Source: Candidatus Omnitrophota bacterium (GTDB lineage: Bacteria; Omnitrophota; Gorgyraeia; Zapsychrales; Zapsychraceae). Taken from it: 64,000 bases of DNA. This document shows, one piece after another, positions 1 through 64,000 of the stretch; the stretch's first letter is position 1; each line of letters starts with the position of its first letter. The notes under the pieces were generated by a model. That model worked only from the letters and a program-made list of their open reading frames with translations, was not told the DNA's origin and did no database searches. Location: assembly GCA_020429915.1 (NCBI GenBank), contig JAGQKV010000007.1, positions 26,555 to 90,554 on the forward strand. Reading direction: 5' to 3'. Both the position numbers and the translations under genes were made by a program.

Positions 1-2
1 TG

Positions 3-278
3 GGATACCCGCTCGGTCCGGGAACAGCCGGGGAGAATCTCACGGTCCGAAATCTTTACGTCAACGCACTTCCCGTCGGGGCCATATTGGAATTCGCCGG
101 AGGAGTGGTGTTGGAAATTACCCGCGTCCGGCCCACATGTTATGTGATGGATCAGATCCATCCGCGACTAAAATTGGACGCAACCGATTGTCACGGTATG
201 TATGCCAAAGTGTTGCGCCCGGGAAGGTTGACAGCGGGGGAATCCATTCAAATCGCCAAACCGTCCGGCGTAAAGTAA
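3..278 (+). CDS. MOSC-domain protein, C-terminal part (5' truncated by window edge)
   Basis: The frame is open from the window edge to a TAA at 276-278, so only the C-terminal 91 residues are visible. They contain GPGTAGENLTV, the MOSC-type glycine/asparagine motif, and an RPTC motif whose cysteine matches the conserved MOSC sulfur-carrier cysteine. MOSC domains belong to the molybdenum cofactor sulfurase superfamily. A mobA-like gene starts 24 bp downstream on the same strand, which supports a role in molybdenum cofactor handling or side-chain transfer. The substrate cannot be told from this fragment, and it could equally be the tail of a MoaC-MOSC or MogA-MOSC fusion. Confidence 0.75.
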   Translation, partial: GYPLGPGTAGENLTVRNLYVNALPVGAILEFAGGVVLEITRVRPTCYVMDQIHPRLKLDATDCHGMYAKVLRPGRLTAGESIQIAKPSGVK

Positions 279-302
279 TCATTATCAACTCGTGGAGTAC
301 CA

Positions 303-884
303 ATGACCGGAGCGATCATCTGTGGCGGCCGGAGTACGCGTATGGGCCGACCCAAGGCGAGTTTGCCCTTGGGGTCCGGCAAACCCATGATTGTGCACGT
401 CTATGATATTCTGATGACGTGCTGCGCCCGGGTGGTTTTGGCCGGGTGCCCTCCGGACTTGCCGGCCGACTTAATGGATGTGCCGCGGATCCCCGATCGG
501 ATCCAAGATGCCGGCCCGATCGGAGGACTGGAAGCTTTGTTGGCCTCCGGCATTGACGATGAATATCTTGTAGTGCCTTGCGACCTGCCGCTGCTGCAGC
601 CGGAGACATTGCGCTTGTTGTGTGTGGCGAACGGGAAGCTGCCGGTTGTTTTGTCTACAGAAAAGACCGTACAACCGTTGGTTGCCCGTTACGGAACCGG
701 CCAGTTGGCGGAAATCCGCAAACGGATAGATCAAGGGTTATACTCATTGAAAGCCTTGTTGCACGTAGTCGACCATACCCGCGTTCCCCTCCCAGTTCAT
801 TTAGCGGATACCCTGCACAACGTCAATACGACGCACGATTTCACCCCCGACAGATGTAAGCGGAAGATCATCGACGATGGCTAA
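303..884 (+). CDS. mobA: Molybdenum cofactor guanylyltransferase (MobA-like)
   Basis: A 193-residue protein, the usual MobA length. MobA transfers GMP from GTP to molybdopterin in the cytoplasm to make the MGD cofactor. The N-terminus has the nucleotidyltransferase motif (ICGGRSTRMGRPKASLPL, a variant of LAGGxSxRMGxxK) at about residues 6-23. The metal-binding aspartate sits in PCDLPLL near residue 97. The C-terminal NVNTTHDF matches the NxNTPxD-like end of the family. The ATG at 303 follows the MOSC gene closely, so the two probably share a transcript. The stop at 882-884 is in the same frame as the NnrS remnant that follows. Confidence 0.88.
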   Translation: MTGAIICGGRSTRMGRPKASLPLGSGKPMIVHVYDILMTCCARVVLAGCPPDLPADLMDVPRIPDRIQDAGPIGGLEALLASGIDDEYLVVPCDLPLLQPETLRLLCVANGKLPVVLSTEKTVQPLVARYGTGQLAEIRKRIDQGLYSLKALLHVVDHTRVPLPVHLADTLHNVNTTHDFTPDRCKRKIIDDG

Positions 885-1316
885 TTTACGAATAAATACG
901 CCTGTTTTATTGCAAACCGGATTCCGATGCTATGGGTACTATTTGCCGGGTATGTCTTTCTGATTCTCGGTTTTGTCTTGAAGTCCGCCGCGATCTTGGG
1001 GCGGCAACCAGACGACGCTGCTTTGCATGCCTGGACAGCCGGGGGCATCGGGATATTTACCATAGGCATGATGACGCGGGTGGCCTGGGGGCATACCGGC
1101 CGTCTCATGGCCGAGCCACCGCGGTCTGTTGCCGGGATGTTTGCATTGGTAATCTTAAGCGCAGTGGTGCGGGTATTTTTACCTTTGATACTACCCGAAT
1201 CCTATATCATATGGATCGCGATCAGCCAGATTTTGTGGGTGCTGGCCTTCGGATGGTATTTGATTATTTACACCCCTGTGCTCATCAGTCCACGGCCGGA
1301 TGGAAAAGCCGGATAA
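885..1316 (+). pseudogene. NnrS-family membrane protein, C-terminal remnant
   Basis: The recognisable part begins at RIPMLWVLF (about 918) and runs 130 residues. It includes the NnrS hallmark MMTRVAWGHTGR and several hydrophobic helices. NnrS proteins are normally about 400 residues with about 12 membrane helices and are linked to nitric oxide or nitrosative stress and heme-copper proteins. Here the N-terminal two thirds are missing. Homology starts about 35 bp after the mobA stop and stays in the mobA frame, as if a deletion joined mobA to the tail of nnrS. An ATG at 927 could still give a 129-residue product, but I see no good ribosome binding site. Confidence 0.6.
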
Positions 1317-1394
1317 GATCTAAAACGGCGGATACGTTTCGCCAAGATCTGTCCGATCATTACTTCTCGTAGTAGTGGTCGGGGGGAATGAGTG

Positions 1395-1453
1395 CCGGGT
1401 AATGTCGCAGGAAGCGCGATAGACCACAATATGCTTCCTGCGACATTACCCGG
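1395..1453. repeat. Perfect 21-bp inverted repeat between convergent genes
   Basis: Arms at 1395-1415 and 1433-1453 are exact reverse complements around a 17-nt loop. It lies in the 155-bp gap between the NnrS remnant (plus strand) and the glycosidase (minus strand). Neither side has a T-run, so it is not a typical intrinsic terminator in either direction, although it may act as a bidirectional terminator or mRNA 3' end stabiliser. Confidence 0.8.
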
Positions 1454-1471
1454 GAACCTCAACGGTTCGGA

Positions 1472-3460
1472 CTACTTGGCCCACATCTCCGTGTAAAAGT
1501 AATATGCCTTCCTAAGCTTCCGTTCAAACGGACTATGTTTTCCGGATCCCTGTCCAACCAGTCCCAACCACTCCTCACTTGAAAACCCGTCCGGAAAGGG
1601 GAAGGGATAGGTCGACTCTGTTTCATGAGTGGCCTCACTGCCGTCCCCGGCGTGGGTATCCTTCCACCATTCGTCGATAAATTGAAACGCCACGCCGCCG
1701 ATGGCGTTGCCGGTGTACGGGCCGCCGGCCTGATGCAGGACGATGTCTCTCAGGTTCCCTTCGTGATAATCGCGCTGCATGCCTTCATCGACGGTTTGTC
1801 TGGCCGTATGCCACACGTCGCACCCGTATTCGGTAATCAGCACCGGTCGGTCGAAGCGTTCCTGCACGGTCTCCCAAACATTGCCGAACCCGCCGGCGCC
1901 CTGGTAGGAATTTACACCCATAATGTCGATCGCCGGCGCATACTTCTGGTAATAGTCGGCCAGACCTGTGCTGATGTTGCCGACGGCGACCGGGTGCTTT
2001 CCGTCGATTTCGTGGATCAATTCGGCAGCCTCGTTCAGGAACTCGGCCCACGCTTGGGGGTGCAGGCCGGCATTGGTCTTGGTGGCGTTTACCCCTGAAT
2101 AACTCAGCGGCATGTTGTTCTCATTACCCAGGACCCACATCAACACCCACGGCTCGTCTTTCAAATCGAGCACCTTGGCGCGCAGGACCTCAAGCATCAC
2201 CTTGCGCTGCCCGGGGTCGGTATAGTCGGTGCCGGTTTGCCAGTCCGCGCCGGAGCCCACGGTGTAAGCGCCGAGCATATCGCCGGCGATGACCCGGATG
2301 CCGTAATTCTCATAGAGATCGCGCAGCAACGGCTTGTTGACCATCGCCGGGTCGTACGACACCCGGTCTTCGGCCGTGGGGATGTAATAGCGGATGGCGT
2401 TGACGCCCATGTCCTTCATCAATTGAAAGTCACCGATAGCGGGTTCGTCGTCATCCTGCACGCCGTTGCGGTCTTGATCCACCCACGCGTCGTAGGCGGC
2501 GTCGATGCGGCCGTTGTTGTTTTTGTCTTTATGCATCCAGCGCGCATAGAAGTAGGGATCATTGTGCGGGCCCAGGCCGATCTCGGTCGGGCTGTAAGTA
2601 ACGCCGCGCACGAAGAACGGCTCTCCTCCGACGGTCATCCGCCAATGGCCGTTATTATAGCGGACCAGCCGGATGTCACCGCGCACGATCTCGCGGGCGA
2701 TGCCTTGTTGCGTCATATCCGGCAACGCGGCCAGGCGCTCCTCCGCCGTCCGGCGCACAATTCGTCCGGGGTTGACCGCGACCACGTCATTGGCCGGATT
2801 ATTGTCGTCTTTGTAATCTATGGAGACGCTTGCGTCCTCCAGCGCGCATTCCAGCTGCGGATATGTATCACACAGCCGGCGCACAGAGCTCATGGCGCCC
2901 GGTGCGGTGTACCATACAAACGACTTGTCGGTGGACCACACGTATTGTTTGGGCGCGTGCAGGAGTGTCGCGTAATAGGCCTTCAGCGCTTGCTTGATAT
3001 GACCGGAACGTTCGAGGATCAGTGCGGTAAAAAAGAGTTTCGTGCCGGTTGCGTCGGGGGCCTGCGGCCACACATAGAATGCGCGCTGCGCGTCTTCATC
3101 GGCAAACACGTCCCAATGCCCCACGTCGAGTTTCCCGGCTGTTTCGTACTCGGCATAGCCGCTTTCCTTACGGATACCGAAGTTGTTCGGATAAATCCCC
3201 GCACCCACCGCCTTTTTCAGGCCCGCGCGGTCGGTGATGCGGTAGTAAACTCCGGGGGTGCCTGCGCCGGTGAGCTCACCGTATTGCGCGTAGTCGATGA
3301 AGATCGAATCACCGGTGTCGTCAATAGGGAAGGCGGGGGACGGTAGTGTCTTACCTTTCAGGAAATGGTGCATCAGCCGAACGTCCGCCGTGTCGTTCAA
3401 GGGGGCGGCTGAAGCCGGGCAGCAGGTGAACAGCAGGATCATACACATGATAAGTCGCAT
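1472..3460 (-). CDS. Exported GH-A-clan glycoside hydrolase (GH2/GH5-like TIM barrel)
   Basis: A 662-residue protein with a signal peptide (MRLIMCMILLFTCCPASA). The ATG is preceded by AAAGGAG at 6 nt. A non-catalytic N-terminal half of about 270 residues leads into a barrel starting near GEPFFVRGVTYSP. The clan-A acid/base glutamate is E447 in LGNENN and the nucleophile is E544 in LITEYG. An acidic EF-hand-like insertion, DKNNNGRID followed by DQDRNGVQDDDEP, probably binds calcium. It should act on a beta-linked glycan in the periplasm or outside the cell; the substrate is unknown. A paralogue at 8382-9641 shares the barrel and the acidic insertion but has lost both glutamates. Confidence 0.82.
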   Translation of the reverse strand: MRLIMCMILLFTCCPASAAPLNDTADVRLMHHFLKGKTLPSPAFPIDDTGDSIFIDYAQYGELTGAGTPGVYYRITDRAGLKKAVGAGIYPNNFGIRKESGYAEYETAGKLDVGHWDVFADEDAQRAFYVWPQAPDATGTKLFFTALILERSGHIKQALKAYYATLLHAPKQYVWSTDKSFVWYTAPGAMSSVRRLCDTYPQLECALEDASVSIDYKDDNNPANDVVAVNPGRIVRRTAEERLAALPDMTQQGIAREIVRGDIRLVRYNNGHWRMTVGGEPFFVRGVTYSPTEIGLGPHNDPYFYARWMHKDKNNNGRIDAAYDAWVDQDRNGVQDDDEPAIGDFQLMKDMGVNAIRYYIPTAEDRVSYDPAMVNKPLLRDLYENYGIRVIAGDMLGAYTVGSGADWQTGTDYTDPGQRKVMLEVLRAKVLDLKDEPWVLMWVLGNENNMPLSYSGVNATKTNAGLHPQAWAEFLNEAAELIHEIDGKHPVAVGNISTGLADYYQKYAPAIDIMGVNSYQGAGGFGNVWETVQERFDRPVLITEYGCDVWHTARQTVDEGMQRDYHEGNLRDIVLHQAGGPYTGNAIGGVAFQFIDEWWKDTHAGDGSEATHETESTYPFPFPDGFSSEEWLGLVGQGSGKHSPFERKLRKAYYFYTEMWAK

Positions 3461-3501
3461 AGGGCTCTCCTTTGTGACTGTATTCTAGCGGTTTTGAGTG
3501 A

Positions 3502-3579
3502 GTTCTGCCAGGCTTCCTGTTGCGGAAGCCTGGCAGAACCTGGTTTTTCCGCTGACGCCAGTCAACAATCGGAAAAACC
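3502..3579. repeat. Two consecutive perfect hairpins upstream of the glycosidase
   Basis: Arms 3502-3517 and 3524-3539 form a perfect 16-bp stem with a 6-nt loop. Immediately next to it, 3542-3551 and 3570-3579 form a perfect 10-bp stem. They occupy the region upstream of the minus-strand gene starting at 3460. They could be 5'-leader structures of that gene or small palindromic repeats. No T-run follows either stem on the minus strand. Confidence 0.7.
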
Positions 3580-3674
3580 GCTGGCTCCCCCGCATGGTGG
3601 AGGGGGGCCGATGTGCGCACCCGGCGGCCTGACGTGCGCCAAGTGCGCGGGGCTTGCGTTGGGGGCTCTCACTT

Positions 3675-3812
3675 GTGATTGGTGATTTGGGATTGGGGAT
3701 TTGAACAGTTTGCCTTCATGATGCAGGCAAGCCGTGATTCAGATGCATTAAAGCCTCACAAATCCCAGAATATGCATAACGGTCATTCTCCAAATCCCCA
3801 ATCCCTAATTCA
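3675..3812. repeat. Heptamer-armed palindrome, locus A
   Basis: The left arm is four 7-nt units, GTGATTG, GTGATTT, GGGATTG, GGGATTT (3675-3702), followed by GAACAGTTTGCCTTCA (3703-3718). The right arm (about 3790-3812) read on the minus strand gives TGAATTA, GGGATTG, GGGATTT in the same phase. The 373-bp gap 3461-3833 holds only this element and the two hairpins at 3502-3579. The same 16-nt sequence after the left arm recurs at 47005-47020. Confidence 0.75.
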
Positions 3813-3833
3813 AACATCAGACGACTTCCCGGC

Positions 3834-4286
3834 TTACAATAATTCCCCCGCCGCCTCCGCCGGTCGCCAGAACCAGCCTCCGCTCGGGTCCCAACATTGT
3901 CCGAAGGTGAAGTTATCGACCAGTTCCTGAATCACGGCGCGGGCCTCGTCGGTGCGCTCGAGCGCGATCAGCGATTTCGCCTGAATAAACAGGCTGGTGG
4001 CCACGTCGTTCAAGGCCCAATAGGAAAAGACTTCGTCGTTGGTCCCCGTGACATAGTCTTCCAGTCCGGCCTGCATCTCGCGGGCGGGTTCCTGATAGAG
4101 TTCGACGCACTTGCGGGCATAGACGATCGCGTCTTCGTATTCTTCGGCGCCGAAGGACTGCCAGGCCTTGACGGTCAGCGTGGACGAGGTGTGATCCCCG
4201 AATTTGTACTCCTTGGCGAATGCCGCCGGGGCGCTCATGCATACTGCCAGCGTTGCAGCCATACAAAGTTGGAATAAACGTGCCAT
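3834..4286 (-). CDS. Small exported helical (TPR-like) protein of unknown function
   Basis: A 150-residue product. The start chosen is the ATG at 4284-4286 because AAGGAGG lies just upstream; a longer frame exists but has no such signal. The N-terminus is a signal peptide ending in SAPAAFAKE. The mature part has paired helices of TPR spacing (around EEYEDAIVYARKCVELY and LFIQAKSLIALERTDEARAVIQELV) and ends in a tryptophan-rich tail. I do not recognise a specific family. It lies between the active glycosidase and the sigma-factor operon on the same strand, so a link to envelope glycan metabolism is possible but unproven. Confidence 0.7.
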   Translation of the reverse strand: MARLFQLCMAATLAVCMSAPAAFAKEYKFGDHTSSTLTVKAWQSFGAEEYEDAIVYARKCVELYQEPAREMQAGLEDYVTGTNDEVFSYWALNDVATSLFIQAKSLIALERTDEARAVIQELVDNFTFGQCWDPSGGWFWRPAEAAGELL

Positions 4287-4366
4287 GATTAACCTCCTTG
4301 TTTTCTGTGCCGGTGTAATTCCGGGGACATAGTACCTGTTTACCCGGATGTTACGCATGCGTCATG

Positions 4367-4406
4367 AAAAAAGGCAGTTCCCGGCTGGTGCACCAGAAAC
4401 TGCCTT
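4367..4406 (-). terminator. Rho-independent terminator of the sigma/CHAT operon
   Basis: On the minus strand, AAGGCAGTT pairs with AACTGCCTT and is followed by a run of six T (4372-4367). It lies 50 bp past the stop of the TPR gene at 4456 and upstream of the gene ending at 3834, so it closes the operon coming from 9641. Confidence 0.85.
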
Positions 4407-4455
4407 GTCCCGGCGGGGAGCGACCCCGGCGGGTTTTGACATCATGCGATATTTA

Positions 4456-5274
4456 TCAGAACGAGTTGCCGAACTTACGGTAAAATTCGATCAGGTTGTT
4501 GCGGCTTTCGATCGTTCGCGTGTCGTTGATTCCGAATTCATCTTTCTGCGTCTCAAATATTCCTTTATATATTTTTTCGGCGCGTTCATAGCGACCGGTT
4601 TCTTCGTAAAGCAGGCCGAGATTCCGGCGTGTGGTCATTGTCCCGGGATGCGTGGGGCCGAGCTGTTCCTCCTGAATACGCAATGCGCGCTCATAGTGGT
4701 CGCCGGCTTCCCGGTATTTGCCGAGCTTCTTCTCGACGACCGCCAAATTATTCAGGGCGTTGGCTGTATCAGGATGATCGCTGCCCCGGATATCCTCGAC
4801 CGTCCGCAGGACTTCCTGAGTCAGGGGCTCGGCTTCGGTAAACCGGCCATCGGCGTACATCATCATAATTTGCGCGTACAAGTCCTCAAGCGCTTCGGCG
4901 GCGGCATCGACCGAAGGATCGACGATCACCGGCGTAACCCCGCGTTCGCGTTCCGGCGGCGGCGCCTCCGGGTACAGCAATTGCAATCCGATAATGGCCA
5001 CGACGATCGTCAGCGAAAAACTCAAGGCCGGGCGCGACGCGAATTGCGACAGGAGAAAACGCAGCTGATCCCACAGCGTAGACTGCCCCGGATCACGGCC
5101 GGTACGCACGGCGTGACGGAAGTCAGCCACCGTCTCGCGCGGGTCGACGCCGTTCTCATATAAAAAGGAGTGGACGTCATCGAGCGGTTCGGCAACGATG
5201 TCGCGGATGATGTCTGCGTCCTCATCCAGAAAGGCGCACAGCTGTCGGACTTGTTTTTTAGGGTCGGTGCTCAT
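4456..5274 (-). CDS. Single-pass membrane TPR protein, candidate anti-sigma or signal partner
   Basis: A 272-residue protein. Residues 1-80 are polar with no signal peptide. One membrane helix lies near residues 84-102 (SFSLTIVVAIIGLQLLYPE), followed by a proline-rich stretch. From about residue 125 there are tetratricopeptide repeats of the NALNNLAVV / ALRIQEEQLG / RRNLGLLYEETG type. The inferred topology puts the N-terminus in the cytoplasm and the TPRs in the periplasm. It starts 10 bp after the sigma-factor gene, the usual place for an anti-sigma factor, but no known anti-sigma motif such as a zinc HxxxCxxC is present. Its TPRs resemble those of the CHAT protein upstream. Confidence 0.75.
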   Translation of the reverse strand: MSTDPKKQVRQLCAFLDEDADIIRDIVAEPLDDVHSFLYENGVDPRETVADFRHAVRTGRDPGQSTLWDQLRFLLSQFASRPALSFSLTIVVAIIGLQLLYPEAPPPERERGVTPVIVDPSVDAAAEALEDLYAQIMMMYADGRFTEAEPLTQEVLRTVEDIRGSDHPDTANALNNLAVVEKKLGKYREAGDHYERALRIQEEQLGPTHPGTMTTRRNLGLLYEETGRYERAEKIYKGIFETQKDEFGINDTRTIESRNNLIEFYRKFGNSF

Positions 5275-5284
5275 GTTCGTATCC

Positions 5285-5857
5285 TTACGACGCGTCCTGC
5301 CGGCGCGCCAGGTATTCTTCCAGACGGCGCTGCAAGAGTTTGCGTGTGTTATAAATGCTGGTCACCGGCAACCGCAGTTCCTCCGCGATCTCACGCGGCT
5401 TGCGGCCCGCTGCGGCTAGGGTCGCGACCCGTACCAGCCTGGGCTCATCTTCGATTTCCTTTAAAAAACCTTCCATAAATCCTTCCGGCGCGTCGGAGGT
5501 GTCGATGGCCTCGGCGTCCTTACGGTGCTGATCGGACAGCGTCTCCAGAAACCGCAGGCAGCGGTTCTCCAGACTCTGACTGTGGTGATGGATCTCGCTA
5601 CGTACCACACCGAACAGATAAACCAGCAGGTCCGGGACCGTTTGCGGGTCCCATTGGCGCTGGCCCCGATAAACTTTCAGGATTGCGTCCATCACAAAAT
5701 CCTCCGCCATTTTGCCGGCGGCCACTTGGCCGCCTTGTTGCTGATACCACGACATTTGACGTATCTTGGTAAAAGCGTACTTGATCAGCCGGGGGATGGT
5801 GTCGTCCCAGTCATGTTCATCGAGTAAGGCCTTGATGTCGGCCGGAACTTCGTTCAA
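5285..5857 (-). CDS. ECF-like sigma-70 family RNA polymerase sigma factor
   Basis: A 190-residue protein with a sigma region 2-like segment (about residues 50-100: MAEDFVMDAILKVYRG, a tryptophan, then LLVYLFGVVRSEI). A region 4-like helix-turn-helix lies at the C-terminus (REIAEELRLPVTSIYNTRKLLQ). There is no region 1.1 or 3. It would direct core polymerase to a small regulon in response to an envelope signal. It is followed at 10 bp by the membrane TPR gene and preceded at 80 bp by the periplasmic CHAT gene, all on one strand, which fits a membrane-spanning relay. Sequence-level relatedness to classical ECF groups is weak. Confidence 0.75.
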   Translation of the reverse strand: MNEVPADIKALLDEHDWDDTIPRLIKYAFTKIRQMSWYQQQGGQVAAGKMAEDFVMDAILKVYRGQRQWDPQTVPDLLVYLFGVVRSEIHHHSQSLENRCLRFLETLSDQHRKDAEAIDTSDAPEGFMEGFLKEIEDEPRLVRVATLAAAGRKPREIAEELRLPVTSIYNTRKLLQRRLEEYLARRQDAS

Positions 5858-5937
5858 CCTTTCCCTCCATCAGGGTAATGCCGCCCGGGCCCCGGAATTC
5901 GCCAAAAAAAATGCAGGGTCCGGGAGCGGGGCGGAGA

Positions 5938-8397
5938 TTATTTTGTATCTTTAACGTAGGCAGGGCCTTGTGAAATCACAATAAAGGCCCCGGCCTTCTT
6001 GACCGCAGCATGCAGGCCTTGAGTCTCGCGCAGGGTGTTCATCCATTTTTTCTGCGTCTCGGCCAAGGCCTGGGCGGGGGATTCGCCGCGGAAGATCCCG
6101 CTGTAAATTTCCCGCACCATCTGCGGGGTGACCTGCGCGTCCGGGATGCTCCACAGGGTCATGATCAGATTGCGCGCGCCGGCCTGCAGAAATCCGCGCC
6201 GCAGTCCGAACACGCCTTCGCCCGTCTGCGCGTCGCCCAATCCGGTGTCGCAGGCCGGGAGGACGACCAGCCAGGTCTCACGCAGATCCAGCAGACTGAC
6301 TTCCTCGGCGGTAAGCAACCCGTCGTTACGGACCGGTTCACTCAATCCCTGCTGCCATAGACGGATGGTTTTGTCCGCCTTGGCCATGGCCAATCCGCTG
6401 TCGCGCATCGGATTGAACGCGGTCTGTCCCGCCGGCAACGGCTGTGCCGCCGCCCGTTCATCTTTCAGTAACGGGACCGCCGATCCGGTGGTCGCGTGCC
6501 GCCAGTGCGGCTGACCGGCAAAAAATCCGTGGGTTGCGATATGCAGGATCGCCGGCGAATGCACCTGTTTCAGATTTTCCTCACTGGCCTTTTCCCGGGT
6601 AAAGAGTTCGACCCGGTAACCGTTGGCCGCAGCCAATTGGGCCACCGCTTGGGCCTCGGTATATGTGCCGGGCAGATCTTCAAAGACAGCGGATTCGCCG
6701 CCATCGTCGCTGAACAACGGTTGCGCGAAAATGGTAAGAGTTTTCGTCATGTCCAGCCGGTGGTGTTCGAGCAGATCGCGTCCGCTGGTCACGTAGGCGA
6801 AGGCATAATGTTCATTGAGGAATTCACCGCGCGGAGTCAGCAGGGTCACGAAGGATACGAAGTTGATACGGTGCGTGGGGCTGATGATAATCCGCTCGAT
6901 ACGCCACTTCAGCGACTTGTCGATGGGTAGCCACAATAACCGGTAGAGGCGTTGCAGGTTGTAACGCAGGTCGGTGTCGCGGGTGTCCTTGTGGCGGACC
7001 ATCTGTTGGTAACGGCGGATGTGCGCGTCGATGCGGTCGGCCGGGCCCAGTTGGACCCAATGCAAGCCGTCGTCGAGGGTAAAGATGACTGCGCCGTAAT
7101 GATCTTCGAAACGGCCCTCGCCGAGCGCCATCGGGTAACGGATAAATTCAATCAGGGCGGTGCTTTCATCAAGGGCGTGCTGGATATCGGAGGGTTCAAC
7201 CTTCAAGAAACGGCGCGCGCCACGGGTGCCGGCGCCGGAATATCCGAGCTGTTGCTCGGTGCGACGGATATCCTCTTGCAGCCCGAGAAGAATCAGACGC
7301 CGCCGCTGCCGGGCATCCTCGTCGATGATGCCGTCTTCGGACATTTCCAACTGCATCAGCCGCTGTTTGGTCAGCGCGCGTTTGTGCAGAAGACGCTGAT
7401 GTTCCGGATCACTCCCGGAGGCGGCCAGGCGGATGTCTTCGATGAGGGATTCCAGAACCAGCCCTTTATGCAGAAGCACCGAGCGGGCCAGCGTCATGGT
7501 GTCGCCGACGTTGGCCGACAACGTGTACGGTTCGTAAGCGGTTATGTGGGCCAGCCGTTGTTGTTCGGAAGAGAAGGAAAGGATGTGGCTCAATAGCCGG
7601 CGTTCGCGTTCGAGAGCAGCCTTGGCCATGTCGATGGCCTCATTGATTTCATTGGCTTCGTGATAAAGCAGACCGAGCTGGCGCATACAATAGGCGATAG
7701 TCCGGTGATCCTCAGGACGCGATGTTTCCCAAATGCCGAGCGCTTCACGGTAGGCGTTGATGGCCCCGGCCAGGTCGCCTTCGCGGTAGGCCAGATCGCC
7801 CAGCATCTGCAGGGTGAAGGCCGCCGCCGGCAACGGTCCGGTCCGGCCGGCACGCTGGCGTTCGAGCAGTTCCCGGGTCAAGGCGCGGGCATTGGCGGTA
7901 TCCCCGGCGGCATAGTCTAACCGCGCGCGTTCCTGCAGCAACGGTAAGAGTTGCGGGTGATCGTCGCCGAGGGCTTCCTTTTGACGTTCGTAAATGTGGC
8001 GCGCGACGCGGATTTCTTCGGCAAGATCACGGCTGTCGACGGGGAGGGGCCCCATGCCGGGAATCGTGCGGCTGTCGCGAGCGTAAAGTTCGGCAAGGTG
8101 CCCGATGAGTTCCCTGACCAGCGGGTGATCAACACCGAGGTGCGCGTAGTAAACGGTGAGGGCGCTTTCGTAGTGCGGCAGGGCGGCGCTGATTTCGCCT
8201 TTTTCTTCGTACAGCCGGCCCAATTCGTGGAACAGATCCGCAACCTGGAGCTGGTCCGGTCCAAGCCGGGTGAGCTGTGCATTGAGTATGTTTCTGGTGA
8301 TATGAATGTCATCGGCCAGCTCCGCCGGATCGGTGACTGCCGCCGCCGGGGCCGCGATAAGCAAAAAGGACACAACCGCGATTAGTCTTCGGTCCAT
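5938..8397 (-). CDS. Exported TPR-CHAT (caspase-like) protease
   Basis: A start at 8397 gives an 819-residue protein beginning MDRRLIAVVSFLLIAAPAAA, a clear signal peptide. The N-terminal half is TPR repeats. The C-terminal roughly 300 residues are a CHAT domain. The caspase-type histidine is in LHIATHGFF (about residue 622) and the cysteine in LPACDTGLG (about residue 716), with the usual GEGVFGLRRGFLQAGA following. Both catalytic residues are intact. The ATG overlaps the last 16 nt of the upstream dead-glycosidase gene, so the two are probably translationally coupled. A periplasmic CHAT protease next to a sigma/membrane-TPR pair suggests signal-dependent cleavage, which is inference. Confidence 0.85.
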   Translation of the reverse strand: MDRRLIAVVSFLLIAAPAAAVTDPAELADDIHITRNILNAQLTRLGPDQLQVADLFHELGRLYEEKGEISAALPHYESALTVYYAHLGVDHPLVRELIGHLAELYARDSRTIPGMGPLPVDSRDLAEEIRVARHIYERQKEALGDDHPQLLPLLQERARLDYAAGDTANARALTRELLERQRAGRTGPLPAAAFTLQMLGDLAYREGDLAGAINAYREALGIWETSRPEDHRTIAYCMRQLGLLYHEANEINEAIDMAKAALERERRLLSHILSFSSEQQRLAHITAYEPYTLSANVGDTMTLARSVLLHKGLVLESLIEDIRLAASGSDPEHQRLLHKRALTKQRLMQLEMSEDGIIDEDARQRRRLILLGLQEDIRRTEQQLGYSGAGTRGARRFLKVEPSDIQHALDESTALIEFIRYPMALGEGRFEDHYGAVIFTLDDGLHWVQLGPADRIDAHIRRYQQMVRHKDTRDTDLRYNLQRLYRLLWLPIDKSLKWRIERIIISPTHRINFVSFVTLLTPRGEFLNEHYAFAYVTSGRDLLEHHRLDMTKTLTIFAQPLFSDDGGESAVFEDLPGTYTEAQAVAQLAAANGYRVELFTREKASEENLKQVHSPAILHIATHGFFAGQPHWRHATTGSAVPLLKDERAAAQPLPAGQTAFNPMRDSGLAMAKADKTIRLWQQGLSEPVRNDGLLTAEEVSLLDLRETWLVVLPACDTGLGDAQTGEGVFGLRRGFLQAGARNLIMTLWSIPDAQVTPQMVREIYSGIFRGESPAQALAETQKKWMNTLRETQGLHAAVKKAGAFIVISQGPAYVKDTK

Positions 8398-9641
8398 AGC
8401 GCTTGATAAGCATAATATACGTGGCGCAACTGACGGAGAAAGAGGCTCTGGTCGCCGCCGCCTTGGGCGGCAATTCCCTGCCACTCCGCGTGCCAGCCGT
8501 GTTTGCCGAGGTTATGTTCAAGCGGACGGTAGTCCCGCCACCATGCGTCGAGCCATTCGAACGCGACCCCGCCGATGGCATTGCCGGGAAGTCCGCCGTC
8601 CGCCGTGTGCCGCGCGATGTCCCGCCAGCCGGCAACATGCACACGGTACTGGTAAATTTCGTCGAAACGGCCGTCGACAAAGCGCATGGCGGGTGGACCG
8701 TAGGAGGTGATCAGCACGGGTTTGTCGTAGACCTGCGCGGCCTCCTGCCACAGGGACCCGAAGCCGGGTTGATAGCGCGTCGTGTTGATCCCCAGAATAT
8801 CGATATCGGGCGCGTAACGCGCATAGACGGGGAGCAGGTCGGTATCGCCGTTGACCAGGGCCACGGGGTGATCGGTATCGAGCTCATGAATGCGGCGCAC
8901 CACCGTGTTGACGAATTCGGCAAACGCCTTGGGCTGCTGGGCGGCATTCGTCTTCGCCGTGGCCGCGTCGTTATTGGCATTGCCCAGTGTCCACATCAAC
9001 AGGTAAGGTTCGTCCTTGAATTCGCGCACCATCGCTTCGACACTCTTGAGCATATTTTCGCGCTGTACGGGATCGGTATAGTCGGTGCCGTCCCGCCACG
9101 CGGCAGCCGAGCCGACGGTGTAGGCACCGAGGAAATCACCCATGATGACCCGGATGCCGTAGTCGGCATGGAGCCGGCGGAGTAATTCCTTATTGGGCGG
9201 ATGATTGAGGTCGAGGTTGTTGGGATGCAGGGCGATGATCTCGGGATCCCCGGACGGATGATGGAAGATGCGGATGGTGTTGGCGCCCATTTCCTTTAAC
9301 AATTGAAAGTCACCGACCGCCGGTTCATCGTCATCCCGGATATCGTTGCGGTTTTTATCGACCCAGCTCTGGAATGCGGCGTCGATGCGGCCGTCGCCGT
9401 CGTCGTCGATGATCATCCAGTCGCGCAGGGTGTTGTTGTGAGGGCTTTCGCCGATCTTGAAGGGCGTGTAATTCACCCCTTTGACGACATACGGTTTTCC
9501 GTCGACCAAGAGCTGCCAGCCGGTGGAAGTTCTTTCCACGGACACCTGCGCGGCCAGGGCGGTCTTAGCGCCGTAAGGCAAGGCGCAAACAGCGGCCACA
9601 GTGGCGGCCGTCAACAGGCGAAGCCGGTATTTCAACGCCAT
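8382..9641 (-). CDS. Exported pseudo-glycosidase (both catalytic glutamates lost)
   Basis: A start at ATG 9641 (AAAGGA 6-7 nt upstream) gives 419 residues with a signal peptide. It aligns throughout with the barrel of the 1472-3460 enzyme: GKPYVVKGVNYTP, the acidic DDDGDGRID insertion, GDFLGAYTVGS and YTDPVQRENML. The acid/base position reads LGNANND (A222) where the paralogue has LGNENN. The nucleophile position reads LITSYG (S313) where the paralogue has LITEYG. It is therefore predicted not to hydrolyse glycosides by the retaining mechanism, but it may still bind glycan. It heads the operon containing the CHAT protease, sigma factor and membrane TPR gene, which suggests a sensor role. Confidence 0.85.
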   Translation of the reverse strand: MALKYRLRLLTAATVAAVCALPYGAKTALAAQVSVERTSTGWQLLVDGKPYVVKGVNYTPFKIGESPHNNTLRDWMIIDDDGDGRIDAAFQSWVDKNRNDIRDDDEPAVGDFQLLKEMGANTIRIFHHPSGDPEIIALHPNNLDLNHPPNKELLRRLHADYGIRVIMGDFLGAYTVGSAAAWRDGTDYTDPVQRENMLKSVEAMVREFKDEPYLLMWTLGNANNDAATAKTNAAQQPKAFAEFVNTVVRRIHELDTDHPVALVNGDTDLLPVYARYAPDIDILGINTTRYQPGFGSLWQEAAQVYDKPVLITSYGPPAMRFVDGRFDEIYQYRVHVAGWRDIARHTADGGLPGNAIGGVAFEWLDAWWRDYRPLEHNLGKHGWHAEWQGIAAQGGGDQSLFLRQLRHVYYAYQALWTED

Positions 9642-9702
9642 ACGATTCCTTTCGGATATCAATTGGGGGAGGTGTTTTCAAAAGATTCCCGGATCTGAGT
9701 TG

Positions 9703-9711
9703 AGTATATCA
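9703..9711 (-). promoter_or_regulatory. Extended -10 promoter for the pseudo-glycosidase/CHAT/sigma operon
   Basis: The minus strand reads TGA-TATACT, an extended -10 (TGn-TATAAT type), about 60 nt upstream of the ATG at 9641. I see no convincing -35, which is usual for extended -10 promoters. The same TGn arrangement recurs before several other genes here. Confidence 0.45.
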
Positions 9712-9768
9712 AAAAACCGTCCGGATATGTTATTTAAGGCAATAAACCTGGCGACTCACCTTTTGGCC

Positions 9769-9797
9769 TTGACAAAACCACCGCTATGCCCCATACT
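9769..9797 (+). promoter_or_regulatory. Sigma-70-type promoter of a candidate small RNA
   Basis: A perfect -35 TTGACA (9769-9774), a 17-nt spacer and CATACT (9792-9797). No open reading frame follows; an intrinsic terminator does, about 35 nt further on. Confidence 0.5.
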
Positions 9798-9803
9798 CTC
9801 TTC

Positions 9804-9865
9804 AACGCAAGTGGCATAAATATTTCTTGAACCGCAGGACAGAAGTATTGGACCTGCGGTTTTTT
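9804..9865 (+). ncRNA. Candidate short non-coding RNA ending in an intrinsic terminator
   Basis: The expected start is about 9804. The stem ACCGCAGG (9831-9838) pairs with CCTGCGGT (9853-9860) and runs into six T. The unit is divergent from the gene at 9641 and well upstream of the helicase at 10105, so it is not the end of an annotated gene. The rest of the 463-bp gap (9866-10104) shows nothing else I can support. No RNA family is recognised. Confidence 0.4.
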
Positions 9866-10104
9866 AATGACCGGTCCTCAAACCAGGAAAGGCATCGCGG
9901 CCGGCCAAACGTACAGAAAAAGGTCCTAACACAGGTCATGAAACAGCGGATCCCGCACGCGGCGATCCGGCGTAAGTATACGACGACGAGTCCAACCACT
10001 CTTTCCTACCGGTCAGTTTTTGGTCATCCCTCTTTCACGCCCTGATTTATTCCTGATTCTTAGCGCGATTTCCATTTAAGACTTATCTATTTCAAGGAGG
10101 AAGA

Positions 10105-11439
10105 ATGAACCAAATTACCGAGACTTTTTGCCAATTGGGGATCTCCCCGGATATGTTGGCAGTCCTGCAAAAGTTGAATTTCCATACGCCTACGCCCATT
10201 CAGCATCAGGCCATCCCGGTGGCCCTGGAGGGAAAGGACATCATGGGCATCGCCCAGACCGGAACAGGGAAAACCATGGCCTTCGGCATCCCGGCCGTGC
10301 AACGGCTGGCCTGCGGAGGCGGACAGGCCCTGGTCTTGGTCCCGACCCGCGAATTGGCCACGCAGGTGCACGACGCATTGGCGCCCTTGCTCAAACCTTT
10401 TCGCATGAAGAGCGCCGTGATCATCGGCGGGGTGAAGATCGGCGGTCAAATCAAGGATCTCAAGGCGCGGCCGGACATCATTATTGCCACGCCCGGACGG
10501 TTGAACGATCATTTGCAGCAAAAGACCGTGTCGCTCGAAAAGGTGCGTCTGGTTATACTCGACGAAGCCGACCGTATGTTCGACATGGGATTCGAACCGC
10601 AAGTTCGCAGTATTCTCAAGTACGTCACGAAAAAAGAGCAGACCATGCTGTTTTCGGCAACCATGCCACCGGCGATCCTGAAGCTTGCTTTCGCGCACAT
10701 GAAATTACCGATCACCATCGAGATCGCTCCGACGGGCACAACAACCAAGGACGTATCCCAGGAACTGTTTGTGGTCAAGGATACGTCTAAGACCGATTTG
10801 CTGCATCTTTTGCTGCGTCAATACCGCGGGACGGTGCTGATCTTTACGCGCACCAAGTCGCGCGCCTCGAGTGTCACCCGCAAGATACGACGGATCGGGA
10901 TCACCGCCGCGGAAATTCATTCGAACCGTTCGATGAGCCAGCGCAAGGCGGCGCTGGAAGGATTTAAGCGCGGTCAATACCGTGTGCTGGTGGCCACGGA
11001 CATCGCCGCGCGCGGCATCGATGTCAGTATGATCGAACTGGTGGTCAATTTCGATTTGCCGGATGACGCGGAAAATTATGTGCATCGCATCGGCCGCACC
11101 GGGCGTGCCGGAAAAGAAGGTCATGCCATCACGCTGGCGACACCGACCCAAACCAAGGATATCCGGAAGATCGAAAGCCTGATCAATATGACTCTGCCGC
11201 GTTCACGCCATCCCGAGATCGAGGAAGCTACGGAATCCGAACCGGCGGAAGCGCCGCGTCCGGTGCGGGCACCGGCCCGTAAGGCCAAAAAGACCCGTAA
11301 AGCCGATAAAACCGGGAAGGCGAAACGTAAACCGGCCAAGGACGCGCCTCAAAACGATGGCCCGTTGACTCCGGATGTGGCGTTCGCCCGCTTTCGCGGT
11401 CCGCGCAAACGCCGCCGATCCGGCCGTAACAAACCGTAG
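10105..11439 (+). CDS. DEAD-box ATP-dependent RNA helicase (RhlE-like)
   Basis: A 444-residue protein preceded by AAGGAGG. All helicase motifs are present in order: the Q motif region (FHTPTPIQHQAIP), motif I AQTGTGKT, Ia PTRELATQ, Ib TPGR, II DEAD, III SAT, V TDIAARGID and VI HRIGRTGRAG. The last 70 residues are a lysine/arginine/proline-rich tail typical of RNA-binding extensions in RhlE-type enzymes. It would unwind short RNA duplexes in ribosome assembly or mRNA decay. It is monocistronic, with a terminator at 11481-11520. Confidence 0.93.
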   Translation: MNQITETFCQLGISPDMLAVLQKLNFHTPTPIQHQAIPVALEGKDIMGIAQTGTGKTMAFGIPAVQRLACGGGQALVLVPTRELATQVHDALAPLLKPFRMKSAVIIGGVKIGGQIKDLKARPDIIIATPGRLNDHLQQKTVSLEKVRLVILDEADRMFDMGFEPQVRSILKYVTKKEQTMLFSATMPPAILKLAFAHMKLPITIEIAPTGTTTKDVSQELFVVKDTSKTDLLHLLLRQYRGTVLIFTRTKSRASSVTRKIRRIGITAAEIHSNRSMSQRKAALEGFKRGQYRVLVATDIAARGIDVSMIELVVNFDLPDDAENYVHRIGRTGRAGKEGHAITLATPTQTKDIRKIESLINMTLPRSRHPEIEEATESEPAEAPRPVRAPARKAKKTRKADKTGKAKRKPAKDAPQNDGPLTPDVAFARFRGPRKRRRSGRNKP

Positions 11440-11480
11440 GACGGTCCGGCGGTCACGTCAGTCCGCTCCGTAAAATAAAA

Positions 11481-11520
11481 ATCTCCCGAACAGGATCTTG
11501 GCTGTGCGGGAGATTTTTTT
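11481..11520. terminator. Intrinsic terminator between convergent genes
   Basis: ATCTCCCG (11481-11488) pairs with CGGGAGAT (11507-11514). T follows on the plus strand and an A-rich stretch precedes the stem, so it can serve both the helicase gene and the convergent adenylate kinase gene. Confidence 0.85.
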
Positions 11521-11543
11521 TGCCCCATGGCTGCCGGTGTCGG

Positions 11544-12944
11544 TCAGCGGGAGGCGGACAGTGATTGCACGGCGGCAGCCGTCTCGCGGACAACGGTGTC
11601 CACAGTCTGTTCGCCGTTGATTTCGATGAGCAGGCCCGCGTCCTGATAGAAGTTGATGATCGGCGCGGTCTGCTGATGGAAGGTTGACAGCCGGGAATGG
11701 ATCGTCACCGGATTGTCGTCGTCGCGCTGGTACAATTCCCCCCCACAGGCGTCGCAGATGCCGTCGTGCCGCGGGGGTTTGAATTCGGCGTGATACGGCG
11801 TTTGACAGGAACGGCACACCCGGCGGCCGCCCAGACGTGTCAGGATCGCGTTATCGGAGACCTTGATGTAAAGCACCGCGTGGAGCCGTCTCCCGATATG
11901 GTCCAGGATTTCTTCCAGCGCCCTGGCCTGCGGCAGAGTGCGCGGAAAACCGTCGAGGATAAAACCGCGGTCGGACGGTTCGCGGGCCAGCCGTTCTTCG
12001 ACCATGGCCTCGGTCACTTCGTCCGGGACCAGGGCTCCGCGGTCCATATAGGTCTTGGCCAGTTGACCCAATTCGGTTTTGTTGTTGAGGTTCTCCCGGA
12101 ACAGATCACCGGTGGCGATGTGCGTTAATCCGAAACGGTCGCGCAGCTGTTCGGCCTGGGTGCCCTTGCCGGATCCCGGTGCGCCGACCAGGATCAGATT
12201 GATTCCGGTAACGGTGTCGCCCGGCCGCGCGTCGTCGCGTTCGCTTGCGCCGGCCACCGTGACATTGTCCGCGGTGAACGGACGGCCGTCGTTGCGTTGT
12301 ACGGTCTCCACCGCTTCAATCAACAGGGCCAGCACCAACTCCACGGGGCCGTCCGCGTCGACAACGAGCAGGCGACGGGATGTCCGGTAGTGATCGAGTA
12401 CCGGTTGGACGGCACGCCGAAACGCGCGCTGGCGGACACGCAGCATTTGCGGAATGTCGTCCGGCCGTTTGGTCAGCTGTCCGCCGCAGGCGTCGCAGAT
12501 GCCTTCATGGCGCGGTGGTTTGAATTCGGGGTGGTAAGGCAAATGACAGCGCGGGCACGTGATGCGTTTGAGGATGCGTTGGCCCAGGTGTTCCTCTTTG
12601 ACATCCAGATAGATCACCGCGTCCAGGGTGCGGTGTGATTCGGTCAGGGCCTTATCGAGAAATTCCGCCTGCGACGCCGTGCGCGGGAACCCGTCGAACA
12701 GGACGCCGCGGCCCTTATCCATATGCCACAACCGTTCCGCGACCAGTGCGTCGACAACCTCGTCCGGAACAAATTCGCCCTGCTGCACATATCGCTGCGC
12801 GAGAAAGCCGATGGCAGTATGATTTTCACTGTGTTCATGAAAGAGTTCGCCGGTATCGAGATGCAGCAGATCAAAGCGCTTGATCAGGCGCTGCGCGTGG
12901 GTGCCTTTGCCCGCGCCCGTGGGGCCAAGGAGGGCGATATTCAT
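11544..12944 (-). CDS. adk: Tandem fusion of two adenylate kinase domains
   Basis: A start at ATG 12944 gives 466 residues. Domain 1 (about 1-215) has the P-loop GPTGAGKGT and DGFPRT. Domain 2 (about 246-466) has GAPGSGKGT, DGFPRT, GGRRV and RDDDN. Each has its own four-cysteine zinc LID: CPRC...CDACG and CRSC...CDACG, the second half of which is nearly identical in both (PPRH-E/D-GICDACGG). Domain 2 keeps the LID arginines (GGRR). Domain 1 has LKRI there and KRPDD for RDDD, so it may be weakened or regulatory. Adenylate kinase interconverts ATP plus AMP with 2 ADP in the cytoplasm. Usual bacterial length is about 215, so this is a duplicated-fused form. Confidence 0.92.
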   Translation of the reverse strand: MNIALLGPTGAGKGTHAQRLIKRFDLLHLDTGELFHEHSENHTAIGFLAQRYVQQGEFVPDEVVDALVAERLWHMDKGRGVLFDGFPRTASQAEFLDKALTESHRTLDAVIYLDVKEEHLGQRILKRITCPRCHLPYHPEFKPPRHEGICDACGGQLTKRPDDIPQMLRVRQRAFRRAVQPVLDHYRTSRRLLVVDADGPVELVLALLIEAVETVQRNDGRPFTADNVTVAGASERDDARPGDTVTGINLILVGAPGSGKGTQAEQLRDRFGLTHIATGDLFRENLNNKTELGQLAKTYMDRGALVPDEVTEAMVEERLAREPSDRGFILDGFPRTLPQARALEEILDHIGRRLHAVLYIKVSDNAILTRLGGRRVCRSCQTPYHAEFKPPRHDGICDACGGELYQRDDDNPVTIHSRLSTFHQQTAPIINFYQDAGLLIEINGEQTVDTVVRETAAAVQSLSASR

Positions 12945-13101
12945 TGTGTAAGCCTTTCGGTTCGGGTTGCCGTGATGAGCCGGAATTCCGGAGGGGTGCT
13001 GTCGGTGCCGAGACAATCATTGTAACACCGAAAGGAGGTGATTTCAGCTAAAGATTGTCCCGGCCCGATCGGAAAGTTTGTGTCGGCATGAATAAAGATT
13101 C

Positions 13102-13110
13102 TGCTACAAT
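13102..13110 (+). promoter_or_regulatory. Extended -10 promoter of the exported peroxiredoxin-like gene
   Basis: TGC-TACAAT, an extended -10 with a 5/6 match to TATAAT, about 70 nt upstream of the ATG at 13180. No clear -35 is visible. Confidence 0.5.
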
Positions 13111-13179
13111 GTTGCGTGACCGTGACCCGGTTATGCCGGAGTTTGACCGGTCTAATTATTAAAGGAAAGGACGGTAAAA

Positions 13180-13800
13180 ATGAAGAAACTTTTTGTGATG
13201 ATAACCGCATGTCTGATATGGGCAGGGTCAGCTGCGGCCCAGGATATGCCGGGTCTGCAGGTCGGCGACCTCGCGCCGGATTTCACGGCGAATGATTTTC
13301 GCGGTGAGAAGTTTACCTTGTCTGACCATTATGACGAAGGTCCGGTCATCCTGGTCTTTTATCGCGGCGGCTGGTGCCCGTATTGCAACAAGCATCTTCA
13401 GTCCCTGCAGGCACGGATGGAAGACTTTGAAAAGTTCGGTGCCCGTCTGGTCGCCGTCAGCGTGGACACGGTCGAAAAGGCCGCCGAACCGGTGAAGGGA
13501 CATAACCTGACCTTTGATGTGATCAGCAATCCCGAAGGCGATATCATTAAGGCCTACGGCCTGTCGTTCAAGGTCCCGGTGGAGATCCGGGAAAAGTACA
13601 AGGAATACGGGATCGATCTGAAGGCGGCCAGCGGCCGCGATGACGGGTTGATCGCCGTCCCCGCCACCTATATAATAGAGGAAGGCAAGATCATCTTTGC
13701 CTATGCCGATGAAGATTACACCAAACGGGCCACACCGGAGCAAATCCTCGCGGCCCTCGAAGAGCGGCAGGCCGGACAACAGCCGATGCTGTTGCAGTAG
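13180..13800 (+). CDS. Exported peroxiredoxin-like (AhpC/TSA fold) thiol oxidoreductase
   Basis: A 206-residue protein with signal peptide MKKLFVMITACLIWAGSAAA. The thioredoxin-like core starts at GDLAPDFTANDF. The active site is FYRGGWCPYC, a CxxC arrangement that differs from the single peroxidatic cysteine plus PxxxTxxC of classical AhpC. VPATYIIEEGKI provides the cis-proline region. It should act as a periplasmic peroxidase or disulfide reductase. A cytosolic paralogue with the same FYRGGWCPFC motif lies at 59774-60436. Located divergently from adk. Confidence 0.82.
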   Translation: MKKLFVMITACLIWAGSAAAQDMPGLQVGDLAPDFTANDFRGEKFTLSDHYDEGPVILVFYRGGWCPYCNKHLQSLQARMEDFEKFGARLVAVSVDTVEKAAEPVKGHNLTFDVISNPEGDIIKAYGLSFKVPVEIREKYKEYGIDLKAASGRDDGLIAVPATYIIEEGKIIFAYADEDYTKRATPEQILAALEERQAGQQPMLLQ

Positions 13801-13815
13801 CCCGCGGAGACGGTT

Positions 13816-14262
13816 ATGTCACGCCGGAAAATGATAACCATCCTGATCATATTCGTCGTTGTCTGTGGATTATGGGCCGTGTGGTGGCTTTTTACGGCCC
13901 CCTCGAACCCGGCGTTTCAATTGCGGCATGTAAAAGATATGATCCGGAGGATGGGGACCGTCGATGAATTGAACGGGGAAGTCCGCACGATCATCAAAAA
14001 GTACGCGAACGAAATCGATTATCAGCATTATATCAACGAAACCGAACCGTTGTGCAAAAAGCTCTGCGTCCTGGGAAAGACGGTCGTGTACTACAAGGAG
14101 CACGAAGGTTATCCCGCCAACGTTCAGGTGTACTATCCCAGCCGGCGGGCCTCGGAGCGCATCTATGTGATGGACCCGGACTGGACAGGCGAGATGCCCG
14201 ATCATTGTGACGCACGCGAGCTGGTGCCTGTCGAAGGAAATATATATTTTTGTCCGGTATAA
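13816..14262 (+). CDS. Small single-pass membrane protein of unknown function
   Basis: A 148-residue protein starting 15 bp after the peroxiredoxin-like gene with a GGAG ribosome binding site. One membrane helix lies at residues 6-27 (MITILIIFVVVCGLWAVWWLF). The soluble part has five cysteines, including CKKLC, and tyrosine-rich strands (VQVYYPS, IYVMDPDW). I do not recognise a family. The spacing suggests co-transcription with the peroxiredoxin-like gene. The cysteines could form disulfides if the soluble part is periplasmic. Confidence 0.65.
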   Translation: MSRRKMITILIIFVVVCGLWAVWWLFTAPSNPAFQLRHVKDMIRRMGTVDELNGEVRTIIKKYANEIDYQHYINETEPLCKKLCVLGKTVVYYKEHEGYPANVQVYYPSRRASERIYVMDPDWTGEMPDHCDARELVPVEGNIYFCPV

Positions 14263-14269
14263 GCTGACC

Positions 14270-14551
14270 ATGCTCATGATGCGCATGGCTTCCCTGCAAG
14301 CGGGCCTCTTACTAATGGTGATGTCGTTATTCATCGCTTTGCCGGCTCATGCCGTGGAACGGCTGGCGCCGGAACTGGTCTGCGACTATTTGGCGCGGCC
14401 GGGGTGTGCACATACTGTTGCGCCACGCCTACGCACCCGGACCGGCGACTCCAAGCATCTCGATATTCAGGACGGTTTCACCCAATGCAATTTCAACGAT
14501 CAGGGACGGTCACAGGCCATGTCGTTGGGCAAAGAGCTTCACAGTTTCTGA
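14270..14551 (+). pseudogene. Histidine phosphatase family protein, frameshifted and truncated
   Basis: A signal peptide (LLLMVMSLFIALPAHA) begins in one frame. At about 14400 the homology moves to another frame, which encodes GVHILLRHAYAPGPA, the phosphoglycerate-mutase/SixA-type RHxxxPG signature. It then returns to the first frame with QCNFNDQGRSQAMSLGKEL, the matching downstream motif, before a TGA at 14549-14551. So two compensating shifts plus a 3' truncation (families of this type are about 160-200 residues) break the gene. A sequencing or assembly error could explain the shifts but not the missing C-terminal half. The following 167 bp (14552-14718) shows nothing I can support. Confidence 0.65.
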
Positions 14552-14718
14552 ATTCATTGGTTGTCTCGGCCTGTAATCTTTGCTGCTGTTCGACAGCATT
14601 GCTGCAGCAATAATCCGGTTCTTCATCCGCATCATCATTTTCTATTTCCTCAAAGCATAAAGCATTTATTATCAATAACTTATTTGTGACGTGCACGTAC
14701 CGGTCCTGATGTTACCGG

Positions 14719-14747
14719 TTGACAAAATCGCATTTTGGTTGTAATTT
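14719..14747 (+). promoter_or_regulatory. groESL promoter
   Basis: -35 TTGACA at 14719-14724. The -10 is either TGTAAT (14740-14745) or the overlapping TAATTT (14742-14747). It directly overlaps the left side of the CIRCE operator. Confidence 0.6.
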
Positions 14748-14772
14748 AGCAAACTAAGAGAAAGAGTGCTAA
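14746..14772 (+). promoter_or_regulatory. CIRCE operator (HrcA binding site) upstream of groESL
   Basis: The right arm GAGTGCTAA (14764-14772) is a perfect CIRCE half site. The left arm TTAGCAAAC (14746-14754) matches TTAGCACTC in six of nine positions, and the spacer is exactly 9 nt. It lies over the transcription start of groESL, so HrcA-type repression is expected. hrcA itself is not in the window. Confidence 0.82.
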
Positions 14773-14834
14773 GAAATAAAACGCACGGAAATCATACCCA
14801 TTTACAGAACCATCAGTTAAGAAGGAGGCGTTTG

Positions 14835-15128
14835 ATGAAACTGCAACCGTTGGGCGATCGCGTGATCGTCAGACCGTTGAAGGCCGAGGAAATCACCAAG
14901 GGCGGGATCGTCCTGCCGGACACGGCCAAAGAAAAACCGTATGAAGGCGAGATCATTGCCGCCGGCAAGGGCCGCATCCGCGATGACGGCAGCGTGAAGG
15001 CGCTGGACGTCAAGGTCGGCGACCGGGTTCTCTACAGCAAGTACGGGGGCAATGAAATCAAGATGCATGATAACGGCGAAGAGGTGCTGATTATGCATGA
15101 AAGCGACATCCTCGCGATCGTCAAATAA
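14835..15128 (+). CDS. groES: Co-chaperonin GroES
   Basis: A 97-residue protein from the ATG at 14835, preceded by AAGGAGG; the longer upstream frame runs into the CIRCE leader and is not used. The sequence MKLQPLGDRVIVRPLK, the mobile loop KGGIVLPDTAKEKP and the C-terminal ILAIVK are canonical. It caps the GroEL cavity in ATP-dependent folding. First gene of a two-gene operon, 42 bp before groEL. Confidence 0.97.
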   Translation: MKLQPLGDRVIVRPLKAEEITKGGIVLPDTAKEKPYEGEIIAAGKGRIRDDGSVKALDVKVGDRVLYSKYGGNEIKMHDNGEEVLIMHESDILAIVK

Positions 15129-15149
15129 ATTTGGTTTGTCACGACATAA

Positions 15150-16790
<1,641 letters not shown>

Positions 16791-16802
16791 GCAATACAAT
16801 CG

Positions 16803-16837
16803 CAGGTCCCGGCCCGAGGGTCGGGACCTGTTTTTTT
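16803..16837 (+). terminator. Intrinsic terminator after groEL
   Basis: CAGGTCCCG (16803-16811) pairs with CGGGACCTG (16822-16830), followed by seven T. Confidence 0.92.
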
Positions 16838-16881
16838 CTAACCGCTCGGGAAACCCGGCCATCAATCGAAAGGAGGCAATC

Positions 16882-17517
16882 ATGTATCGAAAAATGACGA
16901 GTATGTTAATCGTAAGCGCGCTGATCGCTTCGTTCGCGACGATGAACGGCGTATCATTTGCGGAAGAGCAGTCTACGGAAGAACAAACCGTAAAGGAGTT
17001 GCGTGAGCAGATCGAGATGCTCAAGAACCGCGTTGAGGAACTCGAACAGCAAAATCAACGCCCCCCGCAAGAAGACTCCTGGGAACTTTACAACAGACGT
17101 CAGCAGCAGTGGGACCCGTTTGCCGAGATGGACCGCATGCAGGCCGAGATGAACCGCATGTTCGAGAGCGCTTTCAGCAACCGGTCCGGCAGCAACGGCG
17201 GGATGTTCAGCAGTTCGATGGGCTACAACTATGACATCGACATGAAGGAGACCGACGACGGTTACGTGATCACCTTCGATATGCACGGATTGGATCAGGA
17301 CAAGATCGATATCCAAGTCAATACAAGCTCTATTACCATCAAAGGACAGCACTCCAATGAAGAAACCGAACAAGGTCCCAACCAGTTCTTCCAGGCGCAG
17401 ACCTTCGGTTCTTTTATGCAGACCATCCCGTTGCCGACCGATGCCGATACGGCTAAGATCAAGACCGAAAAGAAAGGAGACAGCCTTGTTATCACCATGC
17501 CGAAAAAGAGTACTTAG
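16882..17517 (+). CDS. Exported small heat-shock protein (Hsp20/alpha-crystallin) with coiled-coil
   Basis: A 211-residue protein with a signal peptide (MLIVSALIASFATMNGVSFA). A charged coiled-coil follows at about 35-62 (VKELREQIEMLKNRVEELEQQ), then a WDPFAEMDRMQAEMNRMF segment typical of Hsp20. The alpha-crystallin domain is at about 113-208 (YDIDMKETDDGYVITFDMHGL ... DSLVITMPK). Hsp20 proteins are normally cytosolic holdases, so export to the periplasm is unusual. Its 3' end overlaps the start of a Deg-type protease by 32 nt, giving a periplasmic holdase-protease pair. Confidence 0.85.
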   Translation: MYRKMTSMLIVSALIASFATMNGVSFAEEQSTEEQTVKELREQIEMLKNRVEELEQQNQRPPQEDSWELYNRRQQQWDPFAEMDRMQAEMNRMFESAFSNRSGSNGGMFSSSMGYNYDIDMKETDDGYVITFDMHGLDQDKIDIQVNTSSITIKGQHSNEETEQGPNQFFQAQTFGSFMQTIPLPTDADTAKIKTEKKGDSLVITMPKKST

Positions 17518-18547
17518 CGCGGTGATCGTGGCAGGGTTGTTGTTTTACGGCGGTCCGTCCGCCGCATCGGACTTGCAACCCGACGAGCTGGCGACCATCG
17601 CGGTCTTCGAGCGGACCTCACCGTCGGTCGTTTCGATCAAGAACGCGTCTTTGCAGTGGGACTGGTTCTCGGCCAATATTTATGAGATTCCACAGGGCGC
17701 CGGGTCCGGATTCATCTGGGACGAGGAAGGCCATATCGTCACCAACTTTCACGTCATTTACCGCGCCGACCGGATCCACGTGACGTTGTCCGATCAGAAG
17801 ACTTATGACGCCAAGGTGATCGGCATCGCGCCGAACCATGATCTGGCCGTCTTGAAAGTGGACGCGCCCAAGGAGTTGTTGAAACCTATTCCCGTGGGCA
17901 GCTCCCGCGATTTAAAGGTGGGGCAGCGTGCGCTTTCCATCGGTAACCCGTTCGGGCTGGACTATTCGCTCAGCACGGGTGTGGTCAGTGCTTTAGGGCG
18001 GACCATGCGCTCAATCGGCGGTCGGCAGATTTATGACGTCATTCAGACCGACGCGGCAATCAATCCCGGCAACTCCGGGGGGCCGTTGCTTGATTCGTCC
18101 GGAGATCTGATCGGGGTCGCCACCATGATCTACAGCCCGTCCGGGGCATCGGCCGGAGTGGGGTTCGCGATTCCCGTCAATACGGTTAAACGCGTGATCC
18201 CGGAACTCATCGAGTACGGCAAGGTGAAACGCGCCGGGCTGGGCGTGGTCCTTGTCCCCGATGTGTACATGAAACGCTTGGGATTAAAGGGCGCGATGAT
18301 CCTCGAGATGCAACCCGGCGGCGCGGCCGCGCGCGCGGGACTGCGGCCGACCACCCGCAACCGTTACGGGGATGTGGCCTACGGGGATGTGATCGTCTCC
18401 GTCGACAACGAGCCGGTCGGGTCCAATGAGGACCTGGTGGGATACGTAGAGAAAAACAAGACCGTCGGCGACGAGGTGAATATCCGGTTTATGCGCCAGA
18501 ATAAAGAGTTCGGCACGACCGTGACCCTGCAGGAACTGGGCCGTTAG
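17486..18547 (+). CDS. Periplasmic Deg/HtrA serine protease with PDZ domain
   Basis: The frame is open further upstream, but the TTG at 17486 has AAAGGAGA just before it and begins a signal peptide (LSAVIVAGLLFYGGPSAAS), so it is the best start (353 residues). The trypsin-like triad is complete: H in NFHVI (about 88), D in NHDLAVL (about 118), S in NPGNSGGP (about 196). One PDZ domain follows (LGVVLVPDVYMKRLG ... VIVSVDNEPVGS). It degrades misfolded envelope proteins. The start lies inside the Hsp20 gene, so translation is probably coupled. Confidence 0.9.
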   Translation: MLSPCRKRVLSAVIVAGLLFYGGPSAASDLQPDELATIAVFERTSPSVVSIKNASLQWDWFSANIYEIPQGAGSGFIWDEEGHIVTNFHVIYRADRIHVTLSDQKTYDAKVIGIAPNHDLAVLKVDAPKELLKPIPVGSSRDLKVGQRALSIGNPFGLDYSLSTGVVSALGRTMRSIGGRQIYDVIQTDAAINPGNSGGPLLDSSGDLIGVATMIYSPSGASAGVGFAIPVNTVKRVIPELIEYGKVKRAGLGVVLVPDVYMKRLGLKGAMILEMQPGGAAARAGLRPTTRNRYGDVAYGDVIVSVDNEPVGSNEDLVGYVEKNKTVGDEVNIRFMRQNKEFGTTVTLQELGR

Positions 18548-18583
18548 CCGCAACGCGAATGAACACGAAAGGAAAACCGAATC

Positions 18584-20434
18584 ATGACACAGAAGCAAGC
18601 CGAAACCTTTGAATACCAAGCCGAGATGAAGCAGCTGCTGCATCTCATCGTCCATTCCTTGTATACACACCCGGAGGTCTTCCTGCGGGAATTGATCTCC
18701 AACGCCTCCGACGCGTTGAACAAGGTGCGTTACCGTCAGCTCACCGACCAGGAGCTGCTCGACAAGGACAAGGAACTGGCCATCCGCATCACGCTCGACG
18801 CCGAAACCAAGACGTTCAGCATCGAAGACTGCGGGATCGGGATGACCAAAGACGAACTGATCACCAACATCGGGACGGTGGCCCGTTCCGGGACGCTCGA
18901 GTTCCTGCAGAGACTGAAGGAAGACCAAAAGGACACGGGAGATCTGATCGGTCAGTTCGGGGTCGGGTTTTATTCGGTATTCATGGTCACCGATGAGGTC
19001 ACCGTGGAGACCCGCGCCGCGGACAAGGATTCGCAAGGTTATCGCTGGACATCGGCCGGCGAAGGCAGCTACACCGTCGAAGAGATCGACAAGCCGGAAC
19101 GCGGCACCCGGATTACCTTCCAGCTGAAGGACGATCATAAGGACTTTGCCGAGCCCTTCATGATCAAGGAAGTGATCAAGAAGTACTCCAACTTCGCCGA
19201 CTTTCCGATTTACGTCGGGGAAGACAAGGTCAATACGGTCGAGGCGATCTGGCGCAAGAGTGAGAAAGAAGTGAAAGACGAAGAGCGCAATGAGTTTTAC
19301 AAGTTCATCACCAACGACTACGACGATCCGCTGGCCAGCACGCACTTGAACATCGAGGGGGCGGGCGCGTCGTTCAAGGCGCTGCTCTTTATCCCGCGCC
19401 GCGCGCCGTACGACCTGATGCGCACCCAGCAGCACAAGACGTTGCAACTCTACACCAACAAGATCATGATCATGGACGACTGCAAGGACCTGCTGCCGGA
19501 ATATCTGCAGTTCCTGCGTGGGGTCGTCGATACCAGCGACCTGCCGTTGAACGTGTCGCGCGAGGTGGTCCAGAAGACGCAGGCCATGGCCAAGATCAAG
19601 ACAGCGCTGACCGGGAAGGTCCTGCAGTGGCTCAAGCGCATGGCCAACAAAGACACCGAGACATTCCTGCAGTTCTATAAGACCTTCGGCCAGCTTTTCA
19701 AGTCGGGGCTCAATTCCGACTTCGCCAACCGCGACAAGCTGCTTGAATTGCTGCGCTTTGAGACCTCGACGCTGAAAGGCGGCGAGCTGACGTCGTTCAA
19801 GGACTATGTCGGCCGGATGAAGGAAGACCAGAAGGAGATTTACTATCTGACCGGCGACCACCGGGATCACGTGGAGCGTAATCCGAACCTCGAATACTTC
19901 CGCAAGCACGACCTGGAGGTCCTGCTGTTGATCGACCCGGTCGACGCGTTCATCATCCCGGGCATCACGGAGTACGACGGCAAGCCGGTCAAGGCCATCG
20001 ACAAGGATGATCTGGAATTGCCCAAGGCCGCCGGCGACGATGAGAAGAAGGACGACAAACTGTCGGAGTCCCTGCTCGGATTGTTCAAGGATACTCTGAA
20101 AGATAAAGTTGAGGACGTGAAGGTCTCCAAGCGCTTGGTCGACTCGGCCGTCACGCTGGTGACCGGCAAGGACGGCATGGACCGGCAGATGGAGCGGATG
20201 ATGAAGATGATGGGCCAGGATGCGCCTGCGGGCAAGCGCGTGATGGAGGTCAACATCGATCATCCGGTCTTAAAGAATCTGTCCCGTCGTTATTTGGCCA
20301 ACGCCTCGGACCCGATGCTCAAAAAGTGCATCGTGCAGCTCTACGAAAGCGCCCAGCTGATGGACGGCGAACTCCCCAGCCGCGCCGATTACATCAACCG
20401 CATGATGGAGATCATGGAGGAAGCGACGAAGTAA
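18584..20434 (+). CDS. htpG: Molecular chaperone HtpG (Hsp90)
   Basis: A 616-residue protein preceded by GAAAGGA. The GHKL ATPase motifs are intact: ELISNASDALNKVRY (N box), DCGIGMTKDEL (G1), GTVARSGT and GQFGVGFYS (G2). The middle and C-terminal domains follow (VDTSDLPLNVSREVVQ; LYESAQLMDGELP). A cytosolic ATP-dependent chaperone. It lies 37 bp after the Deg gene on the same strand and may be the third gene of the Hsp20-Deg-HtpG unit. Confidence 0.96.
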   Translation: MTQKQAETFEYQAEMKQLLHLIVHSLYTHPEVFLRELISNASDALNKVRYRQLTDQELLDKDKELAIRITLDAETKTFSIEDCGIGMTKDELITNIGTVARSGTLEFLQRLKEDQKDTGDLIGQFGVGFYSVFMVTDEVTVETRAADKDSQGYRWTSAGEGSYTVEEIDKPERGTRITFQLKDDHKDFAEPFMIKEVIKKYSNFADFPIYVGEDKVNTVEAIWRKSEKEVKDEERNEFYKFITNDYDDPLASTHLNIEGAGASFKALLFIPRRAPYDLMRTQQHKTLQLYTNKIMIMDDCKDLLPEYLQFLRGVVDTSDLPLNVSREVVQKTQAMAKIKTALTGKVLQWLKRMANKDTETFLQFYKTFGQLFKSGLNSDFANRDKLLELLRFETSTLKGGELTSFKDYVGRMKEDQKEIYYLTGDHRDHVERNPNLEYFRKHDLEVLLLIDPVDAFIIPGITEYDGKPVKAIDKDDLELPKAAGDDEKKDDKLSESLLGLFKDTLKDKVEDVKVSKRLVDSAVTLVTGKDGMDRQMERMMKMMGQDAPAGKRVMEVNIDHPVLKNLSRRYLANASDPMLKKCIVQLYESAQLMDGELPSRADYINRMMEIMEEATK

Positions 20435-20436
20435 TA

Positions 20437-20507
20437 ATTAGGGATAGACTCCAATTTCCTGCGAATCCGAGCCGCTGAGCGAAATTGGAGTCTGTCTCTA
20501 TTTTTTA
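20437..20507 (+). repeat. REP-like hairpin element acting as htpG terminator
   Basis: A long stem of about 20 bp: AGACTCCAATTT (20446-20457) pairs with AAATTGGAGTCT (20482-20493). The outer flanks pair through G-U wobbles, and TCTCTATTTTTT follows. A related copy with the same ends lies at 47932-48002 and a fragment at 36226-36251, so it is a dispersed element as well as a likely terminator. Confidence 0.75.
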
Positions 20508-20556
20508 TCCGCGAACCGCACTCCCAAAGCGTCAAAAAGCCTTCCAACTGAATTAT

Positions 20557-20584
20557 TTGCATTTCTATATATATTAGTTATACT
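20557..20584 (+). promoter_or_regulatory. Putative promoter of the giant-protein gene
   Basis: TTGCAT (20557-20562), a 16-nt AT-rich spacer and TATACT (20579-20584), about 100 nt upstream of the ATG at 20685. The intervening leader includes a stretch, CCAGATGAGTAC (20623-20634), that also occurs inside the heptamer-palindrome locus D. Confidence 0.45.
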
Positions 20585-20684
20585 ACTGATAGTACTGCAG
20601 TTTCACACCATCCCCAATCCAACCAGATGAGTACACGGAACCCTTGATCAGGCGGGTTTTGCTGTATTTCCCCATTTAACCAAT

Positions 20685-23600
20685 ATGTTCCAAATATTTG
20701 CAAATAAAAGGTTTGTGCCTCTGAGGCGGTTTTGTTGTGCCGTCCTGGGGGCGGTCTTTGCCTGCGGATCGCTGACGCCGCCGGCCACGGCCCAGACCGT
20801 GCCCGCGGTCATTCTGCCGCCGGTCGGGTCCATGGTCCAGACCACCGCCGCCTATCTGCCGGTCACCATGCTCGGCTTGACCGTCCGTCCCGAAGACCCG
20901 CTGCAGCTGGATTTCATCATCGACGGCGGGCAGACCGGCCTGACCGGGGAGGGGTTAAGGCCCGAATCGGCCAAGCTGATCAATTACTTTCTGACCGCCC
21001 TGACCCTGCCCGAAGACCAGTTGTGGGTCAATCTTTCCCCCTATGAAAAAGACCGCATCATACCCGACACCTTATCGCGCACCGAGATGGGCCGCGACAT
21101 GCTCGCGCAGGATTATCTGCTCAAACAGCTGACCGCCTCCCTGATGTACCCGGAAGACGAACTCGGCCGCCGCTTTTGGGACCGCATCATTCAGGAAAGC
21201 TATCAGCGTTACGGCACCACCGACCTGCCGGCCAGCACCTTCAACAAGATCTGGATCATCCCGGAATACGCCAACGTCTACAAGCGCGACGGCAGCGTGT
21301 TCGTGGTCGACAGTCACCTGAGCGTCATGCTGGAAGAAGACTATTTGGCCGCGGCGGGCCACAGCGGCGAGACACCGGGCGATGCCGATGTGCTGGACGA
21401 GGCCACCAAGGAACTCATCCGTGAGATCATGATCCCGGCCATCGAGCGCGAGATCAACACGGGCGAAAACTTCGCCCAGCTGCGCCAGATCTTCAATTCG
21501 ATGATCCTGGCGGTGTGGTACAAAAAGAACCTGAAAGAAAGCCTGCTCGGGCAGGTGTACGCCGACCGCCAACTGGTCAAGGGCGTCGACCACGTCGATC
21601 CGGGATTGAAGCAGGAGATTTACGACCGGTACCTCGCCGCCTTCCGCAAAGGCGTGTTCGATTACGTGAGGGAGGACCTTGATCCGGTCAGCCACGAACC
21701 CGTTCCGCGCAAGTATTTCTCGGGCGGTGTCGCTGCCATCGATCAGGCCCAGATCGCGGAGGTTGACGGTGCGCTGCCGGAAACCTTTGCCGCCAATCTT
21801 CACGACACGTTTACCGTTCGCGTGAATTTAACGACGATCGGGGGGGATCCCGATGCGGCGGAACTCGCCGAAGAAAGGGACTGGTCACAACCACACATCA
21901 CAGCGTCCAGGGACCGGATTGAATCCTTGCTGGCCTTTGAGGCCTCTTTGAACAGATTCTATCCGACTCCGTTGACCGGCGGCTGGTTGGAATCGGAATC
22001 CGATGTGATTGTCACCCGGATCATGCGGTTGCTGGAAACACGGAAGCCCCGCGTGATCACCTCCGATACGCGGAAGTTTGTCGAGGCCCTGGTGACTCAT
22101 TTGCTTGTCAATTCGATGGACGGGTATTTGCAACGGACGGACGGCCTCGGAAACCGGGCTGACGAGTTTGAGTTTACGTTCGATTCGCAGGTGGACGGCG
22201 AAACGCTGGTATTGCGCTTTACGGATAACGGTACGGCGCCTGCTCAAGCGGAAGACACCGCGGCCAAGCAACAGGCGATGCGGCAACAGCGTCCGCGTTT
22301 CGGGGGGCGTGGCCAGGCGCGTTCGTATCATTTGCCGTTTTTATTGCGACAGTTGGGACGCCAGGTCCCCGTTTCGCTTCAGGAGCGCGCGGACGGACAA
22401 CCGGGCACGGTCACGGAACTGCGGGTTTCTCTTACCGACTCAGCCATCCTGATCGACGGCGGCGACATCCCGGCTTTCAAGGATAGTGAAGAAGTTCTCG
22501 CAGATATGCTCGCCGATGGCAACCTGCCGCTGAACGTCAAGCTATGGCACGCCCTGGAGTTCCTGGACCGGGTCCGGCATTGGGTGTCCGAAGGGAACTT
22601 TGTGGATTCGGATACGCTGGATATCTACCGCCGCGCCTTGACGCTCGTCGAACCCCCGCGCCAATATGACGACCGGAATCTGCTGCGCGCTGAGTCCCGG
22701 GGCGGATTGCTGCATGATCTGTACCTGCGGCAGCTCGAGGTCCTGGCGGAGATGGCCGACAGCACCCAGCGGTTGCTGCTGATGGAACCGGAGATCATGC
22801 TGGAAGATTTGGAGACCCGCATCCTGCGGGCGCATCCGCGCGTCGGGATGCTGACCGGCACGCAGTATGTCAGCGTCAAGACGAAGCTGATGAAGCTGTT
22901 GTCCGATCAAAACCGGGTCCAGCATATTTACGACCGTATCGCGACCAAATATCCCATGCGCGAATACGAACGCACCGCGCGTACCGTGCAGTTGTGGGAG
23001 AAACTCGTGCCGGGCGACCGGGACCTTGTTGACTACCTCATTGTCCTGGATAAAGACACGATGCCTTCCGGGGTGGACGGCATGGCCCTGATCCCGGAGG
23101 CCCGGACCCTGGTCGTCAGCGAAGAGGCGTTTATGGACGCCGGCCGCCGCCGCGGCGACATTGAGGTCGAGCATGTCCTTACGGAGAAACAGATTTTGGC
23201 GGTGACCGATGCCATCACGGCGCGGCGGAGCATTAACTTCAGCCAGGCGCGCGCCGGTCTTGACGGGCTGCGTGAGCGTGTGGCGCCGATCTTTACGGAG
23301 CTGTTCGGGGAGGGATCGCCGGTGCCGCGCTTCGCGTATCTGCGGCCGTCGCCCACGGCCCTGGTCGTCGAAATGGACAATGACTCTTTGCTCGCGTTGC
23401 GTGAGTCATCGACAAGGGAGATCACCGAAAAGGTGGCAGCGGCGGACATTGATCGCGAAATTGATTTGAGGGAAGAAGATGACGCCCGTTTCCGCCAACT
23501 GCGCGAACTGTTGCAACGCTATCCGGAATACATCGCCATCAATTTCCATGATGAACTGATCGCCTATCTGACCGGTGGTGTCCTGCGTACCACTAACGTG

Positions 23601-26600
23601 GACGGTCTGCTCGAATATTACCGCCGGAATTATCAGAACGCCCTGTACACCCTGATCGACGCGACGATTGCCGATCAGAATCTGCGCGACGCGCTGCTCC
23701 AGGAGGCGCGGACGGTCCTCAGTCCGCTCAATCCGCGGTGGAGCAAGATCGAAGCGGCCATCCGCGGAAACAAGGCCTTGATCGACCGGCTGGTCGACAA
23801 GAAGGCCAGCCTGATTATCCGCAACGTGACCGGCGGGGAGGTGAATCTGGATGAATCGATGGACGAGGTCCAGCGCATGCTGCTGGAACACCGGGCCTAC
23901 CGCGAGGCCAGCCATGAGCTGAGGGCGGTCCTGCAGTTTATTCCGCCCGGCAAGATGCACCGCCTGTCCGCTCTGGAAGAACGCCTCGATGACGATATCC
24001 GTGTCCGCAGGAGCACGCCGACACTCACCGAGAGTATCATCGGAAACGGCACCGGGACGCTGACACCCGGCATAGCGACCGTGCGCGGCTTCGCGCGGAC
24101 CAAAAATGATTTACCGCTGATTGTCCAGGGGATGGGTCAGAGCGTCTGGGTCAGGGAGCACGAAGTCCAGCACGTGATCAACAGCGGATTTACCCTGTAC
24201 ACCTCGGCCGGTTTGAAGACCCCCGGAAGTTTCAACGCGCTGTGGCGGCGGGCGCTGCGGGGCAAGGCGGTTGCCGATGAAGCCCTGACGGTGACCGACG
24301 TCCTGCGGGAGTATCTGCCGGAAGGACGTGTGCCCGAACGGACAAACGTGGGCCGGTTTCAGATCGTGCACGCGCCGTGGCGGACTTCGCCGGACAAGCC
24401 GGATAATTTCTTTGAACACGTCGTTATGCCCTTCGATGAGCGACAGTTTTTCTTTGGCGCGCCGGCGCAACCCGACACCGTGGACTGGCGATTCGACGAG
24501 GATACCGTTTTCTGGGAAGGACAAATCAACGGGACCGGATTGACCTTCATCGAACAACGCTGGCCGTATGCGCTCAATCACTTTCTCATCGTGCCGCAGC
24601 GCGGTGAACACCGGCCGCAGGTTTTGAACGAACAGGACGTGCGGCTGATGATGGACATCGCCCGTTCCGAACCGCTGCCGGGCTTCCGCTTGGCCTTCAA
24701 CAGCCTGAAGGCCGGCGCCTCCATCAATCACCTGCATCTGCACGGCTTGACGGTGCCGGGAGATACCGCCCTTGAACAGGCCGGGTTGACAACGGTGGCC
24801 CGTGTTAAGGACGTCATCGTCAGCCGTGTCGACGGGTACGGCGCGAAGGGTCTCTTTTTTACCGGTGAGACCGTTACCGCGACCGCAGCTGCGGCCTTCG
24901 ATTACATCCATGATTTGCAACAGGCCGATATTGCCCACGCCGTGATCGCCACGCCGCGCGGGATGTATGTGATGCCTGTGCATGGCAACGTCATTACGTC
25001 GTACGGTATGACTTGGTCTTTCTATGAACTTATGGGGTATATTGTGAATGCCGACGCCGGCCGGGACCTGTCCTGGGTCCGCGAGGAGCATATTTTGCAG
25101 GAGATGCGCCGGGTGGCGTTAACGGATAAAGAATTCCGCGCGACCTATCAGGTGCGCTGGGGAGAGGAGGACATCGCGCCTGCGGACGTAGCGATGACCG
25201 CCGCCGAACATGACGAGCAACGTGCGAACGTGGCGCGCATCTATGCGGGAATGGCGGATAACTTTAACGTCACCACCGGACAACCGATGTTTCGGGACAG
25301 CGAACGGGTCGCGGCCATGGCCGGGATGTTCCCCGTCGGCCCCGACGGAGAACGGCGACCGGTGGAAACCGATATTTATTCCGTGGCGCTGATGCAGTTG
25401 CCTCAGGCCATGCGTGACTGGCTGCGGGACGTCCTGGTGGCGGACTGGTTGCAAATCTTCACCGAGACCGATGAAGACATCGATCACTTTATTCCGGAAC
25501 GCGACACCTATCATATCAGCGTGTCGGTGGTCCAGGATCTGGCCGCTCGACCGGATGAGGCGGTCGGAGTGCTCGGCCGACCGGATGAAGGTCTGACCGA
25601 AGACCAGCGGCGGCGGATCACGGAAAATCTGCGCCGGATCATCGCGTCTCAGGACCAGGTCACGCTGGCGCCGGTCGGCGCGCGGCTCGGCCCGGACGGG
25701 ACCCTGATCTTCGTCTTTGAGTACGATCCGGTTCTCTACGAGATTCGCGCCGAGGCGGTGGACGCGGTGCGCGCTCAAAACGCCGCCTTTACCGGGCGTC
25801 CCAAGCCCATGGTGCACGTCACGCTCTCCCGTACACTCAATAATCCGACGGTAACCCCGGGGATGGCTGAAAAGATCGCACGTTTCCGCGACCGCTACGC
25901 TTCGGTCAAGGCCGCCGACATGGGGCTGGAAGGACCGGTCGCCGTCTCGGAACTGGAATTCAGTCACGAAAAACGCTGGATGCACACCGAGATCGGCGCG
26001 TCAGAAGTGATGCCGCTGGGCGGAAGCGATCAGGCCGAACTCGCGCAGTTTCATCCGTTCGATTTGCTCGGGCTTATCGATCTGGACGGACAGCGGCTTA
26101 AGGCGGCTGTTGAGGCGCAGGAAGATGTCAATGCCTACGATGCGCCGCTTGACGAGGAATTGGCCCGGCTGGGATTTACCCGGGAGATGATCATCGAAGA
26201 GATCGTTTCGAAACTCGAACAGCGCCGGACGCTGGACCGATGGGCGGCCACCGACGCCTTGGAACACATCTTACGCGAAGTCCTCGAGAACGCGGTCGAC
26301 GCCTTTATGCAGCGCGCCGATTTCGACGACGAGTTTATGTTCGGTTTCGACGTCCGGTCCCATCCGCGCGGGACCGTCATCCGGTTTCTGGACAACGGAA
26401 CGCCGCTGTTTGTCGCGGAAACCTCAGAAGAGAAACGGGCGCAGAAGAAGGTCTTTCACAACCGTTACGGCGGCAAGCATGCGGGGATGACGATTATCCG
26501 TCATCAGGTCACCGCAAATATTGACAAAAATGCGGAAGTGCAACTGATTGATCTGAACGCGCGTTTTCCCGGGGCCGAGCGGAAGCTTGAATTCTTCACG

Positions 26601-29600
26601 ATGCTCGAAATCCTGCTGCCTGACGATGGGGCCGTACTGGCCGAAGCGCCGGTGAAGTCCGAACCGGGACAATTGACACTGATGTTCCCCGTATTACGCC
26701 GGCTGAAAATAAAGGAGTTTGACAAGGGCAGTCAAACTAGGGTGTTTTCCACCGAGGCTTGGGATTATGTCTTAAAGGTTTTGCCGGCAGAGCCCAACGG
26801 CGTGTTTGTCATTGATAACTACGAACGGTTCCGGCCGTATCTGGGCGGTTTGGTCCCGGCGTATCAGATTGTGCGCCTGCTGGATACCTTCGGTCTGTAT
26901 TTGGAGGAAGCGGTCGTCATGGAAAAGATTTCCGGACCGAATCTTTTCGACGATATCCGCGCCGCTTATGAGGCCGGTGATATGACGGCGGTTGACCGGG
27001 TCCTGGGCGAGTTTACGACCTTGCTGCAAGAGATTTATGACCGCGGCCTGCTGATGCCTGACGTAAAGCTGGTGAATTTCAAAAAGCACGAAGGACATTA
27101 TCAGTTGCTCGACGCGGGGATCGTTCTCGACCCGGCGCAGTTTCGTGACGGCCGCGGGGATATCGAAACGGTCGGCGAATTCTTCATGCAGCGTCATATG
27201 GAAAACCTGCGCGTCCTCGGCGCTGTGGGCGGTTATGAATTGATCAGCCGTTACCGTGACGCGATGGCCGCGATCGGTCTGGCGGACGGCGAAGGTTTTC
27301 TCAAGAAAGTCGGAGAGATACCGGAAAAGATGACGCCGGCCCCGATGCCGGATATTGCCGCCGGTATCGTCCGGTCTTTGCACGCGTTGGCGGACGTTCC
27401 CGCCGAGGTGACCGAGACGGCGGGAGCGGAAGACTCTGCCGTTCTCAGCGAAACGGGCCGTGCCGGACTGTCTGATGAAACGCCTCTGGAAGATCTCGGT
27501 TTCAGCCGGCACAGCGAGCGCGTTCTGCGCGACCACGGCCTGACGACGTTGGGGGTTATTAAGGAACAGCACCGCAGCGGTGTCTTGAATGATATTCCGG
27601 GGATGAAATCTCCGCTCAGTAAAGTGCGGATCGAGATCGACGGACTGATGCTGGATTTGATTTCGGGCACCGAGCCGTCGTTGCCGGCGGTTGCCGAAGA
27701 CTTCGCCGCCGAGGCGGCTGATGAAGTGGTCCGGAATGAAATCGAAGCGGACCCGGCTCTGACACGCGATGAGAAAGATCAGGCGCTGTTGACTTGGCAG
27801 TCGGCCGTCGACATGCTGCGCCATTACCGCAACCGCGCGGTCTTGAGCCTGCCGCCGAAATTTACCAAGCCGGGTCAGCGCGGAATCGTGATGCTGGGCC
27901 ATCTCCATGGACTTCCGTATGAGTCCCAGGAATGGTTGGATGGACTTAGGTATCTGGATGAAGCCCGGAACGGGACTGATCCACAGAAGTGGCAACGGCA
28001 TGTGACCCGTTGGGAAGAATATTTGAACCGGGCGCTGGACGTTCAGTATGCCGGCTTGTTGCAGGTCATCGAACAGGACTATGAACGGGTGAAGACGATC
28101 CTTACAGAGATGACCGATATCCGGCTGGCCGGTGTCGAGTATTCGGTCAAGGAATTTCGCGACCTGATGCCGGAGGCCGAACAGATGGCCGTCTTTCTGC
28201 CGCAGCTGCTGCGCCGGCTCAATTTCCAGTCGCCGGAGAAACGGGCGCAGCAGTTGATGTTGTTCACCTACGGTCCGTTGGTGTATGCGAAGGTCACGGG
28301 TCAGGCGTTTATGCGGGACGTGGAACTGGTACCGATCGACAATCACTTCCTGAAGACAAGCGTCATGGGGGATGTCCGCAAGATCGATGCCGCCCTGGAG
28401 CGGGCGCGGTTCAGTCTTTCTCCCGACGCGAAACGTAGCTACCAGGCCGACGCGCAGGCGATTATCGACCGGCGTTACCGGAAACTACGGCTCGACCGCG
28501 ATCAACACTTCGCGTTGCAGGTCTTAAAGCACACGCGCAAAGGCCAGGCGATGCTGGTCAGTCTGGGAAATCTCCATATCGACGGGGTGGACGCGATCCT
28601 GAAAGGCCGGCGTGTCATGCCGCGGGCGGTGATTGATATGGAGGAGTGGGACGACAAGGCGCCGGAATTGTTCGCCCGCCCGGTCCGGACCGCCGTCGAC
28701 GGAGCTGTATTCGGTACCATCCCGACACTCGGAGGCAACGACGCCCTTGATCTCGATGCCTTTGTGCTTGCCGTGAGCGAGACGTATCAGGACCATTTGC
28801 GCGGGGCCTGGAACGGTTCGCTGAGATTTTATATTCCGTTGTCCGAAACCCGCCGCGACATCGATGACTTTCTGGTGACCGATCCGCGCGACGGACGGCA
28901 GTGGGTTTATCTGGCCGCCCAGACCGGCTCGGAGGCGGGGAAGTCCGAGGCCTACCTGTTGCGCGTCAAAGAAGCGACCCCCACCAAGATCAGATTCGAT
29001 GAGATTATGCTGCAACGGGCCACGGGCTTTATTCCGGTCCAGACCGTTATCGATCAGGGGCTCGCCTTGCCGGGCAGCGCGGAGGTGATCATCAAACAGG
29101 CCGAGCGCTATATGCGCAACATGCGGCCGGTCATGCTCGCCCTGCTGTCCCAGGGAATCGCGAAACCGAAACTGGTCCTGGGTGCGGCGCGCAACAAATT
29201 CGACGATGATATGGTCTTTCTGGCGGTACCCATTGTCGATCCGGCTATTCCCCCCTCGACGTTCGAAGGAATGTATGTCGGTATGCGCGACAACGAACGC
29301 GTGTATATTCCGATGCACGCCGCCGGTGACCGCGGCCCGCATGTGCTGGTGAGGCTGCCGCGTTTGATCAAAATGACAAAGCGGGATCTCGAGGGGTTGG
29401 CCGGAATAATGGCGGCGCAGACGTTCATCGGCCGCCGATTGGGCGCAGATAAGATCGGGCCGGCACTCGCCGGGGCCGGCGTTTCACTCGGCGGTGACGA
29501 AGTCGAGCTCGACACAGACCGCGTCGTGGATAACATTCTTGCCCTGGACAGCGACCGGACCGACAAGGCCTGGCTTCGGCAGGATTTACGCGAGGCGCTG

Positions 29601-32600
29601 CAGGCAGCCGGGTTCGTCGAAGATGATGAATCACCCGGAACGTTTAGTGATGATTCCGCAGTACTCGTTGAACCGCCGTACCTGGTGGGGATCACCCAGT
29701 TGCAGATCGCGGACGTGACGCGCAGTATGGTCTTCGACACCTTCAGCGGCCGGCGTCTCGGATATCTCAGTGTTCTGAGAGCCCTCAATGACGCGCGCAT
29801 CATTCTCAACCGGGGTAAGCGCGTCGATCTGAAGCTGGACCTGGCCGTATCCAATCTGCGTGAGCAATCCGGCGGTGAAATCGAAGAGGCGTGGCTCCGT
29901 CGCGATCTCAATACAGCCCTGCGCAGTATCGGCGTCTCCCTCGATCAGGCAGTGTTGTCGGAGGACGGCCGCTACCCGCCGATAACGCAGGATGACTTTG
30001 TAACTTATTTTAAAAAGGCGTCATGGTGGGGGGCTGTGATTGACCGGCTCGAACAGTTCCGTTCGGACGGCTTGATCCACAGTTACGGGTTTACCGGAAG
30101 CTTCTCGCGGGGGCAGTACCGTCTCGGATCCAGCAAGGATCTGGATATCGCCCTTGTTTTGAGGGGCGAACCTTTTTACGCGAACCGTCTCGGTCCGGTG
30201 GTCGATTTTATCGATGATATTAATTCCGATCCCGGCATCCCGGTGCACATTACACTGACAGCCTTCGGACCGTCATACCGGTATTCGGTCCGCTTGGATG
30301 TGCTTGAGTTTGACCTGGTACGTCAGCCCGAGGTGGTGGAGAATTATTTGAATGCCGGACACTATCGCGGCGACCGGTTTGTGCGGATTGACGGCAACAC
30401 GGCGGATCCGCAGAGTCTGTGGCGGCTGCACTCCAAGCTCGTCGAGCTGGGGCCGCTGCCGGAGGAACGGCTGCGGGAACTCCTTGGCGTCGGTGATCAG
30501 GCCGTCCCGGCGGATGTGATGGATGCCGTCCGGCGGAAACTTCAGCGGGACGAGGCCTTCTCGGGACGCGGAAATGAGCATCTGCCGGTTTATCTGCGGG
30601 AGTTTCAGGCCCGCCTGATCCGCGGCCGTATCGCCGCAGACCGGGAAATCATCGGCCGGTTGCTCAACAACGAAGACATCCTGACGGTCACGGACCAAAC
30701 GCCGCTCTACAACGGCGCTCCGTTGACCGTCGACAATCCGGTGGCATGGGGAAATGACACGCAAATCTTTATGCAGCCCACACGCAGCATACATCTTTAT
30801 CCGGGCGATTTGCGGTTGAAGGGAAGCGGCGGAGCGTATCTGTTAAAACAATTTGCCGACACGGCCTACCCGTATAATGTGCGGGAGTTCGGCGCCCGCG
30901 CCCGGGCCATCAATTTCGGCGCCAACGAACAAAATCTGCAAAAAGAAATGACCGCGGCGTTGTCGTTCGCTTACTTAATGGAAACGTTGTGGCCGACAGA
31001 AGGTGCGCAGGCGACCAATATTCCGCTGGGCATCAAGCGGGTCAAGACGGTAAGCATGGGCGGAGAGCCGTATCCCGTCGACGTTTATTTCAGCAAATTA
31101 GCCCGTGAAGATGAAGAAGCGCGGACGACAATGGAGGAATTGCTTGTGCGGCAACTGGGCAGCCGCCGCGCTGAATATCCGGAGGATACCGCCGCGGCCT
31201 TTGTCGCCTTTATGCGTCCGGCGCAAATGCTGGATATGCAGGGTTCACCATTGCGCGTCGGTCTGATCCGCAAACTCTTGCTGGAAGATTACAGTGCCGG
31301 GCATGACTTTGATGTGGAAGTCCGTGAACGTTGGCAGCAACGGGGTCAACCGCTGGAGGAATTGCCGGCCGAGGAGATCGCGCGATTGGCCAAACAAAGG
31401 GTGGATGATATCTTCGGCGAAATTATGCTGGATTACCAACCGCTCGCGGTGGACGTTACGGAGCTGGTCGCGGAAACGGAAGGGGTTTCCCCGTTCGCGA
31501 TCCTCTATCAGGCCACGGACGCCTACCGCCGCCGGACACTGGTTTATAACGCCCGGACCGCCGAGCGCTTTTACCGGGACGTGGTGTATGATCTGGGCCG
31601 CTACCTCGGCGCGCTGTGGACCGTGGGCGGCCGAACCGACGGCGGTCCGATCGAAGAACGCAATGTCGCTATCCGGGGTAACCGGGTAGTCCTGCACGAT
31701 TGGGATGAGGGTTTTGTGCCGAACCGGGAGACCGTGGGGATCCGCATCGAGCCGTCGGCGATCCGCAATGATTTCGGCATGATGCAGATCTCGACGCTGA
31801 AAACTATTCAGCAGCTGCTCGGTGTGCATGACCGGTTTGCCGACAGTGCCCAGCGCTATTTTATGGAAGGCGTCACGGCCGGCAGCCGGCGCGCTATGGA
31901 AGAAATCCTGATGAATCCCGGACAGGATGTGCTTAACGATATCGACCGGCAGATGTTGTTGAATGACTGGCGCCGGCTGACGCTGCCCCGGGAGACCACA
32001 ACGGATATCAGCGATGTGTTTGCCGCGGAGTTCCTGCGATCTGTCCGGGAGCTGGCACAACAGGGAGAACGTGTCACGGCCGATCAGGCCGTGCTGGTCG
32101 ATCCCGCCACGGACACGCGCCTCATCAGTGAGATCGAACCGATTGAGCAGTTCGCCCGTTTTGTCGCCGACATCGAAGATTTGGACACGTTTGTCGAAGC
32201 GCCTCTGTTGGAGGCGGCCCGCACATTGTTCAAGAAAGGTATCCGCACCTTCTGGACCTCGGCCAATCGCAAGGACATCGCCGAGGGATCCCCGGCGGTC
32301 CTGATGTTCCTTTATGATGAATTGTCGCCACGCAACAAACTGGTATCGCACAGCGTGGGGCAGGTACTCGACAATATCAGCACAGTCGTGCGTATTCCGA
32401 TGGACGAGACGACGACGGTGGCTGATATTCACCGCGAGGCCATGGCCATCGTCAACCGCTTTGACGCACAGTCGATGGACCGCAGCATCGCCGAAATTAT
32501 CCGTCCGGGACGGGATGAAGCGGTTACCGTGGAGGACCAGGACAAACCGCCGATGGAGCTCCGGCGCCTGGCCGGTGTCGCGTTTATCTTCGGCACCGGA

Positions 32601-34763
32601 AATAACGCAACGGTAATCGATGCCGACGGGAACGTCCGCCTTGAGGGCGGAGCGCTCACCGAACTCGGACACAATATTCTTAAGAAAAGCCGGACCGGGG
32701 AATGGGTATTTACGGGGCGGGAAACTTTGGGTGCTAAACCCGATCAGGAATCCGGAGACGTGAGTTTCGAAGATTCCTTCAGTGGTCCCAACATCGCGCG
32801 CCGGTTCGCGCAGACAGACTGGGCGCCAGCGTTTATCAAAACACATGTTACCGCGCTGCCGGAGGGCTTCGCGACTCATACACAACTTGTTGACTTGGTT
32901 CGCAACGTGCCCGATGAGGAAAATCTTCGCAAACTCCGGGCGGCGGGTATTGATGTTATTCTGCGGACGATTACAGCCGCGGTATCCGACGGTGACGCGC
33001 AGGCGATAAGCTTTGTCAATCGCTTGGGCCGTGAGATCGGTATGGCCTTGGCAGCTTGGTTGAAGCATTATGCCGCGGAAAATTGGACGCAGAATATCGT
33101 TTTGGTCAGCGGAGTCGGCGAGCACTTTGCCCGTATTGAAGGAGAGACGGACGATACCAATGTTTTTATCGGAGGTATTCGAGCGGGTGTGGCGCTGGGG
33201 CTTTCGGAAGCCGCGAAGACGGAGGGTCTACGTCATCTCGACGAAGCACGGATCCAAAGTATCGCCCGCGGCATCCGGCGTTCCACGATGGGATGGGAAC
33301 GCGAGTTGTTAGCGGCCCGTTTCACCGAGGAAGAACGGTCACAACTGGACAAAACCGATGCCACACCGCAAGATGCCCTGGCCGTGGGAATCAGCCTTGG
33401 CGGGACCAAGATCGGCGCGGGGCTGATTTCGATAGACGGCAACATACTCGCGCGGGATGAAATTCGATGGCGGCAGCGCTATCACGAATCTTCCGCAGGT
33501 ATTGTCGAAGGAATCGTTGACAGGATTGCGAATTTGCTTACAGCAGATACCGTGCGGAACTTGAGAAAAGTCGGCATCGCTTTTGCCGGACCCGTGGACC
33601 GGGACGCTGGCGTCGTGGGAACGCCTTTTAAAGCGCCCAACCTGCCTTTCGACAATTATCCGCTGAGACAGGCTATTCGCGAAAGGCTCGCACAGAAGCT
33701 GTCGGCCGAGTTCGGCAGCCGAGTTCCAGATCTCATTATCGACATCTACAATGACAATGTGGCGGCGGCTATTGGAGAGCAAAGTAGATCAGGTCGTTTG
33801 AATGCCGGAGCCCGCGACGAGGCCATGCCGGCTTCGGTCCCGGAACAGGCGCGCGTTTTTGACACGGTGGATGACGTCGCCTCGAACTTTCCGTACGCGG
33901 ATGTGATCAATCTGCCGGCATTGGCCAAGAGCGGTGTGGTCCTGACCAGTCACGTCGACCGCGTGCCGGCGCAGACATCGATCGAGAACTATGTTCTGAA
34001 GGCGCGTCACGCAATGAAAATTTATGAAGGCGGTACGTATCGCGGAGTCGTACCGTTGTGGGAATACAATAAGCCCGGACAGCTGGTGAATATTCCGTTG
34101 GAAAGATTCACCGATGCCCGCTGGGTGTTGCCGCTGCACGCGCAGTACCGTCCCAAACTGACGGAAAATCAGGGCCTGGTGCGCACGCTGTTGTGGCTGT
34201 ATCTGGTATCCCGTCCCGAATTGCAGGGTGAGAAGATCGTCGCCATCGGCGCGGCCGAACCGTTCCGCCGCACGCTGGATGAGATGCGGGCGGTCTTCGG
34301 TGATTACCGGACCTTCACCGAGGATGATTTCGGTTTCCGGCTCAGCCAGCCGGCGTATGAATTTATCGTGCCGGTCCTGACCGCGGAACAACAGGCCGCG
34401 GTGGAGGCCTACCTCGAAAAATTCATGCCGATTACCGACGATGCGGCTGACGGAGACGGGGCCGTCCTCAGCACCGATAAAAAGGGGGGGATCGACTTCA
34501 ATCCGGCCAATATGAATTTGTCGGTGGAAGGAGACGATATCCCGCTGAATGTATCTCCAGCCCTCTCGACACCGCTCGGACCGATTGAGGGCATCCGGCC
34601 GGTGATTATTCAGATCGTTCCCGTCACCAACCTGCCGCTGTTGCTCGGTCTGACCGACAAACCCGCCGAAGACATGCCTGTTTCCGGCGCGGATCTTCTC
34701 GCACGTGATCCTGCTGACCGGCGCACGTTGACGATCGCCGCCCTGGACGTCGTCGTCCGTTAA
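20685..34763 (+). CDS. Giant exported multidomain protein (4692 residues)
   Basis: One uninterrupted frame. The N-terminus (1-37, KRFVPLRRF then a hydrophobic stretch, ending PPATAQ) is a signal peptide; V-F-A-C27 could alternatively be a lipobox. I see no cysteine after residue 27. Modules recognised by motif: a head region (about 45-355, DFIIDGGQTGLTGEG); GHKL-like fold 1 (N476, D514); HExxH (H1159-E-V-Q-H1163); a HIT-type phosphorylase-like domain with NHLHLHG (1348-1354), resembling GDP-hexose phosphorylases; 2H phosphoesterase motifs HIS (1610) and HVT (1711); GHKL-like fold 2 (N1869, D1903); a protein-kinase-like domain (K2031, D2126, N2131, D2143); an RpoA-CTD-like HhH (about 2266-2325); two G-x-LH motifs (about 2404, 2626); a nucleotidyltransferase (GS 3138, D3152/D3154); a ROK kinase with its C-half (3962-4185) before its N-half (4233-4366); and a tail with GGIDFN (4601-4606). 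D-x-A-V-L linkers occur at 1981, 2250, 2990, 3087, 3800 and 4591. The overall function is unknown; surface or periplasmic location is inferred from the signal peptide. Confidence 0.85.
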   Translation: MFQIFANKRFVPLRRFCCAVLGAVFACGSLTPPATAQTVPAVILPPVGSMVQTTAAYLPVTMLGLTVRPEDPLQLDFIIDGGQTGLTGEGLRPESAKLINYFLTALTLPEDQLWVNLSPYEKDRIIPDTLSRTEMGRDMLAQDYLLKQLTASLMYPEDELGRRFWDRIIQESYQRYGTTDLPASTFNKIWIIPEYANVYKRDGSVFVVDSHLSVMLEEDYLAAAGHSGETPGDADVLDEATKELIREIMIPAIEREINTGENFAQLRQIFNSMILAVWYKKNLKESLLGQVYADRQLVKGVDHVDPGLKQEIYDRYLAAFRKGVFDYVREDLDPVSHEPVPRKYFSGGVAAIDQAQIAEVDGALPETFAANLHDTFTVRVNLTTIGGDPDAAELAEERDWSQPHITASRDRIESLLAFEASLNRFYPTPLTGGWLESESDVIVTRIMRLLETRKPRVITSDTRKFVEALVTHLLVNSMDGYLQRTDGLGNRADEFEFTFDSQVDGETLVLRFTDNGTAPAQAEDTAAKQQAMRQQRPRFGGRGQARSYHLPFLLRQLGRQVPVSLQERADGQPGTVTELRVSLTDSAILIDGGDIPAFKDSEEVLADMLADGNLPLNVKLWHALEFLDRVRHWVSEGNFVDSDTLDIYRRALTLVEPPRQYDDRNLLRAESRGGLLHDLYLRQLEVLAEMADSTQRLLLMEPEIMLEDLETRILRAHPRVGMLTGTQYVSVKTKLMKLLSDQNRVQHIYDRIATKYPMREYERTARTVQLWEKLVPGDRDLVDYLIVLDKDTMPSGVDGMALIPEARTLVVSEEAFMDAGRRRGDIEVEHVLTEKQILAVTDAITARRSINFSQARAGLDGLRERVAPIFTELFGEGSPVPRFAYLRPSPTALVVEMDNDSLLALRESSTREITEKVAAADIDREIDLREEDDARFRQLRELLQRYPEYIAINFHDELIAYLTGGVLRTTNVDGLLEYYRRNYQNALYTLIDATIADQNLRDALLQEARTVLSPLNPRWSKIEAAIRGNKALIDRLVDKKASLIIRNVTGGEVNLDESMDEVQRMLLEHRAYREASHELRAVLQFIPPGKMHRLSALEERLDDDIRVRRSTPTLTESIIGNGTGTLTPGIATVRGFARTKNDLPLIVQGMGQSVWVREHEVQHVINSGFTLYTSAGLKTPGSFNALWRRALRGKAVADEALTVTDVLREYLPEGRVPERTNVGRFQIVHAPWRTSPDKPDNFFEHVVMPFDERQFFFGAPAQPDTVDWRFDEDTVFWEGQINGTGLTFIEQRWPYALNHFLIVPQRGEHRPQVLNEQDVRLMMDIARSEPLPGFRLAFNSLKAGASINHLHLHGLTVPGDTALEQAGLTTVARVKDVIVSRVDGYGAKGLFFTGETVTATAAAAFDYIHDLQQADIAHAVIATPRGMYVMPVHGNVITSYGMTWSFYELMGYIVNADAGRDLSWVREEHILQEMRRVALTDKEFRATYQVRWGEEDIAPADVAMTAAEHDEQRANVARIYAGMADNFNVTTGQPMFRDSERVAAMAGMFPVGPDGERRPVETDIYSVALMQLPQAMRDWLRDVLVADWLQIFTETDEDIDHFIPERDTYHISVSVVQDLAARPDEAVGVLGRPDEGLTEDQRRRITENLRRIIASQDQVTLAPVGARLGPDGTLIFVFEYDPVLYEIRAEAVDAVRAQNAAFTGRPKPMVHVTLSRTLNNPTVTPGMAEKIARFRDRYASVKAADMGLEGPVAVSELEFSHEKRWMHTEIGASEVMPLGGSDQAELAQFHPFDLLGLIDLDGQRLKAAVEAQEDVNAYDAPLDEELARLGFTREMIIEEIVSKLEQRRTLDRWAATDALEHILREVLENAVDAFMQRADFDDEFMFGFDVRSHPRGTVIRFLDNGTPLFVAETSEEKRAQKKVFHNRYGGKHAGMTIIRHQVTANIDKNAEVQLIDLNARFPGAERKLEFFTMLEILLPDDGAVLAEAPVKSEPGQLTLMFPVLRRLKIKEFDKGSQTRVFSTEAWDYVLKVLPAEPNGVFVIDNYERFRPYLGGLVPAYQIVRLLDTFGLYLEEAVVMEKISGPNLFDDIRAAYEAGDMTAVDRVLGEFTTLLQEIYDRGLLMPDVKLVNFKKHEGHYQLLDAGIVLDPAQFRDGRGDIETVGEFFMQRHMENLRVLGAVGGYELISRYRDAMAAIGLADGEGFLKKVGEIPEKMTPAPMPDIAAGIVRSLHALADVPAEVTETAGAEDSAVLSETGRAGLSDETPLEDLGFSRHSERVLRDHGLTTLGVIKEQHRSGVLNDIPGMKSPLSKVRIEIDGLMLDLISGTEPSLPAVAEDFAAEAADEVVRNEIEADPALTRDEKDQALLTWQSAVDMLRHYRNRAVLSLPPKFTKPGQRGIVMLGHLHGLPYESQEWLDGLRYLDEARNGTDPQKWQRHVTRWEEYLNRALDVQYAGLLQVIEQDYERVKTILTEMTDIRLAGVEYSVKEFRDLMPEAEQMAVFLPQLLRRLNFQSPEKRAQQLMLFTYGPLVYAKVTGQAFMRDVELVPIDNHFLKTSVMGDVRKIDAALERARFSLSPDAKRSYQADAQAIIDRRYRKLRLDRDQHFALQVLKHTRKGQAMLVSLGNLHIDGVDAILKGRRVMPRAVIDMEEWDDKAPELFARPVRTAVDGAVFGTIPTLGGNDALDLDAFVLAVSETYQDHLRGAWNGSLRFYIPLSETRRDIDDFLVTDPRDGRQWVYLAAQTGSEAGKSEAYLLRVKEATPTKIRFDEIMLQRATGFIPVQTVIDQGLALPGSAEVIIKQAERYMRNMRPVMLALLSQGIAKPKLVLGAARNKFDDDMVFLAVPIVDPAIPPSTFEGMYVGMRDNERVYIPMHAAGDRGPHVLVRLPRLIKMTKRDLEGLAGIMAAQTFIGRRLGADKIGPALAGAGVSLGGDEVELDTDRVVDNILALDSDRTDKAWLRQDLREALQAAGFVEDDESPGTFSDDSAVLVEPPYLVGITQLQIADVTRSMVFDTFSGRRLGYLSVLRALNDARIILNRGKRVDLKLDLAVSNLREQSGGEIEEAWLRRDLNTALRSIGVSLDQAVLSEDGRYPPITQDDFVTYFKKASWWGAVIDRLEQFRSDGLIHSYGFTGSFSRGQYRLGSSKDLDIALVLRGEPFYANRLGPVVDFIDDINSDPGIPVHITLTAFGPSYRYSVRLDVLEFDLVRQPEVVENYLNAGHYRGDRFVRIDGNTADPQSLWRLHSKLVELGPLPEERLRELLGVGDQAVPADVMDAVRRKLQRDEAFSGRGNEHLPVYLREFQARLIRGRIAADREIIGRLLNNEDILTVTDQTPLYNGAPLTVDNPVAWGNDTQIFMQPTRSIHLYPGDLRLKGSGGAYLLKQFADTAYPYNVREFGARARAINFGANEQNLQKEMTAALSFAYLMETLWPTEGAQATNIPLGIKRVKTVSMGGEPYPVDVYFSKLAREDEEARTTMEELLVRQLGSRRAEYPEDTAAAFVAFMRPAQMLDMQGSPLRVGLIRKLLLEDYSAGHDFDVEVRERWQQRGQPLEELPAEEIARLAKQRVDDIFGEIMLDYQPLAVDVTELVAETEGVSPFAILYQATDAYRRRTLVYNARTAERFYRDVVYDLGRYLGALWTVGGRTDGGPIEERNVAIRGNRVVLHDWDEGFVPNRETVGIRIEPSAIRNDFGMMQISTLKTIQQLLGVHDRFADSAQRYFMEGVTAGSRRAMEEILMNPGQDVLNDIDRQMLLNDWRRLTLPRETTTDISDVFAAEFLRSVRELAQQGERVTADQAVLVDPATDTRLISEIEPIEQFARFVADIEDLDTFVEAPLLEAARTLFKKGIRTFWTSANRKDIAEGSPAVLMFLYDELSPRNKLVSHSVGQVLDNISTVVRIPMDETTTVADIHREAMAIVNRFDAQSMDRSIAEIIRPGRDEAVTVEDQDKPPMELRRLAGVAFIFGTGNNATVIDADGNVRLEGGALTELGHNILKKSRTGEWVFTGRETLGAKPDQESGDVSFEDSFSGPNIARRFAQTDWAPAFIKTHVTALPEGFATHTQLVDLVRNVPDEENLRKLRAAGIDVILRTITAAVSDGDAQAISFVNRLGREIGMALAAWLKHYAAENWTQNIVLVSGVGEHFARIEGETDDTNVFIGGIRAGVALGLSEAAKTEGLRHLDEARIQSIARGIRRSTMGWERELLAARFTEEERSQLDKTDATPQDALAVGISLGGTKIGAGLISIDGNILARDEIRWRQRYHESSAGIVEGIVDRIANLLTADTVRNLRKVGIAFAGPVDRDAGVVGTPFKAPNLPFDNYPLRQAIRERLAQKLSAEFGSRVPDLIIDIYNDNVAAAIGEQSRSGRLNAGARDEAMPASVPEQARVFDTVDDVASNFPYADVINLPALAKSGVVLTSHVDRVPAQTSIENYVLKARHAMKIYEGGTYRGVVPLWEYNKPGQLVNIPLERFTDARWVLPLHAQYRPKLTENQGLVRTLLWLYLVSRPELQGEKIVAIGAAEPFRRTLDEMRAVFGDYRTFTEDDFGFRLSQPAYEFIVPVLTAEQQAAVEAYLEKFMPITDDAADGDGAVLSTDKKGGIDFNPANMNLSVEGDDIPLNVSPALSTPLGPIEGIRPVIIQIVPVTNLPLLLGLTDKPAEDMPVSGADLLARDPADRRTLTIAALDVVVR

Positions 34764-34801
34764 CCGCCATCATCCGCAGTATTGGCGCGCCGTGCGCGGT
34801 G

Positions 34802-34810
34802 TGTTAAAAT
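34802..34810 (+). promoter_or_regulatory. Extended -10 promoter of the F420-reductase-like gene
   Basis: TGT-TAAAAT about 60 nt upstream of the ATG at 34869, with no obvious -35. Same TGn-TA-rich layout as at 47911 and 59711. Confidence 0.45.
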
Positions 34811-34868
34811 ACGGCGCCTTTGCGGACCTTCCGCGAAAACCCATATCAATCATAGAAAGGGAAGCGCC

Positions 34869-35501
34869 ATGAAGATCGCAGTCATCGGGACCGGCAACGT
34901 CGGGTCCATCCTCGGAACACGTCTGGCCCATCAGGGGCATGAGGTCATCTTCGGATCACGCGACCCGCGGGCCGCCAAGGTGGTGTCCGTGGTGCAGTCC
35001 GCCGGCCCGAATGCGCGGGCGGACACGAATGCCGCCGCCGCGAATGCCGCCGAGGTCATCATCCTGACCGTGCCGTACTTCGGCGCGGAAGAAACGATCA
35101 AGGGCCTAGGTCCCTTAAAAGGCAAGGTCCTGATCGACACCACCAACGCGTTATTGCCGGACTTGTCGGGTTTGTCGCTACGTGCCGGGGAATCCGCCGG
35201 TGAGAATATCGCCGGATGGGCGGCCGGGGCACACGTGGTGAAGGCCTTCAACACCGTCGGGACCCGAGTCATGGAGGACCCGGAATACGGAGATGACCGG
35301 GCGCTTCTCTTAATATGCGGCGACAGCGCCGGGGCCAAGGCCACCACCGCGGATTTGGCCGATGAGCTGGGTTTTAACGCGGTCGATGCCGGGCCGCTGA
35401 CCATGGCGCGTCATCTGGAATCACTGGCCATGCTGTGGATCCAACTGGCTTTTGTACAGGGAATGGGAACTGACTTCGCGTTGAAGATCCTTAATCGTTA
35501 G
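34869..35501 (+). CDS. NADPH-dependent F420 reductase-like Rossmann protein
   Basis: A 210-residue protein from the ATG at 34869 (GAAAGGGAAG upstream). The Rossmann motif GTGNVGSILGTRLAHQGHEVIFGSRDP at residues 7-33 has the SRDP pattern of NADP-binding members of the F420-NADP oxidoreductase family. VLIDTTNALLPD and the KAFNT motif with a following DP support that family. No F420 biosynthesis gene is in the window, so it may instead reduce a flavin, metal or other acceptor, as many non-actinobacterial homologues are thought to do. Confidence 0.8.
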   Translation: MKIAVIGTGNVGSILGTRLAHQGHEVIFGSRDPRAAKVVSVVQSAGPNARADTNAAAANAAEVIILTVPYFGAEETIKGLGPLKGKVLIDTTNALLPDLSGLSLRAGESAGENIAGWAAGAHVVKAFNTVGTRVMEDPEYGDDRALLLICGDSAGAKATTADLADELGFNAVDAGPLTMARHLESLAMLWIQLAFVQGMGTDFALKILNR

Positions 35502-35519
35502 TCCCGCCACCTGGTTTTT

Positions 35520-36128
35520 ATGGACAATATTCAAATCAATCAATGGCGGCGGCTTGAGTATCATGACCCGGAACGGGTGCTGCGGCATCTCGACGATATT
35601 CAGATCGCGATCGCCGACAGTCCGATCGACGATAAGGTTAAGAATCTGCGCACCAATACGCTCAAGGCCCATAAGGAAGGGCGGGAAGCGGCGCTGTTTT
35701 GTCACGGTCTGGGTAAGGCCGTGCTGAACCGCAAGGTCTATTTCAGCCTTCACGAAAAAGATGATTACGATTTTATCGCTTGTTGGCAGGACCAGGCGGC
35801 ACTGGTCTTTACGCCGGTCCAGTTAAAGGAAGTCGTCCCCCTGCAGATCAATCCGGAGACGACATTGATGGATGAAATCGCCAAGCTCGCCAAATACGCG
35901 GACTCGCAAAACTTGGTTGTGGCGGTTTATCTCAACCGGACCGGCCGGCTGAACGTCAAAGAAATTATCGTTCCGGATCTTAATATCGCGGAGTTATGGT
36001 TTTTCGGGGCCGTGAGCGAGGACCGGTCGCGGTGGTTTTTGATGGGCGATTTGCTTGGCGAGAATCACTATTATGAATTCGATTACCCCAACGGGGAAGA
36101 GCAGCGGTTAGCGGATAGCGGTGAGTGA
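35520..36128 (+). CDS. Conserved-looking cytosolic protein of unknown function
   Basis: A 202-residue acidic protein with no signal peptide or membrane helix, starting 18 bp after the F420-reductase-like gene but without a clear ribosome binding site. I do not recognise a domain; predicted alpha/beta content with segments such as DYDFIACWQDQAALVFTPVQ and LVVAVYLNRTGRLN looks like a globular nuclease- or restriction-like fold, but no catalytic motif stands out. The last eight codons (RLADSGE and stop) are written by a 7-bp tandem repeat that continues past the stop, so the C-terminus may have been altered by repeat insertion. Confidence 0.55.
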   Translation: MDNIQINQWRRLEYHDPERVLRHLDDIQIAIADSPIDDKVKNLRTNTLKAHKEGREAALFCHGLGKAVLNRKVYFSLHEKDDYDFIACWQDQAALVFTPVQLKEVVPLQINPETTLMDEIAKLAKYADSQNLVVAVYLNRTGRLNVKEIIVPDLNIAELWFFGAVSEDRSRWFLMGDLLGENHYYEFDYPNGEEQRLADSGE

Positions 36129-36152
36129 AGAGAAAGGGGATAGTGGTTAGGA
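36104..36152. repeat. Heptamer repeat array (half site), locus F
   Basis: Units GCGGTTA, GCGGATA, GCGGTGA, GTGAAGA run from 36104 to 36131 across the stop codon at 36126-36128 and degenerate into GAAAGGG, GATAGTG, GTTAGGA. No clear right arm is present. A fragment of the REP-like element (AATTGGGGTC... at 36226-36251) lies downstream, just ahead of the pirin gene. Confidence 0.5.
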
Positions 36153-36264
36153 AATCGATAGGAGCATAGGCTATGAGGAAGAACTTGGGAAAAGATCCAT
36201 GGAGTCATCAAGTCACCAACAATTGTAATTGGGGTCCCCCTATTGTTTAATTAGGAGAATCGAT

Positions 36265-36978
36265 ATGGAACCTGTGCATGGAGCGAAGATCAAAATCAGA
36301 AAGGCGCACGACCGCGGGCATGCGGACCATGGTTGGCTGAATTCCTGGCACACGTTTTCCTTCGCGGACTATCACGATCCCGCGCATATGGGATTCCGCA
36401 GCCTGCGGGTGATCAATGACGACACCGTGCAGGGCGGCATGGGCTTCGGCACACACCCGCACCGCGACATGGAGATCATTTCCTATGTCATCGACGGTGC
36501 GCTGGAGCACAAAGACAGCATGGGCAACGGTTCGGTGATCCGCGCCGGTCATGTCCAGCGCGTCACCGCCGGGACCGGGATCACGCACAGCGAGTTCAAC
36601 CATTCCGCTACGGCCCTGGTACACTTCCTGCAAATCTGGATCATCCCCAATCAACGCGGACTCAATCCGTCCTACGAGGAGTTCCAGGTGCGATCCGCGG
36701 GCGGCGGTATCTGTCTGATAGCTTCACCCGACGGAGCCGACGACAGCGTGACCGTTCACCAGGATGCGCGGCTGTACTTCGGACGGCTGGCGGAAGATGA
36801 AACCGTTACCCATACCACATCGGTCGAACGCGGGGTGTGGGTGCAGGTGGTCAAAGGTGAGCTGACCGTCGCCGGGCAACCGCTGTCGGCAGGGGACGGG
36901 ATGAGCCTGGAGCAGGTGGAGGATATCGTGATTGAGGCGGGGGGAGCGGGGGAGTTCTTATTGTTTGATTTGGCATGA
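36265..36978 (+). CDS. Pirin family protein (bicupin)
   Basis: A 237-residue protein with TAGGAG upstream. The N-terminal cupin carries the pirin metal ligands: HPHRDMEIISYVIDGALEHKD and GTGITHSEFN, with the typical HxH, H and E set. WLNSWHTFSF near the N-terminus is also characteristic. Bacterial pirins bind iron or another divalent metal, and some act as quercetinases or redox-sensitive regulators. No neighbour fixes the substrate here. Confidence 0.92.
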   Translation: MEPVHGAKIKIRKAHDRGHADHGWLNSWHTFSFADYHDPAHMGFRSLRVINDDTVQGGMGFGTHPHRDMEIISYVIDGALEHKDSMGNGSVIRAGHVQRVTAGTGITHSEFNHSATALVHFLQIWIIPNQRGLNPSYEEFQVRSAGGGICLIASPDGADDSVTVHQDARLYFGRLAEDETVTHTTSVERGVWVQVVKGELTVAGQPLSAGDGMSLEQVEDIVIEAGGAGEFLLFDLA

Positions 36979-36982
36979 TCGA

Positions 36983-37067
36983 GTGCTGTGTGCTGTGTGC
37001 TGTGTGATGATCTTATCAAATCGCCCGGAAGAGGTTCCTCAATCCGAATTTGATCATCACTCAGCAC
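36983..37067. repeat. Heptamer-armed palindrome, locus E
   Basis: Left arm GTGCTGT three times then GTGATGA (36983-37010). The right arm TCATCAC, TCAGCAC (37054-37067) is GTGCTGA, GTGATGA on the minus strand, in phase with the left. A 15/16 match joins 36997-37012 and 37052-37067. Confidence 0.75.
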
Positions 37068-37149
37068 CGCAAGTAGCTTCTGAATACATCACCCTCAGCG
37101 ATTTCCGGCCCTTTACACCTTCTGAAATTCACTGTATAACTTGAATACC

Positions 37150-37821
37150 ATGCCCTACGGCTGTTTACCCCTAATCCTGTTCATCTGGTTCCTCCTGCTG
37201 CTCCCCTTTGTCTTCGCCGACATTATGCTCACCGCATTGGGAAAATTGGGGGTGTCGCCGTCGGTGTCGGTGCTGATCGCCTGCGGCATCTTCATGGGCA
37301 GCCTGGTCAACATCCCTGTCAAACGCATTACCCGGAAAGCCCGTCTGGAATACGATCCGCTGGCGTTCTTCGGTTTGGGGAGGTTGTTTCCGCGTAAAAC
37401 TTTCATGCAGGAGACCGTGATCGCGGTCAATATGGGCGGCTGCGTGGTGCCCTGTTTGGTAGCCTTTTACGAACTCCTGCGCTTGACGGCGCTGGGCCCG
37501 TGGGCCGTGCTGGCCGCGGTACTGACCACTGCGCTTAACGCATACATCTGCTATAAAGTCGCGCGGCCGATCCCGCAGGTCGGTATCGCGATGCCGCCGA
37601 TCGTGCCCGCCCTGGCTGCAGCGGTCTCGGCGTATCTCCTGCTGCCCGAAATGACCGCGCCGGTGGCCTTTATCGCAGGCGTCCTGGGGCCGTTGATCGG
37701 CGCCGACCTGATGCACATGGAAGACATCGCCGGGCTGGACACGCCCATGGCGAGCATCGGGGGGGCCGGTACGTTTGACGGAATAGTAATTTCAGGATTA
37801 GTTGCAACCTTGCTCGCTTGA
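37150..37821 (+). CDS. DUF1614 family integral membrane protein
   Basis: A 223-residue protein (ATG 37150; an in-frame TTG at 37141 is the alternative and neither has a strong ribosome binding site). About six to seven hydrophobic helices are visible. FMQETVIAVNMGGCVVPC in the middle and GADLMHMEDIAGL plus SIGGAGTFDGIVISG at the C-terminus are the conserved DUF1614 blocks. Function is unknown. Confidence 0.8.
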   Translation: MPYGCLPLILFIWFLLLLPFVFADIMLTALGKLGVSPSVSVLIACGIFMGSLVNIPVKRITRKARLEYDPLAFFGLGRLFPRKTFMQETVIAVNMGGCVVPCLVAFYELLRLTALGPWAVLAAVLTTALNAYICYKVARPIPQVGIAMPPIVPALAAAVSAYLLLPEMTAPVAFIAGVLGPLIGADLMHMEDIAGLDTPMASIGGAGTFDGIVISGLVATLLA

Positions 37822-37829
37822 TATATAAT
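37802..37829 (+). promoter_or_regulatory. Putative promoter of the tRNA-Ser gene
   Basis: TTGCAA (37802-37807), 16-nt spacer, perfect TATAAT (37824-37829), overlapping the end of the DUF1614 gene. The tRNA starts about 107 nt after the predicted start site. Confidence 0.5.
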
Positions 37830-37942
37830 AGATCTTGTTAATCCGTTCATAATCTCAAACCAACTTTATCCCGAACGACGGAGTGTCTCTGACACCACCC
37901 GCCGCGGTCTGCATTTTAGCCGGCGGCACCCATATTAATTGT

Positions 37943-38030
37943 GGAGAGATGCCGGAGCGGTTGAACGGGGCGCTCTCGAAAAGCGTTGTGCCTTCGGGTA
38001 CCGTGAGTTCGAATCTCACTCTCTCCGCCA
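37943..38030 (+). tRNA. tRNA-Ser (anticodon CGA), CCA encoded
   Basis: Acceptor stem GGAGAGA pairs with TCTCTCC, followed by G and encoded CCA. The anticodon loop CTCGAAA sits on a 5-bp stem. A long variable arm (class II) containing GTGCCTTCGGGTAC and the T-loop GTTCGAATC are present. Total 88 nt. Confidence 0.96.
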
Positions 38031-38130
38031 TCATGCGGCACAGAGGTCATAATAAAAGAAGCTCAATGATAATCCCCAACAATACCCCGGCGAACACGCC
38101 ATAAACCCCCACGGGAAAGGAGCGATCAGA

Positions 38131-38763
38131 TTGGCGACCAGTAAAGTTCAGGCTAAGAAATCTCTTTCGGATGTGATCGAAGAAATCGGTCCGGCGGCCG
38201 ACGCCCGGTTGGCCCCGTTGTTTACGGACAAGGAGGAGACGTACCCTCCGCGGGAAATCGCTCTTTTGGCCGTGAAAGCCACCAATACCCTGGAACTTTG
38301 GGTCCGCAACCGCGGTCATTGGACGCGGATCAAGACCTACGCCATTCAGGCCGCCAGCGGCCGTCTCGGTCCCAAACTCCGCGAAGGCGACCGGCAGGTC
38401 CCCGAAGGGATTTACCGCATCGAGCGTTTCAATCCCAACAGCGCCTACCACCTGAGTATGAAACTGGATTATCCCAACGCCTATGATCAACAGCGCGCCC
38501 GCGAAGAAGGCCGCGACTGGCCCGGATGCGACATCTTCATCCACGGCAGCGACCGTTCCAACGGCTGCCTGGCCATGGGCGATGAAGCGATCGAGGAACT
38601 GTTCGTGTTGGCCGCGCGCACCGGCCGGGAGAATATCCGGGTCATCATCGCGCCGCGCGATCCGCGCAAAGATCAGTTGTTGCCGCCTCCGGTGGCCCCG
38701 CGCTGGGTGGCTGATCTGTACCGCCGCATCGAAAACCAGTTCATGGACATCGCCGGGAGGTAA
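38131..38763 (+). CDS. L,D-transpeptidase family (YkuD/YafK-like) protein
   Basis: A 210-residue protein with a TTG start at 38131, supported by AAAGGAG 8 nt upstream. The YkuD core has GDRQVPEGIYRIERFNPNS and, at the active site, DIFIHGSDRSNGCLAMGD, which contains the catalytic HG...SxGC motif. Such enzymes cross-link or modify peptidoglycan in the periplasm, or tether proteins to it. I see no signal peptide from this start, which is odd for the family. Close to the tag gene but probably not functionally linked. Confidence 0.85.
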   Translation: MATSKVQAKKSLSDVIEEIGPAADARLAPLFTDKEETYPPREIALLAVKATNTLELWVRNRGHWTRIKTYAIQAASGRLGPKLREGDRQVPEGIYRIERFNPNSAYHLSMKLDYPNAYDQQRAREEGRDWPGCDIFIHGSDRSNGCLAMGDEAIEELFVLAARTGRENIRVIIAPRDPRKDQLLPPPVAPRWVADLYRRIENQFMDIAGR

Positions 38764-38818
38764 TCCTCCGCAGGGCACCCTCGGACGTCGTCTTTCAACT
38801 CTTTACAGGACCCCTATC

Positions 38819-39406
38819 TTGGCTTCCACCGAACCGCAACGCTGCACCTGGCCCGGTTGCACCAAACCGCTGTATATCGAGTACCACGACAAAGAGTGGG
38901 GGGTGCCGGTCCATGACGACAAGACCCATTTCGAATTTCTGATCCTGGAAGGCGCCCAGGCCGGCTTAAGCTGGTATACGATCCTCAGCCGCCGCGACGG
39001 ATACCGCAAGGCCTTTAAAAATTTCAATGCCAAACGCGTGGCCGCGATGACCGATGCCGAGCTGGAGGCGCTGCTTGATTTCGACGGGATTATCCGCAAC
39101 CGGCTCAAAGTTTTTGCCGCGCGCAAAAACGCGCAGGTGTTTCTCGCGATTCAAAAGGAGTTCGGATCGTTCGATAAATACGTATGGTCGTTCGTCGGCG
39201 GCAAACCGATCGTCAACAGGTGGAAGTCGGGCAAGCAGTTGCCGGTCACCACCCCGGAAAGCGACGCCCTTTCGAAAGATCTCAAAAAGCGCGGGATGTC
39301 GTTTGTCGGGTCGACGATCATCTACGCGCATATGCAGGCGACGGGTCTGGTGAATGATCACCTGGTGTCGTGCTTCAGGCACAAGGAATGTCAGAAGGCG
39401 GCCTAA
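38819..39406 (+). CDS. tag: DNA-3-methyladenine glycosylase I
   Basis: A 195-residue protein. The TTG at 38819 is the first plausible start before RCTWPG, with AGGA upstream; the frame extends further 5' but over the L,D-transpeptidase gene. Diagnostic Tag motifs: YHDKEWGVPVHDD, FLILEGAQAGLSW with the catalytic glutamate, and the C-terminal NDHLVSCF that completes a Cys/His zinc site with the N-terminal cysteine. It removes 3-methyladenine from alkylated DNA in the cytoplasm. Confidence 0.94.
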   Translation: MASTEPQRCTWPGCTKPLYIEYHDKEWGVPVHDDKTHFEFLILEGAQAGLSWYTILSRRDGYRKAFKNFNAKRVAAMTDAELEALLDFDGIIRNRLKVFAARKNAQVFLAIQKEFGSFDKYVWSFVGGKPIVNRWKSGKQLPVTTPESDALSKDLKKRGMSFVGSTIIYAHMQATGLVNDHLVSCFRHKECQKAA

Positions 39407-39610
39407 ATATTGCGAGGCAAACAACCTGTTTCAATGCTTGAGACATTCGGTCTTTCGATATTGTCTCCAAAATTCGATGATTCGAGATTAGAAATATGAT
39501 CATCCGGTCCGCTCTCGGCCAAAATAAGCCCGATGGCGAGTGCCTTGCGTAACGGCGGGTTTTCCGCTATGATGATGCCTAATATTTCGGTATTTTATCG
39601 CTAATTAGCG

Positions 39611-39743
39611 GTTATCTGTGATCAGTGAAAAGTGATCTGTGATCAGAGAGATGGACCGATATTCCAGGAAAAAGGATGTGCGCATATCCTCGTCCTGAAA
39701 TTACGTTCCAATTTCCGATCACTGATCACCGGTCACTGATCAC
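39611..39743. repeat. Heptamer-armed palindrome, locus B
   Basis: Left arm GTTATCT, GTGATCA, GTGAAAA, GTGATCT, GTGATCA (39611-39645), followed by GAGAGATGGACCG. Right arm CGATCAC, TGATCAC, CGGTCAC, TGATCAC (39716-39743). About 23 of 27 positions pair. It fills most of the 363-bp gap 39407-39769 between tag and tRNA-Arg; the remainder (39407-39610) shows nothing I can support. Confidence 0.78.
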
Positions 39744-39769
39744 AACAAATCACATCATGAAACACACCC

Positions 39770-39841
39770 GTCCCCGTAGCTCAACGGATAGAGTACTGGC
39801 CTCCGGAGCCAGAGGTGCAGGTTCGATTCCCGCCGGGGACG
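39770..39841 (+). tRNA. tRNA-Arg (anticodon CCG), CCA not encoded
   Basis: Acceptor GTCCCCG pairs with CGGGGAC, discriminator G. D-arm GCTC...GAGT, anticodon arm CTGGC-CTCCGGA-GCCAG, T-loop GTTCGATTC; one A-C mismatch in the T-stem. The 3' sequence is GCTTTT, so CCA must be added after transcription, in contrast to the tRNA-Ser gene 1.7 kb upstream. Confidence 0.95.
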
Positions 39842-39848
39842 CTTTTAT

Positions 39849-39878
39849 GACAGGCACCGTGTTTGCGCGGTGCCTGTC
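39849..39878 (+). terminator. Strong hairpin after tRNA-Arg, probable terminator
   Basis: GACAGGCACCG pairs perfectly with CGGTGCCTGTC around an 8-nt loop, 8 bp after the tRNA. Only a weak T-rich tail (CTGTTTA) follows, so termination may be inefficient or Rho-assisted. Confidence 0.55.
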
Positions 39879-39917
39879 CTGTTTACGCCTGACAGGCGCG
39901 TCCGATCCCGCCATCCC

Positions 39918-40679
39918 ATGAGTGAGTCCCCGATTGACAAACTGCGCCGCTTTATCGACAAATCCGACGCCATCGTCGTCTTCACCGGCGCAGGAATTTC
40001 GACCGAGAGCGGGATCAGCGATTACCGTTCGCAGGGCGGGGTCTGGGAACGGTTCCAGCCGGTGACCATCCGGGAGTTCATCGCCGACGCCGGCAAGCGC
40101 CGACTCTACTGGCAGCGCAAGCTCGCCCTCTACGAACAGAACAAAGACGCCGGGCCCAATCCCGGCCACCTGGCCGTCGTCGAACTGGAACGGCGTGGCA
40201 AGCTGCTCGGCCTGATCACTCAAAACATAGACGGTCTGCATCAACAGGCCGGGACCTCTCCGGACAAGATCCTGGAGATCCACGGTACCAATCAGGAAGT
40301 GATCTGCCTGTCCTGTCAGGAGATATGGCCGTGGGAGCACGCGTACGAGCGGTTGATCAAGGGAGAAGAGGCCCCGGTCTGCGAGAAATGCGGCGGTTTG
40401 CTCAAACCCAACACCATTTCTTTCGGGCAGTCGCTCAACGCGGCCGTACTGAACCGGTCCTTCGCACTGGCTGAGGAATGCGACTTCATGCTGGTCCTCG
40501 GTTCGAGCCTGGTCGTGGAGCCGGCCGCCTCGATCCCGCGTGTGGCCAAGCAGGGCAATAGCGGGGCCTGGCTGGCGATCATCACCCAATCCGCCACACC
40601 GCTGGACGGTTTGGCCGATCTGAAGATCGCGGCCTCGATCGGCGAGACCCTGAGCGCAGCCCTGGTCGCCCCGTCCTGA
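39918..40679 (+). CDS. NAD-dependent protein deacylase (sirtuin)
   Basis: A 253-residue protein from the ATG at 39918. Sirtuin motifs: GAGISTESGISDYRS (NAD binding), TQNIDGLHQQAG, the catalytic histidine in LEIHGTNQEV, a zinc site CLSC...CEKCGG, and GSSLVVEPAA. It removes acyl groups from lysines in the cytoplasm with NAD consumption. Extension upstream to 39870 is open but would overlap the tRNA hairpin region and lacks a signal. Confidence 0.93.
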   Translation: MSESPIDKLRRFIDKSDAIVVFTGAGISTESGISDYRSQGGVWERFQPVTIREFIADAGKRRLYWQRKLALYEQNKDAGPNPGHLAVVELERRGKLLGLITQNIDGLHQQAGTSPDKILEIHGTNQEVICLSCQEIWPWEHAYERLIKGEEAPVCEKCGGLLKPNTISFGQSLNAAVLNRSFALAEECDFMLVLGSSLVVEPAASIPRVAKQGNSGAWLAIITQSATPLDGLADLKIAASIGETLSAALVAPS

Positions 40680-40784
40680 TCCTCCCGGTCCGCCGGATTA
40701 ATCTGAATAAATGCGACCTTTTGCCGTTTATGCAGTAAAATGGCGGATGTAAGCCGTTTTACCGATACGGGAAAGGAGCGACCG

Positions 40785-41372
40785 ATGAAACCGAATTGGC
40801 TAGACAACCGACGCCTGCCGCTGGCTGTGGCGATACTGACGGCAACGGCTTGGGCCGCGGGGGCGGCGGAGATGAAGGGCGGAGACAAACCTAAGGGCAG
40901 CACCCACCGGGAGGTCAAGATGAACAAGGAAAACCTTAAGGTCAAACTCACCGATCTGCAATATTATGTGACCCAGGAAGACGGGACCGAGCGTCCGTTT
41001 CAGAACGAGTACTGGGATAATAAAAAGCCGGGTATTTATGTGGACGTCGTCTCCGGCGAGCCGCTGTTCAGTTCGCTGGACAAATTTGATTCGGGCACCG
41101 GCTGGCCCAGTTTCGTGCGGCCGCTGGTCGCGGAGAATGTCGTGGAAAATCGCGACGCCACCCACGGTATGGTTCGCACCGAGGTGCGCAGCCAGGACGG
41201 GGATTCCCATCTCGGGCATGTCTTTCCGGATGGGCCGAAGCCGACCGGATTGCGTTACTGCATCAATTCCGCATCGCTGCGTTTTGTTCCGGTCGAAGAT
41301 CTGGAGAAAGAAGGCTTCGGCCAGTTTTTGGCGGCGTTCGAGGCCGCGGCCAAAGAAAAGAAAGACAAATAA
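40785..41372 (+). CDS. msrB: Exported peptide-methionine (R)-S-oxide reductase MsrB
   Basis: A 195-residue protein from the ATG at 40785 (AAAGGAG upstream). The N-terminus has a basic-hydrophobic signal segment ([19 protein letters not shown]). The MsrB fold shows [19 protein letters not shown] and the catalytic cysteine in [11 protein letters not shown]. The paired CxxC zinc motifs of many MsrB proteins are absent. It repairs methionine-R-sulfoxide, here probably in the periplasm. It leads a same-strand series with DUF547, VTT and disulfide-reductase-like genes, together suggesting envelope redox maintenance. Confidence 0.92.
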
Positions 41373-41421
41373 CAATGATGGGCGCGGCGTCGGGTTGACG
41401 CCGCGCGGGGGAGCAAGATCT

Positions 41422-42183
41422 ATGAGGCACAAACTGAGCCTGACACTCTGCGTACTGAGTATCCTTTCCTTTGGCCTGACCGGAAACGTGACGGCAGCCG
41501 GTATCGATTACACCCCCTACGAAAAGATTCTGAACACCTACGTCAACGGCGAAGGCCGTGTCAACTATCAAGGGCTTAAAGCCGATCGCGGTCCGCTCGA
41601 CAATTTTATCCGGACCCAAATCGAAAATGCCGACCTCAGCGGTTTTACGGACAACGAACGAAAGGCCTTCTGGATCAATGCTTATAACGCCCTGACCCTG
41701 CGGCTGATCGTCGACAATTATCCGTTGCGTTTCGGCGGCATCCGGACGATCAATTGGGGGCGGCCGTGGAGTATTCAGATGAAAGCGGCCGGCCGCGAAC
41801 TGTCCCTCGGTGATATCGAACATGAGATCCTGCGCAAGTGGGACCCGATCGACCCGCGCATTCACTTCGCGATCAACTGCGCCTCGGGCGGTTGCCCCAA
41901 ATTGCCTAAAACGCACTTTCCGCCCGCCGACCTCGACCGTCGGCTGGATTTCGAGGCCCGCCGCTTTGTGAACGACCCGGCCAAGGTCCGCCTCGACCGC
42001 ACCCAGAATATTATTTATCACAGCGAGATCCTGAAGTGGTTTGACGAAGACTTTCTCGCCGTCGCCCCGGACCTGAAAAGTTATATCCTTAAATACATCA
42101 ATGACGATGACCGCCGTTATATCCAAAGCCATGACGTCAAACTCAAGACGGTCAACTATGACTGGAGTCTGAACGAACAGTAA
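41422..42183 (+). CDS. Exported DUF547 family protein
   Basis: A 253-residue protein from the ATG at 41422 with a signal peptide (LSLTLCVLSILSFGLTGNVTA). DUF547 blocks are clear: AFWINAYNALTLRLI, LSLGDIEHEILR, IHFAINCASGGCPKL and FEARRFVNDP. The conserved cysteines and histidine in HFAINCASGGCP resemble a papain-like or metal site, but no activity is established to my knowledge. Commonly found next to VTT and pyridine nucleotide-disulfide oxidoreductase genes, as here. Confidence 0.88.
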   Translation: MRHKLSLTLCVLSILSFGLTGNVTAAGIDYTPYEKILNTYVNGEGRVNYQGLKADRGPLDNFIRTQIENADLSGFTDNERKAFWINAYNALTLRLIVDNYPLRFGGIRTINWGRPWSIQMKAAGRELSLGDIEHEILRKWDPIDPRIHFAINCASGGCPKLPKTHFPPADLDRRLDFEARRFVNDPAKVRLDRTQNIIYHSEILKWFDEDFLAVAPDLKSYILKYINDDDRRYIQSHDVKLKTVNYDWSLNEQ

Positions 42184-42223
42184 TCGCCGCCCGCGGGAGG
42201 CTGCCCGCCGGAAAGGAAGGGCC

Positions 42224-42931
42224 ATGAACACCACTAAATGGATCATCACCGCCATCGTCGTGATCGGAGCGATCGGGGGATTGTTTATGCTGGCCGATCA
42301 GCACACCAACTTCTGTCCCCAGTGTCTGGCCAAGAATCTGAATCCGGAGGTCATCCGCCATTACATCGAAGGTTTTGGGCCGTGGGCGATCGCGGTTTAC
42401 GTCGGGCTGTATATCGTCAATACCATGACGCTGGTGCCGCCGATCGCCTTTATGTCCCTATCCGCCGGGGCGTTGTTCGGTCCGGTGTGGGGAACGGTGG
42501 CACTGACGCTCGGCGCCTTTTGCGGAACGACGGCAACCTTTTTCATTTCCCGCTATTTGGGCGGGGGGCTCGTCGACCGGTTCGTGAAAGGGCGGGCCGA
42601 GGAGTTCAACAAACGGTTCAGCGAAAACGGATTTATCGTCCTGCTGCCGATTCGTCTGATCGGATTCCCGCCGTACGAATTCATCAATTACGCCGTCGGC
42701 TTGTCGAAGATCTCGTACCGCGACTACATCGCGGCGACCATGCTGGGGATGTCGCCGGCGATCATCATCCAGGTCCTGCTCGCCGACCGGCTCGCCAACT
42801 TCAGTTGGAAGGACCCGGTCCTGTATGTGGCCGTCGGTCTGTTTATCGGGATGGGCGTGATTACCGGAAAGATTATCAAGCAAAAGCGGGCCGAAGACAA
42901 GGCGGCCATGAACGCCGCCGAGGCGGTTTAG
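42224..42931 (+). CDS. TVP38/TMEM64 family (VTT domain) membrane protein
   Basis: A 235-residue protein with a GGAAAGGA upstream signal. An N-terminal helix and several more membrane segments are visible. The VTT motif region is FMSLSAGALFGPVWGTVALTLGAFCGTTATFFISRYLGG, and LLPIRLIGFPPYEFINYAVGLS gives the re-entrant-type second half. Members are proposed lipid scramblases or transporters. Fourteen bp separate it from the flavoprotein gene, so they are almost certainly co-transcribed. Confidence 0.9.
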   Translation: MNTTKWIITAIVVIGAIGGLFMLADQHTNFCPQCLAKNLNPEVIRHYIEGFGPWAIAVYVGLYIVNTMTLVPPIAFMSLSAGALFGPVWGTVALTLGAFCGTTATFFISRYLGGGLVDRFVKGRAEEFNKRFSENGFIVLLPIRLIGFPPYEFINYAVGLSKISYRDYIAATMLGMSPAIIIQVLLADRLANFSWKDPVLYVAVGLFIGMGVITGKIIKQKRAEDKAAMNAAEAV

Positions 42932-42945
42932 AGAAGGGGGAGCTC

Positions 42946-44388
42946 ATGGCCAAGCATGATTATGATCTGATCGTCATCGGAGGCGGGGCCGGCGGACTCA
43001 CCGCGTCCACCTTTGCCGGTCAGTCCGCTGCCAAGACGCTGCTTGTCGAGAAGGAAAAAAAACTCGGAGGGGATTGTCTGCATTACGGTTGTGTTCCCTC
43101 CAAATCGCTGATCAAGAGCGCGTACGTCGCCAATGTCATCCGCAACGCCGAACATTACGGCCTGCCCAAGGTCGAGCTCGGGCCGGTCGATTATCAAAAG
43201 GTCAGCCGACGCATCCGCGGGATCATCGGAACCATCCAGGCCCATGACGAGCCGGATTATATCCGGGACAAATACCATGTTGAAACGGAATTCGGTGAGG
43301 CCCGCTTTCTTGATGCCAACACGATTGAATTGAACGGCCGGCGGATCACCGCGCGGTATTTTCTGATCGCCACCGGTTCGTCGCCGTTGATCCCGCCGGT
43401 CGAAGGCCTGAACGAAGTGCCCTATATCACCAATCTCGATATCTTTTCGTTGGAGAAACTGCCGGAGTCGATGGTGGTCCTCGGTGGCGGACCGATCGGG
43501 CTGGAGATGGCCCAGTCGTTTCACCGGCTCGGTTGCCGGATCACGGTGATCGACCGCGGACCGCAGTTCCTGCCCAAGGAAGATCCCGACATCGCCGGAT
43601 TTATTCGGGACCGCCTTCAGGACGAAGGCATCACCATTCACCAGGATTTCGAGGCCCGGCAGGTCGTCCGGAAGGACGGCAAGATCATCGTGACCTTTGC
43701 CTGTCAACAGTCAGGTGCCGTCCACAGCGTCGAGGCCGAGGCCCTGCTGGTGGCGACCGGCCGCAAGGCGAATATCCACGGGCTTGACCTGGAAAAGGCC
43801 GGTGTCGCGTTCGACCGCCACATCCGGGTCAATGAGAAGATGCAGACCTCGCAGAAAAATATCTACGCGGCGGGTGACGTCACCGGCGGCTATCAGTTCA
43901 CGCACGTGGCCAGCTACGAGGCCGTGGTCGCCATTTACAACTGCATTTTAAAAATCCCCAAGAAAGCCGCGTATGACAACACCCCGTGGGTCACCTATCT
44001 CGACCCGGAGGTCGCCTCGATCGGTTACAACGAGCAACGCGCCCGCAAGGCGGGGATCGATTACGTCAAACACGTCGAGCACATCACCCATAACGACCGC
44101 GCCCTGGCTGAAGGCGAGAACGACGGTTTGATCAAGATCCTGATGAATAAGAAGGGGAAGGTCATCGGTGTGCAGATCGTCAGTTATCACGCCGGCGATC
44201 TGATTGCGGAATGGATTCCGATCCTCAACGGAAAGGTCAAACTCTCCACGCTGACCGACGCTATCCATCCCTACCCGACGATGTCGGAGATCAACAAGAA
44301 TGCCAGCGTCAATTATCTGGTCTCCACGATTCCGCCCTGGACCAAGAAACTCACCAAGATGTTGTTCGGTTATCAGGGCAAGGCGTAA
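42946..44388 (+). CDS. FAD-dependent pyridine nucleotide-disulfide oxidoreductase (mercuric reductase-like)
   Basis: A 480-residue protein from the ATG at 42946 (GAAGGGGGAG upstream). FAD-binding GGGAGGLTAS, the redox pair GGDCLHYGCVPSK, NAD(P)-binding GGGPIGLEMAQSF, and the second FAD motif NIYAAGDVTGG are intact. The C-terminal dimer motif reads HPYPTMSE where lipoamide dehydrogenases have HAHPTxxE. There is no N-terminal HMA domain or C-terminal CC pair as in true MerA, so mercury reduction is unlikely. Its pairing with a VTT protein is a recurrent arrangement; the disulfide substrate is unknown. Confidence 0.9.
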   Translation: MAKHDYDLIVIGGGAGGLTASTFAGQSAAKTLLVEKEKKLGGDCLHYGCVPSKSLIKSAYVANVIRNAEHYGLPKVELGPVDYQKVSRRIRGIIGTIQAHDEPDYIRDKYHVETEFGEARFLDANTIELNGRRITARYFLIATGSSPLIPPVEGLNEVPYITNLDIFSLEKLPESMVVLGGGPIGLEMAQSFHRLGCRITVIDRGPQFLPKEDPDIAGFIRDRLQDEGITIHQDFEARQVVRKDGKIIVTFACQQSGAVHSVEAEALLVATGRKANIHGLDLEKAGVAFDRHIRVNEKMQTSQKNIYAAGDVTGGYQFTHVASYEAVVAIYNCILKIPKKAAYDNTPWVTYLDPEVASIGYNEQRARKAGIDYVKHVEHITHNDRALAEGENDGLIKILMNKKGKVIGVQIVSYHAGDLIAEWIPILNGKVKLSTLTDAIHPYPTMSEINKNASVNYLVSTIPPWTKKLTKMLFGYQGKA

Positions 44389-44430
44389 AAAGAACTTTTC
44401 CTTATCGGACCCTTCCGCTATATTAGATAT

Positions 44431-45936
44431 ATGAGCACCCCGACCCCCCCGTATTTGTACGAAATCAATACCATGTCTTTTCTCATCCGGATGGGAGACG
44501 ACGAACGCCCGTTGCCGCTGGCCAAACTCCACGGAGATTTCTTCAGCGGGTTGCGCGACCGTGGTTTCGGATACGTCTGGATGATGGGCATGTGGGAACG
44601 CAGTCCGGCTTCCCGCCAGGAGGCGCTCGATCATCCGGACCTTCAGCGTGAGTACACCGCCGCCCTGGGGAATTGGGAGGCGGCGGATGTCACGGGTTCG
44701 CCCTACGCGGTGCGCCGGTATCAACCCGATCCACGTTTCGGCAAATGGAAAGACCTTAAGAAGTTCAAAGAGCATCTTAACGGGCTGGGACTGAAATTGA
44801 TCCTCGATTTTGTTCCCAACCACACCGCGCTGGACCATCCCTGGGTCAGCGAACGTCCCGAAAGTTACCTGTGCGCCAACCGCGAACAACGCGACGCGCT
44901 CAATCACGATCACTTTCATGAAATCGCGCCGGGCCGCTACGCAGCGCACGGCCGCGATCCTTATCTCGACCCCTGGACCGATACCCTGCAGCTCAACTAC
45001 GCCGATCCCGAGACCCGCGAACTGATCATCCAGGAGCTGGAGCGCATCGCCATGTACTGCGACGGGCTGCGCTGCGATATGGCGATGCTGGTGGTCAACC
45101 GGGTGATCCGTCAGACATGGGGGCATCTGATCGGCGCCGACCTGCCGCCGGAGGAATTTTGGACCGAGGCCATCACGCGGATCAAGGACCAGCACCCCGG
45201 ATTTGTATTTATCGCCGAGAGTTACTGGAACATGGAATGGGAATTACAGCAGATGGGATTCGACTACACTTATGACAAGGTGCTGTACGACCGGTTGCTG
45301 AATTCCGACGCCGGCGATGTGCGCGGACATCTGTGTGCGGACTTGGAGTATCAGTTCCGCAGTTTGCGTTTCATCGAGAATCATGACGAGCTCCGTTCGC
45401 TGGCGGTGATGGACGAGGCCCAGGCCCGGGCGGCGGCCGTGGTGGCCCTGACGGTCCCGGGGCTGAAGCTGATCTTCGACGGTCAGACCGACGGCCGCAC
45501 CGTCAAGATGCCGGTGCAGCTGCGCCGCGGTCCGGATGAAGATCCCAACCGCGTGATGACGTACTTTTATGAAAATCTGTTCGACTTTACCGGGTCCGAT
45601 GTGTTCGTTGAGGGCGAATGGATGCTCTGTGAAGTTGTTCCGTCGTCGGAGAACAATCCCAGTTACGACCGCATCCTGGCCTGGGCGTGGCGGTTCGAGA
45701 ACGAGATGCGCGCGGTGATCGTCAATTACGCCCCCGAGGCGGCCCAGGCCCGCGTGAAGCTGCCGTGGATCCCCGAGGCGCATGAGCCGGTCATCTTCGA
45801 CGATCACGCCGTCGATGAAGTGTATGATCGCGAGCGGCATGAATTGCGCGCCGAGGGCCTTTATGTGGACCTGGGCCCGTGGCAGTTCCACTGGTTATCC
45901 TGCGCCCTGCACGCCGGGGTCGCAGCGCCCTCATGA
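44431..45936 (+). CDS. GH13 alpha-amylase family glycosidase
   Basis: A 501-residue cytosolic protein. The four GH13 regions are present: DFVPNHT (I), GLRCDMAML with the nucleophile aspartate (II), FIAESYW with the acid/base glutamate (III) and FIENHDE (IV). It lacks a signal peptide and acts on an alpha-glucan or an alpha-glucoside such as a maltooligosaccharide or sucrose. The exact specificity is not evident. The downstream DUF3500 gene begins within its stop codon (ATGA overlap). Confidence 0.9.
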   Translation: MSTPTPPYLYEINTMSFLIRMGDDERPLPLAKLHGDFFSGLRDRGFGYVWMMGMWERSPASRQEALDHPDLQREYTAALGNWEAADVTGSPYAVRRYQPDPRFGKWKDLKKFKEHLNGLGLKLILDFVPNHTALDHPWVSERPESYLCANREQRDALNHDHFHEIAPGRYAAHGRDPYLDPWTDTLQLNYADPETRELIIQELERIAMYCDGLRCDMAMLVVNRVIRQTWGHLIGADLPPEEFWTEAITRIKDQHPGFVFIAESYWNMEWELQQMGFDYTYDKVLYDRLLNSDAGDVRGHLCADLEYQFRSLRFIENHDELRSLAVMDEAQARAAAVVALTVPGLKLIFDGQTDGRTVKMPVQLRRGPDEDPNRVMTYFYENLFDFTGSDVFVEGEWMLCEVVPSSENNPSYDRILAWAWRFENEMRAVIVNYAPEAAQARVKLPWIPEAHEPVIFDDHAVDEVYDRERHELRAEGLYVDLGPWQFHWLSCALHAGVAAPS

Positions 45937-46958
45937 TCCGCCCGCGAACCGCTGTTGCCGCCGGGCTCGTTATCCTTTCCCTGACCGTAACCGCGGTCAA
46001 ATCCTCCGACCAACACCCGGCCGTTACCGAAATCACCGAGACGGCCGGCGTGTGGTTCGATTCCCTGGACAACCGCCAGCAGGTCGCCGTGTCGTTTCCC
46101 TTTGATGACCGGGAACGCCTGCGCTGGCATTATTTTCCGCACAGCGGCGCCGGATTGACGCTGCGCGAGATGAGCGAGGAACAGCGCGGCCTGGCCGCAG
46201 ACATGATCCGCGCGGTGCTCTCAACAGCCGGGGCGCAAAAGGTGGAGGAGATCATGGCCCTGGAGACGATCCTCCAGCAACTGGAGGGGAATTCCCCGCG
46301 TTACCGTGATCCGTTGCGCTACGCGTTCACGCTCTATGGGCAACCCGGCGAACCGCCGTGGGGGTGGCGTGTCGACGGACATCACCTGGCCGTCAATGTC
46401 ACCGTGGCCACGGAGCGGGACATCGTTCTGACGCCGCTTTTTTTGGGCACCAATCCGGCCAAGGTCCCGCGCGGTCCGTTTGCCGGCAAACAGATTCAGA
46501 AAGACGAGGCCGTTCGCGCCCTGACCCTGGTCAACAGCCTGAGCGCTGAACAGCGCGGGCGCGCGGTCCTTCGTGACCGGTCCGTCGGTAATATCCTCGC
46601 CGGGCCGGGGCAATTGGATAGGGTCCGGGAATTCGAGGGGATCCGTTATACGGACCTGACCGAAGACCAGCGCCGCCAGCTGATGGAACTGATTGAAGTT
46701 TATGTGGGCGCCGCCCGCGACGACATCGGGCATCCGTATCTGGAGCTCATCCGTGCGGACTTGCTGGAATTGTATTTCGCCTGGGCCGGCGGGACGCGGG
46801 AGGGGGACGCCTACTACTACCGCATCCACGGCCCGCGCGTCCTCATCGAGTTCGACAATACGCAGAATAACGGCAATCATATTCACAGTGTGTGGCGGGA
46901 TCCTCTCAATGATTTCGGTCGGGATGTCTTGCGGGAACACTACTTGCGTGCGCATTAG
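45933..46958 (+). CDS. Exported DUF3500 family protein
   Basis: A 341-residue protein starting at ATG 45933, overlapping the GH13 stop by 4 nt. Signal peptide: VAAGLVILSLTVTAVKSS. DUF3500 features: FPFDDRERLRWHYFP, LYGQPGEPPWGWRVDGHHLAVNVT, LSAEQRGRAVL and, at the C-terminus, RVLIEFDNTQNNGNHIHSVWRDP with histidines that could bind a metal. Function unknown. Its cytosolic GH13 partner is tightly coupled, although the two products are predicted in different compartments. Confidence 0.85.
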   Translation: MIRPRTAVAAGLVILSLTVTAVKSSDQHPAVTEITETAGVWFDSLDNRQQVAVSFPFDDRERLRWHYFPHSGAGLTLREMSEEQRGLAADMIRAVLSTAGAQKVEEIMALETILQQLEGNSPRYRDPLRYAFTLYGQPGEPPWGWRVDGHHLAVNVTVATERDIVLTPLFLGTNPAKVPRGPFAGKQIQKDEAVRALTLVNSLSAEQRGRAVLRDRSVGNILAGPGQLDRVREFEGIRYTDLTEDQRRQLMELIEVYVGAARDDIGHPYLELIRADLLELYFAWAGGTREGDAYYYRIHGPRVLIEFDNTQNNGNHIHSVWRDPLNDFGRDVLREHYLRAH

Positions 46959-46976
46959 CACGCGTTGACGTGAGTC

Positions 46977-47077
46977 GGGATACGGGATAAGTGATACGGG
47001 ATACGAACAGTTTGCCTTCAGCGGTTTGATAAGGGGGGAAGGTTGGCACAACGGGCCAACCACGTATCACGTATCCC
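46977..47077. repeat. Heptamer-armed palindrome, locus C
   Basis: Left arm GGGATAC, GGGATAA, GTGATAC, GGGATAC (46977-47004), followed by GAACAGTTTGCCTTCA (47005-47020), identical to locus A. Right arm GTATCAC, GTATCCC (47064-47077), i.e. GGGATAC, GTGATAC on the minus strand. A nested GGTTGG/CCAACC stem lies between the arms. Confidence 0.78.
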
Positions 47078-47135
47078 GACTTTACCTTCAAATCTTACTA
47101 TTCCGCGGGTACCGATAAGCTATAATAAACACATC

Positions 47136-47891
47136 GTGAAGAAGCACGCCATCACCATCCGCCGGTCGATTATCTACCTGTTGATGCTCGCCTGTTTCTA
47201 CCCCATCACCCAAGCCGACTTTTTCATCAACATCAATCCGCTGTGGACCAGAACCGGCACTACGCATTTCACTATCCACTATCCGCGCGGGTCGCCGGCG
47301 GCCGACGGCATTATGGAATTGGCCGCTCAGCTGGAGGGCTATTATGCGGAGCTGACCAGGATCCTTCCGCTGCCCGAACACGAGCCGATCCCGGTCTATT
47401 TTCATAACCGCCAGCTCTTCGCGGGATTAAGACCGGTGTGGGGGTATACCACCGACTACAGCGTGCACGCAACGTATTCCCACCGGATTAAAGACACCAG
47501 TCCGCACGAACTGCGCCATTTCATCCAGGACATGGTCAATCCGGACGCGCCGTATTTCTTTAACGAAGGTGCCTGCGGCATCGGGATTCGCATCGGCGGG
47601 ATCGGTTTCGACAGCCGGGCGCGCGCGTCCTGTCCGGATCTGCAACGGATAACATTGGAGTCTTTAGTGCAAGACTACCGTATGCACGCCGACAGGCGGC
47701 AGGACTACTGGGCCTATTCGTTCGCCGGATTCCTGACCGGGACCTTCGGCAAAAAGACCTTCGGCCGCTTCTACGCGCGGGCCACGCCGGCCAACTGGAG
47801 GGAGGTCTTTACCGAGGAATTCGGCCTCCCGCCCGGCCAGGCCGAGGCCGCCTGGAAAGCGGCGCTGTGCGCGAAAATCCCGCTTCAATAG
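47136..47891 (+). CDS. Exported peptidase MA-like (HExxH) metallopeptidase
   Basis: From GTG 47136 the product is 251 residues with a signal peptide (SIIYLLMLACFYPITQA). HELRHF (HExxH) and the downstream NEGACG about 20 residues later form the gluzincin zinc site typical of peptidase_MA-like proteins. The C-terminal half is short. A perfect TATAAT lies at 47121-47126, only 9 nt before the GTG, and no ribosome binding site is visible, so a leaderless mRNA is possible; the frame is open upstream to 47043 but runs into the locus C repeat. Confidence 0.75.
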   Translation: MKKHAITIRRSIIYLLMLACFYPITQADFFININPLWTRTGTTHFTIHYPRGSPAADGIMELAAQLEGYYAELTRILPLPEHEPIPVYFHNRQLFAGLRPVWGYTTDYSVHATYSHRIKDTSPHELRHFIQDMVNPDAPYFFNEGACGIGIRIGGIGFDSRARASCPDLQRITLESLVQDYRMHADRRQDYWAYSFAGFLTGTFGKKTFGRFYARATPANWREVFTEEFGLPPGQAEAAWKAALCAKIPLQ

Positions 47892-47910
47892 CAGCCCGCC
47901 CCCGATCCTG

Positions 47911-47919
47911 TGCTAAAAT
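47911..47919 (+). promoter_or_regulatory. Extended -10 promoter upstream of MBOAT gene
   Basis: TGC-TAAAAT; transcription would begin near 47926, so the whole 5' leader of the MBOAT gene would be the REP-like element. Confidence 0.45.
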
Positions 47920-47931
47920 GACATCAATTAA

Positions 47932-48002
47932 AATTAGGGGCAAACTCCAATTTACGGCATTGGCGCCTGTCCCTGAATAATCGGGGTCTGTTTCTATTTT
48001 TT
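47932..48002 (+). repeat. REP-like element, degenerate copy in the MBOAT leader
   Basis: Shares AATTAGGG, ACTCCAATTT and GTCTGTTTCTATTTTTTAT with the element at 20437-20507, but its internal stem has decayed. It ends exactly at the ATG of the MBOAT gene, leaving no ribosome binding site. Confidence 0.65.
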
Positions 48003-49427
48003 ATGTTATTTCATTCCATCCATTTCGTCATTTTCTTCATTATCGTCTACGGCCTGTACCGGGTGCTGCCGCACAAGGGGCAGAACCGGATGCTGCTGGT
48101 GGCCAGTTACGTGTTTTACGGGTCGTGGGACTGGCGGTTTTTGTCGTTGATCCTGATTTCAACGATTGTCGATTATTTCTGCGGGCTGCGGATCCATGAC
48201 ACGGATGATCATAAGATCAAGAAGCATTTCCTGCGGCTGAGCCTCGTCACCAACCTCGGCCTGCTCGGGGTCTTTAAGTATTTCAATTTCTTCGCCGATA
48301 ACCTCAGCGCCCTGTTGGGCGTCTTCGGACTGCATACCGATCTTGCCGTGCTGAATGTCATCCTGCCGGTGGGGATTTCCTTTTATACCTTCCAAACCCT
48401 CAGCTACACCATCGACATCTATTACGGCAAACTGAAACCCACGCGTTGCTTTTGGGACTTCGCGCTGTTCGTGGCCTTCTTTCCGCAGCTGGTCGCCGGG
48501 CCGATCGAGCGCGCGTCGCATCTGTTGCCGCAGATCCAAAATCCGCGCCGGCCGACGCTGCAACAATTTTACGAAGGCTGTTACCTGTTTTTTTGGGGAT
48601 TATTCCTGAAGATGTTCGTCGCCGACAATCTCGCGCGGCTAGCCGACCCGATCTTCGCCAAGGGGCCGTACGAAGGGGGGACGGTGTGGATCGGCGTCTA
48701 CGCCTTCGCCTTTCAGATCTTCGGCGACTTTGCCGGCTATTCGAATATGGCACGCGGGATCGGTAAACTGCTCGGCATCGAGATCATGAATAACTTCCTG
48801 GCACCGTACATGGCCGCCAATCCGCGCGACTTCTGGCGGCGTTGGCACATCAGTCTGTCGACCTGGCTGCGTGACTACCTTTATATTCCGCTGGGCGGGA
48901 ACAAGGGCGGGGACTTGCTGACGCTACGCAATCTGATGTTGACGATGCTGCTCGGCGGACTGTGGCACGGCGCGGCGTGGACGTTCGTTATCTGGGGATT
49001 TTATCACGGGGTGCTGTTGATCGGACACCGCCTGCTCGGTCCGTGGCTGGAGAAGGCGGTGCGTCTTGAGGGAGTGGGGCAAAGGGTGTGGAAGGCCGCT
49101 AAGATCGTCCTTTTCTTTCACCTGACCTGTATCGGCTGGCTGATTTTTCGCGCGCAATCGCTCACGCAGCTCGGCGCGATGGCCAAGGCCATGCTCACGC
49201 CGTGGGCCACCAGCGATCCCGGGTTGCTGACCGGACGGTTGTGGCAGCTGGCGCTTTACACCTATATCGTGGTGCTGATGCAAATCATGCAGTACCTGCG
49301 CGACGATGAACTGGTGATCTTCCGCATCCGGATTCCGGTACGGGCCTTAATTTATGTGGTACTATTCTATATGATCCTGGTACGTGGAGTGACCGGTGGC
49401 AAAGAGTTCATCTACTTCCAATTCTAA
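48003..49427 (+). CDS. MBOAT family O-acyltransferase (AlgI-like)
   Basis: A 474-residue polytopic membrane protein. MLFHSIHFVIFF is the usual AlgI-type start. FFPQLVAGPIERASHLLPQ, DFWRRWHISLSTWLRDYLYIPLGGN and the catalytic histidine in GGLWHGAAWTFVIWG are canonical. It moves acyl groups, commonly acetyl, across the membrane for transfer to a polysaccharide or cell-wall polymer. The downstream SGNH-type gene overlaps by 32 nt and is the expected partner. No ribosome binding site is visible. Confidence 0.93.
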   Translation: MLFHSIHFVIFFIIVYGLYRVLPHKGQNRMLLVASYVFYGSWDWRFLSLILISTIVDYFCGLRIHDTDDHKIKKHFLRLSLVTNLGLLGVFKYFNFFADNLSALLGVFGLHTDLAVLNVILPVGISFYTFQTLSYTIDIYYGKLKPTRCFWDFALFVAFFPQLVAGPIERASHLLPQIQNPRRPTLQQFYEGCYLFFWGLFLKMFVADNLARLADPIFAKGPYEGGTVWIGVYAFAFQIFGDFAGYSNMARGIGKLLGIEIMNNFLAPYMAANPRDFWRRWHISLSTWLRDYLYIPLGGNKGGDLLTLRNLMLTMLLGGLWHGAAWTFVIWGFYHGVLLIGHRLLGPWLEKAVRLEGVGQRVWKAAKIVLFFHLTCIGWLIFRAQSLTQLGAMAKAMLTPWATSDPGLLTGRLWQLALYTYIVVLMQIMQYLRDDELVIFRIRIPVRALIYVVLFYMILVRGVTGGKEFIYFQF

Positions 49428-50397
49428 ACCGTGGCCGTGGGCCTTTCTGATCGCGTTGACGGTGATCATCATCATCGAGAGCCTGGTGGTGGTCTTCGAC
49501 GAGCGTTTTTACTATCCGCCGTTCAATAACTTGCGCATGAAAGTCAAGAACGAGATTTCCCGGTCGGCGGACCGTCACTACGACGTGCTGATCCTCGGCG
49601 ACAGTTTCAATCTCACCGGACTCGACCCGGCGCTGTTGACCGCGGACACCGAGCTTTCCGCATTCAACTATGGCACGTTTGCCGTCAATTCGGTGATCAC
49701 CTCCTATGTCCTGTTGAGAAACAGTCTTAAGAAGAAGGGACCCAAGCCGCGCTACTTGATCATCGGTTACCTCGATTACATCCCGCAGTTCAGCAAGGAC
49801 TACATCTACAAGAAATACGCGCATACCCTGTTTGATTTCAAGCAGGGGAATATCGGCGTCTTTACTGCGGAGTTCGGTCCGGCGCTGGGCTTGAAGTTCC
49901 TCATTCCGACGTTGAAGCATCAGGGATACTTTTTGTTGAACGCCAAACCCACACCGCCGGAGAAGATCCGCGCGGTCCGGCAGTCGGTCTCCGACAAAAG
50001 AGGGTTCTATGAATGGCATGCCGAGCGGGAGTTCGACGGCAACATCGATTACATCAATACGGATGACGAGTTTTACGTCACCCCGTACTTCGAGAAGTAC
50101 ATCCGTAAGATCCTCACGCTGTGCGCCCGCAACGACATTAAGGTCCTGTACATCATGCCCACGGTCGTCCCGGAGCTCGACAAGCGGCTGACCGCGGCGG
50201 GCCGGCGGGCCGCTTATATGGCATACTTGCGGGGACTGAAAGAAGAGTATCCCAATATGGACATCATTTACCCGGCTGTGCAACTCAGCGATCCGCGACT
50301 CTATACCGACCAGGACCATCTTAACGCCCGCGGCGGCGCAGTCCTGAGTGACATGGCGCGCGGTTGGCTGCGGGGTGCGTCCGGACCGGCGGAATGA
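49396..50397 (+). CDS. SGNH-type (AlgJ/AlgX-like) acyltransferase partner
   Basis: A 333-residue protein with GTG start at 49396 inside the MBOAT gene. One N-terminal membrane anchor (AFLIALTVIIIIESLVVV). The SGNH fold shows ILGDSFN (the GDS serine) and a C-terminal DQDHLNARG with the Asp-x-x-His pair. It probably takes the acyl group delivered by the MBOAT protein and transfers it to an extracellular polymer, or hydrolyses acyl esters. The target polymer is unknown. Confidence 0.8.
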   Translation: MAKSSSTSNSKPWPWAFLIALTVIIIIESLVVVFDERFYYPPFNNLRMKVKNEISRSADRHYDVLILGDSFNLTGLDPALLTADTELSAFNYGTFAVNSVITSYVLLRNSLKKKGPKPRYLIIGYLDYIPQFSKDYIYKKYAHTLFDFKQGNIGVFTAEFGPALGLKFLIPTLKHQGYFLLNAKPTPPEKIRAVRQSVSDKRGFYEWHAEREFDGNIDYINTDDEFYVTPYFEKYIRKILTLCARNDIKVLYIMPTVVPELDKRLTAAGRRAAYMAYLRGLKEEYPNMDIIYPAVQLSDPRLYTDQDHLNARGGAVLSDMARGWLRGASGPAE

Positions 50398-50407
50398 CCA
50401 CGAACGA

Positions 50408-52621
50408 ATGAAAAGAATTCATCTCATCCAGACCATCGCGTTTTTCTCCGCGCTGCTGTTGTTTCAGATCGAACTGATCGTCGCCAAGCTGTTTCTGCCC
50501 AACTTCGGAGGGAGTTACATGGTGTGGGGCGCGTGCGTCGTCTTTTTTCAGGCCGCGCTCATGCTCGGATACCGGTATTCGCAGGCGGTCGTCGAGAAGT
50601 TCGGCATCGAACGCTACCGGATCATGCACGCGGCGCTCGCCTTGTTGCCGCTGTTGTCGTTCCCGGGCCGCGCGCTGCCCATGACCTTTGACGCGCTCCC
50701 GTGGCCGTTGGTGCTGTCGGTGTTCTGGCACTTGTGTATCCTGATCGGACCGGTCTTCTTCGTCCTGAGTACCACCAGTGTCATCTGGCAGATGTGGCTG
50801 GCGGCCTCGGACCTTCCCGAGCGCAACAATCCCTATGTCCTGTTCGCGGTTTCCAATGCCGGCTCGCTGGTGGCCTTGCTGACGTATCCGTTTCTCGTCG
50901 AACTTTATTTGGACCTGCCGGCGCAGCAAAACATCTGGCGGGCGGGTTACCTGGTGTTTGTGCTGCTGCAGTGGTGGGCATTCAAGATCATTCCGGTCAA
51001 GGCGGCGAAGCCGCGTAAGGTGGAGCTCAAGCCCGTGAAACCCGCGCGCCTCATTCACTGGCTGTGCTATTCGGCGGCGGGCGTGATGATGTTCCTGGCG
51101 GTGACCAATATCGTGACCGCGGAGATCGCGCCGCTGCCTTTGCTGTGGGTCGCGCCGCTGGTGATTTATTTGGTCAGTTTTATCCTGAACTTCAAGAAAA
51201 AGCCGTACTGTCCGCGATGGCTGCGCGAGGACATTCACTCCGTGGCCGGTTTTGCCGTGGTGATCTACTTCGTGGTGCAGGTGCCGTTGCTGCCGGTCCT
51301 GCTCGATATGCTGTTGTTGTTCTTGATGAACTATCTGGTCTGCATGCACACGCAGTACCGGCTCTATCAGTCCCGCCCCGGTGACCATCGCTACTTACCG
51401 TTCTACTATTTCATTGTGTCGGTGGGAAGTCTCCTGGGCGGGATCTTTGTCAGTTGGATCATGCCGTTATTGTCGACGGCCTACGCCGAGTATTTCGCGG
51501 CCTTTCTGGTGATTGCCGCGGCGTTGCTGACGGAGCGGCGGCGCCGGCGAGTTCTGCCCGGGATCCTGATGGCCTTTACGGCGATTATCCTGATGATGCT
51601 GTGGCCGCAATTATTCAGTCAGCCCGAGGTACGCTTCACTTGGATCCAGTTCGCCGGGTTGGCCGGTCTGCTGGTCCTGGTGCCGATGGTGTTCTCGAAC
51701 ATGCGCGATCATCCCGCGGCCTTTGCCGGATGCCTGGCCGTCTTTACCGTATTGACGCCGCTGATCGAGACGCGCTGGTCGTTGACCGAGCACATTTACC
51801 GCTACCGGAATTACTACGGCGCGGGCAAGGTCCGTCTGGCCGACGGCGCGCGTACCCTGGTCCACGGGACCACCATTCACGGTTCCCAATACGTACAGCC
51901 CGCCCTGGAGCATATTCCGCTGGCTTATTACGGCTACCGTTCGCCGGTAGGGGAGCTGCTGCAGCAGGACGTGATCCGCTTTGAACGGATGGGGATCATC
52001 GGGCTGGGGATCGGGACCATGGCCACCTATTTCCGGCCGGACCAGACCGTGGACATCTTTGAGCTCGATCCGGATATCTATCAGCTCGCGCGGACCCGTT
52101 TCCGTTTCCTGGCGAGGGCAAAGGGGACGGTCCGCTATCACACCGGAGACGGCCGGCTACTGCTGGGTGAGGTCCCCGACGGGACGTATGACCTGCTTGT
52201 CATCGACGCCTTCAGCGGGGACGCGGTCCCCGTGCACCTGCTGACCCGCGAGGCCCTGGACCTGTACCGGCGGAAGGTAAAGCCGGACGGACTGGTTCTG
52301 TTTCATATCTCCAACCGTTATTTCTTTCTGGGTGCGCCGTTGACGGCCACGGCCCGTTCCCTGGGGGCGGGGGCGGCGATCAAAGAAGGCCCGAAGACCC
52401 AGGAGCTCGACCAGTCTTCGCTGTGGCTGGCCGTGACCTGGGACCCCGCGCGGCTGTCAATGCTCGGCCGCGAATGGAACTGGAGTAAAGTCTCGCCGGC
52501 TTCCCCGCGTATCCGAGTGTGGACCGACCGGTACCACACCGTTCTTCCTTATATAGAGTATTCCAATTTGTGGCGCGACTCGATGTCCCTGCTGCAGCGC
52601 CTGAACGCGCCGGTCCGCTAG
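50408..52621 (+). CDS. Membrane-embedded spermidine synthase-like fusion protein
   Basis: A 737-residue protein from the ATG at 50408. The N-terminal half (about 1-450) has a dozen or so hydrophobic helices. The C-terminal domain (about 490-700) is a spermidine-synthase/methyltransferase fold: RMGIIGLGIGTMATYFRP, VDIFELDPDIYQLA and YDLLVIDAFSGDAVPVHLLT. The catalytic DAFSGD replaces the DxxDP of true SpeE. These fused membrane aminopropyltransferase-like proteins are widespread but their substrate is mostly unknown. It may follow the MBOAT-SGNH pair on the same transcript (10-bp gap). Confidence 0.83.
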   Translation: MKRIHLIQTIAFFSALLLFQIELIVAKLFLPNFGGSYMVWGACVVFFQAALMLGYRYSQAVVEKFGIERYRIMHAALALLPLLSFPGRALPMTFDALPWPLVLSVFWHLCILIGPVFFVLSTTSVIWQMWLAASDLPERNNPYVLFAVSNAGSLVALLTYPFLVELYLDLPAQQNIWRAGYLVFVLLQWWAFKIIPVKAAKPRKVELKPVKPARLIHWLCYSAAGVMMFLAVTNIVTAEIAPLPLLWVAPLVIYLVSFILNFKKKPYCPRWLREDIHSVAGFAVVIYFVVQVPLLPVLLDMLLLFLMNYLVCMHTQYRLYQSRPGDHRYLPFYYFIVSVGSLLGGIFVSWIMPLLSTAYAEYFAAFLVIAAALLTERRRRRVLPGILMAFTAIILMMLWPQLFSQPEVRFTWIQFAGLAGLLVLVPMVFSNMRDHPAAFAGCLAVFTVLTPLIETRWSLTEHIYRYRNYYGAGKVRLADGARTLVHGTTIHGSQYVQPALEHIPLAYYGYRSPVGELLQQDVIRFERMGIIGLGIGTMATYFRPDQTVDIFELDPDIYQLARTRFRFLARAKGTVRYHTGDGRLLLGEVPDGTYDLLVIDAFSGDAVPVHLLTREALDLYRRKVKPDGLVLFHISNRYFFLGAPLTATARSLGAGAAIKEGPKTQELDQSSLWLAVTWDPARLSMLGREWNWSKVSPASPRIRVWTDRYHTVLPYIEYSNLWRDSMSLLQRLNAPVR

Positions 52622-52651
52622 GCTACCGGCCGGGCGGGACGGAAAAAATGT

Positions 52652-52682
52652 TTGACAGAATATTATAATATGCTAATATTCT
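52652..52682 (+). promoter_or_regulatory. Promoter and ArsR-type operator of the RND exporter operon
   Basis: -35 TTGACA (52652-52657), 16-nt spacer, TGC-extended -10 TAATAT (52674-52679). A perfect palindrome AGAATATTA (52657-52665) and TAATATTCT (52674-52682) with an 8-nt centre overlays the spacer and -10. This AT-rich dyad fits ArsR/SmtB operators and probably mediates autoregulation by the gene at 52700. Confidence 0.75.
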
Positions 52683-52699
52683 AATGAAAGGAGGTCGCC

Positions 52700-53005
52700 A
52701 TGAAAAAGACCGCCGACAGTGCTATCTATTCCCAAGCCGCCCGGATGCTCCGATCGGTTGCCCACCCGGCGCGCATTGAGATCATTGAGCTCCTGGTCGC
52801 GGAGCAAACCTTGACCGTTAATGAAATCAAAGACCGTTTGGGGCTGACCCAATCCATGACCTCACAGCACCTGAGTGTCCTCAAAACGGCCGGCATCGTC
52901 GCCTGCGACAAAGAGGCGAACAGTTGCCACTACTATATCCAGAACAAAAACGTCCTGAAGCTACTCGAGTGCGTGCAACGCTGCGCCCGGGACCAGGCGG
53001 GGTAG
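52700..53005 (+). CDS. ArsR-family winged-helix repressor
   Basis: A 101-residue protein with AAAGGAGG upstream. The winged helix shows LRSVAHPARIEIIELL, VNEIKDRLGLTQSMTSQHLSVLKTAGIV and a following wing. Four cysteines cluster in the C-terminal third (ACDKEANSC and LLECVQRC), so it may sense a metal or thiol-reactive compound or persulfide, but the pattern is not a known ArsR metal site. It lies 10 bp before the RND exporter and behind a palindromic promoter. Confidence 0.88.
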   Translation: MKKTADSAIYSQAARMLRSVAHPARIEIIELLVAEQTLTVNEIKDRLGLTQSMTSQHLSVLKTAGIVACDKEANSCHYYIQNKNVLKLLECVQRCARDQAG

Positions 53006-53014
53006 GAGGGGGCC

Positions 53015-55351
53015 ATGTTAAAGAAATTTGTCCTGTACACGTTGAATCATCCCAAGTCCGTGATCATCGCGAGCGTCCTGCTGACGGTCTTGGCCGCGGC
53101 GCAGTTTCCCCGGATCAAGGTGGACACCGATCCGGAGAATATGCTGCCGTCCGACGCGCCGGTCAGGGTCTTTCACCATGCCACCAAGGCCGAATTTGCG
53201 CTTTATGATTTCATCGTGCTGGGAGTCGTCAATGAACGCGACCCGGACGGGGTCTTCAATCCGGCAACGCTGACGACCGTTTATCAGCTCACCAATGATA
53301 TCAAGAATATTGAAGGCGTCATCGCGCATGAAATTATCGCGCCATCGACCAAGGACAATATCGAACAGGCCGATTTGGGCAGTGTGCGCTTTCAGTGGCT
53401 GATGGAATCACCGCCCCGGACCCGCCAGGAGGCGCTGAAGATCCGCGACGAGGCACAGGATCATCCGATGTTTCGCGGCAGTGTCGTCTCCGAAGACGGC
53501 AAGGCGCTGGCCATCTATATCCCCATCGAGAAGAAGGACCTCAGCTACGAAGTGGCGCAGGCCGTACGGGAACTGATCAAGAAGTACCCGGGCGACGAGG
53601 AATTTCATATCACCGGCCTGCCCGTGGCCGAGGACCAGTTCGGTGTGGAGATGTTCAAGCAGATGGCAATCTCCGCACCGCTGGCCGGTCTTATCATCTT
53701 TCTGTTGATGTTGTTTTTCTTCCGTTCGGCCAAGCTGGTGGCCGCGCCGATGATCGTGGCCGTCCTCACGGTGATTATCACTATGGGGCTGCTCATCGGC
53801 TGCGGGTACCCGGTGCACATCATGAGTTCGATGATCCCGATCTTCCTGATGCCGATTGCCGTGCTCGATTCCGTTCATATCCTGAGTGAATTCTTTGACA
53901 AGTATCAGCAGTTTAAGGACCGCCGGGAAACCATTGTGTTCGTGCTGGAGGAGCTGTTCACCCCGATGCTGTTCACCTCGTTGACGTCGGCGGCCGGATT
54001 TTTCTCCTTGTCGTTTTCCCCGATTCCCCCTGTTCAGGTGTTCGGCGTGTTTGTGGCGATCGGCATCGGTCTCGCTTGGGTCCTGACCATGCTGCTTATC
54101 CCGGCCTACATCATGCTGTTGAAGGAAGAAGGCTTTGCCGGTTTCGGACATGTGGAGGCGGATGAGAAACCGCATATGATTGATAAGACGCTGGCCGTGG
54201 TCCGTGATGCCAGCACCGGCGCTTACAAGACCGTGATTATCCTGACCCTCGTTGTGATCGCCGCTTCGGTTTATGGGATCAGCCGGATCCAGGTGAACGA
54301 CAACCCGGTGCGCTGGTTCAATCCGGGCCACCCCATCCGTGTGGCCGACCGGATCCTCAACGCGCATTTTTCCGGGACGTACGAGGCCTACTTGGTGATG
54401 GAGGCGGCGGACAAAGAGGGCGAGGCCTTTCTGCAGCCGGAGATGCTCCGGTATGTTGAGGGTTTGCAGGCGGCGTTGATCGACTCCAAGCTGGTCGGCA
54501 AGACCATGTCGCTGGCCGATATCGTTAAAAAGGTTTATTACGAACTGCTCGGCGGCGACAAGGCCAACAACAAGATCCCCGGCACCAAGGCGGCGGTCGC
54601 GCAGAGCCTTATTTCCTTTGAAAGTTCCCACAAACCGGACGACCTGTGGCATCTGACCACCCCTGACTATCACAAGGCCGTCATTTGGCTGCAGCTGAAG
54701 AGCGGCGATAACAAGGATATGTCCAAGGTTGTCGCGCTGGCCGAAGATTACATGCGCCGCAATCCGCCGCCGTTGGCCGTCTCCCACGACTGGGCCGGTT
54801 TGACCTATATCAATGTGATCTGGCAAAACAACATGGTGATGGGAATGTTGAAGAATTTCCTGGGCTCATTCGTGATCGTCTTCGGGATGATGCTGGTCCT
54901 GTTCCGTTCGCCGCTGAAGGCGATCGTCTCGATGGTCCCGCTGACGGTGACGATCCTCTTCATCTACAGCCTGCTCGGGTTCTTCGGCAAGGACTACGAC
55001 ATGCCCGTGGCGGTGCTCTCGGCGCTGACCTTGGGGTTGTCGATCGATTTCGCGATTCACTTTATCCAGCGAGCCGCCGAAATTCAACAGGCCGAAGGTG
55101 ACTGGATGCGGACGGCCTCGGCCATGTTTCGCGGTCCCGGCCGGGCGATCGTGCGCAACGCGCTGGTGATCGCCATCGGTTTTCTGCCGCTGCTGGCCGC
55201 CCCGCTGATCCCCTACAAGACCGTCGGGTTCTTCATGTTCATGATCATGGCCGTGTCGAGCGTGGCCACGTTGCTCATTATTCCCTCGATTATCTCGGCA
55301 CTGCCGCAGAAGTTCTTTCAGACCAAAAAAGGAGGCGATCATCATGCTTAA
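53015..55351 (+). CDS. RND superfamily (MMPL/SSD-type) exporter
   Basis: A 778-residue protein preceded by TAGGAGG. It has the symmetric RND layout: an N-terminal helix (VIIASVLLTVLAAA), a large periplasmic domain (about 40-215), a five to six helix block (about 220-420), a second periplasmic domain (about 440-610) and a second helix block with VLSALTLGLSIDFAIHF, the conserved GLxxDxxIH of hydrophobe exporters. It belongs to the COG1033-type group linked to lipid or hydrophobic compound export. The next three genes overlap or adjoin it. Confidence 0.9.
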   Translation: MLKKFVLYTLNHPKSVIIASVLLTVLAAAQFPRIKVDTDPENMLPSDAPVRVFHHATKAEFALYDFIVLGVVNERDPDGVFNPATLTTVYQLTNDIKNIEGVIAHEIIAPSTKDNIEQADLGSVRFQWLMESPPRTRQEALKIRDEAQDHPMFRGSVVSEDGKALAIYIPIEKKDLSYEVAQAVRELIKKYPGDEEFHITGLPVAEDQFGVEMFKQMAISAPLAGLIIFLLMLFFFRSAKLVAAPMIVAVLTVIITMGLLIGCGYPVHIMSSMIPIFLMPIAVLDSVHILSEFFDKYQQFKDRRETIVFVLEELFTPMLFTSLTSAAGFFSLSFSPIPPVQVFGVFVAIGIGLAWVLTMLLIPAYIMLLKEEGFAGFGHVEADEKPHMIDKTLAVVRDASTGAYKTVIILTLVVIAASVYGISRIQVNDNPVRWFNPGHPIRVADRILNAHFSGTYEAYLVMEAADKEGEAFLQPEMLRYVEGLQAALIDSKLVGKTMSLADIVKKVYYELLGGDKANNKIPGTKAAVAQSLISFESSHKPDDLWHLTTPDYHKAVIWLQLKSGDNKDMSKVVALAEDYMRRNPPPLAVSHDWAGLTYINVIWQNNMVMGMLKNFLGSFVIVFGMMLVLFRSPLKAIVSMVPLTVTILFIYSLLGFFGKDYDMPVAVLSALTLGLSIDFAIHFIQRAAEIQQAEGDWMRTASAMFRGPGRAIVRNALVIAIGFLPLLAAPLIPYKTVGFFMFMIMAVSSVATLLIIPSIISALPQKFFQTKKGGDHHA

Positions 55352-56132
55352 GAAGATAACAGGATTTGGTTTGGCCGTGCTGTTGGCCGGAGTCCCCCTG
55401 GCCGGCGCCGAACCCACCGTTGACGAAATTATTACAAAGGCCAACAGCGTCGCCTATTATGCCGGCGACGACGGATTGGCCGACGTCACGATGACCATCA
55501 CCGACGCCCAGGGGCGGGAGCGCGTGCGGGAATTCCGGATCCTGCGCTACGACGTCGCTGACCAGGGTGAGCAGAAATTCTTTGTCTACTTCCACAAACC
55601 CGCGGATGTCGCCAAGATGACCTATATGGTTTGGAAACATCCGGGCGCGGACGACGACCGCTGGCTGTATCTGCCGGCGCTCGATCTGGTCAAACGGATC
55701 GCGGCCAGCGACAAGCGTTCGAGTTTTGTGGGTTCCCATTTCGTTTATGAGGACGTCTCCGGCCGCAACATCGACGACGATGTGCACACGCTGGAGGCGA
55801 CGGACGATACCTATTATAAAATGAAAAACATTCCCAAAGACCCCAAGGGTCTGGAGTTCGCGTACTACTTTATCTGGATCGATAAAACGACATTCCTGCC
55901 GATGAAGGCGGAGTACTACGATGAACGGGGCGAGATGATCCGTACGATTACCGCCCTGGAGACGGCAGAAGTGCAAGGCCATCCGACAGTCTTGAAATCG
56001 GAGGTCAAGGATTTGCAACGCAACGGCCGCACACTGATGGAGTTTTCGGGCGTCCGCTACGATGTCGGTCTTAAAGACGACATCTTTGCCGAACGCTATT
56101 TGCGGAGGGCGCCGGTGCAATGGATTCGTTAA
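55344..56132 (+). CDS. Outer membrane lipoprotein-sorting (LolA-like) protein
   Basis: A 262-residue protein overlapping the RND gene by 8 nt, with AAAAGGAGG upstream. Signal peptide LAVLLAGVPLAGAEP. The LolA-like half-barrel is indicated by GLADVTMTITDAQGRER, WLYLPALDLVKRI and GSHFVYEDVSGR, all typical of the predicted outer membrane lipoprotein-sorting family that accompanies RND exporters. It may ferry the exported hydrophobic molecule across the periplasm. Confidence 0.85.
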   Translation: MLKKITGFGLAVLLAGVPLAGAEPTVDEIITKANSVAYYAGDDGLADVTMTITDAQGRERVREFRILRYDVADQGEQKFFVYFHKPADVAKMTYMVWKHPGADDDRWLYLPALDLVKRIAASDKRSSFVGSHFVYEDVSGRNIDDDVHTLEATDDTYYKMKNIPKDPKGLEFAYYFIWIDKTTFLPMKAEYYDERGEMIRTITALETAEVQGHPTVLKSEVKDLQRNGRTLMEFSGVRYDVGLKDDIFAERYLRRAPVQWIR

Positions 56133-57409
56133 CGCGACAAACAGGATGGATCGTCGTGACGGCGGCCGTGATTCTCACGGCGTCGTCCGCGGCCGCGTTG
56201 GAACTTCCCGAGATCCACGGCTTTGCCGAAGCGGACGCGGCCGTCAAACTGGATTCCGGCAACACCAAACATGACGACTACAATCTCATGGAACAACGGA
56301 TTCAGTTGAAGTCGACCGCTTTTATCTCCGGCGACAATTACTTGGCCGAGAAAGGCGGGATCTTCAACTTCAAAGGCGATTTTACCGTCGATGAGTACTT
56401 CGGCGGCAAGACCGGTTTCGAACTGCGCGAACTTAATCTCGGACTGACCCCTCTGGATATTGTCGACGTGAAGGCCGGCCGCCAGGTCCTGACTTGGGGC
56501 ACCGGGGACTATCTCTTTATCAATGATCTGTTTCCCAAAGACTACGTGTCGTTTTTCGCCGGCCGCGACGATGAATATCTCAAGAAACCGTCGGACGCGT
56601 TGCGGGTCTCTGTATATCCGTCATGGGGGAACCTCGATGCCGTGGTTATGGCGTTCGCGCCGAATACGACGGCGGCAGGCGACAGGCTGACATTCTTCGA
56701 TCCGCTGCAGGGCGGCATCGCCGGGCGGGAATCGGAGCGGAAGCTGCTCGAGCCGGCGCGCCAGGCCGACAATCTTGAGTACGCGTTGCGTTACTACCGC
56801 AATATCGGCAGCCATGAGCTGGCCCTGTATTACTTCCGCGGATTCGACAAGAATCCCACCAGTTTCAAGAGCATCTCCGAACGTCAGCTTTTCTACCGGC
56901 GCCTGGACGTCTACGGCTGGAGCCTGCGCGGTCCGGTGGCCGGCGGGATCGGCAACGCGGAGTTCGGATGCGCCCGTTCCCGGGAAGACACCGACGGCAC
57001 GGACCGATTGATCGAAAATTCACAGCTGAAGGTACTCGCCGGCTACAGCAAGGACCTGGGCAACGACCTTAAGATCGGTGTGCAGTACCAGTTCGAAAAA
57101 CGGCTCGACTATGCGGCTTATACCGCGGCGTTACTGCCGGGTGACCTGCTTCTTGACGAATACCGGCATCTTGTGACGCAACGGATCACTAAACAGTTTT
57201 TGAATCAGACCCTGACGTTGTCCCTGTTTAACTTTTACTCGCCCTCGGATAAGGACGGTTATATCCGGCCCGTTGCCAGTTATGACTGGACCGACCAGTG
57301 GAAGGTGACGCTGGGCGCGAATATCCCGTGGGGAGATGACGATTACACCGAGTTCGGTCAGATGAAGGAAAACAAAAATATTTATGTGCGGGTCCGGTAC
57401 AGTTTTTGA
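56120..57409 (+). CDS. Outer membrane beta-barrel protein (DUF1302-like)
   Basis: A 429-residue protein overlapping the LolA-like gene by 13 nt. A signal peptide (ILTASSAAALE) precedes alternating beta-strand sequence throughout, and the last residues VRVRYSF end with the C-terminal phenylalanine used for barrel insertion. VKAGRQVLTWGTGDYLFINDLFP is typical of DUF1302-type barrels that pair with RND/LolA-like genes. Probably the outer membrane exit of the exporter system. Confidence 0.8.
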   Translation: MDSLTRQTGWIVVTAAVILTASSAAALELPEIHGFAEADAAVKLDSGNTKHDDYNLMEQRIQLKSTAFISGDNYLAEKGGIFNFKGDFTVDEYFGGKTGFELRELNLGLTPLDIVDVKAGRQVLTWGTGDYLFINDLFPKDYVSFFAGRDDEYLKKPSDALRVSVYPSWGNLDAVVMAFAPNTTAAGDRLTFFDPLQGGIAGRESERKLLEPARQADNLEYALRYYRNIGSHELALYYFRGFDKNPTSFKSISERQLFYRRLDVYGWSLRGPVAGGIGNAEFGCARSREDTDGTDRLIENSQLKVLAGYSKDLGNDLKIGVQYQFEKRLDYAAYTAALLPGDLLLDEYRHLVTQRITKQFLNQTLTLSLFNFYSPSDKDGYIRPVASYDWTDQWKVTLGANIPWGDDDYTEFGQMKENKNIYVRVRYSF

Positions 57410-57436
57410 CAACCGGCCCGCGGGGAGGGTGAGAAA

Positions 57437-57616
57437 ATGGAGAGAACATTACGCGGTATTGCGGGAGGATTTGTCCTGGCCAGCCTGTTGCTGGCGCATT
57501 GGGTCCATCCCGGGTGGTTGTGGTTCACGGCCTTTGTGGGGCTGAACCTGTTTCAGTCCGCCTTTACCAACTGGTGCCCGATGATGTGGATCCTGCAAAA
57601 GGCCGGCTTGCATTAA
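57437..57616 (+). CDS. YgaP-like (DUF2892) two-helix membrane protein
   Basis: A 59-residue protein, ATG at 57437 with GGGAGGG upstream. Two helices, LRGIAGGFVLASLLLAH and WLWFTAFVGLNLFQSAF, with the family motif NWCPMMWIL. In other bacteria this domain is fused to, or sits beside, rhodanese genes; no rhodanese is present here. It ends the RND operon, 28 bp after the barrel gene. The ArsR regulator at the operon start would also fit a sulfur- or metal-responsive role. Confidence 0.85.
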   Translation: MERTLRGIAGGFVLASLLLAHWVHPGWLWFTAFVGLNLFQSAFTNWCPMMWILQKAGLH

Positions 57617-57666
57617 CAGGCTCCGGCCGGAAGCGGGTTTTCCGGCAAAAACGCAGCACAGATAAC

Positions 57667-57700
57667 TTGACCGAACGGTCAAATTGTGCTATTGTAGCAC
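57667..57700 (+). promoter_or_regulatory. Promoter with TetR-type operator plus a second palindrome
   Basis: The TTGACCG-aa-CGGTCAA palindrome (57667-57682) contains the -35 (TTGACC). Seventeen nt later comes TATTGT (57690-57695), with TGC in front. The -10 lies in a second perfect dyad, GTGCTA-ttg-TAGCAC (57686-57700). Repressor binding at either dyad would block polymerase. Confidence 0.7.
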
Positions 57701-57775
57701 ATGATTGAAGCCCGCCCTTCGCGGCGGGGAGAAAAAGGGTCTCACCAGCCCGACATATTTTTTTTGCCTATTAAT

Positions 57776-57791
57776 TTGACCGAACGGTCAA
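57776..57791 (+). promoter_or_regulatory. Second identical TetR-type operator
   Basis: The same 16-bp palindrome as at 57667-57682, 109 bp downstream and just before the AAGGAG of the gene at 57809. It could act as a roadblock or as a DNA-looping partner. No TetR gene lies in the window. The leader 57703-57775 between the two sites shows no supported gene. Confidence 0.7.
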
Positions 57792-57808
57792 GGATAAGGA
57801 GTCCTGTT

Positions 57809-58027
57809 ATGAGAATCCAAACCCCCGAAATGAATCATCGCCCCGCAACCCGTGTTAGTACAGGGGATGTCAATCTGGCCCCCCTGAAAATCACTGCGCT
57901 GATCTACCTGAGGGAAGCGCGTATCAATGAGGAATATGAAAACATGACCGAGCTGGTCCGCTATGCCCGTCAGTTCGGTGCGGATCGGCGCGAAATCGCG
58001 GACGCGTTAAACGCGGTCCGCGTCTGA
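57809..58027 (+). CDS. Small protein of unknown function, first gene of the stress operon
   Basis: A 72-residue protein from the ATG at 57809 (AAGGAG upstream); the longer frame would read through the operator. It has no signal peptide or membrane segment. The C-terminal two thirds look helical (ITALIYLREARINEEYENMTELVRYARQFG). No family recognised. It is the gene directly behind the second operator. Confidence 0.65.
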   Translation: MRIQTPEMNHRPATRVSTGDVNLAPLKITALIYLREARINEEYENMTELVRYARQFGADRREIADALNAVRV

Positions 58028-58038
58028 AGGAGGCGCAT

Positions 58039-58305
58039 ATGCAAACGGCAACATATCTCATCCCGGTCCTTACTCTGTTATACGTTCTGATCCACCCGGC
58101 CGTCGCGCACGCCCGGCCCGCGCCGAATCCGTTCCGGCGGGACGCGAACCCGCACCGGCTGATCCGCAGCCTGTTGCGTGAAGCTTATTGGACCACAGAC
58201 CATTCGTTTAAAACCAGAGACAACCGCTGGATTATCAACCGACAGTTGGTATCCGGAAAGGAGGGCGAAAATGAGCGCCTTAATACAATCCGTCAACACG
58301 GATAA
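58039..58305 (+). CDS. Small secreted basic protein of unknown function
   Basis: An 88-residue protein 11 bp after the previous gene with GAAGGAGG. The signal peptide (TYLIPVLTLLYVLIHPAVAHA) is followed by a short basic region rich in R, N and P. It overlaps the thioredoxin gene start by 35 nt. No family recognised; its small size and position in a stress operon are its only clues. Confidence 0.6.
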   Translation: MQTATYLIPVLTLLYVLIHPAVAHARPAPNPFRRDANPHRLIRSLLREAYWTTDHSFKTRDNRWIINRQLVSGKEGENERLNTIRQHG

Positions 58306-58603
58306 CTTCGAAAGCAAGATCCTGCGCGCGCCGGCCGCGACCCTGGTCGACTTTTGGGCCGAATGGTGCGCCCCGTGCCGGGCGCAGAATCCCATCCTCG
58401 AAGAATTGGCCGACGAGTGGGAAGGCAAAGTCCGCATCGCCAAGGTCAATGTCGACGACGACCCCGAACTGGCGTCACGGTACAACATCATGAGCATACC
58501 GACCATCATCCTGTTTCGCGACGGCCGTGCCGTCCGCCAGGTAACCGGCGTGCAGTCCGCTGCTCAGCTTCGCGCGCTGCTTGCCGTCAGCAACCTCAAT
58601 TAA
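58271..58603 (+). CDS. Thioredoxin
   Basis: A 110-residue protein with AAAGGAGG upstream of ATG 58271. VDFWAEWCAPCR is the active site, here WCAPC rather than the WCGPC of housekeeping thioredoxins. The cis-proline is in MSIPTIILF. No signal peptide, so cytosolic. Its start lies inside the secreted-protein gene, and a Deg protease follows 10 bp later, so the four genes form one operon. Confidence 0.93.
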   Translation: MSALIQSVNTDNFESKILRAPAATLVDFWAEWCAPCRAQNPILEELADEWEGKVRIAKVNVDDDPELASRYNIMSIPTIILFRDGRAVRQVTGVQSAAQLRALLAVSNLN

Positions 58604-58613
58604 GGAGGTGACT

Positions 58614-59645
58614 ATGCAACCGAACTGGGAATTCTTGAATCAACATCCGAATACGCGGCCGCATGATGTGCCGCGCAAACCGGCTGCCAAAAAAACGCCG
58701 GTAAATGACGATAATCTGCTCGATGCGTACTCCCGTGCCGTTATTGATGTGGTCGACCGGACCGGACCGGCCGTGGTCAGTATCAATGTCGGCTGGCAAA
58801 TTCAGGAACACGGGATGCAGCAAGGCGGTTCCGGGTCCGGTGTGGTGTTTACGCTCGACGGATACATCCTCACCAACAGCCACGTAGTCCACAACACCAC
58901 CGATTTGATGGTGATGTTGAACAACGGTGATGTCTATGAAGCCGAGGTGATCGGCGATGATCCGGCCACGGACCTCGCGGTGATCCGCGTCCCGGAGGCC
59001 GGTCTGCCGTACGCACCGATCGGCGATTCCCAGGATCTGCGGGTCGGACAGCTGGCGATCGCCATCGGCAATCCGTTGGGGTTCGAATCGACCGTGTCGA
59101 CCGGCGTGGTGAGCGCGACCAACCGCCACCTGCGGACCAAAAACGGGCGCCTGATGGAGAATATCGTTCAGCATACCGCGCCGCTCAACCCGGGGAATTC
59201 CGGCGGGCCGTTGGTGAATTCCCGGGCCGAGGTGATCGGCATCAACGTGGCGATCATCTTCCGCGCCCAGGGATTGAGTTTCGCGATCCCGGCCAACACC
59301 GCCAAGTGGGTGGCCCAGCAGATCCTGCTGCACGGACGTGTGCGGCGCGGGTATCTCGGCATCGCGGGGCGTCAGATGCCGCTGTCCGATGAACTGCGGC
59401 GCAGTCAGGGATTAAGCAACTCCAGCGGCGTGCTGGTCGAACACGTCGAGCCGAACTCGCCGGCCCACCGGGCCGGGCTGGATGTGGCGGACGTGATCGT
59501 CAACGCCAACGAACGGGTCATCGCCAATGTGGATGATCTTCATCACTTCCTCGCGCAATGGCCGCTCGGCCAACGGTTTCAGCTGACGATCCTGCGGGAC
59601 CGCGAACTGATGGGGCTGCCCATCGTGCCGACCGAGGCCTTGTGA
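58614..59645 (+). CDS. Cytosolic Deg/HtrA-like serine protease
   Basis: A 343-residue protein with TAAGGAGG upstream. The triad is complete: H in TNSHVV (about 90), D in PATDLAVI (about 120), S in NPGNSGGP (about 198). One PDZ domain follows (GVLVEHVEPNSPAHRAGLDVADVIV). The N-terminus is polar with no signal peptide or anchor, so unlike the Deg at 17486 it should work in the cytoplasm. It ends the TetR-operator operon and is followed by a terminator. Confidence 0.9.
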   Translation: MQPNWEFLNQHPNTRPHDVPRKPAAKKTPVNDDNLLDAYSRAVIDVVDRTGPAVVSINVGWQIQEHGMQQGGSGSGVVFTLDGYILTNSHVVHNTTDLMVMLNNGDVYEAEVIGDDPATDLAVIRVPEAGLPYAPIGDSQDLRVGQLAIAIGNPLGFESTVSTGVVSATNRHLRTKNGRLMENIVQHTAPLNPGNSGGPLVNSRAEVIGINVAIIFRAQGLSFAIPANTAKWVAQQILLHGRVRRGYLGIAGRQMPLSDELRRSQGLSNSSGVLVEHVEPNSPAHRAGLDVADVIVNANERVIANVDDLHHFLAQWPLGQRFQLTILRDRELMGLPIVPTEAL

Positions 59646-59651
59646 TTCATT

Positions 59652-59698
59652 CCCCGGAGGATGCGGCCGGATACCGGCCGTGTCTCCGGGGATATCTT
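59652..59698 (+). terminator. Intrinsic terminator of the thioredoxin-Deg operon
   Basis: CCCCGGAG (59652-59659) pairs with CTCCGGGG (59684-59691). An inner CGGCCGG/CCGGCCG stem and ATATCTTTTT follow. Confidence 0.88.
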
Positions 59699-59710
59699 TT
59701 TCGTTCGCTT

Positions 59711-59719
59711 GTGCTATAA
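59711..59719 (+). promoter_or_regulatory. Extended -10 promoter of the cytosolic peroxiredoxin-like gene
   Basis: TGC followed by a perfect TATAAT (59714-59719), 54 nt upstream of the ATG at 59774. No clear -35. Confidence 0.6.
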
Positions 59720-59773
59720 TCGGACAATGCTCTCCGCCAAGCGGCAGGCACTATCAATGTACCGGAATGTTTC

Positions 59774-60436
59774 ATGTCCTTAACCTTTCTCAACGAAATC
59801 GCCAATCTTAAAAAGAAGGCCTTCGACGCCTACACGCGCGAAACGGTCGAAGAGCTCATCCAGGTCACCAATGAAATGGCCGAGCAGAGCCTGGCCAAGA
59901 CGACCATCCGCGAGGGCGATCGCATCCCGTCGTTTGAATTGAAAGACGCCACCGGGGACCTTATCCGCAGCAGCGACTTGCTGAACCGGGGACCGCTGGT
60001 GATCAGTTTTTATCGCGGCGGCTGGTGTCCGTTTTGTTCGCTGGAATTGAAGTTTCTGCAGAAGATATATCCGCAGGTGCGCGAGTGCGGCGCGGACATC
60101 GTGGCCATATCGCCGGAGCTGCAGGAATACTCCCATAAGACCAAGACCGACAACGGCCTGCAGTTTTACGTCCTGAGTGATGTGGATAATACGGTCTCCA
60201 AGAAGTTCGGGTTGATCTTTACGCTGATCAAGCACATCGCCAACATCTACCGCATCAACTTCGACCTGGACCTGAAGGCGATCAACGGCAACGAGGATTA
60301 CGAATTTCCGGTCCCGGCCACCTATGTGGTGAAACCCGACGGCCTTATCCACTATGCGTTTATCGATGTGGACTACACCAAGCGGCTGGAGCCGGAGGTT
60401 TTGTTGAGCAAATTGGCGGAGATTTCGTGCGCATAG
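59774..60436 (+). CDS. Cytosolic peroxiredoxin-like (AhpC/TSA fold) protein
   Basis: A 220-residue protein without a signal peptide. A helical N-terminal extension (1-50) leads to GDRIPSFELKDATGD and the active site FYRGGWCPFC. VPATYVVKPDGLIHYAFIDVDYTKR supports the family. It shares the CxxC-type motif and C-terminal DVDYTKR/DEDYTKR with the exported paralogue at 13180-13800, so the two probably serve the same chemistry in different compartments. Confidence 0.85.
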   Translation: MSLTFLNEIANLKKKAFDAYTRETVEELIQVTNEMAEQSLAKTTIREGDRIPSFELKDATGDLIRSSDLLNRGPLVISFYRGGWCPFCSLELKFLQKIYPQVRECGADIVAISPELQEYSHKTKTDNGLQFYVLSDVDNTVSKKFGLIFTLIKHIANIYRINFDLDLKAINGNEDYEFPVPATYVVKPDGLIHYAFIDVDYTKRLEPEVLLSKLAEISCA

Positions 60437-60484
60437 GCCCCGGTCTATCGCTTCCGGCAGGTATATGCCGGCCAATCTCCGAAT

Positions 60485-60513
60485 TTGACATTTACCTCCG
60501 GTTAGGGTATATT
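60485..60513 (+). promoter_or_regulatory. Strong sigma-70-type promoter of a candidate small RNA or leader
   Basis: Perfect TTGACA (60485-60490), 17-nt spacer, TATATT (60508-60513). Confidence 0.7.
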
Positions 60514-60519
60514 ATTGAA

Positions 60520-60603
60520 GTTCCTGAGGCGGCAAAGAAGCCGTCGCACCAGGGTAATGAAGCCCAACGAATAATACTAAAACTATTCGTTGGGCTTTTT
60601 TTA
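60520..60603 (+). ncRNA. Candidate small RNA (about 84 nt) or attenuator leader
   Basis: Transcription from the 60485 promoter would begin near 60520. A first stem GGCGGC/GCCGTC is followed by a perfect 14-bp intrinsic terminator: AAGCCCAACGAATA (60560-60573) pairs with TATTCGTTGGGCTT (60584-60597), then T. There is no reading frame of note. It is either a stand-alone sRNA or a terminated leader of the ATP-grasp gene at 60777. I do not recognise a known riboswitch core. Confidence 0.55.
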
Positions 60604-60633
60604 TTCCCGCAGGAGTGCAGATAAATGCATGCG

Positions 60634-60745
60634 GGGATTGGTGATTAGGGATTTGGGGATGGACCGTTACTTCAGGAAATATTCCGACCCAAGCCCCCAG
60701 ATGAGTACGCTTGGTCTGAACCCCCTATCTCCAATCCCAAATTAC
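60634..60745. repeat. Heptamer-armed palindrome, locus D
   Basis: Left arm GGGATTG, GTGATTA, GGGATTT (60634-60654), then GGGGATGGACCG, which resembles the locus B flank. Right arm CTATCTC, CAATCCC, AAATTAC (60725-60745), in phase on the minus strand as GTAATTT, GGGATTG, GAGATAG. It ends 31 bp before the ATP-grasp gene. Confidence 0.7.
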
Positions 60746-60776
60746 TAACAGGACCACCAACCAATTTGTACGCAAA

Positions 60777-62243
60777 ATGAGCCATAACATCAAATTCCTG
60801 GCTAATTACAAGACCGAAAGTTTCTTCGATGAGATGTTTACTTCCGAAGGGGATGTCCGTCCGGCTTACAAACTCTTTTTCGAAAATCTTGAACGGTTGA
60901 ATCTCGACGACCTCAAAGCCAAACAATACACCGCGGACAAAGCCTATGTCTCCATGGGGATTACGTTCAATGTGTACCACGAAGGGGAGGGGGTGGAGCG
61001 CACCCTGCCGTTTGACCTTGTCCCCCGGATTATCCCGTTTGAGGAATGGGATGTGATCAACCGCGGACTCACCCAGCGCGTCATCGCGTTGAATACCTTT
61101 TTGGACGACATTTACAACAAGAAACTCATTCTCAAAGACAATATCATTCCGGAAGAGATCATCCGGTCGTCGCCCGGTTATTTGCCGGCCTGCGAGGGGA
61201 TACAACCGCCCAAGGGACGCTGGACCCATATCAGCGGTATCGATCTGATCAAGCACAGCGACGGGGATTATTATGTTCTGGAGGACAATTGCCGCGTCCC
61301 GTCCGGTGTGTCCTATGTGTTGGAAAACCGCGAGATTATGAAGCGCGCCTTTCCCAACATCTTTGAGCGCGCGCATGTGCTGCCGATCTACGACTATCCG
61401 TTGCAGCTGCTGGAGATGCTGGAGTCGCTGACAACCATGCAGGAACCGAACGTCGTGGTGCTCACTCCCGGGATTTACAACTCTGCGTATTTCGAACACT
61501 CGTTTCTTGCCCAGCAGATGGGAGCCGAGCTGGTAGAGGGCCGTGATCTCGTGGTGGAAGACGGCTTTTGCTTTATGCGTACGACCAAGGGGCTGCAGCG
61601 CGTGGATGTGATTTACCGTCGCGTCGATGACCTCTTTATCGATCCACTCGTCTTCCGGCCGGATTCGGTGCTCGGGGTGCCGGGCCTGTTCGACGCCTAC
61701 CGCCGTGGGAATGTGGCTATCGCCAACGCCCCCGGGACCGGCGTGGCCGACGACAAGGTTGTCTACGCCTACGTTCCCGATATGATCAAGTACTATCTGG
61801 AAGAAGACCCGATCCTGCCGAATGTGCCGACATATTTATGCTGGCGTGATAACGACCGCGATTATGTGCTGGAAAACATCCACAAGATGGTGGTCAAGAC
61901 CGATAATCAGTCCGGCGGCTACGGTATGCTGATGGGGCCGTCATCAACTACCGAAGAACGCCGCGTGTTTATCGACAAGATCAAGTCCAGCCCGCGCAAT
62001 TACATCGCGCAGCCGATGATGTCGTTGTCGCGTGTCCCGACTCTGATCCAGGACGACCTGGAAGGCCGTCACGTCGATCTGCGGCCGTTCGTCCTCTTCG
62101 GCAACGGTGTTTCGGTCATTCCCGGGGGGCTGAGCCGGGTCGCGTTGAAAAAAGGATCGATGGTCGTCAACTCGTCGCAAGGCGGGGGATCGAAGGACAC
62201 GTGGGTCCTCGGTGTGCCGGAGGAGGACCTGCTCAATGCTTAG
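60777..62243 (+). CDS. Circularly permuted ATP-grasp type 2 protein
   Basis: A 488-residue cytosolic protein of the DUF407/CP_ATPgrasp_2 family. Diagnostic blocks are FDLVPRIIPFEEWDVINRGLTQRV, DGDYYVLEDNCRVPSGVSYVLENR, YRRVDDLFIDPLVF, IANAPGTGVADDKVVYAYVPDM and KTDNQSGGYGMLMG. Such proteins are predicted peptide or amide ligases that use ATP. It overlaps the alpha-E gene by 8 nt and forms the known neighbourhood with Anbu. No clear ribosome binding site is visible at the ATG. Confidence 0.92.
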   Translation: MSHNIKFLANYKTESFFDEMFTSEGDVRPAYKLFFENLERLNLDDLKAKQYTADKAYVSMGITFNVYHEGEGVERTLPFDLVPRIIPFEEWDVINRGLTQRVIALNTFLDDIYNKKLILKDNIIPEEIIRSSPGYLPACEGIQPPKGRWTHISGIDLIKHSDGDYYVLEDNCRVPSGVSYVLENREIMKRAFPNIFERAHVLPIYDYPLQLLEMLESLTTMQEPNVVVLTPGIYNSAYFEHSFLAQQMGAELVEGRDLVVEDGFCFMRTTKGLQRVDVIYRRVDDLFIDPLVFRPDSVLGVPGLFDAYRRGNVAIANAPGTGVADDKVVYAYVPDMIKYYLEEDPILPNVPTYLCWRDNDRDYVLENIHKMVVKTDNQSGGYGMLMGPSSTTEERRVFIDKIKSSPRNYIAQPMMSLSRVPTLIQDDLEGRHVDLRPFVLFGNGVSVIPGGLSRVALKKGSMVVNSSQGGGSKDTWVLGVPEEDLLNA

Positions 62244-63180
62244 CCGGGTCGCGCAAACCATCTACTGGCTGGGCCGGTACATCGAACGGGCGGAGAACTA
62301 CGCGCGTTTTATGGATGTCAACCTGTCGCTGATCATGGATCTGCCCAAGACGATGTCCGAACAGTGGCAGCCGCTGGTGGGGATCACCGGGGACGACGCT
62401 TTGTTCCGCAGCAAGTACGACGAGGAATACACCCGCGACAACGTCGTGCAGTTCATGACCTTCGACAAAGACAATTCCAATTCGATCCTCAGCTGTCTGA
62501 TCCAAGCGCGGGAGAACGCGCGCACCATCCGCGAGATCATCTCCAGCGAAATGTGGCAGCAGCTCAATGAGCTCTACCTCTCGGTCAAAGACGCCAATCT
62601 CGCCACCAACGGCAATCTCTCCGATTTTTACCGGCATATCAAGACCGGATCCCATTTGTTCAACGGGATCATGGACTCGACGTTGATCCACAACGAGGCG
62701 TATCACTTCGCCAACATCGGCCGGCTCTCCGAACGGGCCGACAAGACCGACCGGATCCTCGACATGAAATACTTTTATCTGTTGCCGCGGGTGGAAGATG
62801 TGGGGACCACGCTCGACTATATGCAGTGGTCGGCGCTGCTGAAATCGGCCAGCGCCTACGAAGTCTACCGGAAAAAATACGGCCGGATGGACTACCGCGA
62901 CATTATCGAATTTTTGATCTTTGACCGTGAATTTCCGCGGGCGATCCACTTTTGTTTATTGGAGGCCGACCGCTCGCTACACACCATCGGCAATACGCAA
63001 TTGGGAACCTTCAACAACCCGGCCGAAAAAGAGATGGGCAAGATCATCTCACAGTTGAACTTCAACGATGTCAACGACATCATCCAGTACGGCCTGCACG
63101 AATATCTCGACGACTTGCAGGTGAAACTCAATCATCTCGGTGACGAGATATTCAATACATTCTTTTCGCTCGCACACTAG
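62236..63180 (+). CDS. Alpha-E domain (DUF403) protein
   Basis: A 314-residue all-helical protein from ATG 62236, with GGAGGA inside the ATP-grasp gene as its ribosome binding site. MLSRVAQTIYWLGRYIERAENYAR is the diagnostic alpha-E start, and ENARTIREIISSEMWQQLNELYL continues it. Its role is unknown; it is almost always adjacent to the ATP-grasp gene, as a predicted partner or scaffold. Confidence 0.92.
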   Translation: MLSRVAQTIYWLGRYIERAENYARFMDVNLSLIMDLPKTMSEQWQPLVGITGDDALFRSKYDEEYTRDNVVQFMTFDKDNSNSILSCLIQARENARTIREIISSEMWQQLNELYLSVKDANLATNGNLSDFYRHIKTGSHLFNGIMDSTLIHNEAYHFANIGRLSERADKTDRILDMKYFYLLPRVEDVGTTLDYMQWSALLKSASAYEVYRKKYGRMDYRDIIEFLIFDREFPRAIHFCLLEADRSLHTIGNTQLGTFNNPAEKEMGKIISQLNFNDVNDIIQYGLHEYLDDLQVKLNHLGDEIFNTFFSLAH

Positions 63181-63202
63181 TAAGTTAGGAAGGAACAACC
63201 CC

Positions 63203-63949
63203 ATGACGTATTGCGTTGGTATCAAAGTGAAGGAAGGGTTGATCGGTCTGGCCGACACCCGCATGACCGCGGGAAATCAGACCCTGACCGCCCGCAAAGT
63301 AAGTATTGAACAAAAGCACGGTGACCACGCCGTGTTTCTGATGACCTCGGGACTGCGCGCGCTGCGCGATAAGGCCGTGACGTACTTTCAGGAGATCATC
63401 GAGGAAACCGGCTTCGAATACAAGAAGATGTACAAGCTCGTCAACGCCTTCGGGGGACAGATCCGCCGCGTCGCCCAAGAAGACCGCATGGCGTTGCAGC
63501 AATCGAATTACGATTTCAATATCCATGCCCTGATCGCCGGCCAGTTGGAGGACGACAAGGAACACAAGCTGTTCATGATCTTTCCCGAAGGAAATTGGGT
63601 GGAGGTCGGCGAAGCGAACCCCTACTTCATCATCGGCAACACCACCAACGGCAAACCGATCCTCGACCGCGTACTGCGTTACGATTCGACTCTGGAGTTT
63701 GCGATCAAGGTCAGTTTTTTGTCCTTTAACGCCACGCAGGTCAGTTCCAACGATGTGGACTATCCGGTAGATGTCATCATTTACCGCAAGGACAGTTTCA
63801 CTATGGCGGAGGAGCGCCTCACCCAGGAGCAGATGGCGCCGTACACCTCGTGGTGGCAGAATCACCTCGCGAAATTAATCGAAGAGTTTCCCGGCGACTG
63901 GGCGGCGGAGCTCTTGGCGCATTATCAGCAAGAGCAGCAGCAACAATAA
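63203..63949 (+). CDS. Anbu (ancestral beta subunit) proteasome-type peptidase
   Basis: A 248-residue protein from ATG 63203 (GGAAGGA upstream). It begins MTYCVGIKVKEGLIGLADTR, so the nucleophile threonine is residue 2 and becomes N-terminal after Met removal without a propeptide, as in Anbu. VFLMTSGLRALRDKAV, FNIHALIAGQ and GNTTNGKPILDR fit the Ntn-hydrolase fold. Anbu forms open-ring assemblies and is linked genomically to ATP-grasp, alpha-E and transglutaminase genes; the first two precede it here. Nothing is supported in the last 51 bases of the window. Confidence 0.9.
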   Translation: MTYCVGIKVKEGLIGLADTRMTAGNQTLTARKVSIEQKHGDHAVFLMTSGLRALRDKAVTYFQEIIEETGFEYKKMYKLVNAFGGQIRRVAQEDRMALQQSNYDFNIHALIAGQLEDDKEHKLFMIFPEGNWVEVGEANPYFIIGNTTNGKPILDRVLRYDSTLEFAIKVSFLSFNATQVSSNDVDYPVDVIIYRKDSFTMAEERLTQEQMAPYTSWWQNHLAKLIEEFPGDWAAELLAHYQQEQQQQ

Positions 63950-64000
63950 GTGAGACTAATCTCGAATATCGAATCTCACGAGTTCAAGAACGAAGTGCAA

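Follow-up and report, generated by a model that had tools for sequence, protein, structure and literature searches.

Palindromes with tandem-heptamer arms in a Candidatus Omnitrophota genome are probably copies of small dispersing repeat families

The window, a stretch of 64,000 nucleotides from contig JAGQKV010000007.1 of a Candidatus Omnitrophota bacterium (assembly GCA_020429915.1), carries five palindromes with arms built of heptamers, and direct reading of the sequence bore out the original prediction at all five places. We named them by window position as elements A (3675), B (36983), C (39611), D (46977) and E (60634), and typed their units by the sixth base of the heptamer, four types (T, A, C and G) being present in this genome. 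The left arm of each element is read on the plus strand and the right arm on the minus strand. Element A starts with four T-type units (GTGATTG.GTGATTT.GGGATTG.GGGATTT, 3675..3702; TRF, inverted-repeat finder and reading), followed by an inner end E1 on the plus strand (3703..3718), an inner end E2 (AACGGTCA, or TGACCGTT as read on the minus strand, 3778..3785) and a right arm of two clear units (3791..3809, inverted-repeat finder). Element B has four G-type units (GTGCTGT three times and GTGATGA, 36983..37010, TRF) and a right arm of two units (37052..37067, inverted-repeat finder). Element C consists of a C-type left arm with GTGATCn units (39617..39647), an E2 on the plus strand (39650..39658) and a right arm (39714..39744), both arms being called by the inverted-repeat finder. 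In element D, four A-type units (GGGATAC.GGGATAA.GTGATAC.GGGATAC, 46977..47004, TRF) are followed by an E1 on the plus strand (47005..47020), an E2 (AACGGGCC, or GGCCCGTT as read on the minus strand, 47050..47057) and a right arm (47061..47081, inverted-repeat finder). Element E was identified by a convergent-pair scan and reading, with three T-type units (GGGATTG.GTGATTA.GGGATTT, 60634..60654), an E2 on the plus strand (60658..60666) and a degenerate right arm (GGGATTG.GAGATAG.GGGGTTC, 60715..60738).

TRF reported heptamer arrays at 3677, 36983, 39614/39717 and 46976/47061, and the inverted-repeat finder paired 3685-3703 with 3791-3809, 36997-37012 with 37052-37067, 39617-39647 with 39714-39744 and 46973-46993 with 47061-47081; element E is absent from both lists. 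The description of three to five units followed by their reverse complement overstates the right arms at three of the five loci: those at 3675 and 36983 have two clear units each, and that at 60634 has one. The flanks predicted to be common to two loci each are exact: GAACAGTTTGCCTTCA forms the E1 of elements A and D, and GATGGACCG the plus-strand E2 of elements C and E.

The elements are abundant in the whole genome. A scan with GKGATNNGKGATNNGKGAT, which describes GKGATnn arrays, gave 58 matches without mismatch versus none for the reversed pattern, and 113 versus 10 when one mismatch was allowed, indicating that the pattern is not due to chance. Convergent arm pairs filled 45 rows, some of them redundant, in 289 kb of this genome, of which the stretches other than the window were selected by pattern matches; the reversed sequence gave none. 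From several scans we assembled by hand a set of 36 elements, which does not hold every copy. Thirty lie between ORFs, four within a predicted ORF and two at a stretch edge, so that these are convergent tandem-heptamer arrays in intergenic DNA, as in Xanthomonas. No clear bias of gene orientation was seen (22 tandem, 5 convergent and 3 divergent, against 66, 25 and 20 for background gaps of 60 bp or longer). The 5′ arm was purine-rich in 34 to 1 cases in this genome, 53 to 12 in genus g3 and 12 to 9 in other relatives; we dropped this as a general rule because non-heptamer inverted repeats lean the same way, 24 to 10.

The claim that the two arms co-vary between loci held. Arm types agreed in 33 of the 36 elements, versus a shuffle mean of 10.4, and none of 20000 shuffles reached this value; in the three elements with disagreeing arms, one arm was very short, poor or mixed. 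Two distinct inner ends recur elsewhere in the genome, E1 (GAACAGTYTGCC) and E2 (GGMCCGTT). Among 72 arms, E1 adjoins 11 of A-type, 7 of T-type and 1 of C-type, while E2 adjoins 6 T, 4 A, 3 C and 1 G. Since the same inner ends lie beside several arm types, the core must have stayed while both arms switched unit type, and this on at least a few occasions. Concerted evolution of the arms is retained as a joint change of unit type around the E1 and E2 cores, but not as local copying from arm to arm at each locus.

We found the same architecture in relatives. In 80 loci of relatives that were not selected for repeats, an inverted partner was found for 35 of 109 period-7 arrays, compared with 2/249 for period 5, 7/23 for period 8, 0/2 for period 10 and 1/1 for period 11, that is, 10 partnered arrays for these four periods combined. 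Two genomes of the same family gave similar figures: 42/84 for period 7 in G004, with 0/52, 1/12 and 0/1 for periods 5, 8 and 10, and 26/53 in G026, with 0/60, 1/9 and 0/1; all these counts include both arms of each palindrome. As many as 41 distinct units occur among 66 palindromes of one genus. The palindrome architecture is thus special neither to the GKGATnn unit nor to the genome of the window, and many unrelated units take part in it.

Orthologous gaps were compared in another genus of the family rather than at the five window loci, since the two genomes of the same genus matched window positions 35000-49500 only in scattered pieces of 65-77% identity. Twelve gaps were palindromic in two or more species, and the unit differed between species at nine of them; these calls were made by eye, and the nine include one gap (L176:16051) where an element has two unlike arms. 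In these species the arms also co-vary between orthologous sites. Across 27 gaps and 110 gap-by-species cells, we counted 35 palindromes, 17 partnerless arrays, 29 cells with a gap under 45 bp and 29 others, with no palindrome in 20 cells of species G028. At gap L176:15481-15654 the closest pair, G004 and G032, differ, G032 resembling G026 and G004 resembling G030. The median arm score was 21 within species (n=29) and 11 between species (n=50), a comparison biased upward because palindromes were chosen for having a partner. Two gaps (16051 and 16500) hold, in some species, elements with two homogeneous arms of different unit. Orthologous gaps therefore hold different elements, or none, across related species; in the open-licence literature we found no description of such unit turnover at orthologous sites outside a Nostoc intron.

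Whole elements also recur at unrelated places. Two copies of an AGCGGTT family in the genome of the window (L033:6853-7012 and L039:8088-8249) share 91.7% identity over 169 bp and sit in unrelated flanks, the alignment ending near the heptamer ends, and copies in L133 are 82-88% alike. Altogether, 43 same-genome pairs with unrelated flanks take in 47 of 123 palindromes; many of them span 50-75 bp and consist mostly of arm, and so may share the unit rather than descent. One TCTCGTA palindrome of G004 recurs in four genomes of its genus, at no fewer than 21 other sites. The elements thus resemble MITEs in their terminal inverted repeats and in dispersing as whole units between unrelated flanks, for which the AGCGGTT pair, not GKGATnn itself, is the strongest case. 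Inspection by eye of sequences from the orthologous gaps and near-identical pairs showed no evident target-site duplication, and no excision footprint was established. A look for a related autonomous transposon turned up arm pairs of the same direction, separated by 0.3-3 kb, in the stretches covered; the one inner ORF that was read through (L034:4305-4775) received no identity from any search.

Heptamer repeats have been described in other bacteria, and we compare them here from excerpts of the cited papers. The excerpt of Rehm et al. (2015, PMC4692102) describes GGGAATC/GGGANTN arrays in Xanthomonas, with 70 convergent inverted pairs in Xcc and 75 in Xac, and a Nostoc counterpart with the unit GGGGA(C/T)T. 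The Xanthomonas arrays are tandem, degenerate and mostly intergenic, with about four units and convergent pairs, as are those of Omnitrophota, and the best reading is that the two are of the same kind. However, each of those genomes has one unit, which carries three G and was studied as a G-quadruplex, while Omnitrophota has many unrelated units; by eye, none of the left arms at the five window loci has the four GGG tracts of a quadruplex, and the C and G types lack GGG. Moreover, the Xanthomonas repeats mostly keep the same gene context in two species, whereas Omnitrophota congeners carry different units at orthologous gaps. In the P6b stem-loop of the Nostoc trnL group I intron, according to the part of Kaasalainen et al. 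(2015, PMC4476775) covered, the arms are likewise heptamer repeats (Class I TDNGATT or Class II NNTGAGT) and the unit class was replaced wholesale, repeatedly; this is one intronic locus, in contrast to the many dispersed loci of Omnitrophota, none known to be intronic. No location in a trnL group I intron was found, Rfam giving one tRNA only in the window. In Geobacter metallireducens (PMC2700814), four GGACCGG units occur in each of 49 elements, and there are 16 class 3 sites of looped form, of which 15 have five MTYCTGA units; multicopy tandem heptamers, some as looped pairs, are thus shared with that species. They were read as regulatory RNA or regulator sites, and the text covered contains no test of unit turnover or dispersal. 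The TAACTGA repeats of Beggiatoaceae, cyanobacteria and Bacteroidetes occur two to six times per intergenic array in BOGUAY, but, in the excerpt of MacGregor (2015, PMC4679880), they are direct, with one indirect case in BOGUAY, and lie mostly just upstream of start codons, unlike the Omnitrophota pairs.

Several other explanations were weighed. Hairpin template switching or inter-arm conversion could copy one arm to the other, so that units drift at each locus while the arms stay matched. The 33/36 agreement, although E1 and E2 are common to several types, would suit this mechanism, as would elements with identical arms (such as L040:8990-9142, 4/4 units) and the repeated wholesale change of unit class in the Nostoc P6b stems (PMC4476775, as excerpted). 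However, such copying, which the original prediction had proposed, is not supported by the fine variation of paired units, which did not exceed within-type shuffles: positions 2 and 7 agreed in 117 of 160 cases, and 867 of 2000 shuffles were as high. Elements with two homogeneous but mismatched arms also exist, and near-identical copies show uncompensated arm differences, leaving in-place homogenisation rather unlikely. Those uncompensated differences also tell against the predicted selection for the hairpin. An RNA hairpin acting as terminator, mRNA end protector or processing site and selected for pairing would agree with stems of about 33 columns, with the location of most elements between genes and with the transcription of most Xanthomonas repeats (Rehm et al., PMC4692102, as excerpted). 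But in 64 palindromes between same-direction genes, the stem mismatches showed no G.U preference (85 G.T versus 70 A.C in the sense strand), and the T content of 0.22-0.31 in the 10 nt past the stem revealed no U-tract. No Rfam family besides tRNAs reached the gathering score in the window and eight further stretches, and congeners have gaps without any palindrome. We therefore rejected a terminator or other RNA hairpin, which appears improbable.

By analogy with Geobacter metallireducens, a regulator or an architectural protein might bind the arrays as iterated sites; the 16 looped sites of that species, 15 with five tandem MTYCTGA, were predicted to be sites of a global regulator (PMC2700814, as excerpted). 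A single binding protein ill suits both the 41 distinct units counted in 66 palindromes from one genus and the unit differences at orthologous gaps, and we consider this explanation very doubtful. REPs and REPINs, in which a conserved GTAG-like tetranucleotide adjoins a short palindrome, are also short dispersed extragenic palindromes. In the excerpt of Nunvar et al. (2010, PMC2817692), REPs always flank the RAYT (Y1 transposase) genes that would move them. The genome of the window has two PF01797 genes, and at least one was found in 38 of 48 relatives' genomes. Nevertheless, the expected association with a RAYT-like gene failed: for 26 match positions of RAYT, spread over 22 stretches from nine genomes, no period-7 array was found within 350 bp, the nearest, 357 bp off, was unpaired, and the sole paired array lay 6.2 kb away. 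No RAYT examined has an adjoining heptamer palindrome, while GGGGACAG palindromes adjoin two of them (L147 and L216). A RAYT as the mobiliser was thus rejected for the 26 positions, and REP/REPIN elements moved by RAYT are highly improbable here. The clustering of the elements towards contig ends, and their position between short ORFs on C19, made us consider integron cassettes. The genome has three tyrosine recombinase genes (PF00589), of which, judged by eye, two are XerC/XerD-like and one is phage-like, none being clearly integron-type.

We favour, and consider probable, the explanation that the elements belong to families of small palindromic repeats that disperse as copies, have period-7 arms and are served by a putative mobiliser. 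Family elements measure about 70-250 bp, with ends of three to five degenerate heptamers converging around an unrepetitive core. Such an element would be moved or copied as one unit, its two arms matching because both travel with it; copying and replacement of entire elements would account for the co-variation more simply. Slippage by 7 nt or a similar local process may keep each arm regular. On rare occasions a few founder copies would acquire a new unit type, which would then spread as a subfamily. Most surviving insertions would lie at gene borders, since those in other places would break genes. The founder copies still need a concerted step for the change of unit in both arms around E1 and E2, and the elements with arms of different unit at gaps 16051 and 16500 indicate that arms evolve in place too. 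We found no mobilising gene; the enzyme is probably not a RAYT. A bolder proposal, which we regard as a long shot, is an undescribed kind of mobile DNA across Omnitrophota and relatives, with ends of fixed 7-nt periodicity and no fixed sequence, the machinery recognising or building a heptamer hairpin of any unit. It might add or rewrite both arms upon insertion, founding new unit types at will, and the arms would be held in register by the near-absence of shared seventh bases between adjacent units.

Over-representation of heptamer repeats in bacteria has been noted before, without an accepted reason. The arrays described here are not simple slippage tracts: they form convergent pairs, keep one period only and change their unit at the same gap between species. 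The sampled Omnitrophota genomes are rich in these elements and include congeners close enough for comparison. With pairing, a single period and unit turnover in hand, it therefore becomes testable what measures seven bases and what moves the element.

The window lies in a draft genome of 3.35 Mb in 33 contigs. One of its proteins has relatives that mostly carry the label Candidatus Omnitrophota or Elusimicrobia, so the genome probably belongs near Omnitrophota. At each of the five window loci (3675, 36983, 39611, 46977 and 60634), tandem GKGATnn-like heptamers on the left and their reverse complements on the right enclose ~40-90 bp of non-repetitive DNA. The architecture described originally was present at every gap, although at 3675, 36983 and 60634 the right arm is shortened or degenerate. 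The shared flanks noticed originally proved to be two different recurring inner ends, E1 (GAACAGTYTGCC) and E2 (GGMCCGTT). Further heptamer families occur in the genome, for example AGCGGTT (stretches L033, L034, L039 and L040) and ATTCGAA/TCGAATA (L039). Unpaired arrays of both are found in the window: an AGCGGTT type at 36101-36125 (GCAGCGGTTAGCGGATAGCGGTGAG), with paired copies in those four stretches, and a TCGAATA type at 63956-63978, near the window end (CTAATCTCGAATATCGAATCTCA), with a related paired array at L039:6367-6546. A non-heptameric 20-nt inverted repeat lies at 57666-57792, its arms 87 nt apart and each itself palindromic (GACCGAACGGTC).

Genome-wide, GKGATNNGKGATNNGKGAT gave 113 matches at up to one mismatch, versus 10 for the reversed pattern, and 58 versus 0 at zero mismatches. 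Exact matches were present in 8 of 55 other relatives searched, the highest count (5) being in the same-genus genome G001, with none in the other one, G002. Units fall into four types (T, A, C and G) by their sixth base, and a G-type pattern had 50 matches versus 2 for its reversed control. The type was the same in both arms of 33 of 36 elements (shuffle mean 10.4; 0/20000 shuffles reached 33), confirming that arms co-vary between loci as noticed originally. Among the 72 arms, E1 adjoined 11 A-type, 7 T-type and 1 C-type arms and E2 adjoined 6 T, 4 A, 3 C and 1 G, indicating that one core occurs with different unit types in both arms. The end of a contig is often no more than a few kb from an element (C5, C6, C17, C19, C23, C26 and C27), perhaps reflecting repeats that break the assembly. 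At L031 ~2470 and L036 ~4080-4110, heptamer palindromes adjoin or contain another repeat, CTCGACTTCGCTCGGGACGGTGAGC or the complementary sequence, apparently a nested insertion.

Whole elements were compared all against all (123 palindromes; a pair matches over at least 60% of the length). This identified 43 same-genome pairs with unrelated flanks, involving 47 elements, and 4 with similar flanks. In the clearest pair, L033:6853-7012 and L039:8088-8249 (91.7% over 169 bp), the likeness stops near the heptamer arms. Many other pairs span 50-75 bp, mostly arm, and are therefore weaker proof of dispersal.

Co-variation had been attributed to hairpin-templated copying or conversion between arms. 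Within a type, however, paired units agreed at positions 2 and 7 in 117/160 comparisons (0.731), against 0.728 when arms were shuffled among same-type elements; 867/2000 shuffles were as high, so real pairs show no excess and arm copying is not supported. Adjacent units in one arm had the same seventh base 14 times versus 78 different (~31% same expected), and in T-type arms once versus 34 different, although the copies are related and the events not independent. Our guess is that this avoidance keeps arms in register. As regards an RNA function, stem mismatches on the sense strand were 85 G.T and 70 A.C in 64 palindromes between same-direction genes, no T-run followed the stem in these, and tRNAs were the sole Rfam families found in the window and 8 further stretches. 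A link to a RAYT, the Y1 transposase tied to REP/REPIN repeats, was not supported: two such genes occur in the genome and others in 38/48 relatives' genomes, and no period-7 array lay within 350 bp of any of 26 RAYT match positions (22 stretches of 9 genomes). In L147, GGGGACAGTCCCC / GGGGACAGGTCC repeats of a separate family (7209-7658, 9107-9127 and 9838-9914) flank a RAYT gene on both sides.

We also scanned relatives for arrays by period, an inverted partner being a match of at least 15/18 within 200 bp. In 80 loci chosen by a glycosidase-like gene (PF02836), not by repeats, partners were found for 35/109 arrays of period 7, 2/249 of period 5, 7/23 of period 8, 0/2 of period 10 and 1/1 of period 11. 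For G004 and G026, congeners in another genus of the family, the paired fractions were 42/84 (259 kb scanned) and 26/53 (300 kb) at period 7, 0/52 and 0/60 at period 5, 1/12 and 1/9 at period 8, and 0/1 in each at period 10. The unit varies from locus to locus, with 41 distinct consensus units in 66 palindromes of this genus. An octamer form of the same convergent architecture occurs at L116 10375-10940 and L135 8209-8304.

With two stretches of G004 (20 kb each) as reference, 27 variable gaps were compared with their orthologues in up to five congeners, plus G012 from another genus for the first stretch. The comparison covers loci of the G004 genus, since at the five window loci matches in the same-genus genomes were scattered. 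The 110 gap-by-species cells comprised 35 heptamer palindromes, 17 arrays without a partner, 29 gaps under 45 bp and 29 with something else; G028 had 0 palindromes in 20 cells. Judged by eye, the unit differed between species at 9 of the 12 gaps with palindromes in at least two species and was the same at three (12419 and 14206 in L176; 12050 in L167). At L176:15481-15654, G004 and G030 carry GACYATn, G032 and G026 CAGACWT, G021 a CAAATYA type, and G028 no palindrome. By flanking identity (85-93%) no pair is closer than G004 and G032, yet their units differ here. In some species, each arm at gaps 16051 and 16500 is homogeneous but the two differ in unit, e.g. GGGTACA and GGGTTCA, which counts against strict arm coupling. 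The palindromes at L176 gaps 15481, 16051 and 16500 directly precede a stretch resembling, by eye, a pseudopilin GFTLIE-type start, so that translation of the leader may include an arm. Nested palindromes, in which the arms of one heptamer palindrome enclose another of a different unit, occur in L208 (G021) at the gaps orthologous to 6800 and 7617 of L176.

Elements of this kind are already known from published heptamer systems. Xanthomonas GGGANTN arrays form 70 and 75 convergent inverted pairs, whose role the authors leave open (Rehm et al. 2015, PMC4692102); heptamer stems whose class was replaced repeatedly are described for the Nostoc trnL intron (Kaasalainen et al. 2015, PMC4476775); multicopy heptamer elements are listed for Geobacter metallireducens (PMC2700814); and TAACTGA direct repeats have been described (MacGregor 2015, PMC4679880). 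To these our analysis adds a negative RAYT test, many unrelated units in one genus, dispersal of whole elements and unit turnover at orthologous gaps.
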